Shown: in pieces, positions 1-64,000 of the stretch
Position numbering within the stretch: position 1 is the first letter of the stretch
How the letters are laid out: every line of letters starts with the position of its first letter
Assembly: GCF_003014615.1 (NCBI RefSeq)
Contig: NZ_PYGI01000020.1
Span: forward strand, 1 to 64,000
Direction: 5' to 3'
DNA: 64,000 nucleotides
From: Marinobacterium halophilum
GTDB lineage: Bacteria > Pseudomonadota > Gammaproteobacteria > Pseudomonadales > Balneatricaceae
The notes under the pieces: generated by a model
What the model saw: only the letters and a program-made list of their open reading frames with translations
The model's database searches: none
What the model was told of the DNA's origin: nothing
Program-made: the position numbers and the translations under genes

Positions 1-28
1 TATAGTGCTGGTACTTTTTCCTGGCCAT
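1..28 (-). CDS. 5' end of a cassette gene, cut by window edge
   Basis: On the minus strand an ATG at 28 is preceded by a perfect Shine-Dalgarno (GGAGG, about 6 nt away) and opens a frame reading MARKKYQHY before the window ends. It lies just beyond the attC at 96-196 and has the same orientation as the other cassette genes, so it is most likely the next gene in the array. Too little is visible to assign a function. The start assignment rests on the SD and the position. Confidence 0.5.
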
Positions 29-95
29 CTTACACCTCCGCGTCAGGGGTAAACCTAACTATAGAAGGTGTCTACTGTTCGTGGGTAACTCGGAC

Positions 96-196
96 GGCTA
101 ACGCCCTGTTAACAGGCAATAAAATTGTTGGTTAAAATAAGCGACGAAGGAGTAAAAACCAACTGTTTTTTGTCCTTGTTTAACAGCTTGTTAGGC
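96..196 (-). other. attC recombination site
   Basis: On the plus strand the site opens with GGCTAAC (96-102) and closes with GTTAGGC (190-196). These are complementary 7-mers of the RYYYAAC/GTTRRRY type that define attC outer cores. Inside them CTGTTAA and TTAACAG form the second pair of boxes. The site is 101 bp. It belongs to the OsmC cassette, whose stop codon (191-193) lies inside the core, as is usual in cassettes. Confidence 0.85.
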
Positions 197-658
197 TACG
201 ATTTCCGTAACAATTTCAGTTTTTACTGAGTTAGCAATAAAACATTGATCATGTGATTGATGGTGCATTTTTTCAAGTTGCTCCATCGTTGGTTTTTTAT
301 CCCCCGAAAACTGAACATGTGGTCTAAGTGTAACTTTAGTCATTGAAATTTTACCATCGCTATCTTTCTCCATAATACCTACAGCATCGTCTATATATGA
401 ATCTACAACATATCTTCTTTTTGCTGCAATTGATAAGAAGAACAACATGTGGCAACTAGAAAGAGACGCAACAAATGCTTCTTCCGGGTCTACATTTGCT
501 TCAACGGAATAAGGTAAAGGAACTACGTGAGGTGAAGAAGAGGCTTGAACGGTTACACCACCATCAAAAATCCATTCATGCCCTCGGCTATATTTGTTAT
601 CAACATAACTTTCATTGCTATCTCTAACCCAATTTATTTTGGCAAAATACTCTGACAT
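191..658 (-). CDS. OsmC family protein (cassette-borne)
   Basis: The 155-residue product has the OsmC/Ohr-type layout. The segment EANVDPEEAFVASLSSCH carries the first conserved cysteine (about residue 69) and HDQCFIANS the second (about 140). In the family these two cysteines reduce organic or fatty-acid hydroperoxides in the cytoplasm. Length is normal for the family. The gene starts at an ATG, fills one integron cassette, and its stop lies inside the attC core. It has no promoter of its own that I can see. The peroxidase activity is inferred from the family; it could be one of the OsmC-like proteins of unknown substrate. Confidence 0.8.
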   Translation of the reverse strand: MSEYFAKINWVRDSNESYVDNKYSRGHEWIFDGGVTVQASSSPHVVPLPYSVEANVDPEEAFVASLSSCHMLFFLSIAAKRRYVVDSYIDDAVGIMEKDSDGKISMTKVTLRPHVQFSGDKKPTMEQLEKMHHQSHDQCFIANSVKTEIVTEIVA

Positions 659-680
659 TTGAACTCCGTGTATGAAAGTA

Positions 681-780
681 GCCTAACGCTGAATGTTAAG
701 CGGCGCCTGCGGAGCGCAGCGTAGTAGGCGTCCGGCGGACGGCCGCCAGGCCGGTAGCGAACTTGAACGATTGGTTATAC
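681..780 (-). other. attC recombination site
   Basis: Outer cores GCCTAAC (681-687) and GTTATAC (774-780) bound a 100-bp GC-rich imperfect palindrome that contains the motif CGGAGCGCAGCG. Seen from the cassette strand the sites are GTATAAC and GTTAGGC, the usual order at the end of a cassette. It terminates the cassette of the membrane protein at 787-1062. Confidence 0.8.
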
Positions 781-786
781 ATGAGG

Positions 787-1062
787 CTACCACCCCCACC
801 AGTGCCAAACTTTGGCGATACCGCGCCAGACACCCCCGAGAATAGACGGAAACAGTTTCGGTAGCAGCAACGCCAACACAGCAAAAATCAAGATACAGGA
901 AATGAGGTAACGACTGCTGAGAAAGCCATCCCAGTAGACCGCCAACTCCAAATTGACCCAGAGCCAAACGAATACTGCGGTTGGGATAGAGAAAAACAGT
1001 GATGCAAAAAGGCTAATCAACCTTGTTTCAATCGGCCCACCTTGGCCGCGATTCCTTGCCAT
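787..1062 (-). CDS. small two-helix membrane protein of a cassette
   Basis: The 91-residue protein has a basic N-terminus (MARNRGQGG) and two hydrophobic stretches, at about residues 15-40 and 48-75. It ends in a Trp-rich tail (KVWHWWGW). I recognise no family. It is probably an inner-membrane protein with both ends on the same side. The gene lies directly upstream of the attC at 681-780 in cassette orientation, and an ATG start is present. Small unknown membrane proteins are frequent in integron cassettes; no function is claimed. Confidence 0.6.
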   Translation of the reverse strand: MARNRGQGGPIETRLISLFASLFFSIPTAVFVWLWVNLELAVYWDGFLSSRYLISCILIFAVLALLLPKLFPSILGGVWRGIAKVWHWWGW

Positions 1063-1082
1063 GATCTACGAACATTCCTTGT

Positions 1083-1100
1083 GTATAACAGTCTATTTAT
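1083..1100 (-). other. lone attC-like core, rest of site missing
   Basis: The 34 bp between two cassette genes hold only GTATAAC (1083-1089) followed by AGTCTATTTAT. The complementary second core and the palindrome of a full attC are absent. Nearly the same word (ATAACAGTCTATTAAT) opens the attC-like site at 5183. I read this as a truncated attC, which would leave the genes at 787-1062 and 1097-1825 fused in one mobile unit. Confidence 0.4.
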
Positions 1101-1825
1101 ATTGCTGACTCAATTTTAGCGGGAAAGATATAACCCTTGGTAGTCAGTATACAATTAACTCCTGGACGAGAAGATAAGTCATACTTCGGGATATTGTTGC
1201 TCAATGAATAAGTATCATCGATACCTACTTCGTCCAAGAAACCAACTAGCTCAGTATTATTACTAAATTCATGGACGATCGCATTGGACATATTATAAAC
1301 AAACTTATAGATATCAAAGCCCAATTCAACAACAACACCATCACATTTTAAGTGAGCAGTTTTACAAAAAGCATCAAGATGCCCAATGACTTCAAAGCAA
1401 TCGCAAATATCAGTAATCCCATCAAGTTCTTTGTCTAAGAATCTCTTCTTACTCGCATGCTGAGGGTGTCCTTCAGGTCTGGTATTGGTTTCAATAAGGT
1501 TTTTAAGACACTTTGCCCAAAAGCTAATTGGAACAATGACATACTCCGCATGATATAGCGAAACTTCTGGTTGCAGAGAAACATAAGCACGAACTTCCTC
1601 TACATCATCTACGTGGTGCATGTAGTTTCTCATTACCCTCAGAACACGAAATTCTGGGTACTTTGACAGGTTAACATCAAAGTTATTTCGCAATTTATCC
1701 GCGATCGAGTGTAGCTGTGTGAGGTAAGTTGATAGAGTGTTGATATCACGCTCATCTCTATTTCTCATATCCAACAACTCATGCTGACTATGAAAATATT
1801 TTTTTAACGTAAGTGAAATGTTCAT
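1097..1825 (-). CDS. unknown cassette protein, HEPN-like motif
   Basis: The 242-residue soluble protein matches no family I recognise. The N-terminal part is rich in charged and Leu residues and looks helical. It contains RVMRNYMHHVDD (about residues 63-74), whose RNYMHH fits the R-x4-H signature of HEPN ribonucleases. That is a short motif and weak on its own. The C-terminal third looks more mixed alpha/beta. Codon use is AT-rich compared with the chromosome beyond 5.6 kb, as expected for a cassette. It lacks a complete attC after its stop. Confidence 0.55.
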   Translation of the reverse strand: MNISLTLKKYFHSQHELLDMRNRDERDINTLSTYLTQLHSIADKLRNNFDVNLSKYPEFRVLRVMRNYMHHVDDVEEVRAYVSLQPEVSLYHAEYVIVPISFWAKCLKNLIETNTRPEGHPQHASKKRFLDKELDGITDICDCFEVIGHLDAFCKTAHLKCDGVVVELGFDIYKFVYNMSNAIVHEFSNNTELVGFLDEVGIDDTYSLSNNIPKYDLSSRPGVNCILTTKGYIFPAKIESAI

Positions 1826-1848
1826 GGCTTCTCTTTACTCATATAACA

Positions 1849-1936
1849 ATATAACGCCCGCATTTGGGGCCGTAGTGAAGCGCAGCGGAACGAAGGTCCC
1901 AGCCCCGTAGGGGCGAACAACATGCGCTTGTTAGTT
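1849..1936 (-). other. attC recombination site
   Basis: Outer cores ATATAAC (1849-1855) and GTTAGTT (1930-1936) flank an 88-bp imperfect palindrome. The inner arms CGCCCGCAT and ATGCGCTTG pair, and the centre is GC-rich (GGGGC/GCCCC). It ends the cassette of the gene at 1939-2304. Confidence 0.8.
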
Positions 1937-1938
1937 GC

Positions 1939-2304
1939 TTACTTCACATAGCAAAGATTTCCGTCAACGAAGCCTACGGCGAACGCCTTTGCTTTCCTGA
2001 GCTTAGATACATTGGAAGCATCAGATTTCAGATAACCCTGTGCCATGGCAATAAGATTGCTTTGCGTTTCCTCCCAAGAATCACCCAATAGCGAAGTAGA
2101 AACAGAGATTGTACGATTCTGGGGTACCCAATCTTCATTACAGGCCCAATCTTCATCTTCCCGATCGAATTCATTTGACCCTACTATCTCAATCTTGAAA
2201 GGTGATTCATAGATGTTGAGGTTAAAGGCGATAATATTATCTGGAATCTCTCCATTTAATTGTCCATCAAGCCAACCAATAAAATCTTCCTCACCTTGAA
2301 TCAT
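1939..2304 (-). CDS. small acidic cassette protein, unknown
   Basis: The 121-residue acidic protein has an unusual central run rich in Asp, Glu and Trp (FDREDEDWACNEDWVPQNR) and a C-terminal helix plus strand (AKAFAVGFVDGNLCYVK). A TTG 21 nt upstream also opens the frame, but it lies within the neighbouring attC core. The ATG at 2304 has a GAGAG-type SD about 8 nt upstream and is preferred. Small acidic proteins of this size are sometimes immunity or antitoxin proteins, but nothing here proves that. No family recognised. Confidence 0.55.
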   Translation of the reverse strand: MIQGEEDFIGWLDGQLNGEIPDNIIAFNLNIYESPFKIEIVGSNEFDREDEDWACNEDWVPQNRTISVSTSLLGDSWEETQSNLIAMAQGYLKSDASNVSKLRKAKAFAVGFVDGNLCYVK

Positions 2305-2323
2305 GCTCAAGTCTCTCTTTGGC

Positions 2324-2395
2324 AACTAACGCTTGCAGTTGCGGCAGGTACGGAGCGCAGCGTAGTGCCTGTCCGACAACCTGCACTTGTTACAG
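2324..2395 (-). other. attC recombination site
   Basis: Cores AACTAAC (2324-2330) and GTTACAG (2389-2395) bound a 72-bp palindrome with arms TTGCAGTTG/CAACCTGCA and the central CGGAGCGCAGCG that is also seen in the site at 681-780. It terminates the cassette of the gene at 2390-3124, whose stop overlaps the core. Confidence 0.8.
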
Positions 2396-3124
2396 GGCGC
2401 TGCCCGAAAGTTCATATTTTTTTGTTCCAAGCTCAGCATCTGGCAAGTGAAGAAAGCAGCCAATGTAAGCCAAGTGTCTCTTTGCGTCGCGTCCAATCAT
2501 GCCTATCGTGTAAAGCCTCGCGATAGCTCGTGCCAAACGTTCAAGCCGAGCAACAACCTCATTGTTGATTTCCAAGCGAATTCGGTTGCTGGCGGGATTT
2601 TCTTCAATCTCAGCCAGTAACTCCTTGCGAGCTAAAAGGATCTCAGTTTCTAGGCGTTGCCATGCAGTATCAGGGTCGTCAGTCTGTACTTGACGGCCTA
2701 CGATTACGTCCAAGTTGTAATACCGTGCCGCTTGCCCGAAGTCACTAAGCACACCGATAAAAGAGAGAAGCCTCTCTGAATTTAAGTATTCAATATCGTC
2801 CTGTGCTACTGGGATATTATCAACGTAATCATCTAGAAAGCATTCCGTGCGAACTTTTTCGAGCAGATGCCTGAGATCATGCCCATTTCGCCCCGATGGA
2901 AAGGCCTTGTCAGTCGGGAAGCAGCCATGTTTCTCTAGCCAGCGAAAGCATAATGTGACCTTCATAAACCGCTCGAAACCGCTAGCCAACGTCAGTAATG
3001 GTAGGTGGTAGAAATCGTTGCCAGCACCGATGGATTGAAGTTGGCCAAAGCCTGCTTTAATCAACCTAACTGCATTTAGCAACTCCTGGCTTAGAGCTAG
3101 CGTTCTTTTAATTTCAGAGGTCAT
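2390..3124 (-). CDS. unknown helical cassette protein
   Basis: The 244-residue protein looks largely alpha-helical. Recognisable stretches are HLPLLTLASGFERFMKVTLC (about 40-59), GHDLRHLLEKV (about 82-92) and a Leu/Arg-rich C-terminal half. The pattern of a lipid- or RNA-facing helix followed by a GHDL turn is reminiscent of HEPN-like or AbiV-like proteins, but I cannot assign a family. It starts at an ATG and is bounded by attC sites on both sides, the upstream one interrupted by the insertion element. Confidence 0.6.
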   Translation of the reverse strand: MTSEIKRTLALSQELLNAVRLIKAGFGQLQSIGAGNDFYHLPLLTLASGFERFMKVTLCFRWLEKHGCFPTDKAFPSGRNGHDLRHLLEKVRTECFLDDYVDNIPVAQDDIEYLNSERLLSFIGVLSDFGQAARYYNLDVIVGRQVQTDDPDTAWQRLETEILLARKELLAEIEENPASNRIRLEINNEVVARLERLARAIARLYTIGMIGRDAKRHLAYIGCFLHLPDAELGTKKYELSGSAL

Positions 3125-3200
3125 TATTTAGCCCTGTAACGCCGCGCTCTGCGGAAATTTAGGAGCGCCAGCGAGCAAATTTTCCGTAGCAGCGCCTTGT

Positions 3201-4356
<1,156 letters not shown>

Positions 4357-4357
4357 A

Positions 4358-4369
4358 AATTTAACTGGA
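4358..4369 (+). repeat. right subterminal inverted repeat
   Basis: AATTTAACTGGA begins 2 nt after the transposase stop and is the partner of the repeat at 3221-3232. It lies about 12 bp inside the right junction. Confidence 0.6.
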
Positions 4370-4389
4370 CACCACAGTCACTTGTTATA

Positions 4390-5169
4390 TCACGGCTTAC
4401 GATATGAGCTTAAATTGACCTCTTTATAGTTTTTCCTTAAAAAGTCTGTTAGCTCTAAATATGCTGCTACAAAATCCGAATTTAATTTGCCTATGCTATC
4501 GATTAATAAAGTAACCACATCATATGGAAGATGTATTTTTTCCATATGGATATTCATTCGCTCAGTAGCCTGGCTGAAATTGGCTTGGTGACGACCTTCT
4601 ACTTCTGAATATCCAGATATTACATTCCAAAGGTTGAAGTAGGCTTGAATAAAGTTATTAAATTTTTGATTAAGCTCCGGATCATTCAAGGGGTATAGAT
4701 GAGGATTATCTATAGTTAAAGCCTCAAACATATCCCCAACCAAACTAAAATCAAGGTTTATTGATGATGGAAGGTTGTGAGTAAGAGATTGCAGTCGTGT
4801 AAACGGAACAAACTCCATGAACAGATTGATAAAATTTATATCACGCAACCGCTCCTTTGGGTGTTCAAATTGTGATGCTACCAAGTATTCATGTGATTGT
4901 TTAATTTCTAGAAGCCTATTTACAGGATATGCCTCTGTATTTTGATCAACTTCGATATGATGATTGGCACATAATAAAATTAAATTTTCGTAAGAGTCTC
5001 GGTCGCCCCCTAATACGTCTCTACCTCTGGGCCCATCGACGCTTCTCCCTATCACATGCGCCATTTGCCCAATGTGCACTTCGTTTTCAAAAAGCCCTTT
5101 TTTGCAGATGTTACATCTACCAGCGGATAAGCCGTATAATTTTTTTACCTCAGGGTTAGATATACTCAA
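4390..5169 (-). CDS. HNH endonuclease-like cassette protein
   Basis: The 259-residue protein has an N-terminal HNH zinc-finger nuclease domain. AGRCNICKKGL gives the first Cys pair, AHVIGRS the catalytic-strand His, and ENLILLCANHHIEVD (about residues 61-75) the Asn/His part. About 150 further residues are helical and unlike any family I know; they may be a sensing or partner domain. Translation appears to start at a TTG at 5169, which has an AAGGAG SD 5 nt upstream. The stop lies in the attC core split by the insertion element. A defence role is plausible for an HNH cassette but is inference. Confidence 0.75.
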   Translation of the reverse strand: MSISNPEVKKLYGLSAGRCNICKKGLFENEVHIGQMAHVIGRSVDGPRGRDVLGGDRDSYENLILLCANHHIEVDQNTEAYPVNRLLEIKQSHEYLVASQFEHPKERLRDINFINLFMEFVPFTRLQSLTHNLPSSINLDFSLVGDMFEALTIDNPHLYPLNDPELNQKFNNFIQAYFNLWNVISGYSEVEGRHQANFSQATERMNIHMEKIHLPYDVVTLLIDSIGKLNSDFVAAYLELTDFLRKNYKEVNLSSYRKP

Positions 5170-5182
5170 TGTGACTCCTTAG

Positions 5183-5256
5183 ATATAACAGTCTATTAAT
5201 GAGGTCTGCTACCTCATAATAATTATTATCGGGTATGCCTTATAATTCTGTTAGCG
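5183..5256 (-). other. attC-like site at the right end of the array
   Basis: ATATAAC (5183-5189) and GTTAGCG (5250-5256) enclose a 74-bp segment in which TAACAG pairs with CTGTTA. An inner hairpin is formed by TGAGGT and ACCTCA. It is less GC-rich than the other attC sites and the right core departs from consensus. It could instead be the remnant of an attI. Confidence 0.45.
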
Positions 5257-5630
5257 TCGTCATAAAACCAATATAAACAGCAAGTTACAGATAACCCACC
5301 TGAGCAAAAAGGTATTTTTCTCGATACTAATCCAACTAACGGGTATTTGCTCTTTGGGTATACTGATGACCGCTTTTTGTACAGGCCAAGCAACCTCAGC
5401 GCATTGAAAATGCGCAGGCGTTGAGCAAACCCCATCAGGCATGTCGAAGGGTAATAGCTTGAAAGTATTGTATTTTTAGACAACGTCGCCATTCCCCTTC
5501 CCTTGAAAATGCGTAAACGTACATGTGTGCTTGGCCATGTGTGTGGTATTACACAGCCTGAATCCATTAAGGGTTAATCCTGACCGATTCCCGTCTATTT
5601 TTCCAGACACCGATGGTCGTATTTAGGTAT
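5257..5630. other. 374 bp between cassette array and steroid operon, no firm gene
   Basis: Two overlapping minus-strand frames exist: 113 codons ending at 5226, and 60 codons at 5260-5442 ending in the hydrophobic LLFILVL. Neither has an SD or resembles a known protein. The 60-codon frame ends close to the attC-like core, as a cassette gene would, and may be a decayed cassette. No integrase fragment is visible. This is where an integrase and attI would be expected. Confidence 0.4.
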
Positions 5631-5658
5631 GAAAAAGCCGGTAGGGTCACCGGCTTTC
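5631..5658 (-). terminator. Rho-independent terminator of the isomerase operon
   Basis: Read on the minus strand, GAAAGCCGGT-gaccct-ACCGGCTTTTTC forms a stem followed by five T. It begins 6 nt after the stop of the gene at 5665-6108. Confidence 0.85.
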
Positions 5659-5664
5659 TGGCTT

Positions 5665-6108
5665 TCAATCAGTTGCGGGCTGTGCCACTTCCATCAATCG
5701 CTCAAACCGTGTTGCCACAATCATCCACTCACCTTCAATGCAGCGGTAACGGTCGTGATATTGGCCGCTCAGTTGCATTGTTGCGCCGGTGTCGGCGTCC
5801 AGGTTGAAGTAGAACAGTGCCCAGCGGGCGGTGGCGTTGTGGTCGTCGGTCAGTTCGATTTCGGGGTTGCTGCTGTGGTGCAGGTCTTTTACCCGCTCGT
5901 GGCAGGCCAGTTGCTGATACAGCGCGATGAAACTGTCGCGGTCGCTGAAGGTGCCGATGGGGCCGTAGTCGATGTGGATCTCGCCGCTGGCGAAGCAGTC
6001 GCGGATGCGCGCTACGTCTTTGCTGTCGCAGGCGTTGAGGTAGCGGTGCTTAAGCTGGCGAATGGCTTCCAGCGCTTCAAGGCGGGCGAGGCGTTGTTCT
6101 ACCGTCAT
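5665..6108 (-). CDS. SnoaL-like (NTF2-fold) protein, possible steroid dehydratase
   Basis: The 147-residue protein has a SnoaL_4-type NTF2 fold. It opens with an amphipathic helix (MTVEQRLARLEALEAIRQLKHRYLNACDSKD), followed by HIDYGPIGTFSDRDSF and a beta-rich half with DLHHSSNPEIEL (His about residue 83). The Tyr/Asp/His set is like that of bile-acid 7alpha-dehydratase BaiE, a member of the same fold. Its ATG overlaps the isomerase stop by 4 nt, so the two are translationally coupled. In this steroid context a hydroxysteroid dehydratase is the best guess; a polyketide-type cyclase is less likely. Substrate unknown. Confidence 0.65.
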   Translation of the reverse strand: MTVEQRLARLEALEAIRQLKHRYLNACDSKDVARIRDCFASGEIHIDYGPIGTFSDRDSFIALYQQLACHERVKDLHHSSNPEIELTDDHNATARWALFYFNLDADTGATMQLSGQYHDRYRCIEGEWMIVATRFERLMEVAQPATD

Positions 6109-6491
6109 GCACTGGCCCCCGGAATGTAGTTGAGTTCACCCCAGTAGGCTTTCATCGAGCGGATGCGGCCGTCGGCGTCAAACTCCATCACGTCGATCAC
6201 TTCGATGTGGCAGGGCTGCTCGCCCAGTACGTCAACCCGAAACGGCATGGCTCCGCAGCCGTTGTCGGTGGCGCGTATCGGCCCTTCCAGGGTAGCGCGC
6301 ACGTCCATTGCGCCCATGCCGTCGCGGTAGAAGCGTGCGATGGCGTCGATGCCTTCATGCGGCGGCTGGCCGACAGGGTCTTCTACAACGGCATTGTCGG
6401 CGTAAAGGGCGAGTATGCCTTCCACATCACCGGCATCCACCAGCGCGATGTAGCGGGTCATAAGGTCGCGAACCTGTTGTGCGTTAATCAT
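6105..6491 (-). CDS. Delta5-3-ketosteroid isomerase (KSI)
   Basis: The 128-residue NTF2-fold enzyme moves the C5 double bond of 3-ketosteroids to C4. The sequence shows the classical catalytic set at the classical numbers: Tyr14 (LMTRYIA), Asp38 (VVEDPVG) and a third acid near 100 (EVIDVME). Length matches the Comamonas enzyme of about 125 residues. The start is supported by an AAGGA SD. An A-rich leader (6501-6513) precedes the SD. It is the clearest single marker that this region handles steroids. It overlaps the SnoaL-like gene downstream. Confidence 0.92.
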   Translation of the reverse strand: MINAQQVRDLMTRYIALVDAGDVEGILALYADNAVVEDPVGQPPHEGIDAIARFYRDGMGAMDVRATLEGPIRATDNGCGAMPFRVDVLGEQPCHIEVIDVMEFDADGRIRSMKAYWGELNYIPGASA

Positions 6492-6500
6492 GGTGTGTCC

Positions 6501-6513
6501 TTTTTATTGTTAT
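6501..6513 (-). promoter_or_regulatory. A-rich AAnAAnAA leader of the isomerase gene
   Basis: The sense strand reads ATAACAATAAAAA directly before the SD. It fits the AAnAAnAA motif bound by Hfq with Crc in pseudomonads. Confidence 0.5.
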
Positions 6514-6528
6514 GCGCGTGTTGGGCGG

Positions 6529-7404
6529 TTATTTGACGCGGGCGGGATGCCATTGCTGCGGTGCGCCCAGCATCTTCCGGTAGCTGGGTGGCTGACGGTC
6601 GCCGTCGGTTACGCCGTAGTCCTGCGCCAACTCGGCGCTGATCAGGGTTTTGCCGGAATGTGCGGCGCGTTGCGGGTCGTCCAGCAGCGCCAGAATAACG
6701 TGGCCATTGAACTCGGGAGTCTCGCCGCTTTGCATGATGTCGCCATAGGCATCGGCCCGCGCCACGGCAGCAATGGCCGAACGCTCGGTACGCTGGGGGC
6801 CAAGCCACAGGGAGACGCAGTCGACGCCGGTGCCTTCAAAATCGATGGCCATGTCAGCCGCCATCTTGTCACCACCGGCCTTCTGCGCGCCGTAAGCAGG
6901 GCCGTGCATGTAGCAGACGCCACCATAGGAGGAGGTAAACACCACCAGTCCGGTGCCGGTTTGCAGCAACAGCGGGGCCGCGTAGTAGCTGGCCACGTAG
7001 GAGGAGCGCAGGCCTACGTCGAGCATGGCGGTCATGTCCAGTGGTTTGTCCCAGAAGGGGCCGGGGTCGATCAGGTTTTCATGCAGGGCGATGGCGTTGT
7101 TGACCAGCAGGTCCAGCCGCCCCTGCTCTTCACGCACCTGCTCAAACAGAGCGCGTACCTGGGCGTCATCACTGTGGTCACAGGGTACGGCGATGCCCTG
7201 CCCGCCTGCGGCGGTAATGGCGGCGGCCGTCTCGGCCAGGGTGCCGGGCAGCGGCTGGCCGCACAGTTGCATGTCGCTGCGCGTTGCTGAACGGCCGGTG
7301 ATGTACACCGTCATCCCGGCTGCGCCCAGGGCGATGGCGATGCCCTTGCCGACGCCACGGCTGGCTCCGGTTACAACGGCTACGCGAGGGGGGGTATAGC
7401 TCAT
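6529..7404 (-). CDS. short-chain dehydrogenase/reductase
   Basis: The 291-residue classical-like SDR has the cofactor motif TGASRGVGKGIA (about residues 14-25), a NNAIAL strand in place of NNAG, a catalytic-region SSYGG and the YGAQK active-site Tyr/Lys. The frame is open 23 codons further upstream, but the ATG at 7404 has an AGGAC SD and an A-rich leader just before it, so that start is used. It is longer than most SDRs because of a C-terminal extension (about residues 250-291). It lies 37 nt before the isomerase gene. It probably oxidises or reduces a steroid-ring or side-chain alcohol; the substrate cannot be told. Confidence 0.8.
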   Translation of the reverse strand: MSYTPPRVAVVTGASRGVGKGIAIALGAAGMTVYITGRSATRSDMQLCGQPLPGTLAETAAAITAAGGQGIAVPCDHSDDAQVRALFEQVREEQGRLDLLVNNAIALHENLIDPGPFWDKPLDMTAMLDVGLRSSYVASYYAAPLLLQTGTGLVVFTSSYGGVCYMHGPAYGAQKAGGDKMAADMAIDFEGTGVDCVSLWLGPQRTERSAIAAVARADAYGDIMQSGETPEFNGHVILALLDDPQRAAHSGKTLISAELAQDYGVTDGDRQPPSYRKMLGAPQQWHPARVK

Positions 7405-7414
7405 ATCTGCGTCC

Positions 7415-7428
7415 TTATTGTTATTAAT
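7415..7428 (-). promoter_or_regulatory. A-rich AAnAAnAA leader of the SDR gene
   Basis: Sense-strand ATTAATAACAATAA abuts the AGGAC SD of the SDR gene at 6529-7404. Candidate Hfq/Crc target. Confidence 0.5.
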
Positions 7429-7447
7429 GATGTTCGTGTGCCCATAC

Positions 7448-7485
7448 GTAAAAGGGCCGGAGAGTTCATTCACCGGCCCTTGTTT
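7448..7485 (-). terminator. hairpin between acyl-CoA ligase and SDR genes
   Basis: AAGGGCCGG (7452-7460) pairs perfectly with CCGGCCCTT (7473-7481) over a 12-nt loop. On the minus strand it follows the ligase stop and is trailed by TTTTAC. It may separate the upstream operon from the isomerase operon. Confidence 0.65.
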
Positions 7486-7506
7486 TGCTTAGCTCACACC
7501 TGCGCT

Positions 7507-9114
7507 TCAGGTGTTGGCGTAATCACGCTTGAGCACCAGCTTGTCGACCTTGTTGGAGGCGTTCACCGGCAGCGCGGAAACAAAGCGCACCTGACGCGGC
7601 ACCTTGTAGTTGGCCATGTTCTGACGCGACCATTGCACCAGGTCTTTCTCATCCAGACGGCTGCCGTGGCGGCGAACGATGAAGGCGCAGCCCACTTCGC
7701 CCATGCGCTCATCGGGCACACCGATCACGGCGGCCTGCGCCACTTCGGGGTGCTCAACCAGTGCCGCTTCGATCTCCGCCGGGTAGCAGTTGAAGCCCCC
7801 CACGATGAACATGTCTTTCAAGCGGCCGGTGATACGCAGGTAGCCGCGCTCATCCAGGGTGCCGATGTCACCGGTGTGCATCCACTTGTCGGCATCGATG
7901 GTCTCGGCAGTCGCTTCCGGGTTCTGGAAGTAGCCCTGCATCACATGGAAACCCCGAATGCAGATCTCGCCACTTTCATTGGCACCCAGACGGTTACCGT
8001 CATTATCAAAGATCGCCACTTCAGTGCCGGGAATCGCCTTGCCGCTGGTACCGGCGATGGTCTCGGCGGAATCGGTCGGATCACAGATGGTGGCCAGGCC
8101 ACCACACTCGGTGAGGCCGTAGGCGGTGGTGACCACCTCAAAACCCAGCTCGTTGCGCATGCGCTCGATCAGCACCGGCGGAATGGTGGACGCACCGGTG
8201 GAAGCCACGCGCAGGCTGCTCAGGTCTTTGTTGGCCAGCTCAGGATGCGCCAGCAGTGTCAGGTAAAGGGTCGGCGGGCCGGGCAGCACGCTGACTTTAT
8301 CCTTCTCGATCCGCTCCAGCACTTCATCGGCATCAAATACCGGATGCGGCAGGATGGTTACGCCGCACAGCAGGCAGCAGAGCCAACCGGCCTTGTAGCC
8401 GAAGGTATGGAAGAACGGGTTGACGACCAGGAAGCGGTCGCCCGGTACCAGTCCGAGAATGCGCACAAACTCCGAGAACGCACGCAGGGCCGCACCGTGG
8501 GCACTCATCACGCCTTTGGGTTTGCCGGTGGTGCCGGAGGTGAACATCAAGTCAGACAGGCTATCGCCGGTCAGCTGCCCTGCGCGCACACGGGCGGCGG
8601 ATTCGCTGACCGCTTCGCCCTGCGCAATGAAGGCGTCCCAGTCCAGGCTGTTGGCCAGCGGCGCGCCCGTGCGCGGGCTGGTGATGATGGTCATGTCCAG
8701 ATAGTCGGCGCAGCACTCGGTCAGCTGCGCCGGGTAATCGGTGTCGAGGAAGTCGCCCACGGAAAACAGAATACGGCTGCCGCTGCGCTGGATGATGTCG
8801 GTGGCCTCGGCCGCCTTCATCCGCGTGTTGATCGGCACCAGCACGGCACCGGCCATCTGCAGCCCCAGTGCCGCCAGAATCCAGCGCGCACCGTTGGGAG
8901 CCCATACGGCGACGCGGTCACCGGGCTGTACGCCCAGCTGCATCAGCCCACGCGCCACGTCCAGCGCACGGCTGGCCAGGTCGGCGTAGTCGATCACTTC
9001 GCCGCCGTCTTCAATGGCGGCGGTACCGGCAAAGCGACGCGACGCCTCGAATACCAGTTCGGGGATGGTCTGCGCCTGCAGAGGAAGGTCTAGTTGTGTT
9101 TGCATGCTGGTCAT
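7507..9114 (-). CDS. acyl-CoA ligase, FadD3-like (candidate HIP-CoA ligase)
   Basis: The 535-residue ANL-superfamily ligase activates a carboxylic acid through an acyl-AMP. The P-loop is LMFTSGTTGKPKGVM (about residues 186-200), followed by AYGLTECGG, the hinge region WMHTGDIGTLDERGYLRITGRLKD and the C-terminal catalytic Lys in NKVDKLVLK. Overall wording (NTRMKAAE, GGFNCYPAEIE) is like FadD3, which activates the indanedione-propionate left after steroid A/B-ring removal. It is one base from the upstream SDR stop and belongs to the operon running down from 13304. FadD3 function is inferred from resemblance and context. Confidence 0.8.
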   Translation of the reverse strand: MTSMQTQLDLPLQAQTIPELVFEASRRFAGTAAIEDGGEVIDYADLASRALDVARGLMQLGVQPGDRVAVWAPNGARWILAALGLQMAGAVLVPINTRMKAAEATDIIQRSGSRILFSVGDFLDTDYPAQLTECCADYLDMTIITSPRTGAPLANSLDWDAFIAQGEAVSESAARVRAGQLTGDSLSDLMFTSGTTGKPKGVMSAHGAALRAFSEFVRILGLVPGDRFLVVNPFFHTFGYKAGWLCCLLCGVTILPHPVFDADEVLERIEKDKVSVLPGPPTLYLTLLAHPELANKDLSSLRVASTGASTIPPVLIERMRNELGFEVVTTAYGLTECGGLATICDPTDSAETIAGTSGKAIPGTEVAIFDNDGNRLGANESGEICIRGFHVMQGYFQNPEATAETIDADKWMHTGDIGTLDERGYLRITGRLKDMFIVGGFNCYPAEIEAALVEHPEVAQAAVIGVPDERMGEVGCAFIVRRHGSRLDEKDLVQWSRQNMANYKVPRQVRFVSALPVNASNKVDKLVLKRDYANT

Positions 9115-9115
9115 A

Positions 9116-9874
9116 TCAGATACTCATGATGAATTGGCCACTGTCGATGCGCAGCTCGATACCGTTGATCGCCCGCGCCTCGTCAGAGGCCAGAAACGCG
9201 ACCGCAGCGGCCACGTCTTCGGGCTGGCACATGCGGTTCATCGGGTCGCTGTCGATGGTGATCATGTTTGAATCGATGCCCTCCGGCAGCGCGGCCAGCG
9301 TCATCGGGGTCAGTACACCGTCGGGGTGAACGGAGTTGCAGCGCACGCGGTATTTGCGCTGACGGCAGTGCGCGGCGACGACGCGGGTCAGTGCCGCTAC
9401 CGAGCCTTTGGAGGCGCTGTAGGCCAGGTAATCGGCACGGCCCGCCAGTGCGGCGATGGAGGAAACGTTGATGATCGCCCCGCCCTGTTCCTTCAGCAGT
9501 TCCATGCCTTTCTGGCAGCCGAGGAAGACGCTGTCGGAGTTGATGCGGTGCAGCAGCTGCCAGTCTTCCAGCGAGGTGGTTTCGATGGTGCCGGGTTTGA
9601 GGATGGCGGCATTGTTGACCAGCACATCCAGCTTCCCTTCTTCGGCCTTGATGCTGGCCAGTACGCTGTCCCAATCGGCGGCGTCGGCCACGTCCATGGT
9701 CATGAAGCGCGCCTGCGCGCCCAGCTCGGCGGCCGCAGTCTTGCCACGGGCTTCCTGCAGGTCGGTCATGATCACCCGCGCACCGGCGGCAATCAGGGTT
9801 TTGGCGACCGACAGGCCGACACCGCTGGCAGCACCGGTGACCAGCGCGACTTTGTTATCCATTGAGTTGCTCAT
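9116..9874 (-). CDS. 3beta/17beta-hydroxysteroid dehydrogenase-type SDR
   Basis: The 252-residue classical SDR has TGAASGVG (residues 13-20), NNAAIL, a Ser in NVSSIAAL and YSASK. The segments VFLGCQKGMELLKEQGGAI and CNSVHPDGVLTPM closely follow the Comamonas testosteroni 3beta/17beta-HSD, including the unusual HPDG where most SDRs have PG. It likely oxidises 3beta- or 17beta-hydroxysteroids with NAD to ketones, the entry step of steroid breakdown. It lies 11 nt after the flavoprotein gene and 1 nt before the ligase gene, so it is co-transcribed with both. Confidence 0.87.
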   Translation of the reverse strand: MSNSMDNKVALVTGAASGVGLSVAKTLIAAGARVIMTDLQEARGKTAAAELGAQARFMTMDVADAADWDSVLASIKAEEGKLDVLVNNAAILKPGTIETTSLEDWQLLHRINSDSVFLGCQKGMELLKEQGGAIINVSSIAALAGRADYLAYSASKGSVAALTRVVAAHCRQRKYRVRCNSVHPDGVLTPMTLAALPEGIDSNMITIDSDPMNRMCQPEDVAAAVAFLASDEARAINGIELRIDSGQFIMSI

Positions 9875-9885
9875 TGTTCAGTTCC

Positions 9886-11577
9886 TTATGCAGAGACTCG
9901 CGTGTCAGACGCAGCCTGAGAAGCAGGTGCCACGTTCACGGCCGCAGCCGCGCCGGAGCGACGCCCGGAGAATACGCAATCGGCCAACGACAGCCCGCTG
10001 ATATACAGATTGGAAGGCACGCCCAGCGCGGTGCGTCCTGCCGCATACAAACCGGCAATCGGCTGGCCCTGTGCCGACAGTACCTGACCGCTGTCTTCGG
10101 CGATTTTGAGGCCACCCAGCGTCAACGCACCCAGCGGCAATACCGGTGATTTCACCGAGATATTGAGCGCATAGAACGGCCCTTCACGCAGCGGCTGACA
10201 GGACTCGGCCGATTTGCCCACAGGATCAGGTTCACCCGCGGCAATCGCCTGGTTGTAGGCGCTCAATGCCGCCTCCAGTGCCGCCGGGGTCATACCGGTC
10301 TTGCGCGCCAGATCCGCCGGGGTTTTGCCCTTTTTCGCGCCCAGCAGCATCATCACCAGCGCCGGGACCGACTGGAACCACCAGTAACCGCCAAACATCG
10401 CCTGGCGGATCGACTGGCTGCGCAACGGTTTATCCAAAATCAACCAGGCCTTGCCGTTCTGCTCTTCGCAGATCGCATGGCCCAGCGTCGCGCCGTACAC
10501 CTCTTCGTTGCAGAACCGCTCTCCCTGCGCATTGACCGCAATGCCTTTGGGCCACTTCTGCGGCGGGTTGATAAAGCGCCAGGCGGAAACGGTATCCAAC
10601 CGGTCTGCCGCCGCACCCACCGACAGCCCCAGCCGCAGGCCGCTGCCATCACAACCGGTAGCCCCTATCTTGAAGTTGGCGCGGTACTTGGCGGCGTACT
10701 GTTTCATCAACTCCTTGTTGAAGATGAAACCACCGGTGCTGAGAATCACGCCACGGCGTGCTCTGACCAGCACCGGACGTGCGTGCTCCTGCTCCAGTGC
10801 AGCCAGTTTCAGCCGCAGTTTGTTGCAGTAGCCGGGGGCCAGGTTCTGCAGCTTTTCGGCCCGCTGTGCCCAGCGGCTATGGAGTTCGGCGGCCTTGCTG
10901 CCCACAGGCAACGACCACACTTCAGCGCCGATGACACGCTGGTCGGCATCCACCACCAGCCGACGTACCGCCGACTGAGTCAGGCTGTTGATGCCGCGCT
11001 CACGGCACGCCGCCTGCAAGTGTGAGTACAACACCACACCGCCATGGCCCTTGCCGACCGTGCGATGACCGCGCGGCGGCGGTGGCAGATCACCACGGTA
11101 CGCCGGCACCAGCTCATTACCGGAGTAATAGAGGTAGTAGCCGTCCTGCGGATAGGAGGTTTTGCCCCCCGGTGGCATGGTGTGGGTATAGGGCGTGCCC
11201 ATACTCTCCAGCCATTGCAGGTTGGCGACGCTGTTGTCACAGAAGCGTTTCAGGGTGTCATCACTGATAACGCCCTGGGTCTCATGCTTGAGGTAGTCGA
11301 ACATGGCCTCAGGCGTGTCGTTGAACCCCGCCTGCTGCTGATGGCGGGTACCGCCACCGGCATAGACCACGCCGCCGCTCTTGGCGCTGGCACCGCCACC
11401 GTTAAAGCGATCGACCACGATCACCTCAGCGCCCTGATCATGGGCCTCCAATGCGGCGCTGGCACCGGCCGCGCCCCAGCCGACGACCAGCACATCACAG
11501 TGCCGGCCCCACGTCTGTTGATCCGGGTCTTGCAGTTCCAGCGGCGCGCCGATATCGGTTACCGAGGTTCTGCTCAT
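9886..11577 (-). CDS. KstD-family FAD dehydrogenase
   Basis: The 563-residue flavoprotein has an N-terminal Rossmann motif (VVGWGAAGAS, Gly33-Gly38) and a fumarate reductase/3-ketosteroid dehydrogenase fold. It closes with the FAD-binding GLYAAGRTALG...SGLSLADCVFSGRRSG. It differs from the neighbouring KstD in the C-terminal signature, with PVLPLGALTLGGLKI instead of GDIGTKGG, so it may act on another bond, for example as a 3-ketosteroid Delta4-dehydrogenase. Its start overlaps the stop of kstD by 4 nt. FAD binding is clear; the exact substrate is inference. Confidence 0.82.
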   Translation of the reverse strand: MSRTSVTDIGAPLELQDPDQQTWGRHCDVLVVGWGAAGASAALEAHDQGAEVIVVDRFNGGGASAKSGGVVYAGGGTRHQQQAGFNDTPEAMFDYLKHETQGVISDDTLKRFCDNSVANLQWLESMGTPYTHTMPPGGKTSYPQDGYYLYYSGNELVPAYRGDLPPPPRGHRTVGKGHGGVVLYSHLQAACRERGINSLTQSAVRRLVVDADQRVIGAEVWSLPVGSKAAELHSRWAQRAEKLQNLAPGYCNKLRLKLAALEQEHARPVLVRARRGVILSTGGFIFNKELMKQYAAKYRANFKIGATGCDGSGLRLGLSVGAAADRLDTVSAWRFINPPQKWPKGIAVNAQGERFCNEEVYGATLGHAICEEQNGKAWLILDKPLRSQSIRQAMFGGYWWFQSVPALVMMLLGAKKGKTPADLARKTGMTPAALEAALSAYNQAIAAGEPDPVGKSAESCQPLREGPFYALNISVKSPVLPLGALTLGGLKIAEDSGQVLSAQGQPIAGLYAAGRTALGVPSNLYISGLSLADCVFSGRRSGAAAAVNVAPASQAASDTRVSA

Positions 11578-13304
11578 GCCTTCACCTTTTGCGCTTCACG
11601 CTGGCGCACCAGGTCATTGACGGCAATGTAACCGAAGGTCATCGCCGGTCCCAGCGTAGAGCCTGCGCCCGGATAAGAGGTGCCCATCACCGATGCCGAA
11701 CAGTTGCCGATGGCATACAGCCCCTTGATCTCGCTGCCATCTTCACGCACGACGCAGCCGTTTTCATTGGTCAGCAGGCCACCCTTGGTACCGATATCAC
11801 CGGCATCCATACGCATGGCGTAGAACGGGCCTTTTTTGACCGGGGCCAGACAGGGGTTGGGCTTGACGTTGCTGTCGCCGTAGTAACGGTCGAAGACGTT
11901 GCCGCCGCGCTGGAAGTCTTCATCGTTGCCGCTGGCAGCATAGCCATTCATCTTTTTGACCGTGTCCGTCAGACCGGCCGCATCAATGCCGATTTCACCG
12001 GCCAAGGCTTCCAGTGTATCGGCCTTCCAGTACACGGTTTTATGCCAGGCCTTGGGCAGACGGCTGTCCGGCATGATCTGCGACGGCATCAACGGCCCCA
12101 TGGCGTAGTTGAAGCGGAAGTGGCCATCAAAGATCACCCAGGCCGGGATCGTCTTGCCACCGGTCACCTCGTTGTCCTTGTACATGGCGTCAACAAATTC
12201 CAGATAAGGAGCCGCCTCGTTGACGAAACGCTTGCCCTCGCCGTTGACCACAATCGCGCCGGGGAAGGCACGCTCGGCAAATACGCCACGCGCTTTCTCT
12301 TCTTTCGGCACGCTGATGGTCGGTGCCCACCAACCCCAGTCGAGCAGATCGGTCGCTGCGCCCAGCGCCTGTCCCGCTTCCAGTGCCGCACCGGTGTTCT
12401 GTCCCGGCGGTGTGGCGCTCCATTCCACCTTGGTGGGCTGCGGCAGGTACTTGTCACGCAGGGCCTGGTTCTGTTCAAACCCGCCCGAGCCAAGGATGAC
12501 GCCCTGACGCACCTTGATCAGCTGTTCCTGACCATCACGCTTGACGATCAATCCGCTGATGCGACCATCGGTCTCGACCAGTTCACGGAAATCGGTGTTC
12601 AGCCACAGTGGTACATTGCGGTCCATCAACGAGGCCCGCAGGGATGCGACCAGTGCATTACCCAGTGCCGCGCGGCGGTCACGCTTGGTCTTGCGGCGCT
12701 GTTTGAAGTCCATCTTGTAGCGCAGCATCAGCCACACCAGCAGTACACGCCAGCCGCGCTCGCGGGCCATCGCCTTGTGCGCGTGGCGAGCGGTCCATGC
12801 GATCTTGCCCATCAGCAGCGTGGTCGGCGAGGCAGGCATCAGGTTATCGGCCTCTGCGCCCAGCTTGCTGGTATCGAACAGTTCCGGGTCGAGGGTACGG
12901 CCACCGGGCAACGCGCCAGGCAAGTGGGGGTAATAGTCGGGGTAACGCTCGGCCACGGTGTAATGCAGCTGGGTATTCTCTTCCAGGTACTGCATCATTT
13001 TCGGCGCGTTATCCAGATAGGCGCGCAGACGTGCCTCATCGATCTTGCCTTCAGTGGAAGCCTTAACGTAGGTCAGTGCCTGCTCGTAGCTGTCGTTGCC
13101 TTTCTTGGCTTTGAAGTAGTGGTTATTCGGCACCCAAATGCCGCCGCCCGACAATGCCGAGGTGCCACCGTATTTAGCGCCCTTTTCGACGATCAGAACA
13201 CTCATGCCCTGGTCAGCGGCAAAGATCGCGGCCGACATGGCCCCAGCGCCGGAACCGACCACCACTACGTCATAGGTGTCGGTGACTGTTGCCTGTGAAG
13301 TCAT
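11574..13304 (-). CDS. kstD: 3-ketosteroid Delta1-dehydrogenase
   Basis: The 576-residue FAD enzyme introduces the C1-C2 double bond into ring A. The cofactor motif is GSGAGA (17-22), followed by VEKGAKYGGTSALSGGGIWVPNN, a KstD hallmark. RYPDYYPHLPG follows near residue 120, where the family has a catalytic Tyr. The C-terminal GPFYAMRMDAGDIGTKGG carries the second Tyr/Gly pair, and SYPGAGSTLGPAMTFGYIA binds FAD. Length is slightly above the actinobacterial enzymes. It is the first gene of the operon ending with the ligase at 7507. An A-rich leader and an inverted repeat (13418-13433) lie upstream. Confidence 0.88.
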   Translation of the reverse strand: MTSQATVTDTYDVVVVGSGAGAMSAAIFAADQGMSVLIVEKGAKYGGTSALSGGGIWVPNNHYFKAKKGNDSYEQALTYVKASTEGKIDEARLRAYLDNAPKMMQYLEENTQLHYTVAERYPDYYPHLPGALPGGRTLDPELFDTSKLGAEADNLMPASPTTLLMGKIAWTARHAHKAMARERGWRVLLVWLMLRYKMDFKQRRKTKRDRRAALGNALVASLRASLMDRNVPLWLNTDFRELVETDGRISGLIVKRDGQEQLIKVRQGVILGSGGFEQNQALRDKYLPQPTKVEWSATPPGQNTGAALEAGQALGAATDLLDWGWWAPTISVPKEEKARGVFAERAFPGAIVVNGEGKRFVNEAAPYLEFVDAMYKDNEVTGGKTIPAWVIFDGHFRFNYAMGPLMPSQIMPDSRLPKAWHKTVYWKADTLEALAGEIGIDAAGLTDTVKKMNGYAASGNDEDFQRGGNVFDRYYGDSNVKPNPCLAPVKKGPFYAMRMDAGDIGTKGGLLTNENGCVVREDGSEIKGLYAIGNCSASVMGTSYPGAGSTLGPAMTFGYIAVNDLVRQREAQKVKA

Positions 13305-13316
13305 CTGCTATCTCCA

Positions 13317-13326
13317 TTTTATTATT
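13317..13326 (-). promoter_or_regulatory. A-rich AAnAAnAA leader of kstD
   Basis: Sense-strand AATAATAAAA immediately precedes the GGAG SD of kstD. Candidate Hfq/Crc target. Confidence 0.45.
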
Positions 13327-13417
13327 CTCAACCCGGGGCAGCCGCCTGGCTGCGACGATAAGGCCAATGCCATTGGCACTCAGGTATCATCATGCGCAAC
13401 GGCAACAGGCACGGGCA

Positions 13418-13433
13418 TCGTCAAACCGGACTA
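13418..13433 (-). promoter_or_regulatory. candidate operator, GTCY-N4-RGAC family
   Basis: TCGTCA-AACC-GGACTA, about 115 bp upstream of kstD. It is one of seven similar inverted repeats upstream of steroid-cluster transcription units; the others are at 16434, 17885, 19144, 25862, 25895 and 32094. Confidence 0.5.
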
Positions 13434-13496
13434 AGCAGGGAGGAAAGCGGAGAACTGTTCGTGTGCAACAGCGATCATGGGGAGGTTGTAACGCAC

Positions 13497-13518
13497 AATG
13501 CCCGCACGTGCGGGCATT
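13497..13518 (-). terminator. palindrome after the second acyl-CoA ligase
   Basis: AATGCCCGCACGTGCGGGCATT is a perfect 22-bp palindrome 28 nt beyond the ligase stop. It has no T-run, so it may terminate weakly, stabilise the mRNA 3' end, or be a protein site upstream of kstD. Confidence 0.5.
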
Positions 13519-13546
13519 GTGATCGATATGATTGTGGAGCCCTGAA

Positions 13547-15247
13547 TCAGAGGAACAGCTGTTTCTTGATCTGTGCCTTGAGCAGTTTACCGGCCGGGTT
13601 ACGCGGCAGTTTTTCCTGCTGTACCGAGATCATCGACGGTACCTTGTAGCCCGCCAAATGCTCGGAAACGAAGGTCTGCAGTTCTGCTTCTTCCAGTTCT
13701 TCGCCGGGCTGGATCGCTACCACGGCCACCACGGCTTCACCGGTTTCTTCATCGGGCACACCCAGCACTGCTGCTTCGCGCACCAATGGATGGCGCAGCA
13801 GGCAGGATTCAACCTCGGCCGCAGCGATGTTTTCGCCCGCACGGTTGATCACGTCCTTGAGTCGGTCGACGATGTAGATGAAGCCTGCAGCATCCACATG
13901 GCCCAGGTCGCCCGTGTGCAGCCAGCCGTCACGTACCGCAGCCGCGGTAGCGTCATCATCATTCAGATATCCATCCATCATGGCTACCGAGCGCAGGCAG
14001 ATTTCGCCGTTCTCACCCGCTGCAACCGGCTCGCCTTCCATGTTCAGTACGCTGATCTGCATCAGCGGAGACTGCAGGCCGGAAGCGGTCGGGTGCATGC
14101 GGAACAGGTCACCGGAAATGCCCGCGCCCACACCGTTGGACTCGGTCATGCCGTAACCGATGCCCACCAACTGCTCCGGCATCGCATCCAGCACTTCATC
14201 GATCAGTCCCTGAGGCAAACCCGCGCCGCCGAAGCCCAGTCCGGCCATGCGGCCTTTAACCGCATCGCTGTGGAATTCGGGTTCACGCAACAGCTGCATC
14301 ACCATCGACGGTGCGCCGTTGAACTGGGTGACCTGCTCGGCCGCCATCAACTCCACGGCAGCCTTGGGGTCCCATTTGTGCATGAACACCAGGCGGCGAC
14401 CGGTACGCAACGCCGTCAGCAGCTGCGCATGCAAGCCACTGACATGGAACAGTGGAACCGCCGTCAGGATCACCGGCGTCAGCGCCATGGCCTGAATGCG
14501 CGCCAGTGCTTCCGGCGAGCTCATGGCCGATACGGCACTGATGTAGTCGATGTTGTACAGCGCCTGACAGACCGCCCGCTGCGATGACACCACCGCCTTG
14601 GCCCGACTGGTCGCGCCGGAGGTAAACAGGATCAGCGCCGGGTCTTCCGGTGCCGGATTGATCTCGGGCAGCGGCCCCACAGGGCGTGACTGCACCTTGT
14701 CGTAGCCATTGATCCGGGTGTTTTCAGCTTCAGCCTCATCACCCGGCCCCACCATCAATACATGGGTGCTGTCGGCGATATGCTCCAGCCCGATCCGCTT
14801 CAGACGGTCATGGTCACAAGCCAGTACTTTGGCATCCAGTGCATCCAGTGCGGCGTGCAGCTCTTCACCCAGACCAAAGCTGTTCAGCGGTGCCGGTACT
14901 GCCCCCAAACGCGCAGCCGCCACAAACACGGCTACCCATTCCGGGCGGTTACGCATGGCAATTGCGATGCGGTCACCAGGCTTGATGCCCAGTCCATACA
15001 TCCAGGATGCCAGCGCATCCACATGGGCGTAAAACCGGCCGAAACTCCAGCGGTCGCCCTGATATACCAGGAAACATGCATCATCTTCACGACGGGACCG
15101 GTTGATCACGTCGATGAGATGCGCAGGAGCCTGTTTATAGACCGTCTGCCGTCCACTCGGGGTATCGATTTCATCGAGTTCAAAGGGTGCCCCGGGTGCG
15201 GTCAGCTGCGCCTGTATCGCCGCAGTCTGTTCCATGATGGCATTCAT
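13547..15247 (-). CDS. acyl-CoA ligase (AMP-forming) of the steroid cluster
   Basis: The 566-residue ANL ligase has an altered P-loop, LFTSGATSRAKAVV, where the family usually shows TSGTTGxPKG. The remaining motifs are normal: GYGMTESNG, WLHTGDLGHVDAAGFIYIVDRLKD, and NPAGKLLK with the catalytic Lys. The N-terminal 40 residues extend beyond FadD-type enzymes. It could activate a steroid side chain or another propionate-type intermediate. It is separated by 35 nt from the MBL gene upstream and has its own A-rich leader at 15260-15269. Substrate unknown. Confidence 0.8.
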   Translation of the reverse strand: MNAIMEQTAAIQAQLTAPGAPFELDEIDTPSGRQTVYKQAPAHLIDVINRSRREDDACFLVYQGDRWSFGRFYAHVDALASWMYGLGIKPGDRIAIAMRNRPEWVAVFVAAARLGAVPAPLNSFGLGEELHAALDALDAKVLACDHDRLKRIGLEHIADSTHVLMVGPGDEAEAENTRINGYDKVQSRPVGPLPEINPAPEDPALILFTSGATSRAKAVVSSQRAVCQALYNIDYISAVSAMSSPEALARIQAMALTPVILTAVPLFHVSGLHAQLLTALRTGRRLVFMHKWDPKAAVELMAAEQVTQFNGAPSMVMQLLREPEFHSDAVKGRMAGLGFGGAGLPQGLIDEVLDAMPEQLVGIGYGMTESNGVGAGISGDLFRMHPTASGLQSPLMQISVLNMEGEPVAAGENGEICLRSVAMMDGYLNDDDATAAAVRDGWLHTGDLGHVDAAGFIYIVDRLKDVINRAGENIAAAEVESCLLRHPLVREAAVLGVPDEETGEAVVAVVAIQPGEELEEAELQTFVSEHLAGYKVPSMISVQQEKLPRNPAGKLLKAQIKKQLFL

Positions 15248-15259
15248 ATGGGTCTCCTC

Positions 15260-15269
15260 TTATTGTTGT
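15260..15269 (-). promoter_or_regulatory. A-rich leader of the acyl-CoA ligase gene
   Basis: Sense-strand ACAACAATAA directly before the GAGGAG SD of the ligase at 13547-15247. Candidate Hfq/Crc target. Confidence 0.5.
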
Positions 15270-15282
15270 AAGCGCAATTCAA

Positions 15283-16359
15283 TCATCGTGTCTGGTACCA
15301 GTCCAGCCCCTCATCATCCGTGATCCGCACCAGCTCACCGCGACGGCAGAGATAATGCAGGTGTGCCAGGGTTTCACCCAGACCCAACATCAACTCGATC
15401 GATTTGAGCTCGCGCCGGAACAGCCAACCCATGGCCTGATATCCGGTAAATTTTTCACCCTGCTTGAGCGGGGCCATCAGGTGTTGCAACTGGCGCTCGT
15501 GGTGCGCTTCAAGCTGCTCGATACGGGCATGCAGCCCGCGAAACACCTGACCATGCGCCGGCAGCACCAGTGTATCGGCAGCCAACTCTCGCAGCCGTTT
15601 CAATGACCGCAGCCACAAACTCAGCGGGTCTGCTTCCGGCTCGACATCGCTGACCAGAATATTGGAGCTGATGCCGGGCAAAACCTGATCACCGGCGAGC
15701 AGGATACGATCATCGGCGGCGTACAGGCAGGCGTGTTCCGGCGAATGACCTTCACCGATGACGACCTGCCATTCGCGCCCGCCAATACTAAGCGTTTCCC
15801 CGTCACGCAGACGGGTAAAACTGGGCGGGAAGTCAGGTATAAACGGGTCTTTGCGGTGCGAGCCGGTCATCTTCTCGAACCGTTCAAGCGGCATGCCCGC
15901 GCGCTGGAAGAATGCGCGCTGCGAGTCTTCCTTGACCACCGCGTTGGTACTGGCCAGTGCGCGCATGGTGAAATATTCGCCATGAGTCATGTACAGCGGC
16001 GCATCGAACTCGCTCATCAGCCAACTGGCGCAACCGGCATGGTCATAATGGAAATGGGTGCAGATCACGCCCTTGAGCGGCAGCCCCGGAAACTGTTGTG
16101 CCGCCAACGCGGTCCAGCATTCGCGTGAAACATCGGTATTCAACCCGGTATCAACCAGATACCAGCCATCGCCATCATCCAGCAGATACACATTGATGTG
16201 GTCCAGCGCCATCGGCATCGGGATACGGGTCCAGAACACCCCGGGAGCCACTTCGGTGACACCACCCACTCCCGTCGGTACCTCGAAGGGATACTCCAGC
16301 GCCTCGCGTTCGGCCGCCTTGCGCTGTTTGATCTGAGCCTCGGTTTCACGTTCCAGCAT
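15283..16359 (-). CDS. MBL-fold metallo-hydrolase
   Basis: The 358-residue metallo-beta-lactamase-fold hydrolase has THFHYDHAG (His-x-His-x-Asp-His, about residues 101-109), GEGHSPEH, LAGDQVLPG and the final PAHG histidine, so the full dinuclear metal site is present. The C-terminal 90 residues form a helical cap like that of glyoxalase-II-like thioesterases. In a CoA-thioester pathway it could be a thioesterase or lactonase; this is inference from context. It begins the minus-strand unit facing the MFS gene, with a candidate operator (16434-16449) in the shared promoter region. Confidence 0.8.
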   Translation of the reverse strand: MLERETEAQIKQRKAAEREALEYPFEVPTGVGGVTEVAPGVFWTRIPMPMALDHINVYLLDDGDGWYLVDTGLNTDVSRECWTALAAQQFPGLPLKGVICTHFHYDHAGCASWLMSEFDAPLYMTHGEYFTMRALASTNAVVKEDSQRAFFQRAGMPLERFEKMTGSHRKDPFIPDFPPSFTRLRDGETLSIGGREWQVVIGEGHSPEHACLYAADDRILLAGDQVLPGISSNILVSDVEPEADPLSLWLRSLKRLRELAADTLVLPAHGQVFRGLHARIEQLEAHHERQLQHLMAPLKQGEKFTGYQAMGWLFRRELKSIELMLGLGETLAHLHYLCRRGELVRITDDEGLDWYQTR

Positions 16360-16433
16360 GACTCTCTCCTGCTGTTGGGTAGGGGCACTACTTATTCATG
16401 TTCACATATGACGTGATTCACTCGGCAGTCACT

Positions 16434-16449
16434 ACGTCCAAAAGGACGA
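16434..16449. promoter_or_regulatory. candidate operator in the divergent MBL/MFS promoter
   Basis: ACGTCC-AAAA-GGACGA, inverted repeat of the GTCY-N4-RGAC type, in the 153-bp gap between the divergent genes at 16359 and 16513. Confidence 0.5.
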
Positions 16450-16485
16450 TGTTCAGCAGCACCACTCACGTAAGTTATCCACCAC

Positions 16486-16493
16486 AACAATAA
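16486..16493 (+). promoter_or_regulatory. A-rich leader of the MFS gene
   Basis: AACAATAA, within ACAACAATAAA, 20 nt before the ATG at 16513. Fits AAnAAnAA. Confidence 0.45.
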
Positions 16494-16512
16494 ATTCCCA
16501 CGGAGCCCCAAC

Positions 16513-17844
16513 ATGTCGATCATGCCACCCACTGTAACCCGCAGGAGCCACTTCACCCTGGCTTTGCTGGCGTTGGTCTATGTCTTTTCGTTTATTGATC
16601 GGAATGTCATTGCCATTGTCATTGAACCGATCAAGCAGGAGTTTGGGGCTTCGGATACCCTGATGGGGCTACTGACCGGTCTCGCCTTTGCCGTTCTGTA
16701 CGGCATTCTCGGTATTCCGCTGGGTCGCATGGTCGATCAGGGTGCCGACCGCCGCAAGATGATCTCCATCTGCTGCGGCCTGTGGAGTATCGCCACCATG
16801 GCATGCGGCATGGCCACCAGCTTCTGGCAGTTATTGATTGCACGCATGACCGTCGCCGTCGGTGAAGCCGGTGGCATGGCCCCCTCGGTCTCCATGGTGT
16901 CGGACCTGTACCCCAAGAACCGCCGCTCTTCAGCCATGAGCATCTTCATGCTCGGCCCGCAGTTGGGCCTGCTGATCGCAATGGTGGTCGGTGGTTACAT
17001 TGCCCAGACCTATGGCTGGCGCACCACGTTCATTTTCTTCGGCATCCCCGGCGTACTGCTCGCCGCTACACTCTGGTTCTTCACCCGTGATCCAGGCCGA
17101 GGCGTATTCGACAGTGCCGAAGAACGCCGTCAGGCCATGGAAGCCCGCAACATCAAGGCCGGCCCGCAGATCAAGAGTATTTTCAAGGTACGCGCCTTCG
17201 TACTGCTCTGCTTTGGCGTGGCGGTGACCGGCGTAGTCGGCTACGGCTTCGGCATCTGGGCCCCGACTTTCCTGCTGCGGACCTACGAAATGCCCCTTGC
17301 CCACGCCGGCTTCCTGTTCGGTATTGCCAGCGGTGTGTTCGCCATACTGGGCACCCTGTTCTGTGGCTGGTTGTGTGATCGCCTGATCCGTCGCAACACC
17401 AATTGGCAGCTTGCACTGCCGATGCTGGGTATCCTGATCAGCCTGCCGATGGGCATCGCGTTCGTGCTTTGGCCGCAAACGTCGAGCTTCAGCGTCGGCA
17501 GCTTCAACGTCCCTTACGCCATGCTGTTCTGCGCCGGTTTTGCCTTTTTCCAGAGCTGGTGGCCCACCCTGACCTTTGCCGCTGTCAGCCACCTGCTGAC
17601 CAGTTCGCAGCGCGCTCTTGGCGCAGCTTTCGTCAACCTGTTCATGACCCTGATTGGCGCAGGCCTTGGCCCACTGCTGTCCGGCACCCTCAGTGACATG
17701 TACTCCAGCAGCATGGGGCCTGATGGCTTGCGCTGGGCACTGGCGACCGTGCTCTGCCTGCTGCTCATTCCCGCTCTGCTGTATGGCCTGGCCATTCGTC
17801 CCTATAAGCGTCGCCTGGAAGAACTGGATGCAAGCCTGACCTAA
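16513..17844 (+). CDS. MFS transporter, candidate steroid uptake
   Basis: The 443-residue protein has about 12 membrane helices. It has the motif-A-like loop GIPLGRMVDQGADRRKM after helix 2 and FIDRNVIAIVIEPIKQEF in helix 1, the pattern of spinster-like or hexuronate-type MFS proteins found in steroid and aromatic catabolic clusters. A second, clearly related copy lies at 30779-32101 and shares the string IEPIKQEF. Located in the inner membrane, it would import the substrate or an intermediate. The start has an upstream CGGAG SD. Confidence 0.82.
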   Translation: MSIMPPTVTRRSHFTLALLALVYVFSFIDRNVIAIVIEPIKQEFGASDTLMGLLTGLAFAVLYGILGIPLGRMVDQGADRRKMISICCGLWSIATMACGMATSFWQLLIARMTVAVGEAGGMAPSVSMVSDLYPKNRRSSAMSIFMLGPQLGLLIAMVVGGYIAQTYGWRTTFIFFGIPGVLLAATLWFFTRDPGRGVFDSAEERRQAMEARNIKAGPQIKSIFKVRAFVLLCFGVAVTGVVGYGFGIWAPTFLLRTYEMPLAHAGFLFGIASGVFAILGTLFCGWLCDRLIRRNTNWQLALPMLGILISLPMGIAFVLWPQTSSFSVGSFNVPYAMLFCAGFAFFQSWWPTLTFAAVSHLLTSSQRALGAAFVNLFMTLIGAGLGPLLSGTLSDMYSSSMGPDGLRWALATVLCLLLIPALLYGLAIRPYKRRLEELDASLT

Positions 17845-17884
17845 GCGGTCAGGCAGTTGACGCAGATCAGGTACACAGCACCTA

Positions 17885-17900
17885 TCGTCCAAACAGAGTA
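17885..17900 (+). promoter_or_regulatory. candidate operator upstream of the Rieske gene
   Basis: TCGTCC-AAAC-AGAGTA, 65 bp before the Rieske ATG. One mismatch in the right arm of the GTCY-N4-RGAC motif. Confidence 0.42.
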
Positions 17901-17937
17901 TGCCCCGGGCCGACGCAAAATTCAGAATCGGACGGGT

Positions 17938-17948
17938 AATAACAACAA
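17938..17948 (+). promoter_or_regulatory. A-rich leader of the Rieske gene
   Basis: AATAACAACAA, 3 nt upstream of the AAGGAG region. Candidate Hfq/Crc target. Confidence 0.5.
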
Positions 17949-17964
17949 GACCAAGGAGTTTCCC

Positions 17965-19059
17965 ATGGCAACATCCCAGGACTACCGGCTCGGTGATTAC
18001 ACCTTCCCTCGCGGCTGGTTCATGATTGCGACCTCTGACGACATCAACACGCACAAGCCGCTGGCCGTGCGCTTCTTTGGTCGAGACTTCGCGCTTTACC
18101 GCGGCCAGGAAACCGGCAAGGTGGTTCTGCTCGACGGTTACTGCCCGCACATGAAAACACACCTGGCAGCGCCGAATGATACGTCTTACGTGATCATCGA
18201 CGGTGGCGGCACCAACATCGAAGGCGACAGCATTCGCTGCCCTTACCACGCCTGGCGCTTCGGCCCGGATGGCCAGTGTGACGACATCCCTTACCATGAT
18301 GGTCCGATCCCGAAAACGGCCTGTGTGAAGTCTTGGACCGTGAAAGAAAGCCTGGGCGCAATCTGGGTCTGGCATGATCCGGAAGGTGGCGAGCCGGAGT
18401 GGGAACACCCGTCCCTGCCACAGTGGGATGACGAGTCCTGGGTACAGTGGAAATTCGATGACCTCGGTATTCTTGAGCAGCACCCGCAGGAAGTGATCGA
18501 CAACATCTGCGACTATGGCCACCTGAGCCCGATCCACGGTTCCACCGTACAGCGCTATGAAAACGAGTTCAAAGGACACCTCGCCACTCAGCGCCAGTGC
18601 GGCCCGCACCGCACCCTGGTCGGTAAAGACGGTGCCAGCCCGATTCTGCATACCATCACCACCTATAACGGTCCGGGTGTACTGATCTCTTATCTGACCG
18701 GTTACTACGAGTCGATTCTGATGATCACTCACACCCCGGTCGAAGATGGCAGCGTCCGCGTATGGCACGCCCTGCTCGTGAAGTCACCGAACGACAACGC
18801 CAAAGTCACCGTGGAAGACAAGATTGCAGCCGCCCAGTTCCAGAACTCCAGCCGCCTGGCATTTGCTCAGGACTTCGAGGTATGGGTCAACAAGGCACCG
18901 TGCCTCAACGGCATGTTCATCCCCAGCGACGGCCCGTTCATGAAAGCCCGCATCTGGTACAAGCAGTTCTACAACCCGCGCGCCCGTGCGCCCGAGTTTC
19001 TGGACAAGTGTGAAGGCGTCTACGTACCCAAGGGTACCGAGCCCTACACCCAGAACTGA
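17965..19059 (+). CDS. Rieske oxygenase, KshA-like
   Basis: The 364-residue oxygenase component has a Rieske [2Fe-2S] domain with CPH (60-62) and CPYH (92-95). The mononuclear iron site is DNICDYGHLSPIH, which fits the N-x2-D-x2-H-x4-H pattern, plus a late Asp in AQDFEVW. The spacing between the Rieske pairs is 29 residues, about 12 more than usual. The frame is open 36 codons upstream, but the ATG at 17965 has an AAGGAG SD. The best candidate reaction is 9alpha-hydroxylation of 3-ketosteroids, which with KstD opens ring B. No reductase partner (KshB) lies in the window. Confidence 0.82.
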   Translation: MATSQDYRLGDYTFPRGWFMIATSDDINTHKPLAVRFFGRDFALYRGQETGKVVLLDGYCPHMKTHLAAPNDTSYVIIDGGGTNIEGDSIRCPYHAWRFGPDGQCDDIPYHDGPIPKTACVKSWTVKESLGAIWVWHDPEGGEPEWEHPSLPQWDDESWVQWKFDDLGILEQHPQEVIDNICDYGHLSPIHGSTVQRYENEFKGHLATQRQCGPHRTLVGKDGASPILHTITTYNGPGVLISYLTGYYESILMITHTPVEDGSVRVWHALLVKSPNDNAKVTVEDKIAAAQFQNSSRLAFAQDFEVWVNKAPCLNGMFIPSDGPFMKARIWYKQFYNPRARAPEFLDKCEGVYVPKGTEPYTQN

Positions 19060-19082
19060 ACACGCTGACATGTAACACCCAG

Positions 19083-19117
19083 ACGGCCTGAAGCTCCCCT
19101 TCCAGGCCGTTTTTTTT
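19083..19117 (+). terminator. Rho-independent terminator after the Rieske gene
   Basis: ACGGCCTG (19083-19090) pairs with CAGGCCGT (19103-19110) and is followed by seven T. A textbook structure 23 nt after the stop. Confidence 0.93.
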
Positions 19118-19143
19118 GCCTGAAACACCAAATACAAGTGGCC

Positions 19144-19159
19144 TAGTCTTTTCAGACGA
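19144..19159 (+). promoter_or_regulatory. candidate operator upstream of the DUF1329 gene
   Basis: TAGTCT-TTTC-AGACGA lies 109 bp upstream of the ATG at 19269 and shares the GTCY-N4-RGAC core with six other sites. A-rich AACAAAAATAAC follows at 19196-19207. Confidence 0.5.
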
Positions 19160-19268
19160 TTTATCCCGCCACCGATTACCAAACAATGCAACCACAACAA
19201 AAATAACACCAACTGCCGCCCGCTTACGACACTAAGTCTGACAGACCGGGTTCACATCTGGAGGCAAG

Positions 19269-20660
19269 ATGAGAAAGCAGCAATTATGGAAACCACTCGC
19301 CGCAGCTATCGCGCTGGCTCTGTCCGCATCCGCACACGCCAAGGTCGCACCGGAAGAAGCCAGTAAGCTGGGCAATGAACTAACCTGCATGGGTGCCGTC
19401 GCCGCCGCCAACGAAGCCGGAACCATTCCCGCCTTCTCTGGCAAATGGCTGGGTACACCGCCGGGCATCGACTACACCCCCAATGTTGGCCAGCACCCGA
19501 TCGATCCCTATCCCGAAGACAAGCCGCTGTATGTCATCAACGGCAAGAACTGGGAGCAATACAAGGAACACCTGACCCCCGGTCAGATCGCCCTGCTCCA
19601 GCGTTTCCCTGACAGCTTCGAACTACCGGTCTATGAAGGTCGTCGCGACTTCCGTTACCCGGACGAAATCTGTGAAGTGGCCAAGAAAAACGCGGTTGAA
19701 GCCGAACTGATTGATGGCGGCATGGGCTTCACCGGCTACATGGGCCCGGTACCGTTCCCGATTCCGTCTGGCGAAAATCAGGCAATGCAGGTACTGGCCA
19801 ACCACAACTATCCGTACCGCGCCTTTACCGAGCAGATGGAAAGACGTGACCTGGCCGATGTGAGTGCCAGCGGCAATATTACCTGGGGCCAAACCCACAA
19901 CGCGGCACTGAACGTGATCACGTTGCCGGACCAAATCGGCAAGCCCATTGGCGAAATCATGGCCTACAGCGACACCGGCACCCTGCTGCCGACTCGTGAC
20001 AAGGGCAAGCGTACTGTTTCCATCGAACCGATGAACTTTGCTCAGGGTCAGCGTCTGGCCTGGACCTACAACCCGGGTACACGCCGTGTACGCCAGTTGC
20101 CCGAGTATGGTTTTGACACCCCGGCTGCAGGTACCTCCGGCAAGATGGTCATCGACCAGGACCGCCTGATGAACGGTTCGCCAGAGCGTTATGATTGGGA
20201 ACTCAAGGGCAAGAAAGAGATTTACGTCCCGGCCAACGCCTACCGCCTGCATGAAGAAGGCGTTGCCTATGACGATCTGCTGACGCCAAACCATGCCAAC
20301 CCTGATTTCATGCGTTACGAACTGCGCCGCGTCTGGGTACTGGAGGGCAACCTCAAGAGCACCCACCGTCACAAGTACGGCAAGCGTGTACTGTTTATCG
20401 ATGAAGACACCTGGCATGGCGTCATGAGTGACTTCTACGACACCCGTGGCGAACTCGTCAACCATGCGTTCCTGAACTACTACTACGCCTATGACATGAG
20501 TGCATGGCAGGCGGGCAGCAGCTTCTACCACGACCTCACCACCGGTGGTTACATCGCCTACAACCTGTTCCAGGATCTGGAAAAGGGGCCGATCTTGAAC
20601 GCCGGCGGCCTGGAGCCTGACAACTTCACCCCGGCCGCTCTGCGCCGTCGTGCACACTAA
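19269..20660 (+). CDS. DUF1329 exported protein
   Basis: The 463-residue protein begins with a signal peptide (MRKQQLWKPLAAAIALALSA, cleavage near AHA-KV) and otherwise follows the DUF1329 family (LolB-like fold, outer-membrane associated), including TYNPGTRRVRQLPEYGFD. DUF1329 genes are habitually paired with DUF1302 genes in clusters for steroids, terpenoids and other hydrophobic substrates. They are thought to act in envelope passage, though no mechanism is proven. It is 18 nt upstream of the DUF1302 gene and has a GGAGGCAAG SD. A terminator isolates it from the Rieske gene. Confidence 0.85.
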   Translation: MRKQQLWKPLAAAIALALSASAHAKVAPEEASKLGNELTCMGAVAAANEAGTIPAFSGKWLGTPPGIDYTPNVGQHPIDPYPEDKPLYVINGKNWEQYKEHLTPGQIALLQRFPDSFELPVYEGRRDFRYPDEICEVAKKNAVEAELIDGGMGFTGYMGPVPFPIPSGENQAMQVLANHNYPYRAFTEQMERRDLADVSASGNITWGQTHNAALNVITLPDQIGKPIGEIMAYSDTGTLLPTRDKGKRTVSIEPMNFAQGQRLAWTYNPGTRRVRQLPEYGFDTPAAGTSGKMVIDQDRLMNGSPERYDWELKGKKEIYVPANAYRLHEEGVAYDDLLTPNHANPDFMRYELRRVWVLEGNLKSTHRHKYGKRVLFIDEDTWHGVMSDFYDTRGELVNHAFLNYYYAYDMSAWQAGSSFYHDLTTGGYIAYNLFQDLEKGPILNAGGLEPDNFTPAALRRRAH

Positions 20661-20678
20661 TTTCGCGAGGATCCTGAA

Positions 20679-22211
20679 ATGACAGCATTTAAACCGAACC
20701 TGCTGGCCCTCGCAGTACTGGCCGCAGGCATCACAACCCAAGCCCAGGCCGGTGAAAGCATCGACATGGGCAATGACCTGACCCTGGACTGGAAAGGCAC
20801 CGTCAGCTATGGCGCAGGCGTACGCCTGGAAGACCCTTCCGATGCGAGCTACATGCAGTCCAGTGGCAACAGTAATTTTGATCAGGGCGACATGATCAAT
20901 AACCGCCTGTCACTGCTGATGGAAGGCCGCCTGCACAAGGGCAACAGCGGCCTGGTGATGTCCGCCAGCACCTTCTATGACGACGTGTACCAGGACAGCA
21001 AGTTCTCGGATGACGCCGAGAAGTACCATGGTGGTTACACCCGCTTGCTGGACCTGTACGGCTACACCACTTTTGAATTGGGTAACGAACGTTACCTGAA
21101 CCTGCGCGCCGGTAAACATGTAGTCGCATGGGGTGAAGCCCTGTTCATGCCCAGCATGTCACTGGCACAGGGCCCGTCCGACGGCACCAAATCCGGTATC
21201 CCGGGCGTAGAAGTCAAGGATATCCTGCTGCCGGAAGACCAGGTCTCCATGCAGTTGGAAATGAACCCGAACTGGTCAATTCTGGCGCATGCACAGTACA
21301 ACTGGCATCCGGTCCAGGTATCTGAGCCCGGCGCTTTCCTCAGCACCAGTGATGCTGTCGGCGAAGGTGCTACCTGTCTGTCAGCGGCACCCGGTGAGCC
21401 CTGTGGCTTTGGTGTTCGCGGCTCTGATATCGAGCCGGATGAAATGGGTCAGTGGGGCATCGGCACACGTTTCCGTACCAGCCTGGAAACAGAGTGGGGC
21501 CTTTACTACATGAATTATCATGACCGTATCCCGTTGACCCAGTACAACGCCCTGAGCAATACCTATCAGATACGCTATTTCGATGATATTCAGCTGTACG
21601 GCGCAACCATGACCACCAGCTTGGGCATGGCATCCATTGCGGGCGAGGTCACCTACAAGAAAGGCGCACCGGTTCTCGTCAGCACTCAGCTGCCAGTGGC
21701 TCCAGGCTACAGCATCACCATGCCATCAGCTGCGCGTGCCGATATCATGCAAACCAACGTTAACGCCATCGTCAACTTTGGTCGTTCCTGGATTGCCGAT
21801 ACGGTTAACCTGACCGCCGAACTGTCCTATGTGGATATCATGGATGTAGAAAAAACCGGTTTGAACGGTATCCCGGGTACCGCAACCGATGATCTCTTCT
21901 ACAGCAACCATGGCCTGGCTTTCTCAAGCAGCCTTTCCCTGAGCTATCCCGGCGCGACTGAAAACTGGGATCTGAGCGTGCCGATCGCTTACTCCCGCCA
22001 GATCAGTGGCCGTACCATCACTGGCGGCGTGGGTGGTGAAGGCGATCACCGTTTCAGTGTCGGTGCTGACTTTACTCACCGCACCGGTGTACAGGTAGGC
22101 GTTAAATACCTGACTTACATGGGCAGCGCCAGTAATGATGATCTACCCTATGAACAGCTTTCGCTGTCTGACCGCGACAACCTGTCCCTGTCAGTGAAGT
22201 ACGCCTTCTAA
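20679..22211 (+). CDS. DUF1302 outer-membrane beta-barrel protein
   Basis: The 510-residue protein has a signal peptide (ALAVLAAGITTQAQA-GE). DUF1302 features follow: WKGTVSYGAGVRLEDPS, alternating beta-strand periodicity, LRAGKHVVAWGEALFMP, and a C-terminal SVKYAF ending in Phe as outer-membrane barrels do. It is proposed to be a porin-like channel for hydrophobic substrates and is co-transcribed with the DUF1329 gene. A Rho-independent terminator follows at 22257-22283. Confidence 0.85.
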   Translation: MTAFKPNLLALAVLAAGITTQAQAGESIDMGNDLTLDWKGTVSYGAGVRLEDPSDASYMQSSGNSNFDQGDMINNRLSLLMEGRLHKGNSGLVMSASTFYDDVYQDSKFSDDAEKYHGGYTRLLDLYGYTTFELGNERYLNLRAGKHVVAWGEALFMPSMSLAQGPSDGTKSGIPGVEVKDILLPEDQVSMQLEMNPNWSILAHAQYNWHPVQVSEPGAFLSTSDAVGEGATCLSAAPGEPCGFGVRGSDIEPDEMGQWGIGTRFRTSLETEWGLYYMNYHDRIPLTQYNALSNTYQIRYFDDIQLYGATMTTSLGMASIAGEVTYKKGAPVLVSTQLPVAPGYSITMPSAARADIMQTNVNAIVNFGRSWIADTVNLTAELSYVDIMDVEKTGLNGIPGTATDDLFYSNHGLAFSSSLSLSYPGATENWDLSVPIAYSRQISGRTITGGVGGEGDHRFSVGADFTHRTGVQVGVKYLTYMGSASNDDLPYEQLSLSDRDNLSLSVKYAF

Positions 22212-22256
22212 GTCAGGGCGGCGTACAGCGATCGATAGCATTTCCCACTTCATTTT

Positions 22257-22283
22257 CCGGCCTCTTCTGAGGCCGGTTTTTTT
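22257..22283 (+). terminator. Rho-independent terminator after the DUF1302 gene
   Basis: CCGGCCTC-ttct-GAGGCCGG followed by seven T. Confidence 0.93.
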
Positions 22284-22309
22284 CGGTTACCACCGAAGGA
22301 GCAATGACC

Positions 22310-23488
22310 ATGCAAGAAGTTGTCTTCATCAACGGCCTGCGCACTGCCATCGGCGGTTTCGGCGGTTCACTTGCCCAGCAACGCCCCACCGAGCTAGCGG
22401 CAACTGTCGTACGTCAACTGCTGGACAGTACCGGCTGCGCACCGGAGCGTGTTGGCCAGGCGGTATTCGGCAATGTGCTGCACAGTGAAAATGCCGACAT
22501 GTATCTTTCTCGCGTGGCGGCCGTGAATGGTGGCCTGCCGGAAACCACCACAGCACTGACCCTGAACCGCCTGTGCGGCAGCGGCCTGCAGGCGATCATC
22601 ACCGGTGCCCAGCAGATCCAGCTCGGCATCTGCGATGCGGTTGTGGCCGGCGGTGCCGAGTCCATGTCCCGCGCCCCTTATCATCTGCCCAGCGCCCGCT
22701 TTGGCCAGCGCATGGGTGACGCCCAGATGACCGACCCGATGACCGGTGTACTCACCTGCCCGTTCAACCAGTATCACATGGGCGTGACTGCCGAAAACGT
22801 GGCTGAACGCTTCAACATCAGCCGCGAAGATCAGGACCAGCTTGCCGTGAGCAGCCACCAGCGCGCTCAGGCGGCCATCGAGCAAGGCCGCTTTGAATCC
22901 CAAATCGTACCGATTGAAGTGGGCAAGCGCGGTCAATCCAAACTGTTTCAACAGGATGAGCATGTGCGTCTGGACTGCCAGCCGGAACAGCTGAGCAAGA
23001 TGCGCCCCGTATTCAAGAAAGACGGCAGCGTCACCGCCGGTAACGCCTCGGGCATTAACGATGCAGCAGCAGCCGTTTTGATGACCAGTGCCGCAGAAGC
23101 CGAGCGTCAGGGCCTGAAGCCGATGGCACGCCTGGTGGATTACCACCTGGTAGGCGTTGACCCGAGCATCATGGGCATTGGCCCGGTACCGGCAATCCGT
23201 GAGTTGCTTGAACGCCACCAGCTGACTGTCGACGACATTGACCTGTTCGAAGTCAACGAAGCCTTTGCCGCTCAGGCACTGGCGGTACAGCGCGAACTGA
23301 ACCTGCCCGATGATCGCCTGAACCCCAACGGTAGCGGCATTTCACTGGGCCACCCGATTGGTGCCACCGGCAGTATCATTATGGTCAAGGCACTGCATGA
23401 ACTGCAGCGCACGGGCGGCCGCTATGCCGTCATCGCCCTGTGCGTCGGTGGTGGCCAGGGTATCGCGGCATTGATCGAACGCTACTGA
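22310..23488 (+). CDS. acetyl-CoA C-acyltransferase (thiolase)
   Basis: The 392-residue thiolase has the nucleophile Cys89 in NRLCGSG, GHPIGATG with the general-base His (about 346) and the second Cys in CVGGGQG (about 376). It releases acetyl-CoA or propionyl-CoA by cleaving a 3-ketoacyl-CoA. Two in-frame ATGs lie 6 nt apart. The AAGGAG SD sits 8 nt before the second (22310) and only 2 nt before the first, so 22310 is chosen. It has no A-rich leader or operator of the type seen at its neighbours. Confidence 0.9.
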   Translation: MQEVVFINGLRTAIGGFGGSLAQQRPTELAATVVRQLLDSTGCAPERVGQAVFGNVLHSENADMYLSRVAAVNGGLPETTTALTLNRLCGSGLQAIITGAQQIQLGICDAVVAGGAESMSRAPYHLPSARFGQRMGDAQMTDPMTGVLTCPFNQYHMGVTAENVAERFNISREDQDQLAVSSHQRAQAAIEQGRFESQIVPIEVGKRGQSKLFQQDEHVRLDCQPEQLSKMRPVFKKDGSVTAGNASGINDAAAAVLMTSAAEAERQGLKPMARLVDYHLVGVDPSIMGIGPVPAIRELLERHQLTVDDIDLFEVNEAFAAQALAVQRELNLPDDRLNPNGSGISLGHPIGATGSIIMVKALHELQRTGGRYAVIALCVGGGQGIAALIERY

Positions 23489-23518
23489 ACCGCTCACACC
23501 CCAGCCCGCCCCATATAC

Positions 23519-23546
23519 AAAACGGCCGCTCAATGAGCGGCCGTTC
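23519..23546. terminator. bidirectional terminator between convergent genes
   Basis: AACGGCCGCT-caatg-AGCGGCCGTT, a 10-bp perfect stem between the thiolase (+) and the enoyl-CoA hydratase (-). Confidence 0.8.
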
Positions 23547-23595
23547 GGGTTATTGCGTTGCTACGATGACATGCTGTATTGGCATGTTCAGTCGA

Positions 23596-24339
23596 TCAGC
23601 GTGTCACAAATGCATTCAGTGCCTGCTGTGCGGCATCACATTCCAGCAGCTGTTCAAACAGATCCATCTCGGCCTGCATCAATGTATCCAGCTGCGCACC
23701 CGCCGACTGCTGCAACCGTGCCCGCGACTGCTGAACAGCGGTTGCATCCAGTGACGCCAACCGGCGCACCACTTTATCGACCTGCGCACCCAGCTGCTCC
23801 TGTGGCAACACCGCATTGATCAATCCAGCCTGCGCGGCATCAACCGCCTTGCACGGCTCCCCCAACACCAGCCACTCGAACGCCTTGGCATGACCCGCCA
23901 GTTGCGGAATCAGCTGCGTGCTGCCCCCTTCCGGACACAACCCCAGCGCCACAAACGGGAAGATCAGGGCCGCACGTTCGCTGGCATAGATCAGGTCGCA
24001 GTGCAGCAGCAAGGTTGCGCCGATACCCACCGCCTTGCCGTTTACTTCCGCAACCACCGGCTTGCGACAAGCCCGCATTGCCTGCAACAGCTGCAGCGGC
24101 GGATCGGTCCGCCGACCCTGCTCAGGCTCGGCAAGAAAATCGGCGATATCATTACCCGCACTGAAGCAGTCGCCCTTGGCACCGAGCCGAATAACACGCA
24201 CTTCGGGGTTTTCATCGGCCGCCTGCAACGCTGAAGTCAGCGCCGCATAGAGTTCACGGTCAAACGCATTGCGCTTGTCCGCTCGGTTCAGTTCCAGCGC
24301 CAGTACACCGCCTTCCAGGCTCTGATTCAATGTTGTCAT
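23596..24339 (-). CDS. enoyl-CoA hydratase/isomerase family protein
   Basis: The 247-residue crotonase-fold protein has an oxyanion-hole segment FSAGNDIADF and a second one in VNGKAVGIGATLLLHCDLIYAS. CPEGGSTQLIP holds the Glu at the position of one catalytic acid (about residue 136). It is 10 nt downstream of the aldehyde dehydrogenase gene, so the two form one unit. It may hydrate or isomerise an unsaturated CoA ester of the side chain or ring fragments. The exact substrate is not visible. Confidence 0.85.
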   Translation of the reverse strand: MTTLNQSLEGGVLALELNRADKRNAFDRELYAALTSALQAADENPEVRVIRLGAKGDCFSAGNDIADFLAEPEQGRRTDPPLQLLQAMRACRKPVVAEVNGKAVGIGATLLLHCDLIYASERAALIFPFVALGLCPEGGSTQLIPQLAGHAKAFEWLVLGEPCKAVDAAQAGLINAVLPQEQLGAQVDKVVRRLASLDATAVQQSRARLQQSAGAQLDTLMQAEMDLFEQLLECDAAQQALNAFVTR

Positions 24340-24349
24340 AGTGTCAGCC

Positions 24350-25795
24350 TCAATCCTTGGTAACCTGAGCCTGCATCATCGCTTCAAACTGGTCGTGATG
24401 CGGCGGCAGCATGCCCCACTCACCGCGCGGATCATACGCCGGTGCGCGGTACACGGTGCGGGTATGGCTGAACTCCAGGAAGCCTTCATGGCCATGGTAG
24501 TGGCCCATGCCGGAGCCACCAACGCCACCGAAGGGCGCTTCGTGCATCGCCGCATGCATCAGCAGGTCATTGACGGTCACGCCGCCGGACAGGGTTTGCG
24601 TCAGCACCTGCTGCTCTTCGTCCTTGTCCTGGCCGAAGTAGTACAGTGCCAACGGGCGCTCGCGACCATGAATATCATCCAGCACCGCATCAATCGTGTC
24701 GTAGGACTGGATCACCAGTGCCGAGCCGAAGATCTCTTCCTGCATGATGACACTGTCAGCCGGCGGGTTGATCACCAAACGCAACGGACGCTTGCGGCTG
24801 GTGCCGGTCGCTTCAGGATGGCTGGATTCAATACGTACACCGCGATCACGCGCATCAGCCAGATAGGCCTCAACTCGCTGCAAATGGTTGTCATTAATGG
24901 CAGCCACCATGTCGGGGTTGTCGTCCACGCTCGGGTAAAGAGTACGGAACTGCTGCTGCAACTGAGCGATAACGCTCTCCAGCTGCTCGGCCGGTACATA
25001 GAGCACATCCGGGCAGATACAGATCTGGCCACCGTTGGTGCCCTTGGCAATCGCCAGTCGGCGGCAGGCGTCTTGAACATCGGCACTGCGGCCCATGACC
25101 ACCGGCGACTTGCCACCCAACTCCAGGGTGACCGGCACCAGATTCTCGGCGGCGGCACGCATGATCTTGCGCCCAACGGCGGTGCTGCCGGTGAAGACCA
25201 GATGATTGAACGGTGATCCGGCGAACGCCGCCCCAATGGCAGCATCACCGACCGCCACACCAACCACGGCCGGGTCCAGGTGAGCGGATACCAGTTCGGC
25301 AACCAGTGCTGCGGTAAGCGGTGCCACTTCCGACGGTTTTAAAATCGCGCGGTTACCTGCCCCCAGCGCACACGCCAGCGGGCTAAACAGGGTAAACAGC
25401 GGCGCATTCCAGGTGCCGATGATGCCAACGCTACCCTTGGGCTGGTGCAGCACTTCAGCCTGGCCACCCAGCTGATCGTAAGGGGAAAACACCGTACGTG
25501 GATCGTCTTGCATCCACTGTTCGAGGTGATCACGTGTATGCTTCAGCGACGCCAGCGACCCCAGAATATCGTTCATGATAGAGAACGCACGTGGACGCCC
25601 ACCCGCTGAACCTTCACCGAAGTCGGCGCCCATGGCATCGGCCAGCGCATCGCTGTGGTCAACCAGCAGGTCGATTACCTGCTGGATGCGTGCCTTGCGG
25701 GTCGCGGCACTGACCGTGCCTTCACGGTTGAACGCCTGCTGCTGTTCGGTCAGCAGTTCACGAATGCCTTCAGGGGTGGTTACGGCTGCAGCCAT
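24350..25795 (-). CDS. aldehyde dehydrogenase, coniferyl-aldehyde-DH type
   Basis: The 481-residue NAD(P)-dependent aldehyde dehydrogenase has IGTWNAPLFT, VTLELGGKSPVVM (catalytic Glu) and NGGQICICPDVLYVP, with the nucleophilic Cys about residue 257. The membrane-lacking, short layout and PFGGVGGSGMGHYHG near the C-terminus are typical of the CalB/coniferyl aldehyde DH branch. It could oxidise an aldehyde formed from the steroid side chain. It is divergent from the flavin-reductase gene. Two operator-like repeats and an A-rich leader (25813-25824) lie in the shared gap. Confidence 0.87.
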   Translation of the reverse strand: MAAAVTTPEGIRELLTEQQQAFNREGTVSAATRKARIQQVIDLLVDHSDALADAMGADFGEGSAGGRPRAFSIMNDILGSLASLKHTRDHLEQWMQDDPRTVFSPYDQLGGQAEVLHQPKGSVGIIGTWNAPLFTLFSPLACALGAGNRAILKPSEVAPLTAALVAELVSAHLDPAVVGVAVGDAAIGAAFAGSPFNHLVFTGSTAVGRKIMRAAAENLVPVTLELGGKSPVVMGRSADVQDACRRLAIAKGTNGGQICICPDVLYVPAEQLESVIAQLQQQFRTLYPSVDDNPDMVAAINDNHLQRVEAYLADARDRGVRIESSHPEATGTSRKRPLRLVINPPADSVIMQEEIFGSALVIQSYDTIDAVLDDIHGRERPLALYYFGQDKDEEQQVLTQTLSGGVTVNDLLMHAAMHEAPFGGVGGSGMGHYHGHEGFLEFSHTRTVYRAPAYDPRGEWGMLPPHHDQFEAMMQAQVTKD

Positions 25796-25812
25796 CGGTT
25801 ATCTCCTTCGGA

Positions 25813-25824
25813 TTATTGTTATTA
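25813..25824 (-). promoter_or_regulatory. A-rich leader of the aldehyde dehydrogenase gene
   Basis: Sense-strand TAATAACAATAA, followed by the GAAGGAG SD. Candidate Hfq/Crc target. Confidence 0.5.
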
Positions 25825-25861
25825 CCCCTCACATTACTACCTCTGATCCCACCTGAATACC

Positions 25862-25877
25862 TCGTCCGGACGGACGA
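25862..25877. promoter_or_regulatory. candidate operator 1 of the ALDH/flavin reductase gap
   Basis: TCGTCC-GGAC-GGACGA, a GTCY-N4-RGAC inverted repeat. A second copy starts 33 bp away, about three helical turns, on the same face of the DNA. Confidence 0.55.
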
Positions 25878-25894
25878 CAACGCCCCATTGGCCT

Positions 25895-25910
25895 TAGTCC
25901 ATAAAGACGA
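25895..25910. promoter_or_regulatory. candidate operator 2 of the ALDH/flavin reductase gap
   Basis: TAGTCC-ATAA-AGACGA, partner of the site at 25862. Confidence 0.55.
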
Positions 25911-25972
25911 TGATGCCCCTTGTGGCGACTGCAATACTCGGTTCAGACTCATCGGCCAGCAGAGGCAATCAC

Positions 25973-26941
25973 ATGACCCAGAACAGTTTCGACCCTAAAG
26001 CCTTTCGTACGGCACTGGGCACCTTCACCACCGGTGTCACCATCATCACTGCTCAAGCGGCCGACGGCACGCCGGTAGGGATTACCGCCAACAGCTTCAA
26101 CTCGGTCTCGCTGGACCCGCCGATGGTGCTCTGGAGTCTGGCCAAAACCGCCAATAGCCTGCCGGTGTTTACCGAGAGCAAGCATTGGAACGTACATGTT
26201 CTGTCAGTTGAACAGGAAGCCCTTTCCGGCCGCTTTGCCTCCCGTGGTGAAGACAAATTCGCCGGTCTGACTCTGGACGACGGCATCACCAACGCCCCGC
26301 TGCTGCCCGGCAGCACCGCCCGCTTCCAGTGCCGCACCGCGTTCATGCATGACGGCGGTGACCACATTATATTCATCGGCGAAGTTCTGGGCTTTGATCA
26401 AAGCGACCTGCCACCGCTGGTATTCCAGAGCGGCCAGTATGCGCTGGCGGCCCGCAAGCCGCGCGAGGAAGTGCGCCTGACCCAGTCAGAGCCGCCGCCC
26501 GAGTGCAGCTACACCGAAGACCTGCTGGGCTACCTGCTGGGACGTGCCCACTTCCAGATGGTCAACCGCCTCAAGGGCCTGCTGGATGAACAAAAGCTGG
26601 CACAGGAGCAATTTTTCATCCTGTCAGTACTGTGTATCCGCGATCGGATGACGCTGAGCGAGATCAACGAATATATCGCTTACACCGGTTACTCCGTCGA
26701 TGAAAACGACATGCAGGTGCTGACCGACGGTGGCCATGTTGTCATCGAACAGGACCGGTATCGCATGACCGCCGATGGCCGCGAAGCCTCGCTGCACCAG
26801 ATCGCCCATGCCAAGGCGATTGAAGAAGAGCTGGTCGAAGCGCTGGGCCAGGGCGACGCCATGGCATTGAAATTGCTGCTCAAGCGCCTGATCGAACGTA
26901 CCGATCCCGGTCTGCCCGACTTGTGGGCTGTATCCTCTTAA
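25973..26941 (+). CDS. flavin reductase with C-terminal MarR-like domain
   Basis: The 322-residue protein has an N-terminal flavin-reductase-like FMN/FAD domain (about 1-165: FTTGVTIITAQ, GITANSFNSVSLDPPMVLWSL, HWNVHVLSVEQ). It is followed by about 150 residues that read as a winged-helix MarR-like domain (LLGRAHFQMVNRLKGLLDEQKL, FFILSVLCIRDRMTLSEINEYI). This is the layout of C1, the reductase of Acinetobacter 4-hydroxyphenylacetate hydroxylase, where the extra domain senses the substrate. It probably supplies reduced flavin to a steroid-phenol hydroxylase (HsaA/TesA type) encoded elsewhere. The ATG at 25973 is preferred over one 21 codons upstream because of an AGAGG SD. Confidence 0.82.
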   Translation: MTQNSFDPKAFRTALGTFTTGVTIITAQAADGTPVGITANSFNSVSLDPPMVLWSLAKTANSLPVFTESKHWNVHVLSVEQEALSGRFASRGEDKFAGLTLDDGITNAPLLPGSTARFQCRTAFMHDGGDHIIFIGEVLGFDQSDLPPLVFQSGQYALAARKPREEVRLTQSEPPPECSYTEDLLGYLLGRAHFQMVNRLKGLLDEQKLAQEQFFILSVLCIRDRMTLSEINEYIAYTGYSVDENDMQVLTDGGHVVIEQDRYRMTADGREASLHQIAHAKAIEEELVEALGQGDAMALKLLLKRLIERTDPGLPDLWAVSS

Positions 26942-26953
26942 TGCTCGTTAGCC

Positions 26954-26964
26954 AATAAAAACAA
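26954..26964 (+). promoter_or_regulatory. A-rich leader of the SDR gene at 26974
   Basis: AATAAAAACAA runs into the AAGGAG SD of the SDR gene. Candidate Hfq/Crc target. Confidence 0.45.
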
Positions 26965-26973
26965 GGAGTTGCC

Positions 26974-27744
26974 ATGTCCATTCTGAATAGCTTCAACCTG
27001 GAAGGCCAAGTCGCCGTCATTACCGGTGCTGGCCGTGGTTTAGGCCGGGCCATCGCCCTGGCCTACGCGGAAGCCGGTGCCGATGTGGTCTGCTCGGCAC
27101 GCACCCTGGCCGACGTGGAAGCAGTCGCTGAAGAAGTGCGGGCGCTGGGACGCCGCGCGCTGGCGGTCAGCTGTGACGTCAACGACCAGGCTCAGCGCGA
27201 AGCACTGGTTGCAGCAGCCGTGGAAGGCATGGGCAAGATCACGCACCTGGTGAACAACGCCGGTGGCTCCGGCCCCAATGATCCGCTGAAGATGACTCCG
27301 GCAGACTTCACCGCCGTCATGGAATTCAACGTCACCTCCGCCTACTCACTGACCCAGCTATGTGTGCCGCACATGCGCACCGCCGGCGGCGGTAACGTGA
27401 TCAACATCACCTCCGGTGCGGCCCGTTACATCCAGAAACACTTCAGCGCCTACGGCACCGCCAAGGCGGCACTGACCCACATGACCAAGCTGCTGGCGCA
27501 GGATTTCGCACCGGATGTTCGCGTGAATGCGATCGCTCCCGGCCCGATCCGTACCGCAGCGCTGGAAAACGCCGCACCGGCCGCCATGCTCGAAACCATG
27601 GCCAAGAACACGCCGCTGCAGCGTATCGGTGAACCTGAAGATATCGCGGCTGCCGCACTGTATTTTGCCACCCCGGCGTCCAGCTGGGTGACCGGTAAAG
27701 TGATTGAAGTGGATGGCGGTGCCGAAGGCAGCGTCTGGGGCTGA
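26974..27744 (+). CDS. short-chain dehydrogenase/reductase, hydroxysteroid-DH-like
   Basis: The 256-residue classical SDR has TGAGRGLG (residues 18-25), the NNAGG strand, NITSGAARY, YGTAK and the PGPIRT loop, and ends with VTGKVIEVDGGAEGSVWG. The overall pattern is like 7alpha-hydroxysteroid dehydrogenases and 3-oxoacyl-ACP reductase-like SDRs. It sits 32 nt after the flavin reductase and 10 nt before the hydratase, so it is part of the operon 25973-30686. A role in oxidising a hydroxyl on a ring fragment is likely; position and substrate are not determined. Confidence 0.82.
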   Translation: MSILNSFNLEGQVAVITGAGRGLGRAIALAYAEAGADVVCSARTLADVEAVAEEVRALGRRALAVSCDVNDQAQREALVAAAVEGMGKITHLVNNAGGSGPNDPLKMTPADFTAVMEFNVTSAYSLTQLCVPHMRTAGGGNVINITSGAARYIQKHFSAYGTAKAALTHMTKLLAQDFAPDVRVNAIAPGPIRTAALENAAPAAMLETMAKNTPLQRIGEPEDIAAAALYFATPASSWVTGKVIEVDGGAEGSVWG

Positions 27745-27754
27745 GGAGACTGAG

Positions 27755-28546
27755 ATGACGACACCCCTGATTAATCAGCTGGGCCGCGAACTGCATATTG
27801 CGCTCAAGGAAGGCTGCACCCTGTCGCCCCTGATTGAGCGTTACCCTGAGTTGAGCCTGGACGATGCCTACCACATCTCCCTGACCACGCTGAAGCTGCG
27901 CGAGCAGGATGGCGAGCGGGTGATCGGCAAGAAGATCGGCGTTACCTCCAAACCGGTGCAAGAGATGCTCAATGTGCATCAGCCTGACTTCGGTTTCCTG
28001 ACCGACACCATGTTCTACCCGGAAGGCGCTGAAGTCAGCCTGTCTGCAGCGGGCCTGATCCAGCCCCGCGCCGAAGGCGAAATCGCTTTCTGTCTGAAGG
28101 AAGATCTGAGCGGCCCCGGTGTTACCGCCGCCGATGTACTGGCCGCGACCGAATGGGTTGCGCCCTGCTTCGAAATTGTCGACTCCCGCATCGACAACTG
28201 GCGTATCAGTATCGTCGATACCGTGGCCGACAACGCGTCTTGCGGTGTTTTTGTCATCGGTGACACCCGCACCGACCCGAACAGTCTGGACCTGGCCGCC
28301 GTGGCGATGCAGATCGAGAAGAACGGTGAACCGGCCGGTTCCGGCCTGGGCTCGGCGGTGCAGGGTCATCCGGCAGAAGCGGTCGCCTGGCTGGCCAATA
28401 CACTGGGCGAGTATGGCATCCCCTTCCGCAAGGGCGAGATCATCCTGTCCGGTGCACTGGCTCCGCTGATTCCGGCGGCAGCAGGCGACCGTTTCAGCCT
28501 CACCGCCGAAGGTCTGGGCAGCTGTTCGATCAGCTTCGTGGAATAA
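27755..28546 (+). CDS. 2-hydroxypenta-2,4-dienoate hydratase (HsaE/TesE/MhpD type)
   Basis: The 263-residue member of the fumarylacetoacetase-like hydratase/decarboxylase family adds water to 2-hydroxy-dienoates to give 4-hydroxy-2-oxo acids. Seen are GKKIGVTSKPVQEMLNVHQPDFGFL, PRAEGEIAF with two metal-binding Glu, and CFEIVDSRIDNW. An upstream in-frame ATG overlaps the SDR gene; the ATG at 27755 has a GAGGAG SD and is chosen. With the next two genes it forms the lower meta-cleavage trio used for ring-A products of steroids. Confidence 0.9.
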   Translation: MTTPLINQLGRELHIALKEGCTLSPLIERYPELSLDDAYHISLTTLKLREQDGERVIGKKIGVTSKPVQEMLNVHQPDFGFLTDTMFYPEGAEVSLSAAGLIQPRAEGEIAFCLKEDLSGPGVTAADVLAATEWVAPCFEIVDSRIDNWRISIVDTVADNASCGVFVIGDTRTDPNSLDLAAVAMQIEKNGEPAGSGLGSAVQGHPAEAVAWLANTLGEYGIPFRKGEIILSGALAPLIPAAAGDRFSLTAEGLGSCSISFVE

Positions 28547-28556
28547 CCGCCGGCTT

Positions 28557-28616
28557 ATCGCCTGCAAGCAGGCTCCTACGGACAACATGATTGTAGGGGC
28601 TTGCCCTGCAGGCGAT
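28557..28616. repeat. REP-like palindromic repeat 1
   Basis: A 60-bp imperfect palindrome bounded by ATCGCCTGCA and TGCAGGCGAT, with CTCCTAC and GTAGGGG inside. It resembles the GTAGGAGC-type REP sequences scattered in Pseudomonas genomes. Confidence 0.8.
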
Positions 28617-28633
28617 CAGGTAAGACAAGATTT

Positions 28634-28693
28634 ATCGCCTGCAGGCAGGTTCCTACGGACAGCGTCATTGTAGGAGCGTGCCTTGCAAGCGAT
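28634..28693. repeat. REP-like palindromic repeat 2
   Basis: A second 60-bp copy, same orientation, 17 bp after the first. Bounded by ATCGCCTGCA and TGCAAGCGAT, with TTCCTAC and GTAGGAGC inside. The pair forms a BIME-like unit between two genes of one operon. Confidence 0.8.
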
Positions 28694-28730
28694 CGGGCAA
28701 GCTATCAAACAAGAATACGTGGAACTGACT

Positions 28731-29642
28731 ATGTCCAAAAAATTGAAAGCGGTCATCATTGGCCCAGGTAACATCGGCACCGATCTGCTGATGAAAATGC
28801 AGCGTTCCGAGTGGATCGAGCCGGTGTGGATGGTGGGTATCGACCCCGAGTCCGAGGGTCTCAAGCGCGCCGCCGAGATGGGCATCAAGACCTGCGCCAC
28901 TGGCGTGGATGGCCTGCTCCCCCACGTGATTGAAGATGACATCCGTGTTGCTTTCGACGCTACCTCAGCCTACGTCCATGCTGAAAACAGCCGCAAGCTG
29001 AACGAGCTGGGCGTGATCATGATCGACCTCACCCCTGCGGCCATCGGCCCGTTCTGCGTACCGCCGGTGAACCTGACCGACCACGCCAAGAATCTGGAAA
29101 TGAACGTCAACATGGTCACCTGCGGTGGCCAGGCCACAATTCCGATGGTTGCAGCGGTGAGCCGTGTGCAGCCGGTAGAGTATGGCGAAATCGTTGCGAC
29201 CGTTTCCTCGCGTTCTGTGGGCCCGGGCACACGCCAGAACATCGACGAGTTCACCCGCACCACCTCAGGTGCCGTGGAACAGATCGGCGGTGCCAAGCGT
29301 GGCAAGGCGATCATCGTCATCAACCCGGCCGAGCCGCCGCTGATGATGCGTGACACCATCCATTGCCTGACCGAGAGCGAGCCGGATCAGGCCGCGATCA
29401 CCGAGTCCGTGCACGCCATGGTGAAAGAGGTACAGAAATATGTGCCGGGTTACACCCTGGTAAACGGCCCGGTGTTCGATGGCAACAAGGTCTCCTGCTT
29501 CATGCAGGTAGAAGGCCTGGGCGACTTCCTGCCCAAGTATGCCGGTAACCTGGATATCATGACCGCTGCCGGTCTGCGCACCGCCGAGATGTTCGCTGAA
29601 GAAGCGGCCAACGGCACCATCACACTGCCGGCACGCGGCTAA
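28731..29642 (+). CDS. acylating acetaldehyde/propanal dehydrogenase (HsaG/TesF/MhpF type)
   Basis: The 303-residue enzyme has [17 protein letters not shown] (NAD binding, about 6-22) and the catalytic Cys in [14 protein letters not shown] (about 130). [13 protein letters not shown] follows near the C-terminus. It converts the aldehyde channelled from the aldolase into acyl-CoA. The chosen ATG (28731) is 16 codons inside the open frame because the longer version would begin in the REP sequence. It is immediately upstream of the aldolase gene (15 nt), as expected for the channelling complex. Confidence 0.92.
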
Positions 29643-29657
29643 GCGGGAGATCACACG

Positions 29658-30686
29658 ATGAATTTGAACGGCAAGAAAGTCACCCTGCACGACATGAGCC
29701 TGCGCGACGGCATGCACGCCAAGCGCCACCAGATCAGCCTGGACGAGATGGTCAACGTTGCCACGGCGATGGATGACGCGGGTATGCCGCTGATCGAAGT
29801 CACCCACGGTGACGGCCTCGGCGGTGCGTCTTTGAACTACGGTTTCCCGGCTCACACGGATGAGGAATACCTCGGCGCTGTCGTGCCGAAGATGAAGAAC
29901 GCCAAGATCTCCGCCCTGCTGCTGCCGGGCATCGGGACACTTGACCATCTGAAGATGGCCAAAGATCTCGGTGTTTCCACTATCCGCGTCGCCACCCACT
30001 GCACCGAAGCGGATGTGTCTGAACAGCACATCGGCATGGCCGCCAAGATGGAATTGGATACCGTTGGCTTCCTGATGATGGCGCACATGGTCAGCCCGGA
30101 GAAAATTCTGGAACAGGCCAAATTGATGGTCAGCTACGGTGCCAACTGCATCTATGCCACCGATTCCGCCGGTTACATGCTGCCGGACGAAGTGACTGCC
30201 AAGATCGGTCTGCTGCGTGCGGAGCTGCCGTCCAATGTTGAAGTGGGCTTCCATGGCCACCACAACATGGGCATGGCGATTGCCAACTCGCTGGCCGCGA
30301 TTGACGCCGGGGCATCCCGTATTGACGGCTCCGTTGCCGGTCTGGGTGCCGGTGCCGGTAACACGCCGCTGGAAGTGTTCTGCGCCGTACTCGACCGCAT
30401 GGGTGTCGACACCGGTATCGATCTGTACAAGATCATGGACGTGGCCGAAGACCTGGTCGTGCCGATGATGGATCAGCCGATCCGCGTCGACCGTGATGCC
30501 CTGACGCTGGGTTATGCCGGTGTGTACTCGTCGTTCCTGCTGTTTGCCCAGCGGGCACAGAAGAAATACGGCATCCCCGCCCGTGATATCCTGCTCGAAC
30601 TGGGCCGTCGCGGCACCGTGGGCGGACAGGAAGACATGATTGAAGATCTGGCGCTGACCATGGCCAAGGAGAAGGGCCTGATCTGA
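29658..30686 (+). CDS. 4-hydroxy-2-oxovalerate aldolase (HsaF/TesG/MhpE type)
   Basis: The 342-residue DRE-TIM aldolase has [15 protein letters not shown] (Arg/Asp of the metal site, about 11-25), [11 protein letters not shown] with two metal-binding His (about 197-207) and the C-terminal communication domain with [13 protein letters not shown]. It splits 4-hydroxy-2-oxo acids into pyruvate and an aldehyde that is passed to the preceding dehydrogenase. Length and order match the standard pair. It ends the operon before a hairpin at 30699-30720. Confidence 0.93.
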
Positions 30687-30698
30687 CAGGCGATTGAA

Positions 30699-30720
30699 AA
30701 CCGGCCTGTCCAGGCCGGTT
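30699..30720 (+). terminator. hairpin after the aldolase gene
   Basis: AACCGGCCTG-tc-CAGGCCGGTT, a perfect 10-bp stem 12 nt after the stop. Only two T follow, so termination may be partial. Confidence 0.65.
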
Positions 30721-30778
30721 CTGCACGCTAACAGGTTCCGGCACAACAGTCGGCCCTGTATGCACAAGGAGAGTATCC

Positions 30779-32101
30779 GTGGTCACCATCGGTTCCACTT
30801 CACCCGCATCCGCCTGGCGCCGCCACGGATTGCTGCTCCTGCTCACCCTGCTCTACACCGATACCTTTATCGGCCGTCAGATCATGGCGGTGATGATTGA
30901 ACCGATCAAGCAGGAGTTCAACGCCAGCGATACCGCCATGGGGCTGGTCTCGGGGCTTGCGTTTGCCGGCGTCTATGCTCTGTTTGGGCTCGGCGCGGGC
31001 CGTCTTGCCGACCGCTTGCCACGCACCCGCGTGCTGGCTGTCTGTGCCCTGCTCTGGAGTATCACCACTATTCTGTGCGGTTTCACAACCGGATTTATCA
31101 TGCTGGTCGCTGCCCGTATGCTGGTAGCCATCGGTGAATCGGCGGTCACCCCCAGTTCCATCTCCATGATTGCCGACCTCTATCCGGTCAACCGCCGCGC
31201 CTTTGCCATCAGCTGTTACAGCACCGCTCCCACACTGGCCGCCATTATCGCCATGAGTGCCGGTGCCTGGCTGGTGGATCAGTACGGCTGGCGAGTCGGC
31301 TTTATTGTGGTCGGCATACCCGCCTGCCTGATTGCCGTGGTCATGCTGCTGATGCGCGACCCGCAACGCGGTACGTGGGACGACCACAGCAGCGAACCGG
31401 CACTGCCGCTGTCTCTGATGGCTACCCTCAAATCCCTGTGGGCGATCAAACCCTATCGCTTTCTGATCCTTGCCGCCGGCCTAAGCACCTTGGGTGCCAA
31501 TGCCTACGGCATGTGGAACGCTACCTTCCTGGTCCGTTCCCATGGGCTGGATCTGCAGCAGGCCGGTATTCTGGCCGGGTTTGTCGGGGGCGGCTCGGCA
31601 GCACTGGGCATGCTGTTCAGCGGCTGGTTCACTGACCGCCTGATCAGCGCTCATCCCCGTTGGCAATTGCTGATTCCGCAGGTCGGGCACGGCATCGGCA
31701 TTGTGGCCATGGCGACTTATCTGCTCTGGCCCGCCGACAGCACCTTTATGCTGGCAGGTCATACCATACCAACCGCCATGATCTGGTGCGCACTGAATGG
31801 CTTTTTTGCCGTCTGGTGGGTCGGCCCCTGCTTCAGCATGATTACCCGGATCGTGTCACCCGACAGCCGCGCCGTAGCCATGGCCTGCCAAACCGTACTG
31901 GTAACGTTGCTAGGCGTTGGCATCGGCCCGCTGGCCGTCGGTGCACTGAGCGATCTGATGGCACCATTGCTGGCTGCCGAGTCGCTGCGCTACTCCTTGC
32001 TGATCGGCTGTATCAGTACGGCACTGGCCATGGGGATGCTGTTCATGGTGGGATACTGCCAACGACAAGCACGCATGAAACCACAGGCTGCTCTAGTCTG
32101 A
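30779..32101 (+). CDS. MFS transporter, paralogue of the 16513 gene
   Basis: The 440-residue protein has about 12 membrane helices, with FIGRQIMAVMIEPIKQEFNAS in the first and LGAGRLADRLPRTRVL as motif A. It is clearly a relative of the transporter at 16513-17844. Translation starts at a GTG (30779) with AAGGAG 6 nt upstream. It follows the aldolase gene after a hairpin and precedes hsdA. Two related carriers in one cluster suggest different substrates or intermediates, or uptake versus export. Confidence 0.82.
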   Translation: MVTIGSTSPASAWRRHGLLLLLTLLYTDTFIGRQIMAVMIEPIKQEFNASDTAMGLVSGLAFAGVYALFGLGAGRLADRLPRTRVLAVCALLWSITTILCGFTTGFIMLVAARMLVAIGESAVTPSSISMIADLYPVNRRAFAISCYSTAPTLAAIIAMSAGAWLVDQYGWRVGFIVVGIPACLIAVVMLLMRDPQRGTWDDHSSEPALPLSLMATLKSLWAIKPYRFLILAAGLSTLGANAYGMWNATFLVRSHGLDLQQAGILAGFVGGGSAALGMLFSGWFTDRLISAHPRWQLLIPQVGHGIGIVAMATYLLWPADSTFMLAGHTIPTAMIWCALNGFFAVWWVGPCFSMITRIVSPDSRAVAMACQTVLVTLLGVGIGPLAVGALSDLMAPLLAAESLRYSLLIGCISTALAMGMLFMVGYCQRQARMKPQAALV

Positions 32102-32109
32102 ATGGACGA
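32094..32109 (+). promoter_or_regulatory. candidate operator upstream of hsdA
   Basis: TAGTCT-GAAT-GGACGA overlaps the stop codon of the MFS gene, 64 bp before the hsdA start. GTCY-N4-RGAC family. Confidence 0.5.
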
Positions 32110-32151
32110 AGAGTGGCCAAGCGATCACTTCCATAGTCGATTTTGATAACC

Positions 32152-32160
32152 AATAACAAC
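32152..32160 (+). promoter_or_regulatory. A-rich leader of hsdA
   Basis: AATAACAAC directly before the GAGGA SD of hsdA. Candidate Hfq/Crc target. Confidence 0.5.
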
Positions 32161-32172
32161 GAGGATTCATCC

Positions 32173-32940
32173 ATGTCCATTATCGCCGTAACCGGTGCTG
32201 CATCAGGTATTGGTGCCGCTGTTTGCCAGCATCTTGAAGCCGCCGGCCACACACTGATTCGTGTTGACCTGCGCAATGCCGACGTCAACGCCGACCTGTC
32301 CTCGGCCGAAGGCCGTCAGGCTGCCGTTGCACAGACCCTGAGCGCCTGCAACAACCGGCTGGATGCCGTGGTCGCCTGTGCCGGCGTCGGTGTGACCGCA
32401 CCCTCGGTGGGCCTGATTGTCGGCGTGAACTACTTTGGTGTCAGCGAATACCTCGACGGACTGGAAGACGCACTGGCCGCCAGTGGCAACGGCAAGGCCG
32501 TGATCATCGGTTCCGTGGCTGGCAGCCACATGGTGGCGACGCCGCACCCGATGGCCGCTGCCATGCTGGAAGGCGACGAAGCCAAGGCCTGCCAGCTGGC
32601 CGAAGAGAGCGAAAACCCCTCTGCCGCCTACGCCGCCTCCAAGTACGCCGTCACCGTATATGCTCGCAGCAAGTCCGTCGAATGGGGCAAGCGCGGCATG
32701 CGCTTGAACACCATCGCACCGGGTGCGGTTGAAACGCCACTGCACAAGGCCTCTCTGGATGACGCACGCTTTGGCGAAGCGGTGAAGAATTTTGTTGCCC
32801 CCATGGGCCGCGCCGGGGTGCCGGACGAAATCGCCGATGGCGTCGACTTCCTTCTGTCCGAAAAGTCCGCCTTCGTTAATGGTTCAGTGCTGTTCATTGA
32901 TGGCGGCATGGATGCGATGGTTCGTACTCGCCAATTCTGA
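32173..32940 (+). CDS. hsdA: 3alpha-hydroxysteroid dehydrogenase/carbonyl reductase
   Basis: The 255-residue SDR starts MSIIAVTGAASGIGAA and runs nearly word for word along the Comamonas testosteroni enzyme. Shared features are LRNADVNADLSSAEGR, VGVNYFGVSEYLD, the long insertion AMLEGDEAKACQLAEES before YAASK, RLNTIAPGAVETPL, and the ending VLFIDGGMDAMVRTRQF. It interconverts 3alpha-hydroxy- and 3-ketosteroids with NAD(H). The frame is open ten codons further up, but the ATG at 32173 has the SD. It is followed after 16 nt by a secreted serine hydrolase gene. Confidence 0.92.
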   Translation: MSIIAVTGAASGIGAAVCQHLEAAGHTLIRVDLRNADVNADLSSAEGRQAAVAQTLSACNNRLDAVVACAGVGVTAPSVGLIVGVNYFGVSEYLDGLEDALAASGNGKAVIIGSVAGSHMVATPHPMAAAMLEGDEAKACQLAEESENPSAAYAASKYAVTVYARSKSVEWGKRGMRLNTIAPGAVETPLHKASLDDARFGEAVKNFVAPMGRAGVPDEIADGVDFLLSEKSAFVNGSVLFIDGGMDAMVRTRQF

Positions 32941-32956
32941 GTTTGAGGAGAAGGTC

Positions 32957-34318
32957 ATGCCCTGTACCAAGACACTCACTGCACTGAGCCTTTCGACACT
33001 GTTAACGGTGTCATTTGCACCCGCGCTACAGGCGGCTGCCCAGTGTGGTGCCGAAGACAGCCAAACGCTCTCCGCAGCGGACTCTGCACCCGAAGTAATG
33101 GGTTGGATGCAGGGCAGCCCTCCGGCCGTCGACAAGCGTGTACGTTTGGCCGACGGTTCCTTTTTCAGTTTCCCGGCACTGCGCTACAGCGTAGGCCACA
33201 TGAACGAATTCCTGCCGACCACACTGGTCAGTCGACGCAATACCGCGCCGTCTGAACTGCCCTACGCACAGAGCGATGCGCTGACCACCAGCATTGATGC
33301 ACTGACCTTTACCCCCTGGGGCCAGGACAAGCAAACCTCTTGGGCCGACGCGCTGGACAAGACCTATACCGACGGCATTCTGATCATGCACAAAGGCAAG
33401 GTGATCTATGAACGCTACCGCGGTGGCTTCAAGGATTACGAGCGCCACGCCCTGATGTCGGTGACCAAATCGCTCACCGGCACACTGGCACTGGACCTGA
33501 TTCATCAGGGCCTGATCGACGAGAATCTGCCGATCAGCCACTACATTCCGGAACTGAAAGACTCCGGTTTTGGTGATGCCAGCGTCAAAAACGTACTGAA
33601 TATGACCGCCGGTATCGATTTCGATGAAGACTATGCCGACCCGAAATCGGAAATTTGGGTATTCTCGGCCGCCGGTAACCCGCTGCCCAAACCCAAGGGC
33701 TATCAAGGCCCGACCGGTTACTATGAATACCTGCCACTGGTGCAGAAAGCCGGTGAACATGGCCAGGCCTTCGCTTACAAAACCGCAAACACCGAAGTCA
33801 TCGGCTGGCTGGTCGCCCGAGTGACCGGCATGTCGGTCGCCGACTATCTGGAAGAGCGCGTATGGAGCAAAATAGGCATGGAACGCGCCGCCCTGTTCCA
33901 GGTCGACGAACTGGGTACGCCCTTTGCCGGAGGCGGCCTCAACGCCAGCCTGCGTGATCTGGCTCGTTTTGGCGAACTCATGCGCAACAACGGCCGTATC
34001 GGTGATCAACAGATCCTGCACCCCAAGGTTGTGGCTGACATCCGTGCCGGTGCCGAACACCCGGTATTTACCCAACCGGAATATCCGGGGCAAGCCGACT
34101 GGTCGTTCCGCGGCATGTGGTGGGTAACCGGTAACACCCAGTCCCCGTTCATGGCACGCGGCGTACACGGGCAAAACATTTATATAAACCCGGAAAAAGA
34201 AGTCGTGATCGTGCGCTTTGCCTCACACCCGAAGGCAGCCAACCGGGCAACCGACTGCATCACACTGCCGGCCTATGAGCGTTTGTCCGACTATCTGTCG
34301 TCACAGAACGCTCACTGA
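32957..34318 (+). CDS. exported beta-lactamase-fold serine hydrolase
   Basis: The 453-residue protein begins with a signal peptide (TALSLSTLLTVSFAPALQA-AA). The class-C beta-lactamase/DD-peptidase fold follows, with the SxxK nucleophile in MSVTKSLTGTLALDLIHQG (about residues 170-188) and a YKTANTEVIGWLV Tyr motif. The pattern is that of 6-aminohexanoate-dimer hydrolase-like esterases rather than true beta-lactamases. The GAGGAG SD and ATG at 32957 are used; the longer frame overlaps hsdA. Placed with hsdA, a periplasmic esterase releasing steroids from esters is a reasonable guess. Confidence 0.8.
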   Translation: MPCTKTLTALSLSTLLTVSFAPALQAAAQCGAEDSQTLSAADSAPEVMGWMQGSPPAVDKRVRLADGSFFSFPALRYSVGHMNEFLPTTLVSRRNTAPSELPYAQSDALTTSIDALTFTPWGQDKQTSWADALDKTYTDGILIMHKGKVIYERYRGGFKDYERHALMSVTKSLTGTLALDLIHQGLIDENLPISHYIPELKDSGFGDASVKNVLNMTAGIDFDEDYADPKSEIWVFSAAGNPLPKPKGYQGPTGYYEYLPLVQKAGEHGQAFAYKTANTEVIGWLVARVTGMSVADYLEERVWSKIGMERAALFQVDELGTPFAGGGLNASLRDLARFGELMRNNGRIGDQQILHPKVVADIRAGAEHPVFTQPEYPGQADWSFRGMWWVTGNTQSPFMARGVHGQNIYINPEKEVVIVRFASHPKAANRATDCITLPAYERLSDYLSSQNAH

Positions 34319-34324
34319 GTCATC

Positions 34325-34345
34325 GCGGCTACCTGGGGTAGCCGC
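34325..34345 (+). terminator. hairpin after the serine hydrolase gene
   Basis: GCGGCTACC-tgg-GGTAGCCGC just after the stop at 34318, without a T-run. Likely the end of the steroid region. Confidence 0.6.
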
Positions 34346-34471
34346 ACCTCCCCTACCCAATCTCCCCATTAAGTTGCCAATCAGAAACATTTTTCTTTCA
34401 AACGGGTGATTAACTGCACGTTTTTCGCTATAAATAGGTACGTAAGTACCTTGAAATAACGAGCGGTACAC

Positions 34472-36442
34472 ATGAGCCCCAGCATCCCGACCTCTGCCCC
34501 CGCAGACATAACCGGACGCCTCGATTTCCGGTCCTTATTGCGTGGGCAAGACCCGATACTGCGCAAGCTCATCCTGCTGCTCTGGGTCACCAGTATTGCC
34601 ATGTCGACCCTCCTTGGCGTCGCGGCTGTCGAGCTGAACTGGAGCGGCATCCCGGTCACATTCGGCGACTATACCGTTCACCTGACGTTCTATCCTCCCC
34701 TCATTCTGGCCATGTTCTGGCTGTTCTGGTTCGGTTTCTGGTGGGCGGCCATCCCTACCTGGGCCAGTACCTTCATACTTTCGCTCCACTATGGCATGGC
34801 TCCCGAATGGGCGTTGCTGTTTGCCTGCTCAGACCCGCTGGGACTGGCCTTGCTGGCCATGGTATATCGCGCACTGCCCGCCGCACTGCAGATCCGCAAA
34901 CCCGGCAATATTGCCCTGTTCATTCTGTTCAGTTTTGCCGCCGCCGTCCTGAGTTCGGTGGGTGCGTTTATCTGGAGCCATGCCACCCATTCGCAAATCA
35001 CCGGCCTCTATGCAGTCTGGCAAGGTTGGTGGCTGGGGTTTCTGGTGCAGAATGTATTGATTGTGTTGCCGATATTGTTATTTGCCGACCCAACCATCCG
35101 GCGCTGGCAAAAAAACACTCACCTGTGGCCATCTCGCCCGCTCAACGAGCGCGGGCTGCGCCAGACACTGGTGATCGCGCTACTGCTGGTGTCGACCGTT
35201 GTGCTGTTTACCTGGCTGAGTGCCAGCCTGACCAAAAATGCCATCATGACGGCAGCATACAGCCATGATGTCTATCTCTGGCAACCCATCGCCCGGATGG
35301 TGCGTGACTCGCTCAATGCGCTAATGACGGTCCTGGTGATATTGATGATTGCCATGACCCTGTTCGGTATCTATCTGTTCCGCTACTGGTCGGCACGGTT
35401 GACCCATTCACACCAGATGCTCATCCGCAGCAATCACCGCCTGAGTGCCGAAATAAAGGAACGCGAGAATATCCAGATCGAGCTGCAACACCGCTATCAA
35501 ATGCTCAATTTGATGGCGCAGCTGGATGCTCGTCTGCACGCGGCTGCCAATGCTCAAGAGATCATTACTGCGCTATCGGAATACCTGCCGCGCCAGCTGC
35601 CGCAAATGGAGGGTGTTCTCTGCCGCGTCAATGCGGACCGCAAACTGGAAATACTGGTCCACTGGGGACGCTTCCCACTGATCGGAGTGCAACATGCGGC
35701 TACGCTGACCGTGCCGGAGCATGCCAACACCTGGGATCAGGTCAGGACCTACGACCCTGAAGGCCACCACGGCGTCCACCGAGCCCTGCCGTTGAAGTCG
35801 GGCCAGCACCTGCTCGGGGTCATCCTGCTTGGGCCGGCACCCGAGGGCGATACCGCCGTCAGTGCCGTGCTGCAGATTCTGACAGAACACCTGGCGCTGG
35901 CACTGACCAATCTGCGCTTGCGCGAGCAACTGATGGAAGAGGCAACCCGTGACCCGCTGACCGGTCTGTATAACCGGCGCTACCTGCATAGTCGACTGGA
36001 CCAGGAGCTGTCCCGTTGCCAACGCCACGAGCGTCCACTCAGCCTGATGATGATCGATATCGACCATTTCAAACAACTCAACGACTCGCTGGGGCATGAG
36101 GCTGGCGACCAGGCCTTGCGCAGCATTACCCGCTTTATCGGAGAGCAGATCCGTGAAAGCGACATCGCCTGCCGCTTCGGCGGCGAAGAGATTATTCTGG
36201 TGCTGCCCGAGGCCAGCCAGATCCATTCAGAAGAGCGTGCACGGCGCCTGTTGGAAGGCATTGCTCTGTTGCGCTTGACCAGCCGTGACGGCCAACCGAT
36301 GCCACGCCTGACCGTATCCATTGGATTGGCGGTTTACCCTGAACATGCGGACTCCGGCGAAGGCCTGATCCACGCAGCCGACCAGGCGATGTACCGCGCC
36401 AAGGCCAATGGCCGTAATCAGGTGTGTATTGCCACCGGTTAA
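34472..36442 (+). CDS. membrane diguanylate cyclase with MASE1-like and GAF-like regions
   Basis: The 656-residue protein has about eight N-terminal membrane helices (about 30-320, MASE1-like), a coiled linker, a GAF-like region (about 355-480) and a C-terminal GGDEF domain starting at DPLTGLYNRRYL. It makes c-di-GMP from GTP. The active loop reads RFGGEEIILVLP, so the signature is GGEEI rather than GG(D/E)EF. The inhibitory site RESD lies exactly five residues before it, so product inhibition is expected. DIDHFKQLNDSLGHEAGD (metal and base binding) is intact. The input ligand is unknown. Confidence 0.87.
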   Translation: MSPSIPTSAPADITGRLDFRSLLRGQDPILRKLILLLWVTSIAMSTLLGVAAVELNWSGIPVTFGDYTVHLTFYPPLILAMFWLFWFGFWWAAIPTWASTFILSLHYGMAPEWALLFACSDPLGLALLAMVYRALPAALQIRKPGNIALFILFSFAAAVLSSVGAFIWSHATHSQITGLYAVWQGWWLGFLVQNVLIVLPILLFADPTIRRWQKNTHLWPSRPLNERGLRQTLVIALLLVSTVVLFTWLSASLTKNAIMTAAYSHDVYLWQPIARMVRDSLNALMTVLVILMIAMTLFGIYLFRYWSARLTHSHQMLIRSNHRLSAEIKERENIQIELQHRYQMLNLMAQLDARLHAAANAQEIITALSEYLPRQLPQMEGVLCRVNADRKLEILVHWGRFPLIGVQHAATLTVPEHANTWDQVRTYDPEGHHGVHRALPLKSGQHLLGVILLGPAPEGDTAVSAVLQILTEHLALALTNLRLREQLMEEATRDPLTGLYNRRYLHSRLDQELSRCQRHERPLSLMMIDIDHFKQLNDSLGHEAGDQALRSITRFIGEQIRESDIACRFGGEEIILVLPEASQIHSEERARRLLEGIALLRLTSRDGQPMPRLTVSIGLAVYPEHADSGEGLIHAADQAMYRAKANGRNQVCIATG

Positions 36443-36509
36443 GCGAATACTTGTATTCTGCGGCACCCACTCCTAACGTAAGGGAAAGCACGCGAATAGA
36501 GCGCCGCCC

Positions 36510-37604
36510 ATGCCCACCGCCGATTATCTGCCCCGCCACTCACTGTCGCACCTGTTCGATCTGCTGCAGCAACACGGCTACAGGCTGGTCGGCCCCCAGG
36601 TGATTGACGGTGCCATTCTTTATCGGCCACTGACCGCCGTCGACCAGCTACCCAGCGGGACCGAACAGGTGCAGCAGCCCGGTCAGTATCGCCTGATCCA
36701 GACCGACAGCTCGCGCCGGTTCAGCTGGGCCAACGGCCCCCAGGCACTGAAACCGCTGACTTTTACCCCGCGTGAAACCCTGTGGCGCTCACAACTCCAT
36801 GAGGATGGCAGCCTCAGTTTCCATGAAACGCCCGAACCGGCAACCCCCACCGCCGTGATCGGCGTCCGTGGCTGTGATCTGGCCGCACTCGCGTTGCAAG
36901 ACCAGCATTTTGCGGATGACCCTTACTATCGTCAGCAGCGCGACGCCCTGCTGCTGATCGCTGTGGACTGTTCCCACCCGGCCGACACCTGCTTCTGCGC
37001 CAGTACCGGTGACGGTCCCGATGCGAAAGCAGGACATGACCTGGCCCTGACCGAACTGGACGATGGTTTTCTGATCCGGGCCGGCAGTGAACGGGGGAAA
37101 AATCTGATGACAGCCTTGCCATTGACAGCGGCATCCCACGCCAGCCACCAGCAGGCCGAGACGCAATATCGCCGCGCCAGCCAGCAACAACGTCAATTGC
37201 CAACATTCGACCCTGCGCAGCTGATCCATTTGGGAGGGCACCCCGCCTGGGACGCTGTTGCCGACGCCTGTCTCAGTTGTGGTAACTGTACGTCCGTCTG
37301 TCCCAGTTGCTTCTGTTTCAGTGAAAGTGAAGTACCGGAATTGGACGGCACGGCTTCCAGCCATCAGCGCCAATGGGATTCCTGCTTCAGCGAAGGCCAC
37401 AGCTATATCCACGGCCACCGCTTTCGTCCCGACACCAAGGGGCGCTATCGCCAGTGGCTGACCCACAAGTTCGGCAGTTGGGTCGAGCAGTACGGTCGCA
37501 GCGGCTGTACCGGCTGTGGCCGCTGCATCAGCTGGTGTCCGGTGGGCATTGATCCGTTGCAAGTACTGGCACAGCTGGGTGATGAACCTCCAACATCCAA
37601 CTGA
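36510..37604 (+). CDS. hydB: NiFe hydrogenase group 3b, iron-sulfur beta subunit
   Basis: The 364-residue soluble protein has two ferredoxin-type clusters near the C-terminus: CLSCGNCTSVCPSC (about 249-262) and CTGCGRCISWCPVG (about 333-346). An N-terminal region contains IGVRGCDLAALALQD. This is the layout of the beta subunit of sulfhydrogenase/HyhB-type enzymes, which links the hydrogenase dimer to the FAD subunit. It is the first gene of the hydrogenase set but is separated from the gamma gene by an iron-dependent alcohol dehydrogenase. The SD is weak. Confidence 0.85.
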   Translation: MPTADYLPRHSLSHLFDLLQQHGYRLVGPQVIDGAILYRPLTAVDQLPSGTEQVQQPGQYRLIQTDSSRRFSWANGPQALKPLTFTPRETLWRSQLHEDGSLSFHETPEPATPTAVIGVRGCDLAALALQDQHFADDPYYRQQRDALLLIAVDCSHPADTCFCASTGDGPDAKAGHDLALTELDDGFLIRAGSERGKNLMTALPLTAASHASHQQAETQYRRASQQQRQLPTFDPAQLIHLGGHPAWDAVADACLSCGNCTSVCPSCFCFSESEVPELDGTASSHQRQWDSCFSEGHSYIHGHRFRPDTKGRYRQWLTHKFGSWVEQYGRSGCTGCGRCISWCPVGIDPLQVLAQLGDEPPTSN

Positions 37605-37630
37605 CGACCACGAACCAGCCGTCAGGTTCC

Positions 37631-37644
37631 AGACCATTTGGTCT
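37631..37644 (+). promoter_or_regulatory. palindrome upstream of the alcohol dehydrogenase
   Basis: AGACCATTTGGTCT is a perfect 14-bp palindrome in the 186-bp gap before the ADH gene. It could be an operator; no matching site was found elsewhere in the window. Confidence 0.35.
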
Positions 37645-37790
37645 CCCCATGATCCGAGTCATCCCTACTGCAAATCGACTGGACAACCGTTTACAACCGA
37701 TTCCGGAAGAGTAGTCTGGCATCAAGGATCAATCGGCCATCACCGATACGTTTCCTGAAACAAAACCCTCATGAAAGCAAGGACTTAAAC

Positions 37791-38942
37791 ATGGCGACTG
37801 AAGCGTTTTTCGTACCCAATGTTTCCCTGATGGGCGCAGGCTGCCTGAGCACTTTGGCCGAACGTGTCGGCATGCTGGGCGGCAAAAAACCGCTGCTGGT
37901 AGCCGATGGCGGCATGACCCAGCTGGGTTACACCGCCCGCGTCGTCAGCATGCTGGAAGAAGCCGATATTGCCTGTGCCGTATATGACGGCACTGTGCCC
38001 AACCCCACCGACCACAACGTCGATGAAGGCACAGCAGTGTACCGCAACGCAAACTGCGACATGCTGATCTCCCTCGGGGGCGGTAGCGCACACGACTGCT
38101 GCAAGGGCATCGGCATTCTGGCCACCAACGGCGGTCAGATTCAGGATTACGAAGGGCTGGACCAGCTGACTCAGCCGCTGCCGCCCTACATCGCCATCAA
38201 TACCACCGCCGGTACCGCCAGCGAGATGACCCGTTTCACCATCATCACCAACAGCTCCAACCATGTGAAGATGGCGATCGTGGATTGGCGTGTCACCCCG
38301 GATGTGGCCATCAACGACCCGGAACTGATGGTCGACATGCCGCCGTCACTGACCGCCGCCACCGGTATGGATGCACTGACCCACGCCGTGGAAGCCTACG
38401 TATCGACCGCCGCCACTCCGATCACCGATGCCTGTGCGCTGCAGGCGATCCGTCTGATCGGCCAGTATCTGCGCAAGGCCGTGGCCCGTGGCGACGATAT
38501 GGAAGCCCGTGACAAGATGGCCTATGCGGAGTATCTGGCGGGCATGGCGTTCAACAACGCCAGTCTGGGCCATGTGCATGCCATGTCGCACCAGCTGGGC
38601 GGCTTCTACAACCTGCCCCATGGCGTCTGCAATGCACTGCTGTTGCCGCACGTAAGCCGCGTCAACCTGATGGCTCGTACCGAGCGTTTTGCCGACATCG
38701 CCGATGCACTGGGTGAAGTCACCACCGGCCTGTCCGAACGCGATGCCGCCTATATGGCGATCGATGCCATTGAGGAGCTGTCGATGGATGTGGGCATTCC
38801 GCAGACCCTGAGCGAGCTGGGTGTGAAAGCGGAAGACATTCCGACCATGGTCGGCAACGCCCAGAAGGATGTCTGTGCGCTGACCAACCCGCGTAAACTG
38901 ACTGACGATGAAGTCGCCGCGATTTATCACGCCGCTCTCTGA
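37791..38942 (+). CDS. iron-containing alcohol dehydrogenase
   Basis: The 383-residue group III ADH has the NAD-binding SLGGGSAHDCCKG (about 94-106), TTAGTASEMTRF, the metal-binding ATGMDALTHAVEAY (about 185-200) and HAMSHQLGGFYNLPHGVCNALLLP with further metal His (about 263-277). It resembles the Bacillus/Cupriavidus NAD-dependent methanol dehydrogenases as well as general YiaY-type enzymes. An AAGGA SD precedes the ATG. It stands between hydB and hydG on the same strand. It may couple alcohol oxidation to hydrogen or NAD(P)H turnover, but this is inference. Confidence 0.9.
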   Translation: MATEAFFVPNVSLMGAGCLSTLAERVGMLGGKKPLLVADGGMTQLGYTARVVSMLEEADIACAVYDGTVPNPTDHNVDEGTAVYRNANCDMLISLGGGSAHDCCKGIGILATNGGQIQDYEGLDQLTQPLPPYIAINTTAGTASEMTRFTIITNSSNHVKMAIVDWRVTPDVAINDPELMVDMPPSLTAATGMDALTHAVEAYVSTAATPITDACALQAIRLIGQYLRKAVARGDDMEARDKMAYAEYLAGMAFNNASLGHVHAMSHQLGGFYNLPHGVCNALLLPHVSRVNLMARTERFADIADALGEVTTGLSERDAAYMAIDAIEELSMDVGIPQTLSELGVKAEDIPTMVGNAQKDVCALTNPRKLTDDEVAAIYHAAL

Positions 38943-39126
38943 TTCGCACATTAACCGAACGCGGGCACAGCGCCTGCGTTCGGTCATTTCCCGCCGTATT
39001 ATCCCCGCTCCAGCTTGTCCCCCGCGCCATCCGCATCTAACGTATAAGGTACACACTGCTGCGGAGCAGCCCCATGTTCGACTCGCCCGTTTCTGCCAGC
39101 AAAGCCTTGTCACTCGGCCAACGCCG

Positions 39127-39969
39127 ATGACTCATCCGGCGCTGCCCACCGAAGCCCTGATCCTGAATCGCATTCAGGAGACCGAGGATATTTTCACCCT
39201 GCAGTTGCGTCTGACCGACCCGGCGCAGCAGTGGCGTCTGGGCATTCAGCCCGGCCAGTTCAATATGCTTTACCGCTTCGGCGTCGGCGAAATTCCGATC
39301 TCGTTCATGGCAATTGCCCAAGATGAACAGGGCCAATCAGTGCTGGCACATACTATTCGCGCGCTGGGCCGGGTCAGTCAGGCGCTGGCAGCACTGCTGC
39401 CGGGAGACCGGATCGGCCTGCGCGGTCCCTTCGGCAATGGCTGGCCCTTGCAGCAGGCCGAGGGCATGGACCTGTGTGTGGTCACCGGTGGGCTAGGCTG
39501 TGCACCGGCGGTGTCGATCATCGAACATGCTTTTGCCAACCGGGCGCTGTATGGCCACATTCATATTATTCAGGGGGTCAAGCACTCGGCCGACCTGCTC
39601 TGGCGCAGCCGTTACGAATTCTGGGCACAACAGCCGGAAACGACTGTGTTGATGGCGGCAGATGTCGCCGCACCCGGCTGGCCCTGGTACAGCGGCCGCG
39701 TCACCGAGCTGATCAAGCGCTTGCCGCTCAATCCCGAACACACCCTGGTGTGCTGCTGCGGCCCCGAACCGATGATGCAGGCCAGTGCCGAGCAGCTGAT
39801 CCGCCAACACGTACCGGCCGACGCGATCTGGCTAAGTATGGAGCGCAACATGCAGTGTGCCAGCGGCCATTGCGGCCATTGCCAGTTCGGTGCCGACTTC
39901 ATCTGCCGCGACGGCCCGGTGATGCCCTATCCGCGCTTGCGTGATCGCCTGGGCCTGGAGGGCGTTTAA
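39127..39969 (+). CDS. hydG: hydrogenase group 3b FAD/NAD(P)-binding gamma subunit
   Basis: The 280-residue member of the ferredoxin-NADP reductase-like family has PGQFNMLYRFGVGEIPISF (FAD binding), VVTGGLGCAPAVSIIEHA (pyridine nucleotide binding) and CCCGPEPMM. A C-terminal [2Fe-2S] site of the PyrK type is MQCASGHCGHCQFG. It passes electrons between NAD(P)H and the iron-sulfur subunits. The open frame continues 73 codons upstream without coding character; the ATG at 39127 begins the conserved part, though its SD is poor. It overlaps the delta gene by 1 nt. Confidence 0.85.
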   Translation: MTHPALPTEALILNRIQETEDIFTLQLRLTDPAQQWRLGIQPGQFNMLYRFGVGEIPISFMAIAQDEQGQSVLAHTIRALGRVSQALAALLPGDRIGLRGPFGNGWPLQQAEGMDLCVVTGGLGCAPAVSIIEHAFANRALYGHIHIIQGVKHSADLLWRSRYEFWAQQPETTVLMAADVAAPGWPWYSGRVTELIKRLPLNPEHTLVCCCGPEPMMQASAEQLIRQHVPADAIWLSMERNMQCASGHCGHCQFGADFICRDGPVMPYPRLRDRLGLEGV

Positions 39970-40793
39970 TGAAGAGCCTGATGACCAAACCCCGCATCGC
40001 CGTACACAAGTTCAGCTCCTGTGATGGTTGTCAGCTCGCCTTTCTCAATCTGGGTGAAGCGTTGCTGCAACTGAACGCACAGGTCGATATTCTGCATTTT
40101 CTTGAAGCGGGCATGAGCGATGCCGAGGCCGACGTGGACATCGCCTTTGTCGAAGGCAGCCTGTCGACCCCGGACGAACTGGACCGCATTCGGCAGGTAC
40201 GCGCCCACAGCCGCTATCTGGTCACCATCGGTGCCTGCGCCACCAGCGGTGGGCTGCAGGCGCTACGCAATCTGGACGGCAATCACGATGATTGGCGTGA
40301 CGCCATCTATGCCCGCCCCGAATTCATCCACACGCTGAAGCACGTCAAACCGGTCGCTGCCGAGGTCAAAGTGGACCTGGAACTTTGGGGCTGTCCGGTC
40401 AGCAGCGCTCAAGTGCTGGCCGCGGTGCGTGCGCTGCTGTTTGGCGTAGCCCCGGTGGATGATCGTGACCGCGTCTGCCTGGAGTGCAAGCGCCAACAGG
40501 CAGTCTGCGTTATGGTCACTCAGGGTGTGCCCTGTATGGGGCCTGTCACGCGCACCGGTTGCGGTGCCCTGTGTCCACGCTTTGGCCGCGACTGCTATGG
40601 TTGCTACGGCCCCAGCGAAACCGCCCAGACTGACACCCTGGCCCGCCGCTTTGCCGGTCTAGGCCTGCTGCCCGACGCCATCGCCCGCCGTTTTCTGCTG
40701 ATCAATTCCCAGGCACCCGCATTCTTGCAAACCGGCCGCGTCTTTCACCGCTCGCCAGCACGCGCTCAACCGCCAGGAGATCAGGATGACTAG
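39969..40793 (+). CDS. hydD: NiFe hydrogenase group 3b small (delta) subunit
   Basis: The 274-residue protein carries the proximal cluster ligands SSCDGCQ (about 17-23), GACATSGG (about 88-95) and WGCPVS. It is followed by CLECKRQQAVC, GVPCMGPVTRTGCGALCP and CYGCYGP, the Cys-rich tail typical of F420-/NADP-type small subunits. It channels electrons from the NiFe centre of the large subunit. The start overlaps the gamma stop (TAATG) and the end overlaps the alpha start, so three subunits are translationally coupled. Confidence 0.9.
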   Translation: MKSLMTKPRIAVHKFSSCDGCQLAFLNLGEALLQLNAQVDILHFLEAGMSDAEADVDIAFVEGSLSTPDELDRIRQVRAHSRYLVTIGACATSGGLQALRNLDGNHDDWRDAIYARPEFIHTLKHVKPVAAEVKVDLELWGCPVSSAQVLAAVRALLFGVAPVDDRDRVCLECKRQQAVCVMVTQGVPCMGPVTRTGCGALCPRFGRDCYGCYGPSETAQTDTLARRFAGLGLLPDAIARRFLLINSQAPAFLQTGRVFHRSPARAQPPGDQDD

Positions 40794-42081
40794 CCGCCGT
40801 ATTCGTATTGATGTTCCGGCGCTGACCCGCGTCGAAGGTGAAGGCTCACTGCGGCTAGAGGTCAGGGATGGCAAGCTGGTCGAACTGGGACTGTCGATCT
40901 TCGAGCCACCACGCTACTTTGAGAAATTTCTGGAAGGTCGCGAGGCCAGGGAAGTCGTCGATATCGTCGCCCGTATCTGCGGTATCTGCCCGGTCGCGTA
41001 CCAAATCAGCGCGCTCAATGCACTGGAATCACTCGCCAACGAATCTGCGCCAGACTGGGCGTTAACGATGCGACGGGTATTCTATTGCGGCGAATGGCTG
41101 CAGAGCCATGCCCTGCATATTCACCTGCTGGCACTGCCGGACTTTCTCGGCTTCGACAACGCCATTGCCATGGCCGGGCAGCACCCTGATGAAGTGAAGC
41201 GCGGCCTCAAACTGCAAGGGCTTGGCAACGCGCTCATCCGCCTGTTCGGTGGGCGCTCGGTACACCCGGTCGGAGCGCGGCTCGGCGGTTTTCATCATGC
41301 GCCTGCAGCGGATGACGTGTCCGCCCTTACACATAAACTGAAAGCGGCCCAAGCGGATGCCGCTGACCTTACCCGCTTCTGCGCCAGCCTGCCGTTGCCG
41401 AATGACCCTCAAGACTTTATCGGCGTAGCCCTGCACCACCCCGACCGCTACGCCATGGAATGTGGCAACATCCGCACCAGCACCGGTTTGATGCTGAGTG
41501 CTGCCCAGTTCGAACAGCACTTCCATGAGACCCAAAAGTCCGATTCGACTGCACTTTGGTCCGACTTTGACGGCCAACCCTACCTGACCGGACCGCTGGC
41601 ACGACTGAACCTCAACCACGCTCAACTGCCCGATTTTTTGCACACCCGGCTGGGCGAAATAGGCCTGGCACTGCCGTCCAGCAACATGTTCCACAGCCTG
41701 ATTGCCCGCGCAGTGGAGATCGAACTGGCTCTGCATGAAGCCATTACCCTGCTTGAGGGCTACACCTGCCCGGCTGCGCCCTATGCTCCGCTATCTTTGC
41801 AGGCAGGCACCGGCTACGGCATGAGTGAAGCACCACGCGGGCTGCTTTGGCACCGTTATGAGATCGGTGAGGATCAGCTGATCAAGGCCGCCCGCATCGT
41901 CCCGCCCACCAGCCAGAACCAGGCGCGAATAGAAGCAGACCTGCACCGTTCACTCACAGCCTTCGGACTGGATCATGACGAAGACGCATTAAGACTTCGA
42001 GCCGAACAGGTGATCCGAAACTATGATCCCTGCATCTCCTGCGCCACCCACTTTCTGACCCTGAAGAGAGTTGAACGGTGA
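40786..42081 (+). CDS. hydA: NiFe hydrogenase group 3b large (alpha) subunit
   Basis: The 431-residue catalytic subunit has both NiFe ligand motifs: RICGICP (about 64-70) and DPCISCATHFL near the C-terminus. The His in CATH is the usual cleavage point for the maturation protease, leaving a short FLTLKRVER tail to be removed. Motif wording is that of bidirectional, NADP-linked group 3b enzymes. No hyp maturation genes are in the window. The stop overlaps the GTG start of the protease gene. Confidence 0.92.
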   Translation: MTSRRIRIDVPALTRVEGEGSLRLEVRDGKLVELGLSIFEPPRYFEKFLEGREAREVVDIVARICGICPVAYQISALNALESLANESAPDWALTMRRVFYCGEWLQSHALHIHLLALPDFLGFDNAIAMAGQHPDEVKRGLKLQGLGNALIRLFGGRSVHPVGARLGGFHHAPAADDVSALTHKLKAAQADAADLTRFCASLPLPNDPQDFIGVALHHPDRYAMECGNIRTSTGLMLSAAQFEQHFHETQKSDSTALWSDFDGQPYLTGPLARLNLNHAQLPDFLHTRLGEIGLALPSSNMFHSLIARAVEIELALHEAITLLEGYTCPAAPYAPLSLQAGTGYGMSEAPRGLLWHRYEIGEDQLIKAARIVPPTSQNQARIEADLHRSLTAFGLDHDEDALRLRAEQVIRNYDPCISCATHFLTLKRVER

Positions 42082-42542
42082 ATGCCCACCGTGCCGGGCG
42101 TCATCTGATTATCGGGATAGGCTCACCCTTCGGCGATGATCAGGCGGGGTGGCGGGTCATCGAACATCTGCAGCGGATGGATCTGCCGCCCGAGGTACAG
42201 CTGCTGAGCCTGGACCGACCGGGACCGGCGCTGATTGAGCAGATGCAGGGATACAGCTCGGTTATCCTGATCGATGCTGTACGCACCGACCAATACCCGC
42301 CCGGTGCCTGCCTGGAATTGACGCCTGAGCAGCTGTCCGGTCTGGATTCGCTCTCCACCCATGGATTCGGCCTGGCGGTAGTACTCAGGCTGGCCTCGAC
42401 ATTAGCGCAATTGCCGACACGGCTGCGCCTGTTCGGACTGTGTATGCCAACCGTCCCCACACCCCATGCAGCCTTGAGCCCTGAAATGCGGGCAGGTGTG
42501 CTGCAACTGACGCAGCAATTATCTGCAACGCTGAACACCTGA
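42078..42542 (+). CDS. hydrogenase maturation protease (HycI/HyaD family)
   Basis: The 154-residue endopeptidase has the nickel-sensing acidic motif IGIGSPFGDDQAGWRV (about 12-27), a second acid in VILIDAVRTDQ and the His in STHGFGLA (about 94). It would clip the tail of the large subunit after nickel insertion. Translation begins at a GTG overlapping the hydA stop by 4 nt, which couples it to its substrate. Length is normal for the family. Confidence 0.87.
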   Translation: MNAHRAGRHLIIGIGSPFGDDQAGWRVIEHLQRMDLPPEVQLLSLDRPGPALIEQMQGYSSVILIDAVRTDQYPPGACLELTPEQLSGLDSLSTHGFGLAVVLRLASTLAQLPTRLRLFGLCMPTVPTPHAALSPEMRAGVLQLTQQLSATLNT

Positions 42543-42624
42543 TACTGCGCTTTCACCACCGATGACAAAATAATATGTCCGGCAAAATATTTACCGCCAG
42601 CGGCTGCATTGCGACCGAATAGTA

Positions 42625-42640
42625 TGTAACCTTCGTTACA
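42625..42640 (+). promoter_or_regulatory. palindrome upstream of the EamA permease
   Basis: TGTAAC-CTTC-GTTACA, a perfect inverted repeat 60 bp before the permease ATG. The form suits a TetR- or GntR-type operator; the regulator is unknown. Confidence 0.4.
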
Positions 42641-42700
42641 CTTAATAATTCCGGATGGTTGGCTTCAACTGTATTGCCAACCACGTCATAAGGAGTGTTC

Positions 42701-43633
42701 ATGGTCACCCAACGACGCCACCTTGACCTGCTGGCCGTCAGCCTCTTGCTGATGTTGTGTCTGGGCTGGGGCTTTCAGCAGATTGCCATCAAAATGGCGG
42801 CGGACGATATCGCGCCGACGTTACAGATCGGCCTGCGTTCGGCTTTTGCCGCCGTGGTACTGCTATTGCTGATGCTGCGCAGCGAAGGTCTAAAGCTGTT
42901 CAGCGATGGCACCCTGAAGGCCGGGTTACTGGCCGGTGCCATGTTCGGTACCGAATTTCTGTTCGTCGGTGAAGGACTGGTGCGCACCAGTGCTTCTCAC
43001 GTTGTCGTGTTCCTTTATACCTCACCGATTTTCACCGCGCTGGGAATGCATTTCATCCACCCTGACGAGCGCCTGAGCAGGTTGCAATGGAGCGGGATAG
43101 CCTTGGCTTTTGTCGGCATCTGCATCGCATTCATGGGCGGTGGCGAAGCCGCCGGTACCAGCTTGCTGGGCGATGCGTTCGCATTGGCCGCCGGTGCGGT
43201 ATGGGGCTTTACCACCGTGGTCATCCGAGGTTCGGCCCTGTCGGAGGCACCTGCCATCAAGACCCTGTTCTACCAGATGGCCATCACGGCAATATTGTTG
43301 ATCAGTGCAGCATTTCTGATGGGCAACGGGACCATGAACTGGACCCCGGAAACGACGACCAACCTGGCCCTGCAGGCGGTGTTGATCGCACTGGCCAGCT
43401 ACCTGACCTGGTTCTGGCTGCTGAAACGCTATCTGGCCTCGCGCATGGCAACCTTCGTCTTCATCACACCGCTATTGGGCGTTGTATTCGGTGTGATGAT
43501 TCTGGATGAAGTACTCAGCACCAGCTTTGTCAGCGGAGGACTCATGGTGCTGACCGGTATTTTCCTGGTCAGTGCCAAAGACCTGATCAACCAACGCAAG
43601 GCACGCCGGCTGCGCGAAGCAATCGGAGACTGA
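42701..43633 (+). CDS. EamA/DMT-family permease
   Basis: The 310-residue inner-membrane protein has ten predicted helices in two EamA repeats. The first begins LLAVSLLLMLCLGWGFQQIAIK; the second follows GDAFALAAGAVWGFTTVVIRG (about 155-175). It ends in a basic cytoplasmic tail. The ATG at 42701 with an AAGGAG SD is preferred to a GTG 6 nt earlier. Such carriers export or import amino acids and other small metabolites. No link to hydrogenase or formate metabolism is visible beyond position. Confidence 0.83.
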   Translation: MVTQRRHLDLLAVSLLLMLCLGWGFQQIAIKMAADDIAPTLQIGLRSAFAAVVLLLLMLRSEGLKLFSDGTLKAGLLAGAMFGTEFLFVGEGLVRTSASHVVVFLYTSPIFTALGMHFIHPDERLSRLQWSGIALAFVGICIAFMGGGEAAGTSLLGDAFALAAGAVWGFTTVVIRGSALSEAPAIKTLFYQMAITAILLISAAFLMGNGTMNWTPETTTNLALQAVLIALASYLTWFWLLKRYLASRMATFVFITPLLGVVFGVMILDEVLSTSFVSGGLMVLTGIFLVSAKDLINQRKARRLREAIGD

Positions 43634-43703
43634 TCGGGCTCCTGCGTACTCGGCATTCCGGTTATACACACTCGATAGTGGGCAAAGCCGGAATCAGGTG
43701 GAC

Positions 43704-43928
43704 TTACAACGCTCCACGCAATCTCTCCCCCGCCAACTGCGCCGCAGAATGGAGTTCATTGCTGCCGTGTTCGATCAGCTCGTGCAGCTGTTGCTTCATA
43801 CGGCGTGACCAGAATTTTTGCACATGCCCCTCAATCAACGCGGCAACGCTGGCCTCGTCTCCTGCGCTGGCGTTGTTGATGGCGATATGGTTGAGCATTT
43901 TGATCAAAGACGTCTTTTCATGCGACAT
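43704..43928 (-). CDS. fdsD: formate dehydrogenase delta subunit
   Basis: The 74-residue helical protein (LIKMLNHIAINNASAGDEASVAALIEG, HVQKFWSRRMKQQL) matches the small FdsD family, found at the end of NAD-linked molybdenum formate dehydrogenase operons and needed for assembly or activity. It overlaps fdhD by 11 nt. It is the last gene of the operon starting with fdsG. Confidence 0.85.
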   Translation of the reverse strand: MSHEKTSLIKMLNHIAINNASAGDEASVAALIEGHVQKFWSRRMKQQLHELIEHGSNELHSAAQLAGERLRGAL

Positions 43929-44745
43929 GACTGTCGTCCCCGTTATCTGTGGTTGTGTAGATTACATGGCGACCCTGTCGGGCAAAACCGATCAGGTGGA
44001 TACCGGCACGGCTGGCCTGCTCGATCGCCAATGCCGTAGGTGCCGAGACAGCGACCAGTGCGCCTATATTAGCGGCGGCACATTTATGCACCATTTCAAA
44101 GCTGGCGCGACTGGTGATCAGGACGAAACGTCCCGCATAATCCGTTGAATCCTGAATGCAACAGGAGGCCATCGCTCCGATCAGTTTGTCCAATGCATTG
44201 TGTCGCCCCACGTCCTCGCGCAGCAGCCGAACCCTGCCACTCTCGTCACAAAGCGCAGCACCGTGTACGGCCCCCGTACTACGTTGTAGCTGTTGATGCT
44301 TGCGCAGCTGCGTCAGAGCGTTTTCAATCGCGTCGGCACTCGGCAAAGGAGCCGGCCTAACCAGCCTGGGCGTGCCAATTGCCTGTTCCAGAGATTCAGC
44401 ACCACAAAGCCCACACCCCGTGCGTCCCGCCAGATTACGACGACGGTGCTTGAGTTTTTCAAAGCACTCGGTTGCCAGTTCAAGCTGCAATTCGATACCC
44501 AGTGGATGCTGAACAACTTCGGTGCCATACAATTGTTCCGGCCGTTCAATGATGCCCTCACTGAGACTGAAACCACGCCCGAAGTCCTCGAGGTTGTCGG
44601 GAGTGGCCATCATGACCACATGGGATAACCCGTTATAGGCCAGTGCGACGGCTACCTCATCCGCCACCTGGTCTTCGGCACACTCCAGGGCGGCACCCTT
44701 ACGGCGCAACACCTGGACGTGTTGTTCGCCCTTGAGTACCGCCAT
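43918..44745 (-). CDS. fdhD: formate dehydrogenase sulfurtransferase FdhD
   Basis: The 275-residue protein has the sulfur-carrying GRTGCGLCG loop (about residues 107-115), EDVGRHNALDKLIG and ITSRASFEMVHKCA, all FdhD landmarks. FdhD moves sulfur from a cysteine desulfurase to the molybdenum cofactor of formate dehydrogenase and delivers the cofactor. It starts at the ATG overlapping the fdsA stop (TGATG). Its position between fdsA and fdsD is the normal FdsC place. Confidence 0.93.
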   Translation of the reverse strand: MAVLKGEQHVQVLRRKGAALECAEDQVADEVAVALAYNGLSHVVMMATPDNLEDFGRGFSLSEGIIERPEQLYGTEVVQHPLGIELQLELATECFEKLKHRRRNLAGRTGCGLCGAESLEQAIGTPRLVRPAPLPSADAIENALTQLRKHQQLQRSTGAVHGAALCDESGRVRLLREDVGRHNALDKLIGAMASCCIQDSTDYAGRFVLITSRASFEMVHKCAAANIGALVAVSAPTALAIEQASRAGIHLIGFARQGRHVIYTTTDNGDDSHVA

Positions 44746-47612
44746 CAGGATTGCTCCGAGCGGGCCTCGCGGAGAAAACTCTGCTGGCGATGATGGTTGT
44801 CATGGAAGTTCTTCTGCCACTCGGAAGGCTGGCTTACCTTCTCAACCTGTACCGCTGTTACCTTGTACTCGGGGCAGTTAGTGGCCCAGTCCGAATTGTC
44901 GGTGGTGATCACATTGGCACCGCTGTGTGGGTGGTGAAAGGTGGTATACACCACGCCCGGCTGCATGCGTTCACTGATGCGTGCACGCAATACCGTGTGC
45001 CCGGCGCGACTGCTGATCCCGAGCCAGTCCCCTTCGTTGATGCCCCGTTCCTCGGCATCATGCGGATGCACTTCCAGCATATCTTCGCTGTGCCAGACCT
45101 GGTTCTCGGTACGGCGAGTCTGGGCACCCACATTGTACTGACTCAGAATACGCCCGGTGGTCAACAGTAGTGGAAAGCGACGACTGGCCCGTTCAGTAGT
45201 CGGTATGAATTCAGTAATGGCGAACTGCGCTTTGCCAATCGGAAAACTGTCCACGTGCATGATCGGCGAGCCTGTCGGGTACGTGTCGTTGCAGGGCCAT
45301 TGCAGGCTGCCGTGCTGCTCCAGCTTGTCGTAGTTCACGCCCGCAAAACTAGGCGTCAGGCTGGCAATCTCGTCCATGATTTCGGACGGATGGCTGTAGT
45401 TCATCGGGTAGCCCAGTGCATTGGCCAAATCCTGAGTCACCTCCCAATCCTCTTTGCCCGCCAGCGGCGGCATCACCTTACGTACGCGGTTAATGCGGCG
45501 CTCTGCATTGGTAAAGGTGCCGTTCTTCTCCAGAAAGGTGGAGCCGGGCAACAGCACATGGGCAAACTTTGCGGTTTCGTTGAGGAAAATATCCTGCACA
45601 ATCAGGCAATCCAGAGCGCGCAGCGCCTGTTCCACATGCTGGGTATTGGGGTCTGATTGGGCGATATCCTCGCCTTGCACATACATCGCCCTGAAAGCAC
45701 CGGCGATGGCGGCATCGAACATGTTGGGAATGCGCAGGCCCGGTTCAGGATCGATCGCTACGCCCCAGGCGGCCTCAAACTGTCCACGAGCCACAGGGTC
45801 GGACACGTGCTGATAGCCTGGCAGTTCATGCGGGAAGGACCCCATATCACAGGAGCCCTGCACGTTGTTCTGTCCGCGCAGGGGATTGACGCCTACACCT
45901 TCACGGCCGATGTTGCCGGTCGCCAGCGCCAGGTTGGCGATCCCCATTACGGTGGTAGACCCCTGGCTGTGCTCGGTTACCCCCAGACCGTAATAAATCG
46001 CCGCGTTGGGGGCCTTGGCAAAGGCTCGGGCTGCTGCACGTACCTTATCGGCTGACACCCCAGTGATTGCTTCCACGTTTTCCGGTGCATGACGCTCATC
46101 AGCAATAAAATCGCGCCATTGGCTGTAGCCCTTGGTGTCACAACGACTGGCAATAAAGTCGCTGTCTTCAAGCCCTTCGTTGATCACCACGTGCGCCAGT
46201 GCGTTGACCATGGCCACGTTGGAGCCCGGACGCAGCGGCAGATGCATGGCATCATTCAGGTGCGGCGTATCCAGCAGATCAATATGACGCGGGTCGGCCA
46301 CTATCAAACTGGCTCCCTCGCGCAGACGACGGCGCAGCAACGAACCAAACACCGGGTGCGCATCGGTGGGGTTGGCACCAATCACCAGCACGCAGTCAGC
46401 CTTCAATACTGAATCAAAGGTTTGGGTACCGGCAGACTCGCCCAGTGTCTGCTTCAGGCCATAGCCGGTAGGGCTGTGGCAGACTCGGGCACAGGTATCG
46501 GTGTTGTTGTTGCCAAAGGCCGTGCGGATCAGTTTCTGGACCAGGTACGCCTCTTCGTTGGTACAACGTGAGGAGGTAATCCCGCCCACACTTTCACGGC
46601 CATGCTCGGCCTGAATCTCTTTCAGACGACGGGCAGCAAAACCGATCGCTTCTTCCCAGCTCACTTCACGCCAGGGCTGGTCGATGCTATCGCGAATCAT
46701 CGGCGCACGGATGCGGTCCTTGTGCGTGGCGTAGCCAAAGGCGAAACGGCCTTTGACACAGGCATGACCATGGTTCGCTTCGCCGCCCTTGTAAGGCAGC
46801 ATACGCACCAGCTTGTCGCCTTTCATTTCCGCCTTGAATGAGCAACCCACGCCACAGTAGGCACAGGTCGTCACCACTGAGTGTTCCGGCTGACCCATTT
46901 CGATAACGGAGTTTTCCGTCAGAGTTGCCGTCGGGCAAGCCTGCACACAGGCACCACAGGAGACACATTCGGAATCGAGGAAGCTTTCATCCTGACCGGC
47001 AGCGACACGGGAATCGAAACCGCGACCATCGATTGTCAGCGCAAACGTACCCTGAACTTCAGAACAGGCGCGCACGCAACGGGAGCAGACGATGCACTTG
47101 CTGGGGTCATAGGTGAAATAGGGGTTGGAGGTATCCTTCTCCGCCTGCAGATGGTTCTCGCCATCAAAGCCATAACGAACTTCGCGTAGTCCTACTACGC
47201 CAGCCATATCCTGCAGTTCACAGTTACCATTGGTCGGGCAGGTCAGGCAGTCCAGTGGATGGTCGGAGATATACAGCTCCATGATATTACGACGCAGCTT
47301 GGCCAGTTTGTCGTTCTGGGTCCATACCCTCATCCCCTCTTCCACGGGAGTGGTGCAGGAGGCTGGCATGCCGCGACGGCCATCGATCTGCACGGCACAC
47401 AGACGGCAGGAGCCAAAGGCGTCCAGATTGTCACTGGCACAGAGCTTGGGAATATTGATGTCGGCCAGTGCCGCCGCACGCATGACGGAAGTGCCTTCGG
47501 GCACGCGGCTCTCGACGCCATCGATTTCCAGCGTAATCTGCTTCTCACTTAGCGAGGCCGGGGTACCGTAGTCACGGTTGTAATCCAGCTTGGGATCAAA
47601 ATGCTGCAACAT
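44745..47612 (-). CDS. fdsA: NAD-dependent formate dehydrogenase, catalytic alpha subunit
   Basis: The 955-residue molybdopterin enzyme has an N-terminal [2Fe-2S] domain (CASDNLDAFGSCRLCAVQ), an H(x3)C-type [4Fe-4S] site (HPLDCLTCPTNGNC) and a pair of ferredoxin clusters (CIVCSRCVRAC and CVSCGACVQAC). The CAYCGVGC cluster and the Mo/W-bis-PGD domains follow, with the metal-binding Cys in CARVCHSPTGYG. It oxidises formate to CO2 and can also reduce CO2. The ATG at 47612, one base after the fdsB stop, is used instead of a longer frame. Length fits FdsA. Confidence 0.95.
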   Translation of the reverse strand: MLQHFDPKLDYNRDYGTPASLSEKQITLEIDGVESRVPEGTSVMRAAALADINIPKLCASDNLDAFGSCRLCAVQIDGRRGMPASCTTPVEEGMRVWTQNDKLAKLRRNIMELYISDHPLDCLTCPTNGNCELQDMAGVVGLREVRYGFDGENHLQAEKDTSNPYFTYDPSKCIVCSRCVRACSEVQGTFALTIDGRGFDSRVAAGQDESFLDSECVSCGACVQACPTATLTENSVIEMGQPEHSVVTTCAYCGVGCSFKAEMKGDKLVRMLPYKGGEANHGHACVKGRFAFGYATHKDRIRAPMIRDSIDQPWREVSWEEAIGFAARRLKEIQAEHGRESVGGITSSRCTNEEAYLVQKLIRTAFGNNNTDTCARVCHSPTGYGLKQTLGESAGTQTFDSVLKADCVLVIGANPTDAHPVFGSLLRRRLREGASLIVADPRHIDLLDTPHLNDAMHLPLRPGSNVAMVNALAHVVINEGLEDSDFIASRCDTKGYSQWRDFIADERHAPENVEAITGVSADKVRAAARAFAKAPNAAIYYGLGVTEHSQGSTTVMGIANLALATGNIGREGVGVNPLRGQNNVQGSCDMGSFPHELPGYQHVSDPVARGQFEAAWGVAIDPEPGLRIPNMFDAAIAGAFRAMYVQGEDIAQSDPNTQHVEQALRALDCLIVQDIFLNETAKFAHVLLPGSTFLEKNGTFTNAERRINRVRKVMPPLAGKEDWEVTQDLANALGYPMNYSHPSEIMDEIASLTPSFAGVNYDKLEQHGSLQWPCNDTYPTGSPIMHVDSFPIGKAQFAITEFIPTTERASRRFPLLLTTGRILSQYNVGAQTRRTENQVWHSEDMLEVHPHDAEERGINEGDWLGISSRAGHTVLRARISERMQPGVVYTTFHHPHSGANVITTDNSDWATNCPEYKVTAVQVEKVSQPSEWQKNFHDNHHRQQSFLREARSEQS

Positions 47613-47613
47613 G

Positions 47614-49176
47614 TCAGACCTCCTCCAGCACGCGGTTCGGGGTGGAAACGAAATCCTCGCCAAAGTGCTTTATCGCACTTTGTACCGGGAAGGGCGTCAT
47701 GCCGCCCATGGCGCAGAGCGAGCCATCCACCAGGGTTTCGCAAAGATCGGCCAGCAGTTCCAGATTGGCCTCTCTGTTCTCGCCCGCACGAATACGGTCG
47801 ATCACCTCAACCCCGCGCGTGGAACCTATTCGGCATGGCGTACACTTGCCGCAGGATTCGGCGACACAGAACTCCATGGAGAAACGGGCCTGTTCACTCA
47901 TGTCGACGCTGTCATCGAACATCACTACGCCGCCATGGCCCAGTACGGCACCTTCGCCAGCAAAGGCTTCATAATCCAGTGCGGTATCCCACTGGCTTTC
48001 CGGCAGATAAGCGCCCAGTGGGCCGCCCACCTGCACCGCGCGCAGCGGACGGCCATTGCGTGTGCCACCACCGAAATCGAACATCAGTTCACGCAGGCTG
48101 GGGCCAAAGGCTAGCTCCACCAGACCTCCCCGTTTCACATTACCCGAGAGCTGGAACGGCAGTGTGCCCCGTGAACGGCCCATGCCGCAGTCGGCATAGG
48201 CCTGAGCCCCCTGATCCAGAATAAAGGGCACTGCCGCCAGCGACAGCACGTTGTTGACCACCGTCGGCTTGCCGAACAGGCCCACAATCGCAGGCAGCGG
48301 CGGCTTGGCGCGGACCAGGCCACGTTTGCCTTCAAGGCTTTCCAGCAGCGATGTTTCCTCACCGCAAATGTATGCACCCGCGCCCATACGAACTTCCAGA
48401 TCAAAACGGCACCCGCTACCCTGAATGTTGTCACCCAGCAGGTTATTGGCATAAGCAGTGGCAATGGCGCTGTTCAGCGTCTCAAACGCCAAGGGGTATT
48501 CAGAGCGCAGATAAATGTAGCCCTGGGTCGCGCCCACGGCGAGACCGGAGATGGTCATGCCTTCGATCAGCATGAAGGGATCACACTCCATCACCAGACG
48601 GTCAGCAAAGGTGCCGGAGTCACCCTCGTCGGCGTTACACACGATATATTTTTGTTCGGCGCAAGCATCGAGTACCGTCTGCCACTTGATACCGGTCGGA
48701 AAGGCTGCCCCGCCCCGCCCGCGCAGGCCCGACGCCTTGACCGCATCGACAATCGCCTGGGCATCTAGAGCCAAGGCATTGGACAAGCCCTGATAACCTG
48801 AATGTGCCCGATAATCAGCCAGCGACAATGGATCAATCACACCGGCCCGGGCAAAGGTCAGCCGTTGCTGCCGTTTCAGATAGGGAATTTCTTCGACCGC
48901 CCCCAGCGCCAGCGGATGATCCTGACCACCACGCCAGAACTCGACATCGAACAGGGCATCAAGATCCTTCTCTTTCACCGGACCGAAACCCATGCGCCCC
49001 TGAGGAGTATCCACCTCCACCAGCGGCTCTAACCAATACAGGCCACGACTTCCGTTACGCACGATTTCAAGCCCAACGCCACGTTCAACGGCCAGTGCGG
49101 TCATTTTCCGTGCCAGCCGATCAGCACCCAGTGCTTTTGCCGTGGTATCGGAAGGAATGTAAATTCGCGTGTTCAT
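47614..49176 (-). CDS. fdsB: formate dehydrogenase beta subunit (NADH/FMN, NuoF-like)
   Basis: The 520-residue protein joins a thioredoxin-like N-terminus to a NuoF-type core. GLRGRGGAAFPTGIKWQ binds FMN/NAD (about 172-188), YIVCNADEGDSGTFADR follows, and a [4Fe-4S] site ESCGKCTPCRIG lies near the C-terminus. It receives electrons from FdsA through FdsG and reduces NAD. The GTG at 49179 also opens the frame, but the ATG at 49176 has a better SD distance (GGAGG, 7 nt). Confidence 0.93.
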   Translation of the reverse strand: MNTRIYIPSDTTAKALGADRLARKMTALAVERGVGLEIVRNGSRGLYWLEPLVEVDTPQGRMGFGPVKEKDLDALFDVEFWRGGQDHPLALGAVEEIPYLKRQQRLTFARAGVIDPLSLADYRAHSGYQGLSNALALDAQAIVDAVKASGLRGRGGAAFPTGIKWQTVLDACAEQKYIVCNADEGDSGTFADRLVMECDPFMLIEGMTISGLAVGATQGYIYLRSEYPLAFETLNSAIATAYANNLLGDNIQGSGCRFDLEVRMGAGAYICGEETSLLESLEGKRGLVRAKPPLPAIVGLFGKPTVVNNVLSLAAVPFILDQGAQAYADCGMGRSRGTLPFQLSGNVKRGGLVELAFGPSLRELMFDFGGGTRNGRPLRAVQVGGPLGAYLPESQWDTALDYEAFAGEGAVLGHGGVVMFDDSVDMSEQARFSMEFCVAESCGKCTPCRIGSTRGVEVIDRIRAGENREANLELLADLCETLVDGSLCAMGGMTPFPVQSAIKHFGEDFVSTPNRVLEEV

Positions 49177-49673
49177 CACTTCACCTCCAGTCGTTCGGTT
49201 TTGAGGTCATCCATCAGCACATCGAACGCATCGGGCGTTACGAAGGCGTGGATATCATCACCGACACGCACAGAGGGGCCGCAGGCACAGTTGCCAAGGC
49301 AATATACGGGTTCCAGCGTTACTGTTCGATCTTCACTGGTGCCATGGTAATCAATGCCAAGTGTCTGTTTGGCATGAGCTTCCAGCGCACGTGCACCTTG
49401 TGCCTGACAGGCCTCGGCACGGCACATTTCTACCACATGACGGCCCGGTTGCTGGTTACGAAAATGATGGTAGAAGCTGATCACGCCGTGTACTTCGGCA
49501 CGCGTGGTTTTGAGTGCCGGCGCAATCAGCGCCACCGCTTCGGCAGGAATATGGCCGAAGCGGTCCTGCAACGCATGCAGAATCGGCAGCAGTGCACCCG
49601 GCCGGGATTTCAGCTCCTCAATGATCGCGCCAGCGACCTCCGGGTGCCAAGGTGTGATGTCCGTATTGCTCAT
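49176..49673 (-). CDS. fdsG: formate dehydrogenase gamma subunit (NuoE-like)
   Basis: The 165-residue NuoE-type protein holds a [2Fe-2S] cluster with ligands in CRAEACQAQG (about 84-93) and CLGNCACGP (about 125-133). The N-terminal helical bundle carries FGHIPAEAVALIAPAL. It is the first gene of the operon and divergent from a ModE-like regulator 114 bp away. An SD (AGGAGG) precedes the ATG. Confidence 0.92.
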   Translation of the reverse strand: MSNTDITPWHPEVAGAIIEELKSRPGALLPILHALQDRFGHIPAEAVALIAPALKTTRAEVHGVISFYHHFRNQQPGRHVVEMCRAEACQAQGARALEAHAKQTLGIDYHGTSEDRTVTLEPVYCLGNCACGPSVRVGDDIHAFVTPDAFDVLMDDLKTERLEVK

Positions 49674-49787
49674 GGTCTGACCTCCTGTCGCCAGGATATG
49701 AACTGGAGTTCATATCTGAATGGAGTATTGATCTTATTATCCGAGCCAAACTACCATCAGCCATCAAACTACAAAATATGAAATAAA

Positions 49788-50864
49788 GTGCCTATTAACA
49801 AAATCAATATCGTACCCACCTGGTCCTTCCGTGACGAAAGCGGCCGAGAACTGGATCCGCAGCTGTTCTCACTGTTGAGATACATCGAGACGGACGGAAA
49901 GCTGACATCGGCAGCCCAGTCGGTCGGCATCTCCTATCGCCATGCCTGGAATCAACTCAACAAATGGGCCGATTTTTTCGGCACACCGCTGGTTGAACTA
50001 CAAAAAGGCCGGGGCGCACGGCTGACACCGTTGGGCGCCAAACTGGTGTGGGCAGAAAAACGCGTGATTGCCCGCCTGGAACCACAACTCGACAACATCA
50101 CGTCCGATCTCAATCTGGAGCTGTCGCGCCTGCTGGAGGGCACACGCCCTTGCCTGCGACTGCAGGCAAGCCATGGATATGCAGTCGAGTTGCTGCCCCG
50201 TTTCGTCCAGTCGTTCGAACTGGATCTGCAGTATCGCAACGCCCGCGAGGCACTGGCATCACTGGGGCGCGAGCAGTGCGACCTGGCGGGGTTCCACCTG
50301 CCGGTGAGCGTATTGAGCGAGGAAATGAAATCCCTGCCCATCCGCCTGCTGAAGCCACGTGCCCATCGCATCATCCGCTTCATCACCCGACAGCAGGGAC
50401 TGATGGTAGCGGCAGGTAACCCACTCGCCATTCAGGGGCTGGACGATCTGCACCGCGAGGATCTGGTATTTATCAACCGGGAGAATGATTCAGGCACCCG
50501 ATTGTTGCTGGACGAGCTGTTACGCCGTGGAGGGCACGGCAGCAGCAGCTCGCTGTCAGCCGCCGGTATTGAATACACCCATTCGGCCATCGCAGCCCAT
50601 GTAGCGGCCGGGATGGCCGATATGGGTTTTGGTGTGCAGGCCGCAGCCGGCCAGTTCGGGCTTGATTTCATCCCCTTGGCACAAGAGCAATACCTGCTGG
50701 CGTGCCACCAGCGCACATTGGAGCATCCGGCCTGCCAGATATTGCTGGCCTTGCTGCGCAGCGAACCGTTTCGAGCCGCCGTTGCTGAACTGCCGGGGTA
50801 TGATGCCCACAACAGTGGCGAGGTGCTGACACCGGATGTACTCTTTGCACAAATGCAGAGCTGA
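49788..50864 (+). CDS. ModE-like/LysR-like regulator with substrate-binding domain
   Basis: The 358-residue protein has an N-terminal winged helix of the ModE type (LDPQLFSLLRYIETDGKLTSAAQSVGISYRHAWNQL, about 22-57). A periplasmic-binding-protein-like PBP_like domain follows (about 120-340: GFHLPVS, NRENDSGTRLLLDELL, AAGMADMGFGVQAAA). Family members sense molybdate or a related ligand. Translation probably begins at the GTG at 49788; the SD is poor. Being divergent from fdsG, it is the obvious candidate to control the formate dehydrogenase operon. Confidence 0.82.
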   Translation: MPINKINIVPTWSFRDESGRELDPQLFSLLRYIETDGKLTSAAQSVGISYRHAWNQLNKWADFFGTPLVELQKGRGARLTPLGAKLVWAEKRVIARLEPQLDNITSDLNLELSRLLEGTRPCLRLQASHGYAVELLPRFVQSFELDLQYRNAREALASLGREQCDLAGFHLPVSVLSEEMKSLPIRLLKPRAHRIIRFITRQQGLMVAAGNPLAIQGLDDLHREDLVFINRENDSGTRLLLDELLRRGGHGSSSSLSAAGIEYTHSAIAAHVAAGMADMGFGVQAAAGQFGLDFIPLAQEQYLLACHQRTLEHPACQILLALLRSEPFRAAVAELPGYDAHNSGEVLTPDVLFAQMQS

Positions 50865-50910
50865 AGCTGCACAGGGTCTGGCAACCGGCGGCGATACCGC
50901 CAGAGCACAC

Positions 50911-51516
50911 TCATACACCTCGGGTTTCCGCCTGTGCAATATCTTCACGGCTGTTCAGGTTGGCAAAGGCGGAAGCCTGATCACTGAAATCGGCAACGGC
51001 CACATCCAGCTGTGACATCCAACCCTTCATGCTCCGAACATCGTCCGCAAGGGCCTGGGCCAATCCGGGCTGAAGATCTCTGTGCACCAGGCAGCTGAGC
51101 CACTGCATGCGCCCGCCATCATGGGCCACTGCAATACCATCCCTGCTCTGTTCGACTGCCCGCCATAAGCGCGCAACCAGATCTTCCGGAATCCAGGGAG
51201 TGTCGCAAGCACTGAACACAACCCACTCCGTTTTGGCGCTGGCCAGTCCCGTCAAAATACCGGCCAGAGGCCCTGCGTAACCATCGACAAGGTCGGAGAC
51301 GACCTGAAACCCAAACTGGGAATACTGCTCCGCTGAACGGTTGGCGTTGAGTATCAATGTGCCAACCTGAGGGCCCAGACGGTTTCTGACACGCACCGCC
51401 AGTGGCTGACCTGCCAGCAATATCAGACCCTTGTCATGCCCGTCCATTCTCTGGCCTCGACCGCCAGCCAGAATTACACCCGTCAACTTTTTCGGATCAA
51501 GGTTACGCTGCGACAC
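50911..51516 (-). CDS. mobA: molybdenum cofactor guanylyltransferase
   Basis: The 201-residue nucleotidyltransferase has GVILAGGRGQRMDGHDKGLI (about 13-32), the GTP-binding and catalytic loop, and FSACDTPWIP (about 101-110) with the metal-binding Asp. It attaches GMP to molybdopterin to form MGD, needed by FdsA as bis-MGD. Translation starts at a GTG with a strong GGAGGG SD. It is convergent with the regulator gene. Confidence 0.93.
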   Translation of the reverse strand: MSQRNLDPKKLTGVILAGGRGQRMDGHDKGLILLAGQPLAVRVRNRLGPQVGTLILNANRSAEQYSQFGFQVVSDLVDGYAGPLAGILTGLASAKTEWVVFSACDTPWIPEDLVARLWRAVEQSRDGIAVAHDGGRMQWLSCLVHRDLQPGLAQALADDVRSMKGWMSQLDVAVADFSDQASAFANLNSREDIAQAETRGV

Positions 51517-51821
51517 ACCACCCTCCTGAGATCCATGTTACCGCTCTGCCAAGCGGGAAATATTCATGTTTTGGCAGTTCCGGTTGCGCCTTTAGGCTAA
51601 TTGCCCAGTGCTTTAAGGCGTGTAAAGTGCCGGCTGTTTCACCAAGTTTCGTCCCGAATTTCCAATCAGATTGCGCTGGACTTCAAGCACGAACCTCGGC
51701 ACAGTGCGCTAGTGTCTCATCAGCCTGAGGCGTTTAAAACCCTGCTCACCCTGTGAATCAGCCACAGATTTTCCGGTCGATTGGTGACCATACAAAACAA
51801 ATATAAATCGGGGAGATTCCC
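51517..51821. other. 305-bp gap between divergent mobA and moaA
   Basis: This gap must hold promoters for both genes. I see no clear hairpin matching the molybdenum-cofactor riboswitch found before moaA in some bacteria, and no open frame worth naming. An A-rich stretch (ACAAAACAAATATAAA, near 51795) precedes the moaA SD. Confidence 0.5.
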
Positions 51822-52808
51822 ATGCCCTCCCAGCTTATCGACCGTTTTGGTCGACGTGTAAATTACTTGCGTCTGTCCGTCACTGACCGCTGCGACTTCC
51901 GCTGCGTGTATTGTATGACGGAAAAAATGCAGTTCCTGCCGCACAGCGAAGTGCTGTCGCTTGAGGAACTGTATGAGGTAGCCGCCGCCTTCAGCCAGCT
52001 GGGCACCAACAGGATTCGCCTGACCGGGGGGGAACCGCTGGTACGGCGCAATATTATGAGCCTGATCGAACGGTTAGGCCGTCTGCCGGCAGAATTGAGC
52101 CTGACAACTAACGGCTCCCAATTGCAGAAAATGGCCCAGGATCTTGCGGTTTCTGGCGTTGACCGTCTGAATATTAGCCTGGATTCCTTGCAGCATGAAC
52201 GTTTCAAGGATCTAACCCGAACAGGTCGTTTACATCAGGTACTGGATGGCATTGAAGCGGCCCGCTCTGCCGGTTTCAAACGCATAAAGCTGAATACGGT
52301 GGTGCTCAAAGGACGCAACGATGATGAAGTGCTCGACCTGATCGAATTTGCCCGCCGCTCTGAGCTGGATATCAGTTTTATTGAAGAGATGCCGCTGGGT
52401 CAGATTACCGAGCATGGCCGTGCTGAAAGCTACTGCTCCAGTGATGAGCTGCGTGAGCTGATTGGCACACACTTTGATCTCCACCCCTCGACCGAGCGTA
52501 CGGGCGGACCTTCACGCTATTACCGCCTACCCGGCAGCGATATTCGGATCGGGTTTATTTCGCCCCACAGCCATAATTTTTGCGGAGACTGTAACCGGGT
52601 GCGAGTCACCGTGGAAGGCCAGCTGCTCCTGTGCCTGGGCAATGAACACTCCGTTGACCTGCGTGACGTACTGCGCAACCATCCAGGCGACCGGGCGCGC
52701 TTGCAACAGACAATCATCGACTCCATGGCGATCAAGCCGGAAAAGCATGAATTCAGTTTTGAAGATGAACCACAAATTCTTCGTTTCATGAATATGACGG
52801 GCGGTTAA
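51822..52808 (+). CDS. moaA: GTP 3',8-cyclase
   Basis: The 328-residue radical-SAM enzyme has CDFRCVYC (about 22-29) for the SAM cluster, LTGGEPLVR, and a C-terminal cluster (FCGDCNRVR ... LLLCLG). It starts molybdopterin synthesis from GTP. The C-terminal double-Gly ending (MTGG) expected of MoaA is present. The GGGGAG SD and ATG agree. moaB follows after 26 nt. Confidence 0.95.
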
Positions 52809-52834
52809 TTCAGAAACCTCTGTAGGGACTCAAT

Positions 52835-53380
52835 ATGTCACACACAACCGAAAAAGCCTTTACTCCTCTCAATATTGCCGTTCTTACCGTATCGGACACG
52901 CGTACACCAGAAACAGACACCTCTGGCGATACACTTGTCGAGCGCCTTGAAAAGGCCGGCCATACGCTGATCGAAAGGGATATTGTCAAAGACAATATCT
53001 ACCTGCTGCGCGCTCGAGTATCTTTGTGGATTGCCGATGTTGATATTCAAGTCGTACTGTTGACCGGCGGCACCGGTTTTTCTCACCGAGACTCCACTCC
53101 TGAAGCTATTTCACCGCTGCTGGACAAGCATATCGAAGGCTTCGGCGAGCTGTTCCGTCAGCTGTCGCATGAAGAGATCGGCACTTCAACCATTCAATCC
53201 CGTGCCCTTGGTGGTCTGGCCAATGGAACCCTGATTTTCTGTCTGCCCGGCTCAACGGGTGCCTGTAAAACCGGATGGGATCGCATTATTTGCGAGCAAC
53301 TGGATGCCCGACATCGCCCATGCAACTTTGTCGGCACCTTGCAACAGGCGCTGGAAACCCGTCGAACCGAGCAGGGATAA
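52835..53380 (+). CDS. moaB: molybdopterin adenylyltransferase-type MoaB
   Basis: The 181-residue MoaB/Mog-fold protein has NIAVLTVSDTRTPETDTSGD (about 13-32), LTGGTGFSHRDSTPEA (about 75-90) and LPGSTGACKTGWD. It binds and probably adenylylates molybdopterin before metal insertion. It lies between moaA and moeA, 5 nt upstream of the latter. Confidence 0.92.
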   Translation: MSHTTEKAFTPLNIAVLTVSDTRTPETDTSGDTLVERLEKAGHTLIERDIVKDNIYLLRARVSLWIADVDIQVVLLTGGTGFSHRDSTPEAISPLLDKHIEGFGELFRQLSHEEIGTSTIQSRALGGLANGTLIFCLPGSTGACKTGWDRIICEQLDARHRPCNFVGTLQQALETRRTEQG

Positions 53381-53385
53381 TAATC

Positions 53386-54621
53386 GTGACCAATCCATAC
53401 CAAGACCCCTGCTCACAACCGGGCCTCATTCCGTTGGAACAGGCCCGACAGCACCTGCTGGACCAGGCCCATTGCCGTGTCGAGCCTGAACGTTGCGCAC
53501 TGCTTGATGCCAACAGCAGGGTGCTTGCAGCTGATCATGTCGCTCGTATCGACGTGCCACCCTCCGATAACAGCGCCATGGATGGCTATGCCGTCCGCTA
53601 TGCCGACACGGCAGCAGACGTACCCACTGAAATGGAAGTCAGTCAGCGCATTCCCGCGGGCACCGCGCCCGCCGCCCTGAAGGCCAACACGGCAGCACGC
53701 ATCTTTACCGGTGCCCCGATTCCGCCCGGTGCCGATGCCGTGGTCATGCAGGAGCAGGTGTCTGTTGCAGGCAGCCGGGTTGTATTGCCTGCCAGTATAA
53801 AACCGGGGCAGAACATTCGTCCGCGTGGCCAGGACATTGCTAACGGGGAAACGTTGCTGGCCGCCGGTGCGCGGCTTGATCCCCTCAGCATCGGCGTCCT
53901 TGCATCGGTCGGTGCTGAGTCGGTCAGTGTGTATCGCCCCCTGCGAGTAGGCGTGATGTCGACCGGTGACGAGCTGGCAGAGCCCGGCACCCCGCTGCAA
54001 CCGGGTCAAATCTATAACTCGAACCGTTATCTGTTGCTGACGCTAATACGTCAACTGGGAATGGAGCCGGTAGACCTTGGCACGACTCCTGACGAACCGG
54101 ACGCCACCCGGGCAGCCTTACAGCACGCCGCAGAAACAGCCGACGTCATCCTGACTACTGGCGGCGTTTCTGTCGGTGAAGAAGACCATGTCAAGGATGC
54201 CATTGAGGCACTAGGACATCTGGATATGTGGCGACTGAACCTGAAACCGGGCAAACCCTTTGCTGCCGGTCACGTTCAGTCCATTCCATTCTACGGACTG
54301 CCCGGCAATCCAGGCGCGGTGATCGTTACCTTTGCCCTGCTGGTACGCCCCTGCCTACTGAAAGCCCAGGGTGCTACCGACTTCGGTGTTAAAACACGTA
54401 AGGTACGCGCTGGCTTCAACCGTTCACGCACCAATACACGTGAGGAATACCTGCGTGTATCTCCGGGAACAAATGACGATGTGCTGCTGAGCGAGAACCA
54501 GAGCTCAGGTGTACTGTCCGTATTCATGCGCACCGAAGGCCTGCTGCGGGTACCGGCCAATACCGCTATTCGGCAAGGCGACCTACTGGAGTTTATCGAC
54601 TTCAAGGACGTGTTGTACTGA
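53386..54621 (+). CDS. moeA: molybdopterin molybdenumtransferase
   Basis: The 411-residue protein has the domain order of MoeA: DVPPSDNSAMDGYAVR (about 50-65), RIFTGAPIPPGADAVVMQE, VGVMSTGDELAEPG, ILTTGGVSVGEEDHVK and FYGLPGNPGAVIVTF. It inserts molybdenum into adenylylated molybdopterin. The frame is open through moaB, but a GTG at 53386 with a GCAGGGA SD fits the conserved start better than an ATG inside moaB. Confidence 0.92.
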   Translation: MTNPYQDPCSQPGLIPLEQARQHLLDQAHCRVEPERCALLDANSRVLAADHVARIDVPPSDNSAMDGYAVRYADTAADVPTEMEVSQRIPAGTAPAALKANTAARIFTGAPIPPGADAVVMQEQVSVAGSRVVLPASIKPGQNIRPRGQDIANGETLLAAGARLDPLSIGVLASVGAESVSVYRPLRVGVMSTGDELAEPGTPLQPGQIYNSNRYLLLTLIRQLGMEPVDLGTTPDEPDATRAALQHAAETADVILTTGGVSVGEEDHVKDAIEALGHLDMWRLNLKPGKPFAAGHVQSIPFYGLPGNPGAVIVTFALLVRPCLLKAQGATDFGVKTRKVRAGFNRSRTNTREEYLRVSPGTNDDVLLSENQSSGVLSVFMRTEGLLRVPANTAIRQGDLLEFIDFKDVLY

Positions 54622-54701
54622 GGGTGCCCGGCCAAGGCCACTGAATATTAGCTGCCAAGCTTAGAGATACTGTTGCAAAGTGCGGGGGCAGGACCAATAG
54701 T

Positions 54702-54725
54702 AAAAGCAGCCATTTGGCTGCTTTT
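54702..54725. terminator. bidirectional terminator between moeA and the DUF3817 gene
   Basis: AAAAGCAGCC-attt-GGCTGCTTTT, a perfect stem with A and T runs on the two sides, so it can act for both convergent genes. Confidence 0.9.
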
Positions 54726-54760
54726 ACATTTTTTCACGACTTGAATATAGTGGTTAACAA

Positions 54761-55051
54761 TCAAGTCGTTGCGCGGACAGCGGACTCACCAGACTCTTTT
54801 CGCATAAAGAGTTCTACAGCAATAAAAGCAAATGGAACGAGAGAAGCCAGGAAGACAAGAAGCCAAACTGTCACGGGCCATTCTTTGGCATGTGACACTT
54901 GAAGCGATAGCATCAAATATACGATAAATAGAACACCATGCGCCATGCCGAGGTAGGAAACAAAATCACGACTGATAAACCCCAAGGTAACACTTAGTAT
55001 CAGTAGATAGGAAAGCCCTTCCAGCACACTGACCATTCTGAAATATTTCAA
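54761..55051 (-). CDS. DUF3817 small membrane protein
   Basis: The 96-residue protein has three hydrophobic helices and the DUF3817 pattern (FRMVSVLEGLSYLLIL, followed by YLGMAHGVLFIVYLML). It is an inner-membrane protein of unknown role. It appears to start at a TTG (55051) with a GGGAG SD 7 nt upstream; an ATG five codons in is the alternative. It stands in an AT-rich patch. Confidence 0.78.
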   Translation of the reverse strand: MKYFRMVSVLEGLSYLLILSVTLGFISRDFVSYLGMAHGVLFIVYLMLSLQVSHAKEWPVTVWLLVFLASLVPFAFIAVELFMRKESGESAVRATT

Positions 55052-55155
55052 AATCCACTCCCGTTAAGTTAATAATTTTCCATAAAAATATATATTGTCT
55101 ATTTATTTAACACTATAGGAAATATAGTTTATTAATTTTCAATATGCTTTAAAAG

Positions 55156-55473
55156 TCATTCACTGGCACGATACTGCAATATAAGATTAATAATCTCATG
55201 ATCACTTATTGTTGATTCCAGAGAGTAATCCAATGATGATTTCTGCGGCAAGTTAATATTAAACCTGGATCGTAAAACTTCCGTTACTTGTTCATCGACA
55301 AGGGGATCAAAATCCTGCCCTGCATAAATACAAATTCTCTGAAGGATAAAATCTTTATTAACCATTAAATGTTTTCTCGGTTTATATAATATTTCCAATA
55401 CTCTACACAATAAACGTGGAGCTTGGCATAAAATTAGTGCGGCAATCCCAGGGAAAAGATTGCCGAAGATCAT
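55156..55473 (-). CDS. small protein of unknown function downstream of rmuC
   Basis: A 105-codon frame begins with an ATG overlapping the rmuC stop (TGATG). An internal ATG at 55365 gives a 69-residue version (MVNKDFILQRICIYAG...) that looks more protein-like and has a weak GAGAA SD. No family recognised. The DNA is much richer in A+T than rmuC, suggesting recent arrival or loose constraint. I cannot decide between the two starts. Confidence 0.45.
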   Translation of the reverse strand: MIFGNLFPGIAALILCQAPRLLCRVLEILYKPRKHLMVNKDFILQRICIYAGQDFDPLVDEQVTEVLRSRFNINLPQKSSLDYSLESTISDHEIINLILQYRASE

Positions 55474-56924
55474 CAGTTGCCGCTATCCAGCTCCAGACGC
55501 GCCTTATCCACCAATTCAGCGGGCAGTTCTTTCTGCACGGACACGCCCAGATCCTTGAACTCGGCAGCCTGCTTGATCAGGTTGCCACGCCCCGAATACA
55601 GCTGACCGAAAGCACGATCATAGCTGGCGCGGGCACCATCCAGTTTTTTGCCCACATCCTGCATACTGGTCAGGAAGCTGTTGAGTTTGGTGTAGAATTT
55701 CTCGGCACGGTCGGCCAGTTCGGCGGTATGTTTGCTTTGATCCTCAAAACGCCACAGCTGGCGCACGATATTGAGGCTGGTCAGCAGCGTGGTGGGTGTA
55801 GCCACCAGCACATTCTGTTCCAATGCGCGCTGATACAGAGTTTCGTCCGCTTTCAGGGCTTCAACATAGGCCGATTCAATCGGCACGAACATGATGACGA
55901 TCTCCGGCGAATTAATGCCGGGAAGACGATCATAGCGCCGTTCGGCCAGTTCCTTGATCCGATCGGACACGGCACGGGCGTGTTCACGCAGTGCCTGCTG
56001 GCGCTCACCTTCCTTCTCGGCATTAACGTAACGGGTATAGGCCGCCAGTGAGGTCTTGGCATCAATGATCAGGTGCTTGTTGCCAGGCAGATAGACGATG
56101 GCATCGGGCCGCTGACGCCCCTCTTCGGTGGTAATGCTGACCTCACGCTTGTAATCCTGCCCCAACCTCAGACCGGCATTGTCGAGCACATTTTCCAGCA
56201 TCAACTCGCCCCAGTTGCCCTGCACTTTTTTCTGTCCCTGCAGCGCACTGGTAAGTTTCTCGGCCTGGTCAGTGATCGCCTGGTTCAGTTGCTGCAGGTT
56301 TTGCAGTTCGGTACGCAGTTGCACGCGCTGTTCAGTCTCGCGCAGGTGAATGTGTTCCACCTTTTCGCGAAAGCCTTTCATCTCATGCTGAATCGGGTTG
56401 AGCAGCTGGCTCAGGCTCTGCTGACTCATTTCGGTGAACGCCTTGCCCTTGCGCTCCAGAATCTCACTGGCCAACTGTTCGAACTCCTGCTTCAGCCGTT
56501 CACGGCTCTGCTCAAGCTGCTGGAGCTGTTCACGGAAATGCAGCTCCTGTTGCTCGCGGCGCGAGGTCAGTGCACTGTGCTCAGACTGCAATTGCTGGTA
56601 TTCGCCCTGTAGCTGTTGATGACGCTGTTGCTCCTGTTGCCACCATTGCTGGTACTGTTCCAGGGTTTGGTCACGCTCTTCACCACGGGACTGCATCCGA
56701 CCCAATTCGATCTGCAGCTGTGTCTGTTCCTGCTGCAGCGACAGACTCTGGTCACGCAGCATGTCGGCTTCATCCTGCAGCTGCTCGGCATGCCGTTGCA
56801 GCTGTTCGTTGAGTGCTTGTACCTGCTGCAGCACGGCAGACGTGCGCCAACGGGTCAACGCCCACACCGATAGGGCAACCAGACAGGAGGCAATCAAGGT
56901 GGGGAGCAGTATGTCCAATGTCAT
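55473..56924 (-). CDS. rmuC: DNA recombination protein RmuC
   Basis: The 483-residue protein has an N-terminal membrane anchor (about 4-22) and a long Gln/Glu-rich coiled coil (about 30-200). The RmuC nuclease-like domain follows, with GNWGELMLENVLDNAGL, PDAIVYLPGNKHLIIDAKTSLAAY and IVIMFVPIESAYVEA. It limits inversions at short inverted repeats in E. coli and is also linked to defence. The ATG at 56924 is used; a TTG one codon earlier also opens the frame. Confidence 0.92.
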   Translation of the reverse strand: MTLDILLPTLIASCLVALSVWALTRWRTSAVLQQVQALNEQLQRHAEQLQDEADMLRDQSLSLQQEQTQLQIELGRMQSRGEERDQTLEQYQQWWQQEQQRHQQLQGEYQQLQSEHSALTSRREQQELHFREQLQQLEQSRERLKQEFEQLASEILERKGKAFTEMSQQSLSQLLNPIQHEMKGFREKVEHIHLRETEQRVQLRTELQNLQQLNQAITDQAEKLTSALQGQKKVQGNWGELMLENVLDNAGLRLGQDYKREVSITTEEGRQRPDAIVYLPGNKHLIIDAKTSLAAYTRYVNAEKEGERQQALREHARAVSDRIKELAERRYDRLPGINSPEIVIMFVPIESAYVEALKADETLYQRALEQNVLVATPTTLLTSLNIVRQLWRFEDQSKHTAELADRAEKFYTKLNSFLTSMQDVGKKLDGARASYDRAFGQLYSGRGNLIKQAAEFKDLGVSVQKELPAELVDKARLELDSGN

Positions 56925-57214
56925 CAATATTCGGTCCGCAACGGGTTTTCAACAGGTTCACAACAAACATGCCCATATTAGCAGACCCCAAGCTTCACAC
57001 TCACCCATAGATGCTTACCCAATGCCCAGTACCGGCTACCCTGTGTTCAGGTCAGCGGCAACGTAGCCAGAGTCATTAGCCGTGTGGAGAGCAGCGCGGG
57101 TGTGATGGTGGCACCCTGAAAGTCTGAATGATTTCGACCCACGCATGATAGATCTATAAGTTATAAAAACTAAATAATTCCCAGCTGTTCAGTAAAGAGC
57201 CTGTGCAACAATAA

Positions 57215-57547
57215 CTAGACCTCTGGCAACCGGTCGATCTGTGCGGCCAGGATGAAATCATTCTCGTGCAGCCCTCCGATCTTATGGGTCCAGATTTCAA
57301 CGGTTGCATGGCCCCAGCCAAAGAGGATTTCAGGATGGTGCCCCATCGCCTCGGCCAAGTGGCCCACATGGTTGACGAACATCAGTGCCGTATTGAAGTC
57401 GGGAAAAATGAATTCGCGTCGGATACGACTGGCATTATCCGATAACTGCCAATCGTCCAGCTGTTCCAGATAGGGTGTAATTTCCTCCCGCTTCAGGGCG
57501 GGCACGCCGCCTTTGCACGGTACACAGCGTTTATCGGCCAGTGACAT
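57215..57547 (-). CDS. phhB: 4a-hydroxytetrahydrobiopterin dehydratase
   Basis: The 110-residue enzyme carries the pterin-4a-carbinolamine dehydratase motif EAMGHHPEILFGWGHATVEIWTH (His pair about residues 69-70, shown in part). It recycles the pterin cofactor of phenylalanine hydroxylase or supports molybdopterin-type pterin metabolism. AGGAGG precedes the ATG. phhA is not adjacent. Confidence 0.9.
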   Translation of the reverse strand: MSLADKRCVPCKGGVPALKREEITPYLEQLDDWQLSDNASRIRREFIFPDFNTALMFVNHVGHLAEAMGHHPEILFGWGHATVEIWTHKIGGLHENDFILAAQIDRLPEV

Positions 57548-57751
57548 GATATCGCCTCCTGTTTTTATCGCTAACGGTTACACATAGTCTAGCTGCTGTC
57601 GGCGGTCATGCGCTCAGACAGGAGCGTCCAACAGTTCGATCCAGTGCAGGAACAGTACCTCCTCCGAAGTGCCCTTTGCAGTGACACACTTGAACCGCCC
57701 GCTGTCCGTCAACTAGGCTGAAGGCACCCCATCACCAGGCAAGGAGAGATC

Positions 57752-58912
57752 ATGCAGACGCGATGGAATGACATCATCACGGCCGCCATCCAGTTTCGTC
57801 ACCAACTGCATCGCCAACCGGAACTGAGTTGGCAGGAAGAAAACACCAGTCGCCTGATCCGCGAACAGCTGGACGCACTGGCCATCCCCTGGCGTGAATG
57901 CGCCCGTTACGGCACCGTCGCCACGCTGGCCGCTGATGCTGCGGGTACTCATATTGCCCTGCGCGGTGATATCGATGCCCTGCCGATCGAAGAGCTGGCC
58001 GACCTGCCCTACCGCTCCGAAACCAAGGGCAAAATGCATGCCTGCGGCCACGATGGCCATACGGCTACGCTCTGGGCAGCCGCCGCCTGGCTGAAGGCAC
58101 ACGAAGATCAATTACCGGGACCGGTGACACTGCTGTTCCAGCCGGCCGAAGAAGGTGGCCACGGTGCCCGCAGCATGATTGAGGATGGTGCGCTGACGGG
58201 GGTCGAACGCATCTACGGCTGGCACAACTGGCCGGCAATCCCGTACGGGCAAGCCGTATGCCCCGACGGGCCGGTCATGTCCGGCAATGGTACCTTCGAG
58301 ATCGAACTGTGCGGCAAGGGCGGACACGCCAGTCAGCCTGAGCTGTGCCGCGACCCGGTACTGGCTGCCGCCGCCATTACCCTGAATCTGCAACAGATCG
58401 TCAGCCGCCGCCTGCCGCCACAATCGGCCAGTGTGGTCAGCGTCACCCAGATCGAAGCGATCAGTGCGCCCACCGTCACGCCTGAACGGGTGATGATGGG
58501 CGGCAGCGTCCGCCTGGCCCAACCGGAGCTGCGCGATACCATCAACACACTTATCGAGGAGATCAGCGTGGACACGGCCCGCAGCTACGGAGTCAGTGCT
58601 CGGGTCAAGACCGTCAAACGTTATGAAGCCACGATCAACCACGCCGAGGCCGCTGCCGACTGCCGCAAGGCCCTGGCGGACGGGCTGGGGGCAGATTGGC
58701 AATGTGACAGCATCCATCTGCCCATTATGGCGTCAGAAGATTTCAGCTATTACCTGAACGAAGTGCCCGGTGCCTTTGCGCTGATCGGCATGGCCCGTGA
58801 AGATAATTTCCAGGCACCCTGTCATAGCCCGCACTACCGTTTTAACGACGATCTGATCCCTGTTGTAGTCACGATGTTTGCTCGCCTTTGCGGTGCGCCT
58901 ATGCCCAAATAA
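57752..58912 (+). CDS. doeB2: M20 amidohydrolase, likely N-acetyl-diaminobutyrate deacetylase
   Basis: The 386-residue M20D metallopeptidase has RGDIDALPIEE (about 71-81), MHACGHDGHTA (about 97-107) and QPAEEGGHGA with metal ligands and the catalytic Glu. A lid domain of GKGGHAS type and MASEDFSYYL (final ligand) follow. M20 enzymes of this sort (DoeB2) replace the classical DoeB in some ectoine-degrading bacteria by deacetylating N2-acetyl-2,4-diaminobutyrate. The function rests on its neighbours, the doeD, doeA and doeC homologues. AAGGAGAG SD. Confidence 0.75.
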   Translation: MQTRWNDIITAAIQFRHQLHRQPELSWQEENTSRLIREQLDALAIPWRECARYGTVATLAADAAGTHIALRGDIDALPIEELADLPYRSETKGKMHACGHDGHTATLWAAAAWLKAHEDQLPGPVTLLFQPAEEGGHGARSMIEDGALTGVERIYGWHNWPAIPYGQAVCPDGPVMSGNGTFEIELCGKGGHASQPELCRDPVLAAAAITLNLQQIVSRRLPPQSASVVSVTQIEAISAPTVTPERVMMGGSVRLAQPELRDTINTLIEEISVDTARSYGVSARVKTVKRYEATINHAEAAADCRKALADGLGADWQCDSIHLPIMASEDFSYYLNEVPGAFALIGMAREDNFQAPCHSPHYRFNDDLIPVVVTMFARLCGAPMPK

Positions 58913-58924
58913 TTGAACGCTAAC

Positions 58925-58957
58925 GGCCGGAAGCCAAAATGATTTTTGGCCTTCGGC
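58925..58957 (+). terminator. long hairpin after the deacetylase gene
   Basis: GGCCGGAAGCCAAAA pairs with TTTTTGGCCTTCGGC with two small bulges over a 3-nt loop. No T-run follows. It may terminate, attenuate, or protect the mRNA between the deacetylase and aminotransferase genes. Confidence 0.5.
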
Positions 58958-58985
58958 TTGCCCCATGTCATTTTGTCTCCTACGT

Positions 58986-59000
58986 TGAACGTATCGTTCA
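58986..59000 (+). promoter_or_regulatory. palindrome upstream of doeD
   Basis: TGAACG-TAT-CGTTCA is a perfect inverted repeat 136 bp before the doeD start. Candidate operator for the ectoine genes. Confidence 0.4.
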
Positions 59001-59136
59001 CCGTCAACCGGCTTTCGGGCCGCATGCATTAACTCGGCTGTACCTCTCCCGGTCACGCACCGGCACACATACCCTGATCATTCCTGCAGACCACCTGCAG
59101 ACGCGCTGTCATACATTGTCGTAGAAGGAGATCAAC

Positions 59137-60399
59137 ATGGAACTGTTCGAACAGTGGGAATCCGATATCCGCGGCTACTCGCGCGCTTACCCGACCGTTT
59201 TTACATCCGCATCCAATGCCCGCCAATTCGATGAGCAGGGACGCAGTTATATCGATTTCTTCGCCGGTGCCGGGGTGCTCAACTTCGGCCATAACAATCC
59301 ACACATGAAAAAGGCACTGATACGCTTCATCGAAGCCGATGGCGTGGCCCACAGTTTGGATATGGCGACCAGCGTCAAGCGCGACTTCATCGGTGCCTTT
59401 GTCGATACCATCCTTAAACCCCGTGACTGGAACTACAAGCTGCAATTCATGGGCCCCACCGGTACCAACGCAGTGGAAGCCGCGCTCAAGCTGGCCCGTC
59501 GTGTCACCGGCCGCAGTCAGGTGATCGCTTTCAGTCAAGGCTTCCACGGCATGACCTTGGGCGCGTTGGCCTGCACCGCCAACCAGTATTTCCGCAACGC
59601 GGCCGGGGTGCCGCTGAACCATGTGACCCACGCCCCTTTCGAGACCACTTCCGGTTGCGGCATGGGCTGCCTGAAGACCCTGCGCGAAGCACTGGAGAAC
59701 GGCTCCAGCGGCTATGATGCACCGGCCGCCTTCATCATCGAGCCGATCCAGGCCGAGGGCGGGGTCAATATTGCCAGCCGTGAATGGCTGCTGGAACTGC
59801 AGCAACTGGCGCGGGATACCGGCGCACTGCTGATCGTGGACGACATTCAGGCCGGTTGTGGCCGCACCGGCAGCTACTTCAGTTTTGATGATATCGGTCT
59901 GGAGCCAGACATCATCTGTCTGGCCAAGGGGATCGGCGGCTTCGGTACACCACTGGCGATGAATCTGGTCAAGCCCGCGCACGATGCCCATTGGCAGCCC
60001 GGTGAGCATACCGGCACCTTCCGTGGGCAAGGCTTTTCCTTCGTCGCCGGGCGCGAGGCGCTACGTTACTTCGAGAATGACGAGTTGATGCAGCAAACGC
60101 GAGACCGTGGCGAGCAGGTCAATGCCCGCTTGCAGGCCGTGGCCGCACAGTATCCAGAGGCCGGTTTTGCCGTACGTGGACGCGGCATGATGCAGGCACT
60201 GGATGTGGTCGACGGTGCCCGCGCCAAGGCGATCGCCCGCGAGTGTTTCGAGACCGGCCTGCTGGTCGGCCCCTGCGGCGTCGGCGGCCGCGTCATCAAG
60301 CTGATTCCGCCGCTGACCATCCCCGATGACGATCTGGAACAGGGGCTGCGCCTGCTGGAGGCCGCAGTACACCGTGTGATGGAGGCTGAACATGCGTGA
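59137..60399 (+). CDS. doeD: 2,4-diaminobutyrate transaminase, EctB/DoeD-like
   Basis: The 420-residue class III PLP aminotransferase starts like EctB (FEQWESDIRGYSRAYPTVFTSA). It has FMGPTGTNAVEAALKLAR, the PLP Asp in IVDDIQAGCGRTG and the Schiff-base Lys in CLAKGIGGFG (about residue 267). EctB makes diaminobutyrate from aspartate semialdehyde in ectoine synthesis; the catabolic DoeD runs the reverse reaction. Because ectA and ectC are absent and doeA follows by overlap, the catabolic reading is preferred. AAGGAG SD. Confidence 0.82.
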   Translation: MELFEQWESDIRGYSRAYPTVFTSASNARQFDEQGRSYIDFFAGAGVLNFGHNNPHMKKALIRFIEADGVAHSLDMATSVKRDFIGAFVDTILKPRDWNYKLQFMGPTGTNAVEAALKLARRVTGRSQVIAFSQGFHGMTLGALACTANQYFRNAAGVPLNHVTHAPFETTSGCGMGCLKTLREALENGSSGYDAPAAFIIEPIQAEGGVNIASREWLLELQQLARDTGALLIVDDIQAGCGRTGSYFSFDDIGLEPDIICLAKGIGGFGTPLAMNLVKPAHDAHWQPGEHTGTFRGQGFSFVAGREALRYFENDELMQQTRDRGEQVNARLQAVAAQYPEAGFAVRGRGMMQALDVVDGARAKAIARECFETGLLVGPCGVGGRVIKLIPPLTIPDDDLEQGLRLLEAAVHRVMEAEHA

Positions 60400-61657
60400 A
60401 CGTGACGACATGACCTTTCCGATAGAGGAATATCAGCGCCGCATCGCCGAGCTGCGCCAGCGCATGACTCAACGCCTGCTTGACGCGGTGATCATCACTG
60501 ACCCCGAGAACCTGATGTACCTGACCGACTACCAGACCACCGGCTATTCCTATTTTCAGGCGCTGGTGGTGCCGCTGGATGACGAGCCATTCATGATCAC
60601 GCGGATGATGGAGGAGTCCAACGTCCATGCCCGCACCTGGGTAGAGAAAACACGGCCCTATTCCGACACCGGCGATGCCATCCAGATGCTGATCGAAGCG
60701 CTGCGCGAGTTTGGCTTGTCGGACAAGGTACTGGGCTACGAACGCAACAGTTACTTTTTTCCCGCCTATCATCAGGACTACTTCAAGACCGCATTCAAGG
60801 GCGGCCGCCTGATGGACTGTTTCGGGATCGTCGAGGAAGGCCGCAAGTGCAAGTCAGCGGCCGAGTTGGATGTCATGCGCATGTCGGCTCGTGCGGCCCG
60901 TGCCGGAATGGCCGCCGGGATCGAGGTGTGTCGTCCCGGTGTCACCGAGAACGAAATTGGCGGCGCCATCAGCGCCGCCATGTTCAATGCCGGCGGCGAC
61001 TTCCCGGCAGTGATGCCCTATGTCACCTCAGGCCCGCGCACCATGATTGGCCATGCCACCTGGGAGGGCCGCACGGTACAGCCCGGCGAGCATGTGTTTC
61101 TGGAAGTGGGTGGCTGCTACCGGCGCTACCATACCGCGCTGATGCGCACGGTGGTGTGTGGCGAACTGAGCGACTCCATGTACAAGGCGCAGGAGACCAT
61201 GAAATATGCCCTGCAGCAGTTGCGTCAGGAGCTGCGTCCGGGCCTGACCGTGTCTGACGCCGACAATCTTGTGCGCACGATCATTACCGACAACGATGTT
61301 GGTGCCCGACTCATTACCCGTTCAGGCTACTCCATCGGCATCGCCTTCCCGCCCAGCTGGGACGAGGGTTACATCGTCAGCCTCAAGGGCGGCGACAGCT
61401 CAGTGCTGGAGCCGGGCATGACCTTCCACATCATTCCCTGGATGTGGGGCGTGGACGGAGACAAAACCTGCGGCATCTCAGATACCTTTTACATCACCGA
61501 GCGCGGCTGTGGCTCCTTCTTCGAAGACGTGCCCCAGGACTTTTCTCTCAAGCCTGGCCCAGACAACAGCAAGTTACCCACACCGATCAGCGCCATTGCC
61601 TCTGCAGGCAAGGACATAAAATCCAAGGTGACGCGCAAGCAGGGAGGAGAATCCTGA
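60392..61657 (+). CDS. doeA: ectoine hydrolase
   Basis: The 421-residue M24 (pita-bread) enzyme opens the ectoine ring to N-acetyl-diaminobutyrate. It has the creatinase-like N-domain (ITDPENLMYLTDYQTTGYS) and the C-domain with PYVTSGPRTMIGHA and FLEVGGCYRRYHTALMRTV. GMTFHIIPWMWG follows, where peptidases have HGIG, in keeping with the amidinase/hydrolase branch. It overlaps the doeD stop by 8 nt with a GGAGG SD inside doeD. Confidence 0.88.
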   Translation: MRERDDMTFPIEEYQRRIAELRQRMTQRLLDAVIITDPENLMYLTDYQTTGYSYFQALVVPLDDEPFMITRMMEESNVHARTWVEKTRPYSDTGDAIQMLIEALREFGLSDKVLGYERNSYFFPAYHQDYFKTAFKGGRLMDCFGIVEEGRKCKSAAELDVMRMSARAARAGMAAGIEVCRPGVTENEIGGAISAAMFNAGGDFPAVMPYVTSGPRTMIGHATWEGRTVQPGEHVFLEVGGCYRRYHTALMRTVVCGELSDSMYKAQETMKYALQQLRQELRPGLTVSDADNLVRTIITDNDVGARLITRSGYSIGIAFPPSWDEGYIVSLKGGDSSVLEPGMTFHIIPWMWGVDGDKTCGISDTFYITERGCGSFFEDVPQDFSLKPGPDNSKLPTPISAIASAGKDIKSKVTRKQGGES

Positions 61658-63027
61658 TGCAGACTGTAATCAACCCCACCACCGGCCAGCATTTGCATGA
61701 ATATCCGGCACTGGATGCAGACGTCATGCAGGCAAGAATCACGGCCGCGTCCACCGCCTTCCGTCACTGGCGCACTCGGTCCCTGGCCGAACGTGCTGCT
61801 GTATTGAACAAAGTCGCCGCCCTGATGCGCGAGCAGGAAACCGAACTGGCACGACTGATGACGCTGGAGATGGGCAAACCGGACAGGGAAGCACGTGGCG
61901 AAGTCCTCAAGGCCGCCGGGTGCGCCGAGCACTATGCCGAACATGCCGAGGCTTATCTGGCAACATTGCAACTGTCGTCTGATGCCAGCCGCAGCTATGT
62001 ACAGCATCTGCCGCTGGGGGCGGTGCTCGGCATTCTGCCCTGGAATGCTCCCTTCTGGCTGGCGTTTCGCTTCTGCGCACCCGCCCTTATGGCCGGCAAT
62101 ACCTGCCTGATGAAGCACGACCCGCATGTCCCCGCCTGCGCCGAGGCAATTGCAGCACTGTTCGTGCAGGCAGGCGCACCGGAAGCGATCCTGCAGAACT
62201 TGCCGCTGGCCACAGAGGATATCGCTGCCGCCATTCGCCACCCACAGGTACGTGCGGTTTCCTTCACCGGTTCCAGCAGCGCCGGCAGCAAGGTGGCCGC
62301 GCTGGCTGCAGAACAGATCAAACCGGCCGTACTGGAACTGGGCGGCTCCGATCCCGCCATCGTACTGGCCGATGCGGACCTGGAGCAGGCAGCCGAACTC
62401 ATCGCCTTCTCCCGCATGATCAACGCGGGTCAATCCTGTATCGCCGCCAAACGGATCATCGTCGAAGCACCGGTGCATGACCGCTTTGTCGAGCTGCTGC
62501 ACACGCGGCTGGAGAAACTGCAGTTGGGCGACCCGGCCGATCCAACAACCGACATCGGCCCCATCGCCCGTGACGACCTGCGCAACGCACTGGCCCGGCA
62601 AGTCGATGCGACCGTGGCCGCCGGTGCCCATTGTCGACTCGGCGGACAGATACCTGATCGCCCCGGCTTCTTCTATCCGGTGACACTGCTGACCGAGGTC
62701 ACCAATGATATGCCCGCCTGCCGCGAAGAGACCTTCGGTCCGGTCGCGGTGGTGCTGAAAGCGGATTCGGCGGAGCACGCCCTGGCGATCGCCAACGACA
62801 GTGAATATGGGTTGGCCGCTTCCATCTGGACGGAAACGGCGCGGGGAGAAGCGATGGCACGGGACATAGAAGCGGGCCAAGTGGTCGTCAACGGGCTGGT
62901 AAAAACCGATGCCCGCTTGCCTAGTGGAGGGATCAAGCGTTCAGGCTATGGCCGCGAGCTGGGACCACACGGCATGCTGGAATTCGTTAACGTACAGCAG
63001 GTATGGGTCGGGCCCAAACAGGAGTGA
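61657..63027 (+). CDS. doeC: aldehyde dehydrogenase, DoeC-like aspartate-semialdehyde DH
   Basis: The 456-residue NAD(P) aldehyde dehydrogenase of the succinate-semialdehyde type has LPWNAPFWLAFR, FTGSSSAGSKVA, LELGGSDPAIVLADAD (catalytic Glu) and NAGQSCIAAKR with the Cys (about 259). In this operon it would oxidise the aspartate semialdehyde from DoeD to aspartate. The ATG at 61657 shares a base with the doeA stop (TGATG) and has AGGGAGGAG upstream. Confidence 0.85.
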   Translation: MQTVINPTTGQHLHEYPALDADVMQARITAASTAFRHWRTRSLAERAAVLNKVAALMREQETELARLMTLEMGKPDREARGEVLKAAGCAEHYAEHAEAYLATLQLSSDASRSYVQHLPLGAVLGILPWNAPFWLAFRFCAPALMAGNTCLMKHDPHVPACAEAIAALFVQAGAPEAILQNLPLATEDIAAAIRHPQVRAVSFTGSSSAGSKVAALAAEQIKPAVLELGGSDPAIVLADADLEQAAELIAFSRMINAGQSCIAAKRIIVEAPVHDRFVELLHTRLEKLQLGDPADPTTDIGPIARDDLRNALARQVDATVAAGAHCRLGGQIPDRPGFFYPVTLLTEVTNDMPACREETFGPVAVVLKADSAEHALAIANDSEYGLAASIWTETARGEAMARDIEAGQVVVNGLVKTDARLPSGGIKRSGYGRELGPHGMLEFVNVQQVWVGPKQE

Positions 63028-63348
63028 TCAGGACCCCAGACGCATCAGCAGAATCGCCAGAATCAGCAGACTGATGCCCAACCAGCTGATCCAGTTCAGG
63101 CGCTGGCCAAACACCGCCCAGGTGGCCAGCGCCGTTCCGGTAATCGACAACACGCCCCAGATCGCATAGGCGATCAACAGATCCATGGTTTGTACCGCCA
63201 GCGCCAGCAAGGCAAAGGCTGCCATGATCGCCACCAGCGCCAATATGCCCCAGGCCCGATGTTTGAAGCCGCTGGAGCGTTCCAGCGATAAATTGGCAAT
63301 AATATCGAGCACGACCGAGCCCAACAGGTACAGCATACCGGCACTCAT
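63028..63348 (-). CDS. mdtI: SMR-family membrane protein, MdtI-like
   Basis: The 106-residue protein has four membrane helices and the SMR pattern (YLLGSVVLDIIANLSLERSSGF, AYAIWGVLSITGTALATW). An Asp replaces the usual first-helix Glu, as in MdtI-type partners. It overlaps the upstream mdtJ-like gene by 4 nt, so the two form a paired heteromer like the spermidine exporter MdtJI. Export of polyamines or cations is inferred. Confidence 0.8.
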   Translation of the reverse strand: MSAGMLYLLGSVVLDIIANLSLERSSGFKHRAWGILALVAIMAAFALLALAVQTMDLLIAYAIWGVLSITGTALATWAVFGQRLNWISWLGISLLILAILLMRLGS

Positions 63349-63692
63349 GATGCCGATTCCTGCTGCTCCTGATAATAGTGACCATAGTTGGTCAGGGCCA
63401 CACCGACCAGCGCAAGAACCAGACCAGCCGCCTGCAGACCACTGATTTGCTCACCCAGCCACAACAATGAGGCCAGCGCGATCAGCACCATGCCCACACC
63501 TTCCCAGAAGGCATTGGCGAGGGTAATCGGGATATGCAGCGTCGCGCGGCTCAACAGCAGGTAGGAAAACCCCACCATCACCAGCGCAATCAGCGTGCCG
63601 TACAGCAAATACCCCTCCTCAACGACCAGTTTCATCAACGTGGTGCCCAGCACCTCACCCACAACCGCCAGAATCAGAAAAATCCAATGCAT
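63345..63692 (-). CDS. mdtJ: SMR-family membrane protein, MdtJ-like
   Basis: The 115-residue SMR protein has the first-helix Glu in ILAVVGEVLGTTLMK and ANAFWEGVGMVLIALASLLWLGEQIS in the third helix. The ATG at 63692 with an AGGAT-type SD is chosen over one 11 codons further out. It is paired with the overlapping mdtI-like gene and divergent from a LysR gene. Confidence 0.82.
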   Translation of the reverse strand: MHWIFLILAVVGEVLGTTLMKLVVEEGYLLYGTLIALVMVGFSYLLLSRATLHIPITLANAFWEGVGMVLIALASLLWLGEQISGLQAAGLVLALVGVALTNYGHYYQEQQESAS

Positions 63693-63825
63693 CAAATCCT
63701 CAACCAGTACCAATGAGCGGTACATTGTTAATATGACGCTACTTTAACGGCTACAGAAAACCGACACCAATCACTCAGCGTCAACTATACTGACGCTTAC
63801 TCAATAACTACATGACCGACCCACC

Positions 63826-64000
63826 ATGCGCATCGAACATCTCTACTATTTCGTAACCGTAGCTGAAAAAGGCTCTATTGCCGCTGCCGCTGCCGAACTG
63901 GGCCGCAACCGCAGCACCCTGAGCATGGCCATCAGCGCACTCGAAGACGAACTGGGTTGCCCTCTGTTCCAGCGCCGTGGCAACAGCCTGCAGCTATCGG
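63826..64000 (+). CDS. LysR-family regulator, cut by window end
   Basis: The frame opens MRIEHLYYFVTVAEKGSIAA and continues with an N-terminal LysR helix-turn-helix (AAAELGRNRSTLSMAISALEDELGCPLFQRRGNSL). Only the first 58 codons are in the window. It is divergent from the SMR pair, 133 bp apart, and may control it. The effector domain is not visible. Confidence 0.85.
   Translation, partial: MRIEHLYYFVTVAEKGSIAAAAAELGRNRSTLSMAISALEDELGCPLFQRRGNSLQLS

What the first reader, a model, noticed from the sequence alone, without database searches (positions are those of the whole stretch)
13418..32109. Seven copies of one 16-bp inverted repeat upstream of steroid-cluster units: a candidate regulon operator
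Sites TCGTCAAACCGGACTA (13418), ACGTCCAAAAGGACGA (16434), TCGTCCAAACAGAGTA (17885), TAGTCTTTTCAGACGA (19144), TCGTCCGGACGGACGA (25862), TAGTCCATAAAGACGA (25895) and TAGTCTGAATGGACGA (32094) share GTCY-N4-RGAC, nearly always with a fixed 4-nt spacer. They lie in front of kstD, the MBL/MFS divergent gap, the Rieske gene, DUF1329, the ALDH/flavin-reductase gap (two sites 33 bp apart) and hsdA. I saw none outside the cluster. It differs from the KstR and KstR2 operators I know from actinobacteria. No regulator gene lies within 5.6-34.3 kb, so the binding protein must be encoded elsewhere.
Basis: partly seen in the sequence, partly recalled or inferred. Interest (0 to 1): 0.8.

Follow-up and report, generated by a model that had tools for sequence, protein, structure and literature searches.

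The report
Steroid-degradation gene switch site
Seven short mirror-image DNA sites in front of steroid-degrading genes are very probably the docking sites of one activator protein, whose likely gene was found elsewhere in the genome and which goes with the same site in many other Proteobacteria, so the control of bacterial steroid breakdown can now be tested directly.

Summary
All seven 16-bp sites are where stated. The 4-bp spacer is not chance: genome-wide, TMGTCY-N4-RGACKA occurs 11 times exactly, against 7 in total for the 12 other spacings from 0 to 12. Nine of the 11 lie at steroid-gene promoters, including ones outside the window next to hsaC and hsaD relatives and at the head of an etf/regulator gene run. 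The likely binding protein is a LuxR-type (GerE) regulator on contig C3, with a 62%-identical copy on C25. Around 80 homologues from Gamma- and Betaproteobacteria the exact site occurs 124 times, against 7 for ten other spacings; 117 are intergenic. A -10-like box starts 23-24 bp after the site in 88 of 107 promoters (control offsets: mean 8.4), which centres the site near -42.5/-43.5, where class II activators bind. So it is most likely an activator box, not a repressor operator. The regulator resembles TeiR/TesR of Comamonas, a known activator; I saw no published binding site. Binding, inducer and TeiR orthology are untested.

The parts
13418..13433 (-). activator box facing kstD (TAGTCCGGTTTGACGA on the - strand)
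   Evidence: matrix score 22.6; kept in M. sediminicola L094:6877, one mismatch
16434..16449 (.). box in the divergent MBL/MFS gap, may serve both directions
   Evidence: kept in L094:3901, one mismatch; matrix scores 15.4 (-) and 12.0 (+), the weakest of the seven
17885..17900 (+). box facing the KshA-like Rieske gene
   Evidence: matrix score 20.2; two-mismatch counterpart L094:2453
19144..19159 (+). box facing the DUF1329/DUF1302 genes
   Evidence: matrix score 25.7; kept in L094:1190
25862..25877 (-). box nearest the aldehyde dehydrogenase gene (first of the doublet)
   Evidence: matrix 19.9 on -, 19.4 on +, so direction rests on position; kept in L093:15565
25895..25910 (+). box facing the flavin reductase gene (second of the doublet)
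   Evidence: matrix 30.2 on +, 14.8 on -; kept in L093:15532
   Evidence: matrix 26.9; kept in L093:9531
13389..13394 (-). candidate -10 box CATGAT, offset 24 from the site
17923..17928 (+). candidate -10 box CAGAAT, offset 23
19182..19187 (+). candidate -10 box AACAAT, offset 23
25933..25938 (+). candidate -10 box AATACT, offset 23
32132..32137 (+). candidate -10 box CATAGT, offset 23
11574..13304 (-). KstD-like 3-ketosteroid dehydrogenase (NF005882 595 bits, below its cut-off of 788)
15283..16359 (-). metallo-beta-lactamase-fold protein
16513..17844 (+). MFS transporter
17965..19059 (+). Rieske oxygenase with KshA C-terminal domain
   Evidence: PF19298, 204.5 bits; searched from 17857
19269..20660 (+). 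DUF1329 protein, followed by DUF1302 protein 20679-22211
24350..25795 (-). aldehyde dehydrogenase
25973..26941 (+). flavin reductase; best NCBIfam match NF045919 (209.5 bits), HsaB model NF045630 136.7 bits, both below cut-off; followed by SDR, FAA-hydrolase, acetaldehyde dehydrogenase and aldolase genes to 30686

Best explanation
The sites are the binding box of a LuxR-type one-component activator ('REG': GAF-like sensor domain, probably a PAS-like domain, GerE helix-turn-helix) of the TeiR/TesR kind. A dimer binds TAGTCY-N4-RGACGA(TG), centred about 42.5 or 43.5 bp before the transcription start and overlapping a poor -35 region (A-TG, then no consensus), and recruits RNA polymerase (class II activation) when a steroid or steroid breakdown product is sensed. 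One box serves each promoter; where two divergent promoters are driven separately there are two boxes (25862 by ALDH, 25895 for the flavin reductase). In many genomes REG is itself in the regulon (positive feedback). Shown by computation: the sites, their spacing, their conservation, their link to REG and the -10 distance. Inferred: binding by REG, activation, dimer, the -35 reading, inducer.
For: Spacing control: 11 vs 7 over 12 other spacings in the own genome; 124 vs 7 over ten other spacings in 1,512,731 bases around 80 REG homologues. 117 of 124 intergenic although 10.4% of those bases are non-coding. 88 of 107 sites have xAxxxT at offset 23 or 24; control pairs of offsets mean 8.4, maximum 18. 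The gene-side end carries an extra TG (70%, 78%); the other end shows it more weakly (as CA, 50% and 36%). REG copies lie on C3 and C25. Of 194 genomes of the order, the five with REG at 280 bits or more (this one included) hold 11, 9, 5, 22 and 10 exact sites, against a mean of 1.3 in the 135 without a hit. Around 25 distant REG relatives, one-mismatch sites number 9 at spacing 4 and 0-2 at other spacings 0-8. Blind dyad count in 501 non-redundant intergenic stretches: all 25 top rows are pieces of this motif. In the M. sediminicola cluster the regulators I recognised are REG and a LysR gene; only REG has a counterpart in the stretches held of this genome (judged by BLAST and by eye, with Pfam for a few genes). 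A box stands at the head of the gene run that holds REG in 37 of 73 loci tested.
Against: No binding, expression or start-site data. The 80 loci were chosen by REG, so another regulator that always travels with REG would give the same counts. The recognition-helix region is invariant in the 79 copies matched, but one of the two peptides used to find these loci lies in it, so this is partly built in. Three of the eight oriented window promoters (16434 both ways, 25862-) lack xAxxxT at 23/24. In 36 of 73 loci no box was found at the head of REG's gene run (5 of these runs reach an edge). Two of 11 exact genomic matches and 25 of 34 one-mismatch matches are not known to be at steroid promoters. 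M. sediminicola has one exact site far from the cluster, at 1,813,013. Genome G094 has 9 exact sites and no REG hit; relatives of 200-280 bits go with only 2.6 sites on average. TeiR has been described as a membrane-located kinase (PMC6678751, passages); REG has no predicted membrane stretch.
Confidence: 0.84

Rival explanations
1. The sites are operators of a repressor (TetR/GntR type, as KstR and KstR2 in actinobacteria) that is released by a steroid metabolite.
For: Dyad sites close to promoters are typical of repressors; KstR/KstR2 play this role in actinobacteria (PMC8399759 section 4).
Against: A fixed 22-23 bp gap between site and -10 in 88 of 107 promoters is what an activator needs; repressor sites usually vary in position (general knowledge). 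No TetR/GntR gene was noticed in the M. sediminicola cluster, but it was not searched gene by gene. PMC8399759 states that KstR1 and KstR2 homologues are absent from bile-acid-degrading Proteobacteria.
Confidence: 0.07
2. The sites are bound by an activator other than REG that travels with the same clusters.
For: The loci were selected through REG, so linkage alone cannot tell the two apart; a LysR gene lies in the M. sediminicola cluster; G094 has 9 exact sites without a REG hit.
Against: That LysR gene had no match among the proteins called in the stretches of this genome that I held. Sites go with REG across orders and on a Vibrio plasmid. No second motif appears among the 25 top dyad rows.
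Confidence: 0.08
3. Chance matches or RNA hairpins (for example terminators).
For: The motif is a dyad and could form a small stem; 25 of 34 one-mismatch matches in the genome are not known to be at steroid promoters.
Against: Spacing control 124 vs 7; position before starts, commonest distance 60-79 bp (44 of 104); orthologous conservation.
Confidence: 0.01

Closest known systems
TeiR / TesR of Comamonas testosteroni (LuxR-type activator of steroid degradation)
   Same: LuxR-type regulator, gene inside the steroid cluster, positive regulator of most identified steroid genes (passages of PMC6678751, PMC8700777, PMC6895838).
   Different: I could not obtain the TeiR sequence, so orthology is untested. 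TeiR is reported as a polar membrane kinase; REG has no predicted membrane stretch and a GAF / PAS-like / HTH layout. No TeiR binding site appears in the passages I saw.
TeiR-like regulators of Pseudomonas stutzeri Chol1 (C211_RS11295)
   Same: Reported in the steroid cluster; its deletion delays cholate degradation (unpublished data cited in PMC8399759 section 4). A 64% REG homologue lies in Stutzerimonas stutzeri K1 with two exact sites nearby.
   Different: Different strain, sequence not compared; no binding site given in that section.
LuxR-type class II activators (LuxR at luxI, TraR; recalled)
   Same: Dyad centred near -42.5, GerE helix-turn-helix, activation.
   Different: Other motif; acyl-homoserine-lactone sensor in LuxR, GAF-like and PAS-like domains here.
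KstR / KstR2 (TetR repressors of actinobacteria)
   Same: Regulon sites in front of many steroid genes.
   Different: Repressors with other motifs (recalled); no such gene recognised here.
EdcR of Caenibius tardaugens (estradiol repressor)
   Same: Palindromic site in steroid promoters of a proteobacterium.
   Different: Its proposed palindrome TnnCnnTACnAnTnGTAnnGnnA overlaps the -10 box (PMC8700777, passages); different sequence and place.

Membership tests
LuxR/GerE-type transcription regulator | C-terminal GerE helix-turn-helix domain | tested here: met
   PF00196 24.4 bits against a cut-off of 23.5, residues 327-370; 24.4 bits also for REG2 and the M. sediminicola copy. Only just above the cut-off.
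TeiR/TesR steroid regulator | Sequence orthology to TeiR of C. testosteroni | not testable with these tools
   TeiR paper not held; no Comamonas chromosome reached.
TeiR/TesR steroid regulator | Gene lies in a steroid-degradation cluster | tested here: met
   The C3 copy lies with hsaA-like, reductase and etf genes.
TeiR/TesR steroid regulator | Needed for induction of steroid genes | not testable with these tools
   Needs mutants; the site position agrees with activation.
TeiR/TesR steroid regulator | Membrane location as reported for TeiR | tested here: inconclusive
   No 19-residue window above 1.6 on the Kyte-Doolittle scale; maximum 1.18, MFS control 2.5. A prediction only, and TeiR itself was not put through the same test.
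Class II activator-dependent promoter | Activator dyad centred about -42 with fixed distance to -10 | tested here: met
   88 of 107 sites with -10 taken as xAxxxT; transcription starts themselves not mapped.
Class II activator-dependent promoter | Loss of expression without the activator | not testable with these tools
   Wet-lab test.
GAF-sensor one-component regulator | GAF fold in the N-terminal part | tested here: met
   Residues 1-177 of a predicted model (mean pLDDT 72.9) match GAF-containing chains, best Z 13.5, rmsd 3.4, 164 aligned; the lone GAF domain 3ci6_A Z 12.1, rmsd 3.3, 150 aligned.
GAF-sensor one-component regulator | PAS fold in the middle part | tested here: inconclusive
   Order of strands and helices looks PAS-like and Foldseek lists EL222 and VqmA, but with TM-scores of 0.20-0.36.
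KstR / KstR2 regulon | TetR-type repressor gene in the cluster | tested here: inconclusive
   None among the genes examined, but not every gene of the clusters was searched.

The most novel reading that the evidence does not exclude
REG is a soluble one-component steroid receptor: its GAF-like domain binds a steroid or a steroid catabolite directly and the protein switches on a dispersed, conserved regulon through this one box in Gamma- and Betaproteobacteria, chromosomal or plasmid-borne. That would be a bacterial functional analogue of a steroid hormone receptor and would revise the membrane-kinase view of TeiR.
Probability: 0.45. Interest if true: 0.75.

Novelty: new member of a known kind. 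Interest (0 to 1): 0.64.

Why it matters
[quoted passage not shown] A defined box, a named candidate regulator and a promoter model make this testable with one gel shift and one reporter. The box can also point to unknown steroid genes (for example uptake proteins) in genomes that carry the regulator, and could serve to build steroid biosensors.

Tried and rejected
Chance: rejected by the spacing controls. The tool's own control (pattern read backwards) was not used, because that reversed pattern is very common in this composition (410 against 45).

Repressor operator: considered, disfavoured because of the fixed -10 distance.

TeiR itself: the 2004 paper is not held; a Comamonas plasmid record was fetched as a way to the genus but could not serve as a centre. 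The plasmid search showed no Comamonas among the 30 of 271 records listed.

Negative control: in 8 HsaA-family loci from other genomes of the order (the 8 for which loci were given, of 54 genomes with a hit) no site with at most one mismatch was found; these genes may not be steroid genes, so this is weak. Seven genomes picked by me with strong HsaA-family hits but no REG hit (G003, G047, G088, G013, G116, G165, G187) have 2, 2, 0, 0, 1, 0 and 0 exact sites.

Results against: of the 34 one-mismatch matches in the genome, 25 are not known to be at steroid promoters; 11 of these were read in context (7 in called genes, 4 between genes) and 14 were not read. G094 has 9 exact sites without a REG hit. 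The second M. weihaiense copy (L153) has only two-mismatch sites; 12 of 80 loci have no exact site, 11 of these have one-mismatch sites.

Rows dropped before counts: of 124 exact sites 7 fell in called genes; a further 10 had no called gene start within 400 bp or too little sequence, leaving 107; 104 of these are distinct. Seven of 80 loci without a called REG gene were left out of the autoregulation count. Gene calls are from a simple script of mine, not a standard gene finder.

Literature: in six searches no listing or passage that I saw reports a binding site for TeiR/TesR or this motif; the library lacks most subscription journals, and most listed papers were not opened. Of the papers cited I saw passages only, except section 4 of PMC8399759, read in full.
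Full report
Check. The seven 16-mers are present exactly as reported. In 64 kb, TMGTCYNNNNRGACKA with at most one mismatch finds these seven and nothing else. In the whole genome (G000, 3,653,655 bases in 47 contigs; the window is C20:1-64000) there are 11 exact matches with spacing 4 and 7 in total with the 12 other spacings between 0 and 12. With up to one mismatch there are 45.

Where the others are. Of the 11 exact matches four are in the window and five more are at steroid-type genes: C3:167058 between an SDR and an enoyl-CoA hydratase gene; C3:181782 at the head of the SDR / FMN oxidoreductase / etf / REG gene run (it lies just after the end of the kshB-like reductase gene); C15:4125 before an SDR, in the gap shared with hsaD; C25:27120, which faces the second regulator copy 374 bp away; C35:1051 before hsaC. 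Two are not at known steroid promoters: C4:148695 lies in a called gene, C14:93309 in an open frame. Of the 34 one-mismatch matches nine are at steroid-type promoters (three in the window; C3:175840, 184243, 184297; C15:4161; C25:23886, 32315); of the other 25, 11 were read in context and 14 were not. Two intergenic ones (C7:63787, C13:1574) precede SDR genes (the C13 one judged by eye from its translation) and may belong to the regulon; the frame at C13 is interrupted. HsaA, HsaC and HsaD are named from NCBIfam models whose scores (364.5, 287.5 and 193 bits) lie below the curated cut-offs of 450, 450 and 400, so they are relatives, supported by context.

Doublets. The matrix scan gives direction: 25895 scores 30.2 towards the flavin reductase and 14.8 the other way. 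25862 scores 19.9 towards ALDH and 19.4 the other way, so its direction rests on position. The C15 pair (4125 towards the SDR, 4161 towards hsaD) and the C3 pair (184243 towards hsaA, 184297 towards a BNR-repeat gene) look the same. The simple reading is one box per promoter.

Regulator. A 385-aa GerE/LuxR-type protein is encoded at C3:176804-177958 and a 62%-identical one at C25:25604-26731. Among 194 genomes of the order 59 have a relative at E 1e-10 or better, five of them (this genome included) with 280 bits or more. Those five have 11, 9, 5, 22 and 10 exact sites; the 135 without a hit average 1.3, the 18 with 200-280 bits 2.6 and the 36 weaker ones 2.4. In 369 genomes drawn from the class two pass E 1e-70, one of them this genome.

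Conservation. In the same-genus genome G037 (its contig length, 3,554,135, equals that of Marinobacterium sediminicola NZ_CP092123.1) the sites lie at the orthologous promoters, with REG in the same region; the kshA one differs by two mismatches. Eight of its nine exact sites lie within 81 kb; the ninth is at 1,813,013. In three genomes of two other families (G139, G007, G122) sites, some with one mismatch, lie before relatives of hsaC, hsaD, hsaA or the flavin reductase, the Rieske gene, the hydratase, DUF1329 and REG itself, besides others before genes without a match.

Wide test. A scan of GTDB genomes found 510 relatives of REG; the best 80 were kept: Marinobacterium, Shewanella, Halomonas, Zoogloea, Thauera, Aromatoleum, Azoarcus, Pseudomonas, Stutzerimonas, Vibrio, Thalassotalea, Glaciecola, Aliiglaciecola, Endozoicomonas and others. 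In their 1,512,731 bases the exact motif occurs 124 times at spacing 4; at spacings 0-3 and 5-10 it occurs 0, 5, 0, 0, 0, 0, 1, 0, 0 and 1 times. 68 of 80 loci have an exact site; 78 of 80 have an intergenic one with at most one mismatch; the exact site of L212 fell inside a called gene and L153 has only two-mismatch sites. 117 of 124 are intergenic. Among genes starting within 400 bp, the commonest best matches in this genome are the hsdA-like SDR (31), none (28), hsaA (20), the hydratase (15), the BNR gene (14) and the SDR at 26974 (14). In whole genomes reached through these loci, counted from the listing, spacing 4 against 3 and 5 together is 19 to 2 (Thauera sp. 2A1), 15 to 2 (Zoogloea dura), 6 to 2 (Vibrio sinensis), 13 to 1 (Pseudomonas moorei) and 9 to 0 (M. 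weihaiense); the sixth, S. stutzeri K1, was cut off in the listing.

Promoter anatomy. In 107 sites with a nearby gene start, xAxxxT stands at offset 23 in 48 and at 24 in 45; 88 have one or both, against a mean of 8.4 and a maximum of 18 for control pairs of offsets. If that is the -10 hexamer (-12 to -7), the dyad is centred at -42.5 or -43.5. The commonest distance from site centre to start codon is 60-79 bp (44 of 104). The gene-side end is followed by TG (70% T, 78% G); the other end shows the mirror CA more weakly (50%, 36%). In the window itself 5 of 8 oriented promoters have the -10. That LuxR boxes lie at -42.5 is recalled, not looked up.

Out-of-sample matrix. A matrix from 89 sites outside Marinobacterium, scanned over 316,696 held bases of this genome (stretches chosen for holding pattern matches), scores the window sites 15.4 to 30.2 in their best direction; the best score in 640 kb of random first-order sequence is 14.9. 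16434 is thus only just above chance by this test, but it is conserved in M. sediminicola. A blind dyad count over 501 intergenic stretches gives only pieces of this motif in its 25 top rows, which are strand pairs of fewer dyads.

Protein. The 79 copies found with a helix pattern in the 80 loci read RRNTARAHLR[SA]IF[SC]KT; a peptide from this region was used to find the loci, so the invariance is partly built in. In six copies aligned beforehand, 40-86% identical to REG1, RNTARAHLR is also invariant. An AlphaFold model from 30 homologues (mean pLDDT 72.9, pTM 0.52) shows a GAF-like N-terminal domain (Z up to 13.5), a PAS-like middle part that is less certain, and the helix-turn-helix. No membrane stretch is predicted. 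No relative of solved structure was found by sequence at E 0.01.

Known work. TeiR/TesR is a LuxR-type positive regulator in C. testosteroni (passages); one paper cites a report that tesR-like genes are only in C. testosteroni (PMC6895838, passage), whereas a review mentions two TeiR-like genes in P. stutzeri Chol1 and a deletion phenotype (PMC8399759 section 4). A 2025 paper calls the LuxR-type regulator of the pdc cluster similar to TesR (PMC12239570, passages); the pNL2 regulator gene next to a luciferase-like monooxygenase and a steroid isomerase is a 26% relative of REG. So REG is probably TeiR-like, but I could not compare it with TeiR.

Verdict. Real, conserved regulon site; most likely a class II activator box of a TeiR-like LuxR-type regulator. 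The kind is known; the site, its promoter geometry and its spread appear to be new, within the limits of the library searched.

Noticed in passing
window 3400-4356 and 1-6000: IS110-family transposase in a stretch of lower G+C (45% against 58%) at the left end of the contig; a 94% identical gene lies at the matching place in M. sediminicola (L094:16121-17071), so contigs C20 and C3 may be neighbours in the chromosome.
   Followed up: partly
window 36510-42542: Gene run with 4Fe-4S, iron alcohol dehydrogenase, flavin/NAD, Oxidored_q6 and NiFe-hydrogenase-like proteins just after the steroid cluster; three of its genes lie beside the cluster in the stretch read of M. sediminicola.
   Followed up: no
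L020 (C25:15001-35000): Second, lower-G+C (52%) partial steroid cluster with duplicate MBL, MFS, SDR and regulator genes and a stretch where my gene finder called almost nothing; the copy of the C3:181782 box stands in front of the second regulator.
   Followed up: partly
L227 (NZ_CP140104.1, Vibrio alfacsensis plasmid): A 174-kb plasmid from a turbot-gut Vibrio carries the regulator (60%) and a steroid-type gene cluster with boxes before acyl-CoA dehydrogenase (one mismatch), etf and hydratase/SDR genes.
   Followed up: partly
L018:18204-19184 with L019:2-1639; L095:1310-3766 in M. sediminicola: BNR-repeat protein followed by an MMPL-family membrane protein whose M. sediminicola copy scores just over the cut-off of the sterol-sensing-domain model; a box precedes the pair here and the BNR gene in other genera; candidate steroid transport or export pair.
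   Followed up: partly
G030, G027, G151: Distant relatives of the regulator (27-34% identity) lie within about 5 kb of HsaA-family monooxygenase genes; around 25 distant homologues one-mismatch sites at spacing 4 number 9, at other spacings 0-2. A wider family with a drifted motif is possible.
   Followed up: partly
L029:6788 (C7:63787) and L026:1574 (C13:1574): Two further sites before SDR-type genes outside the clusters, both with a positive -10 score; the frame at C13 is interrupted by a stop after 47 codons.
   Followed up: partly
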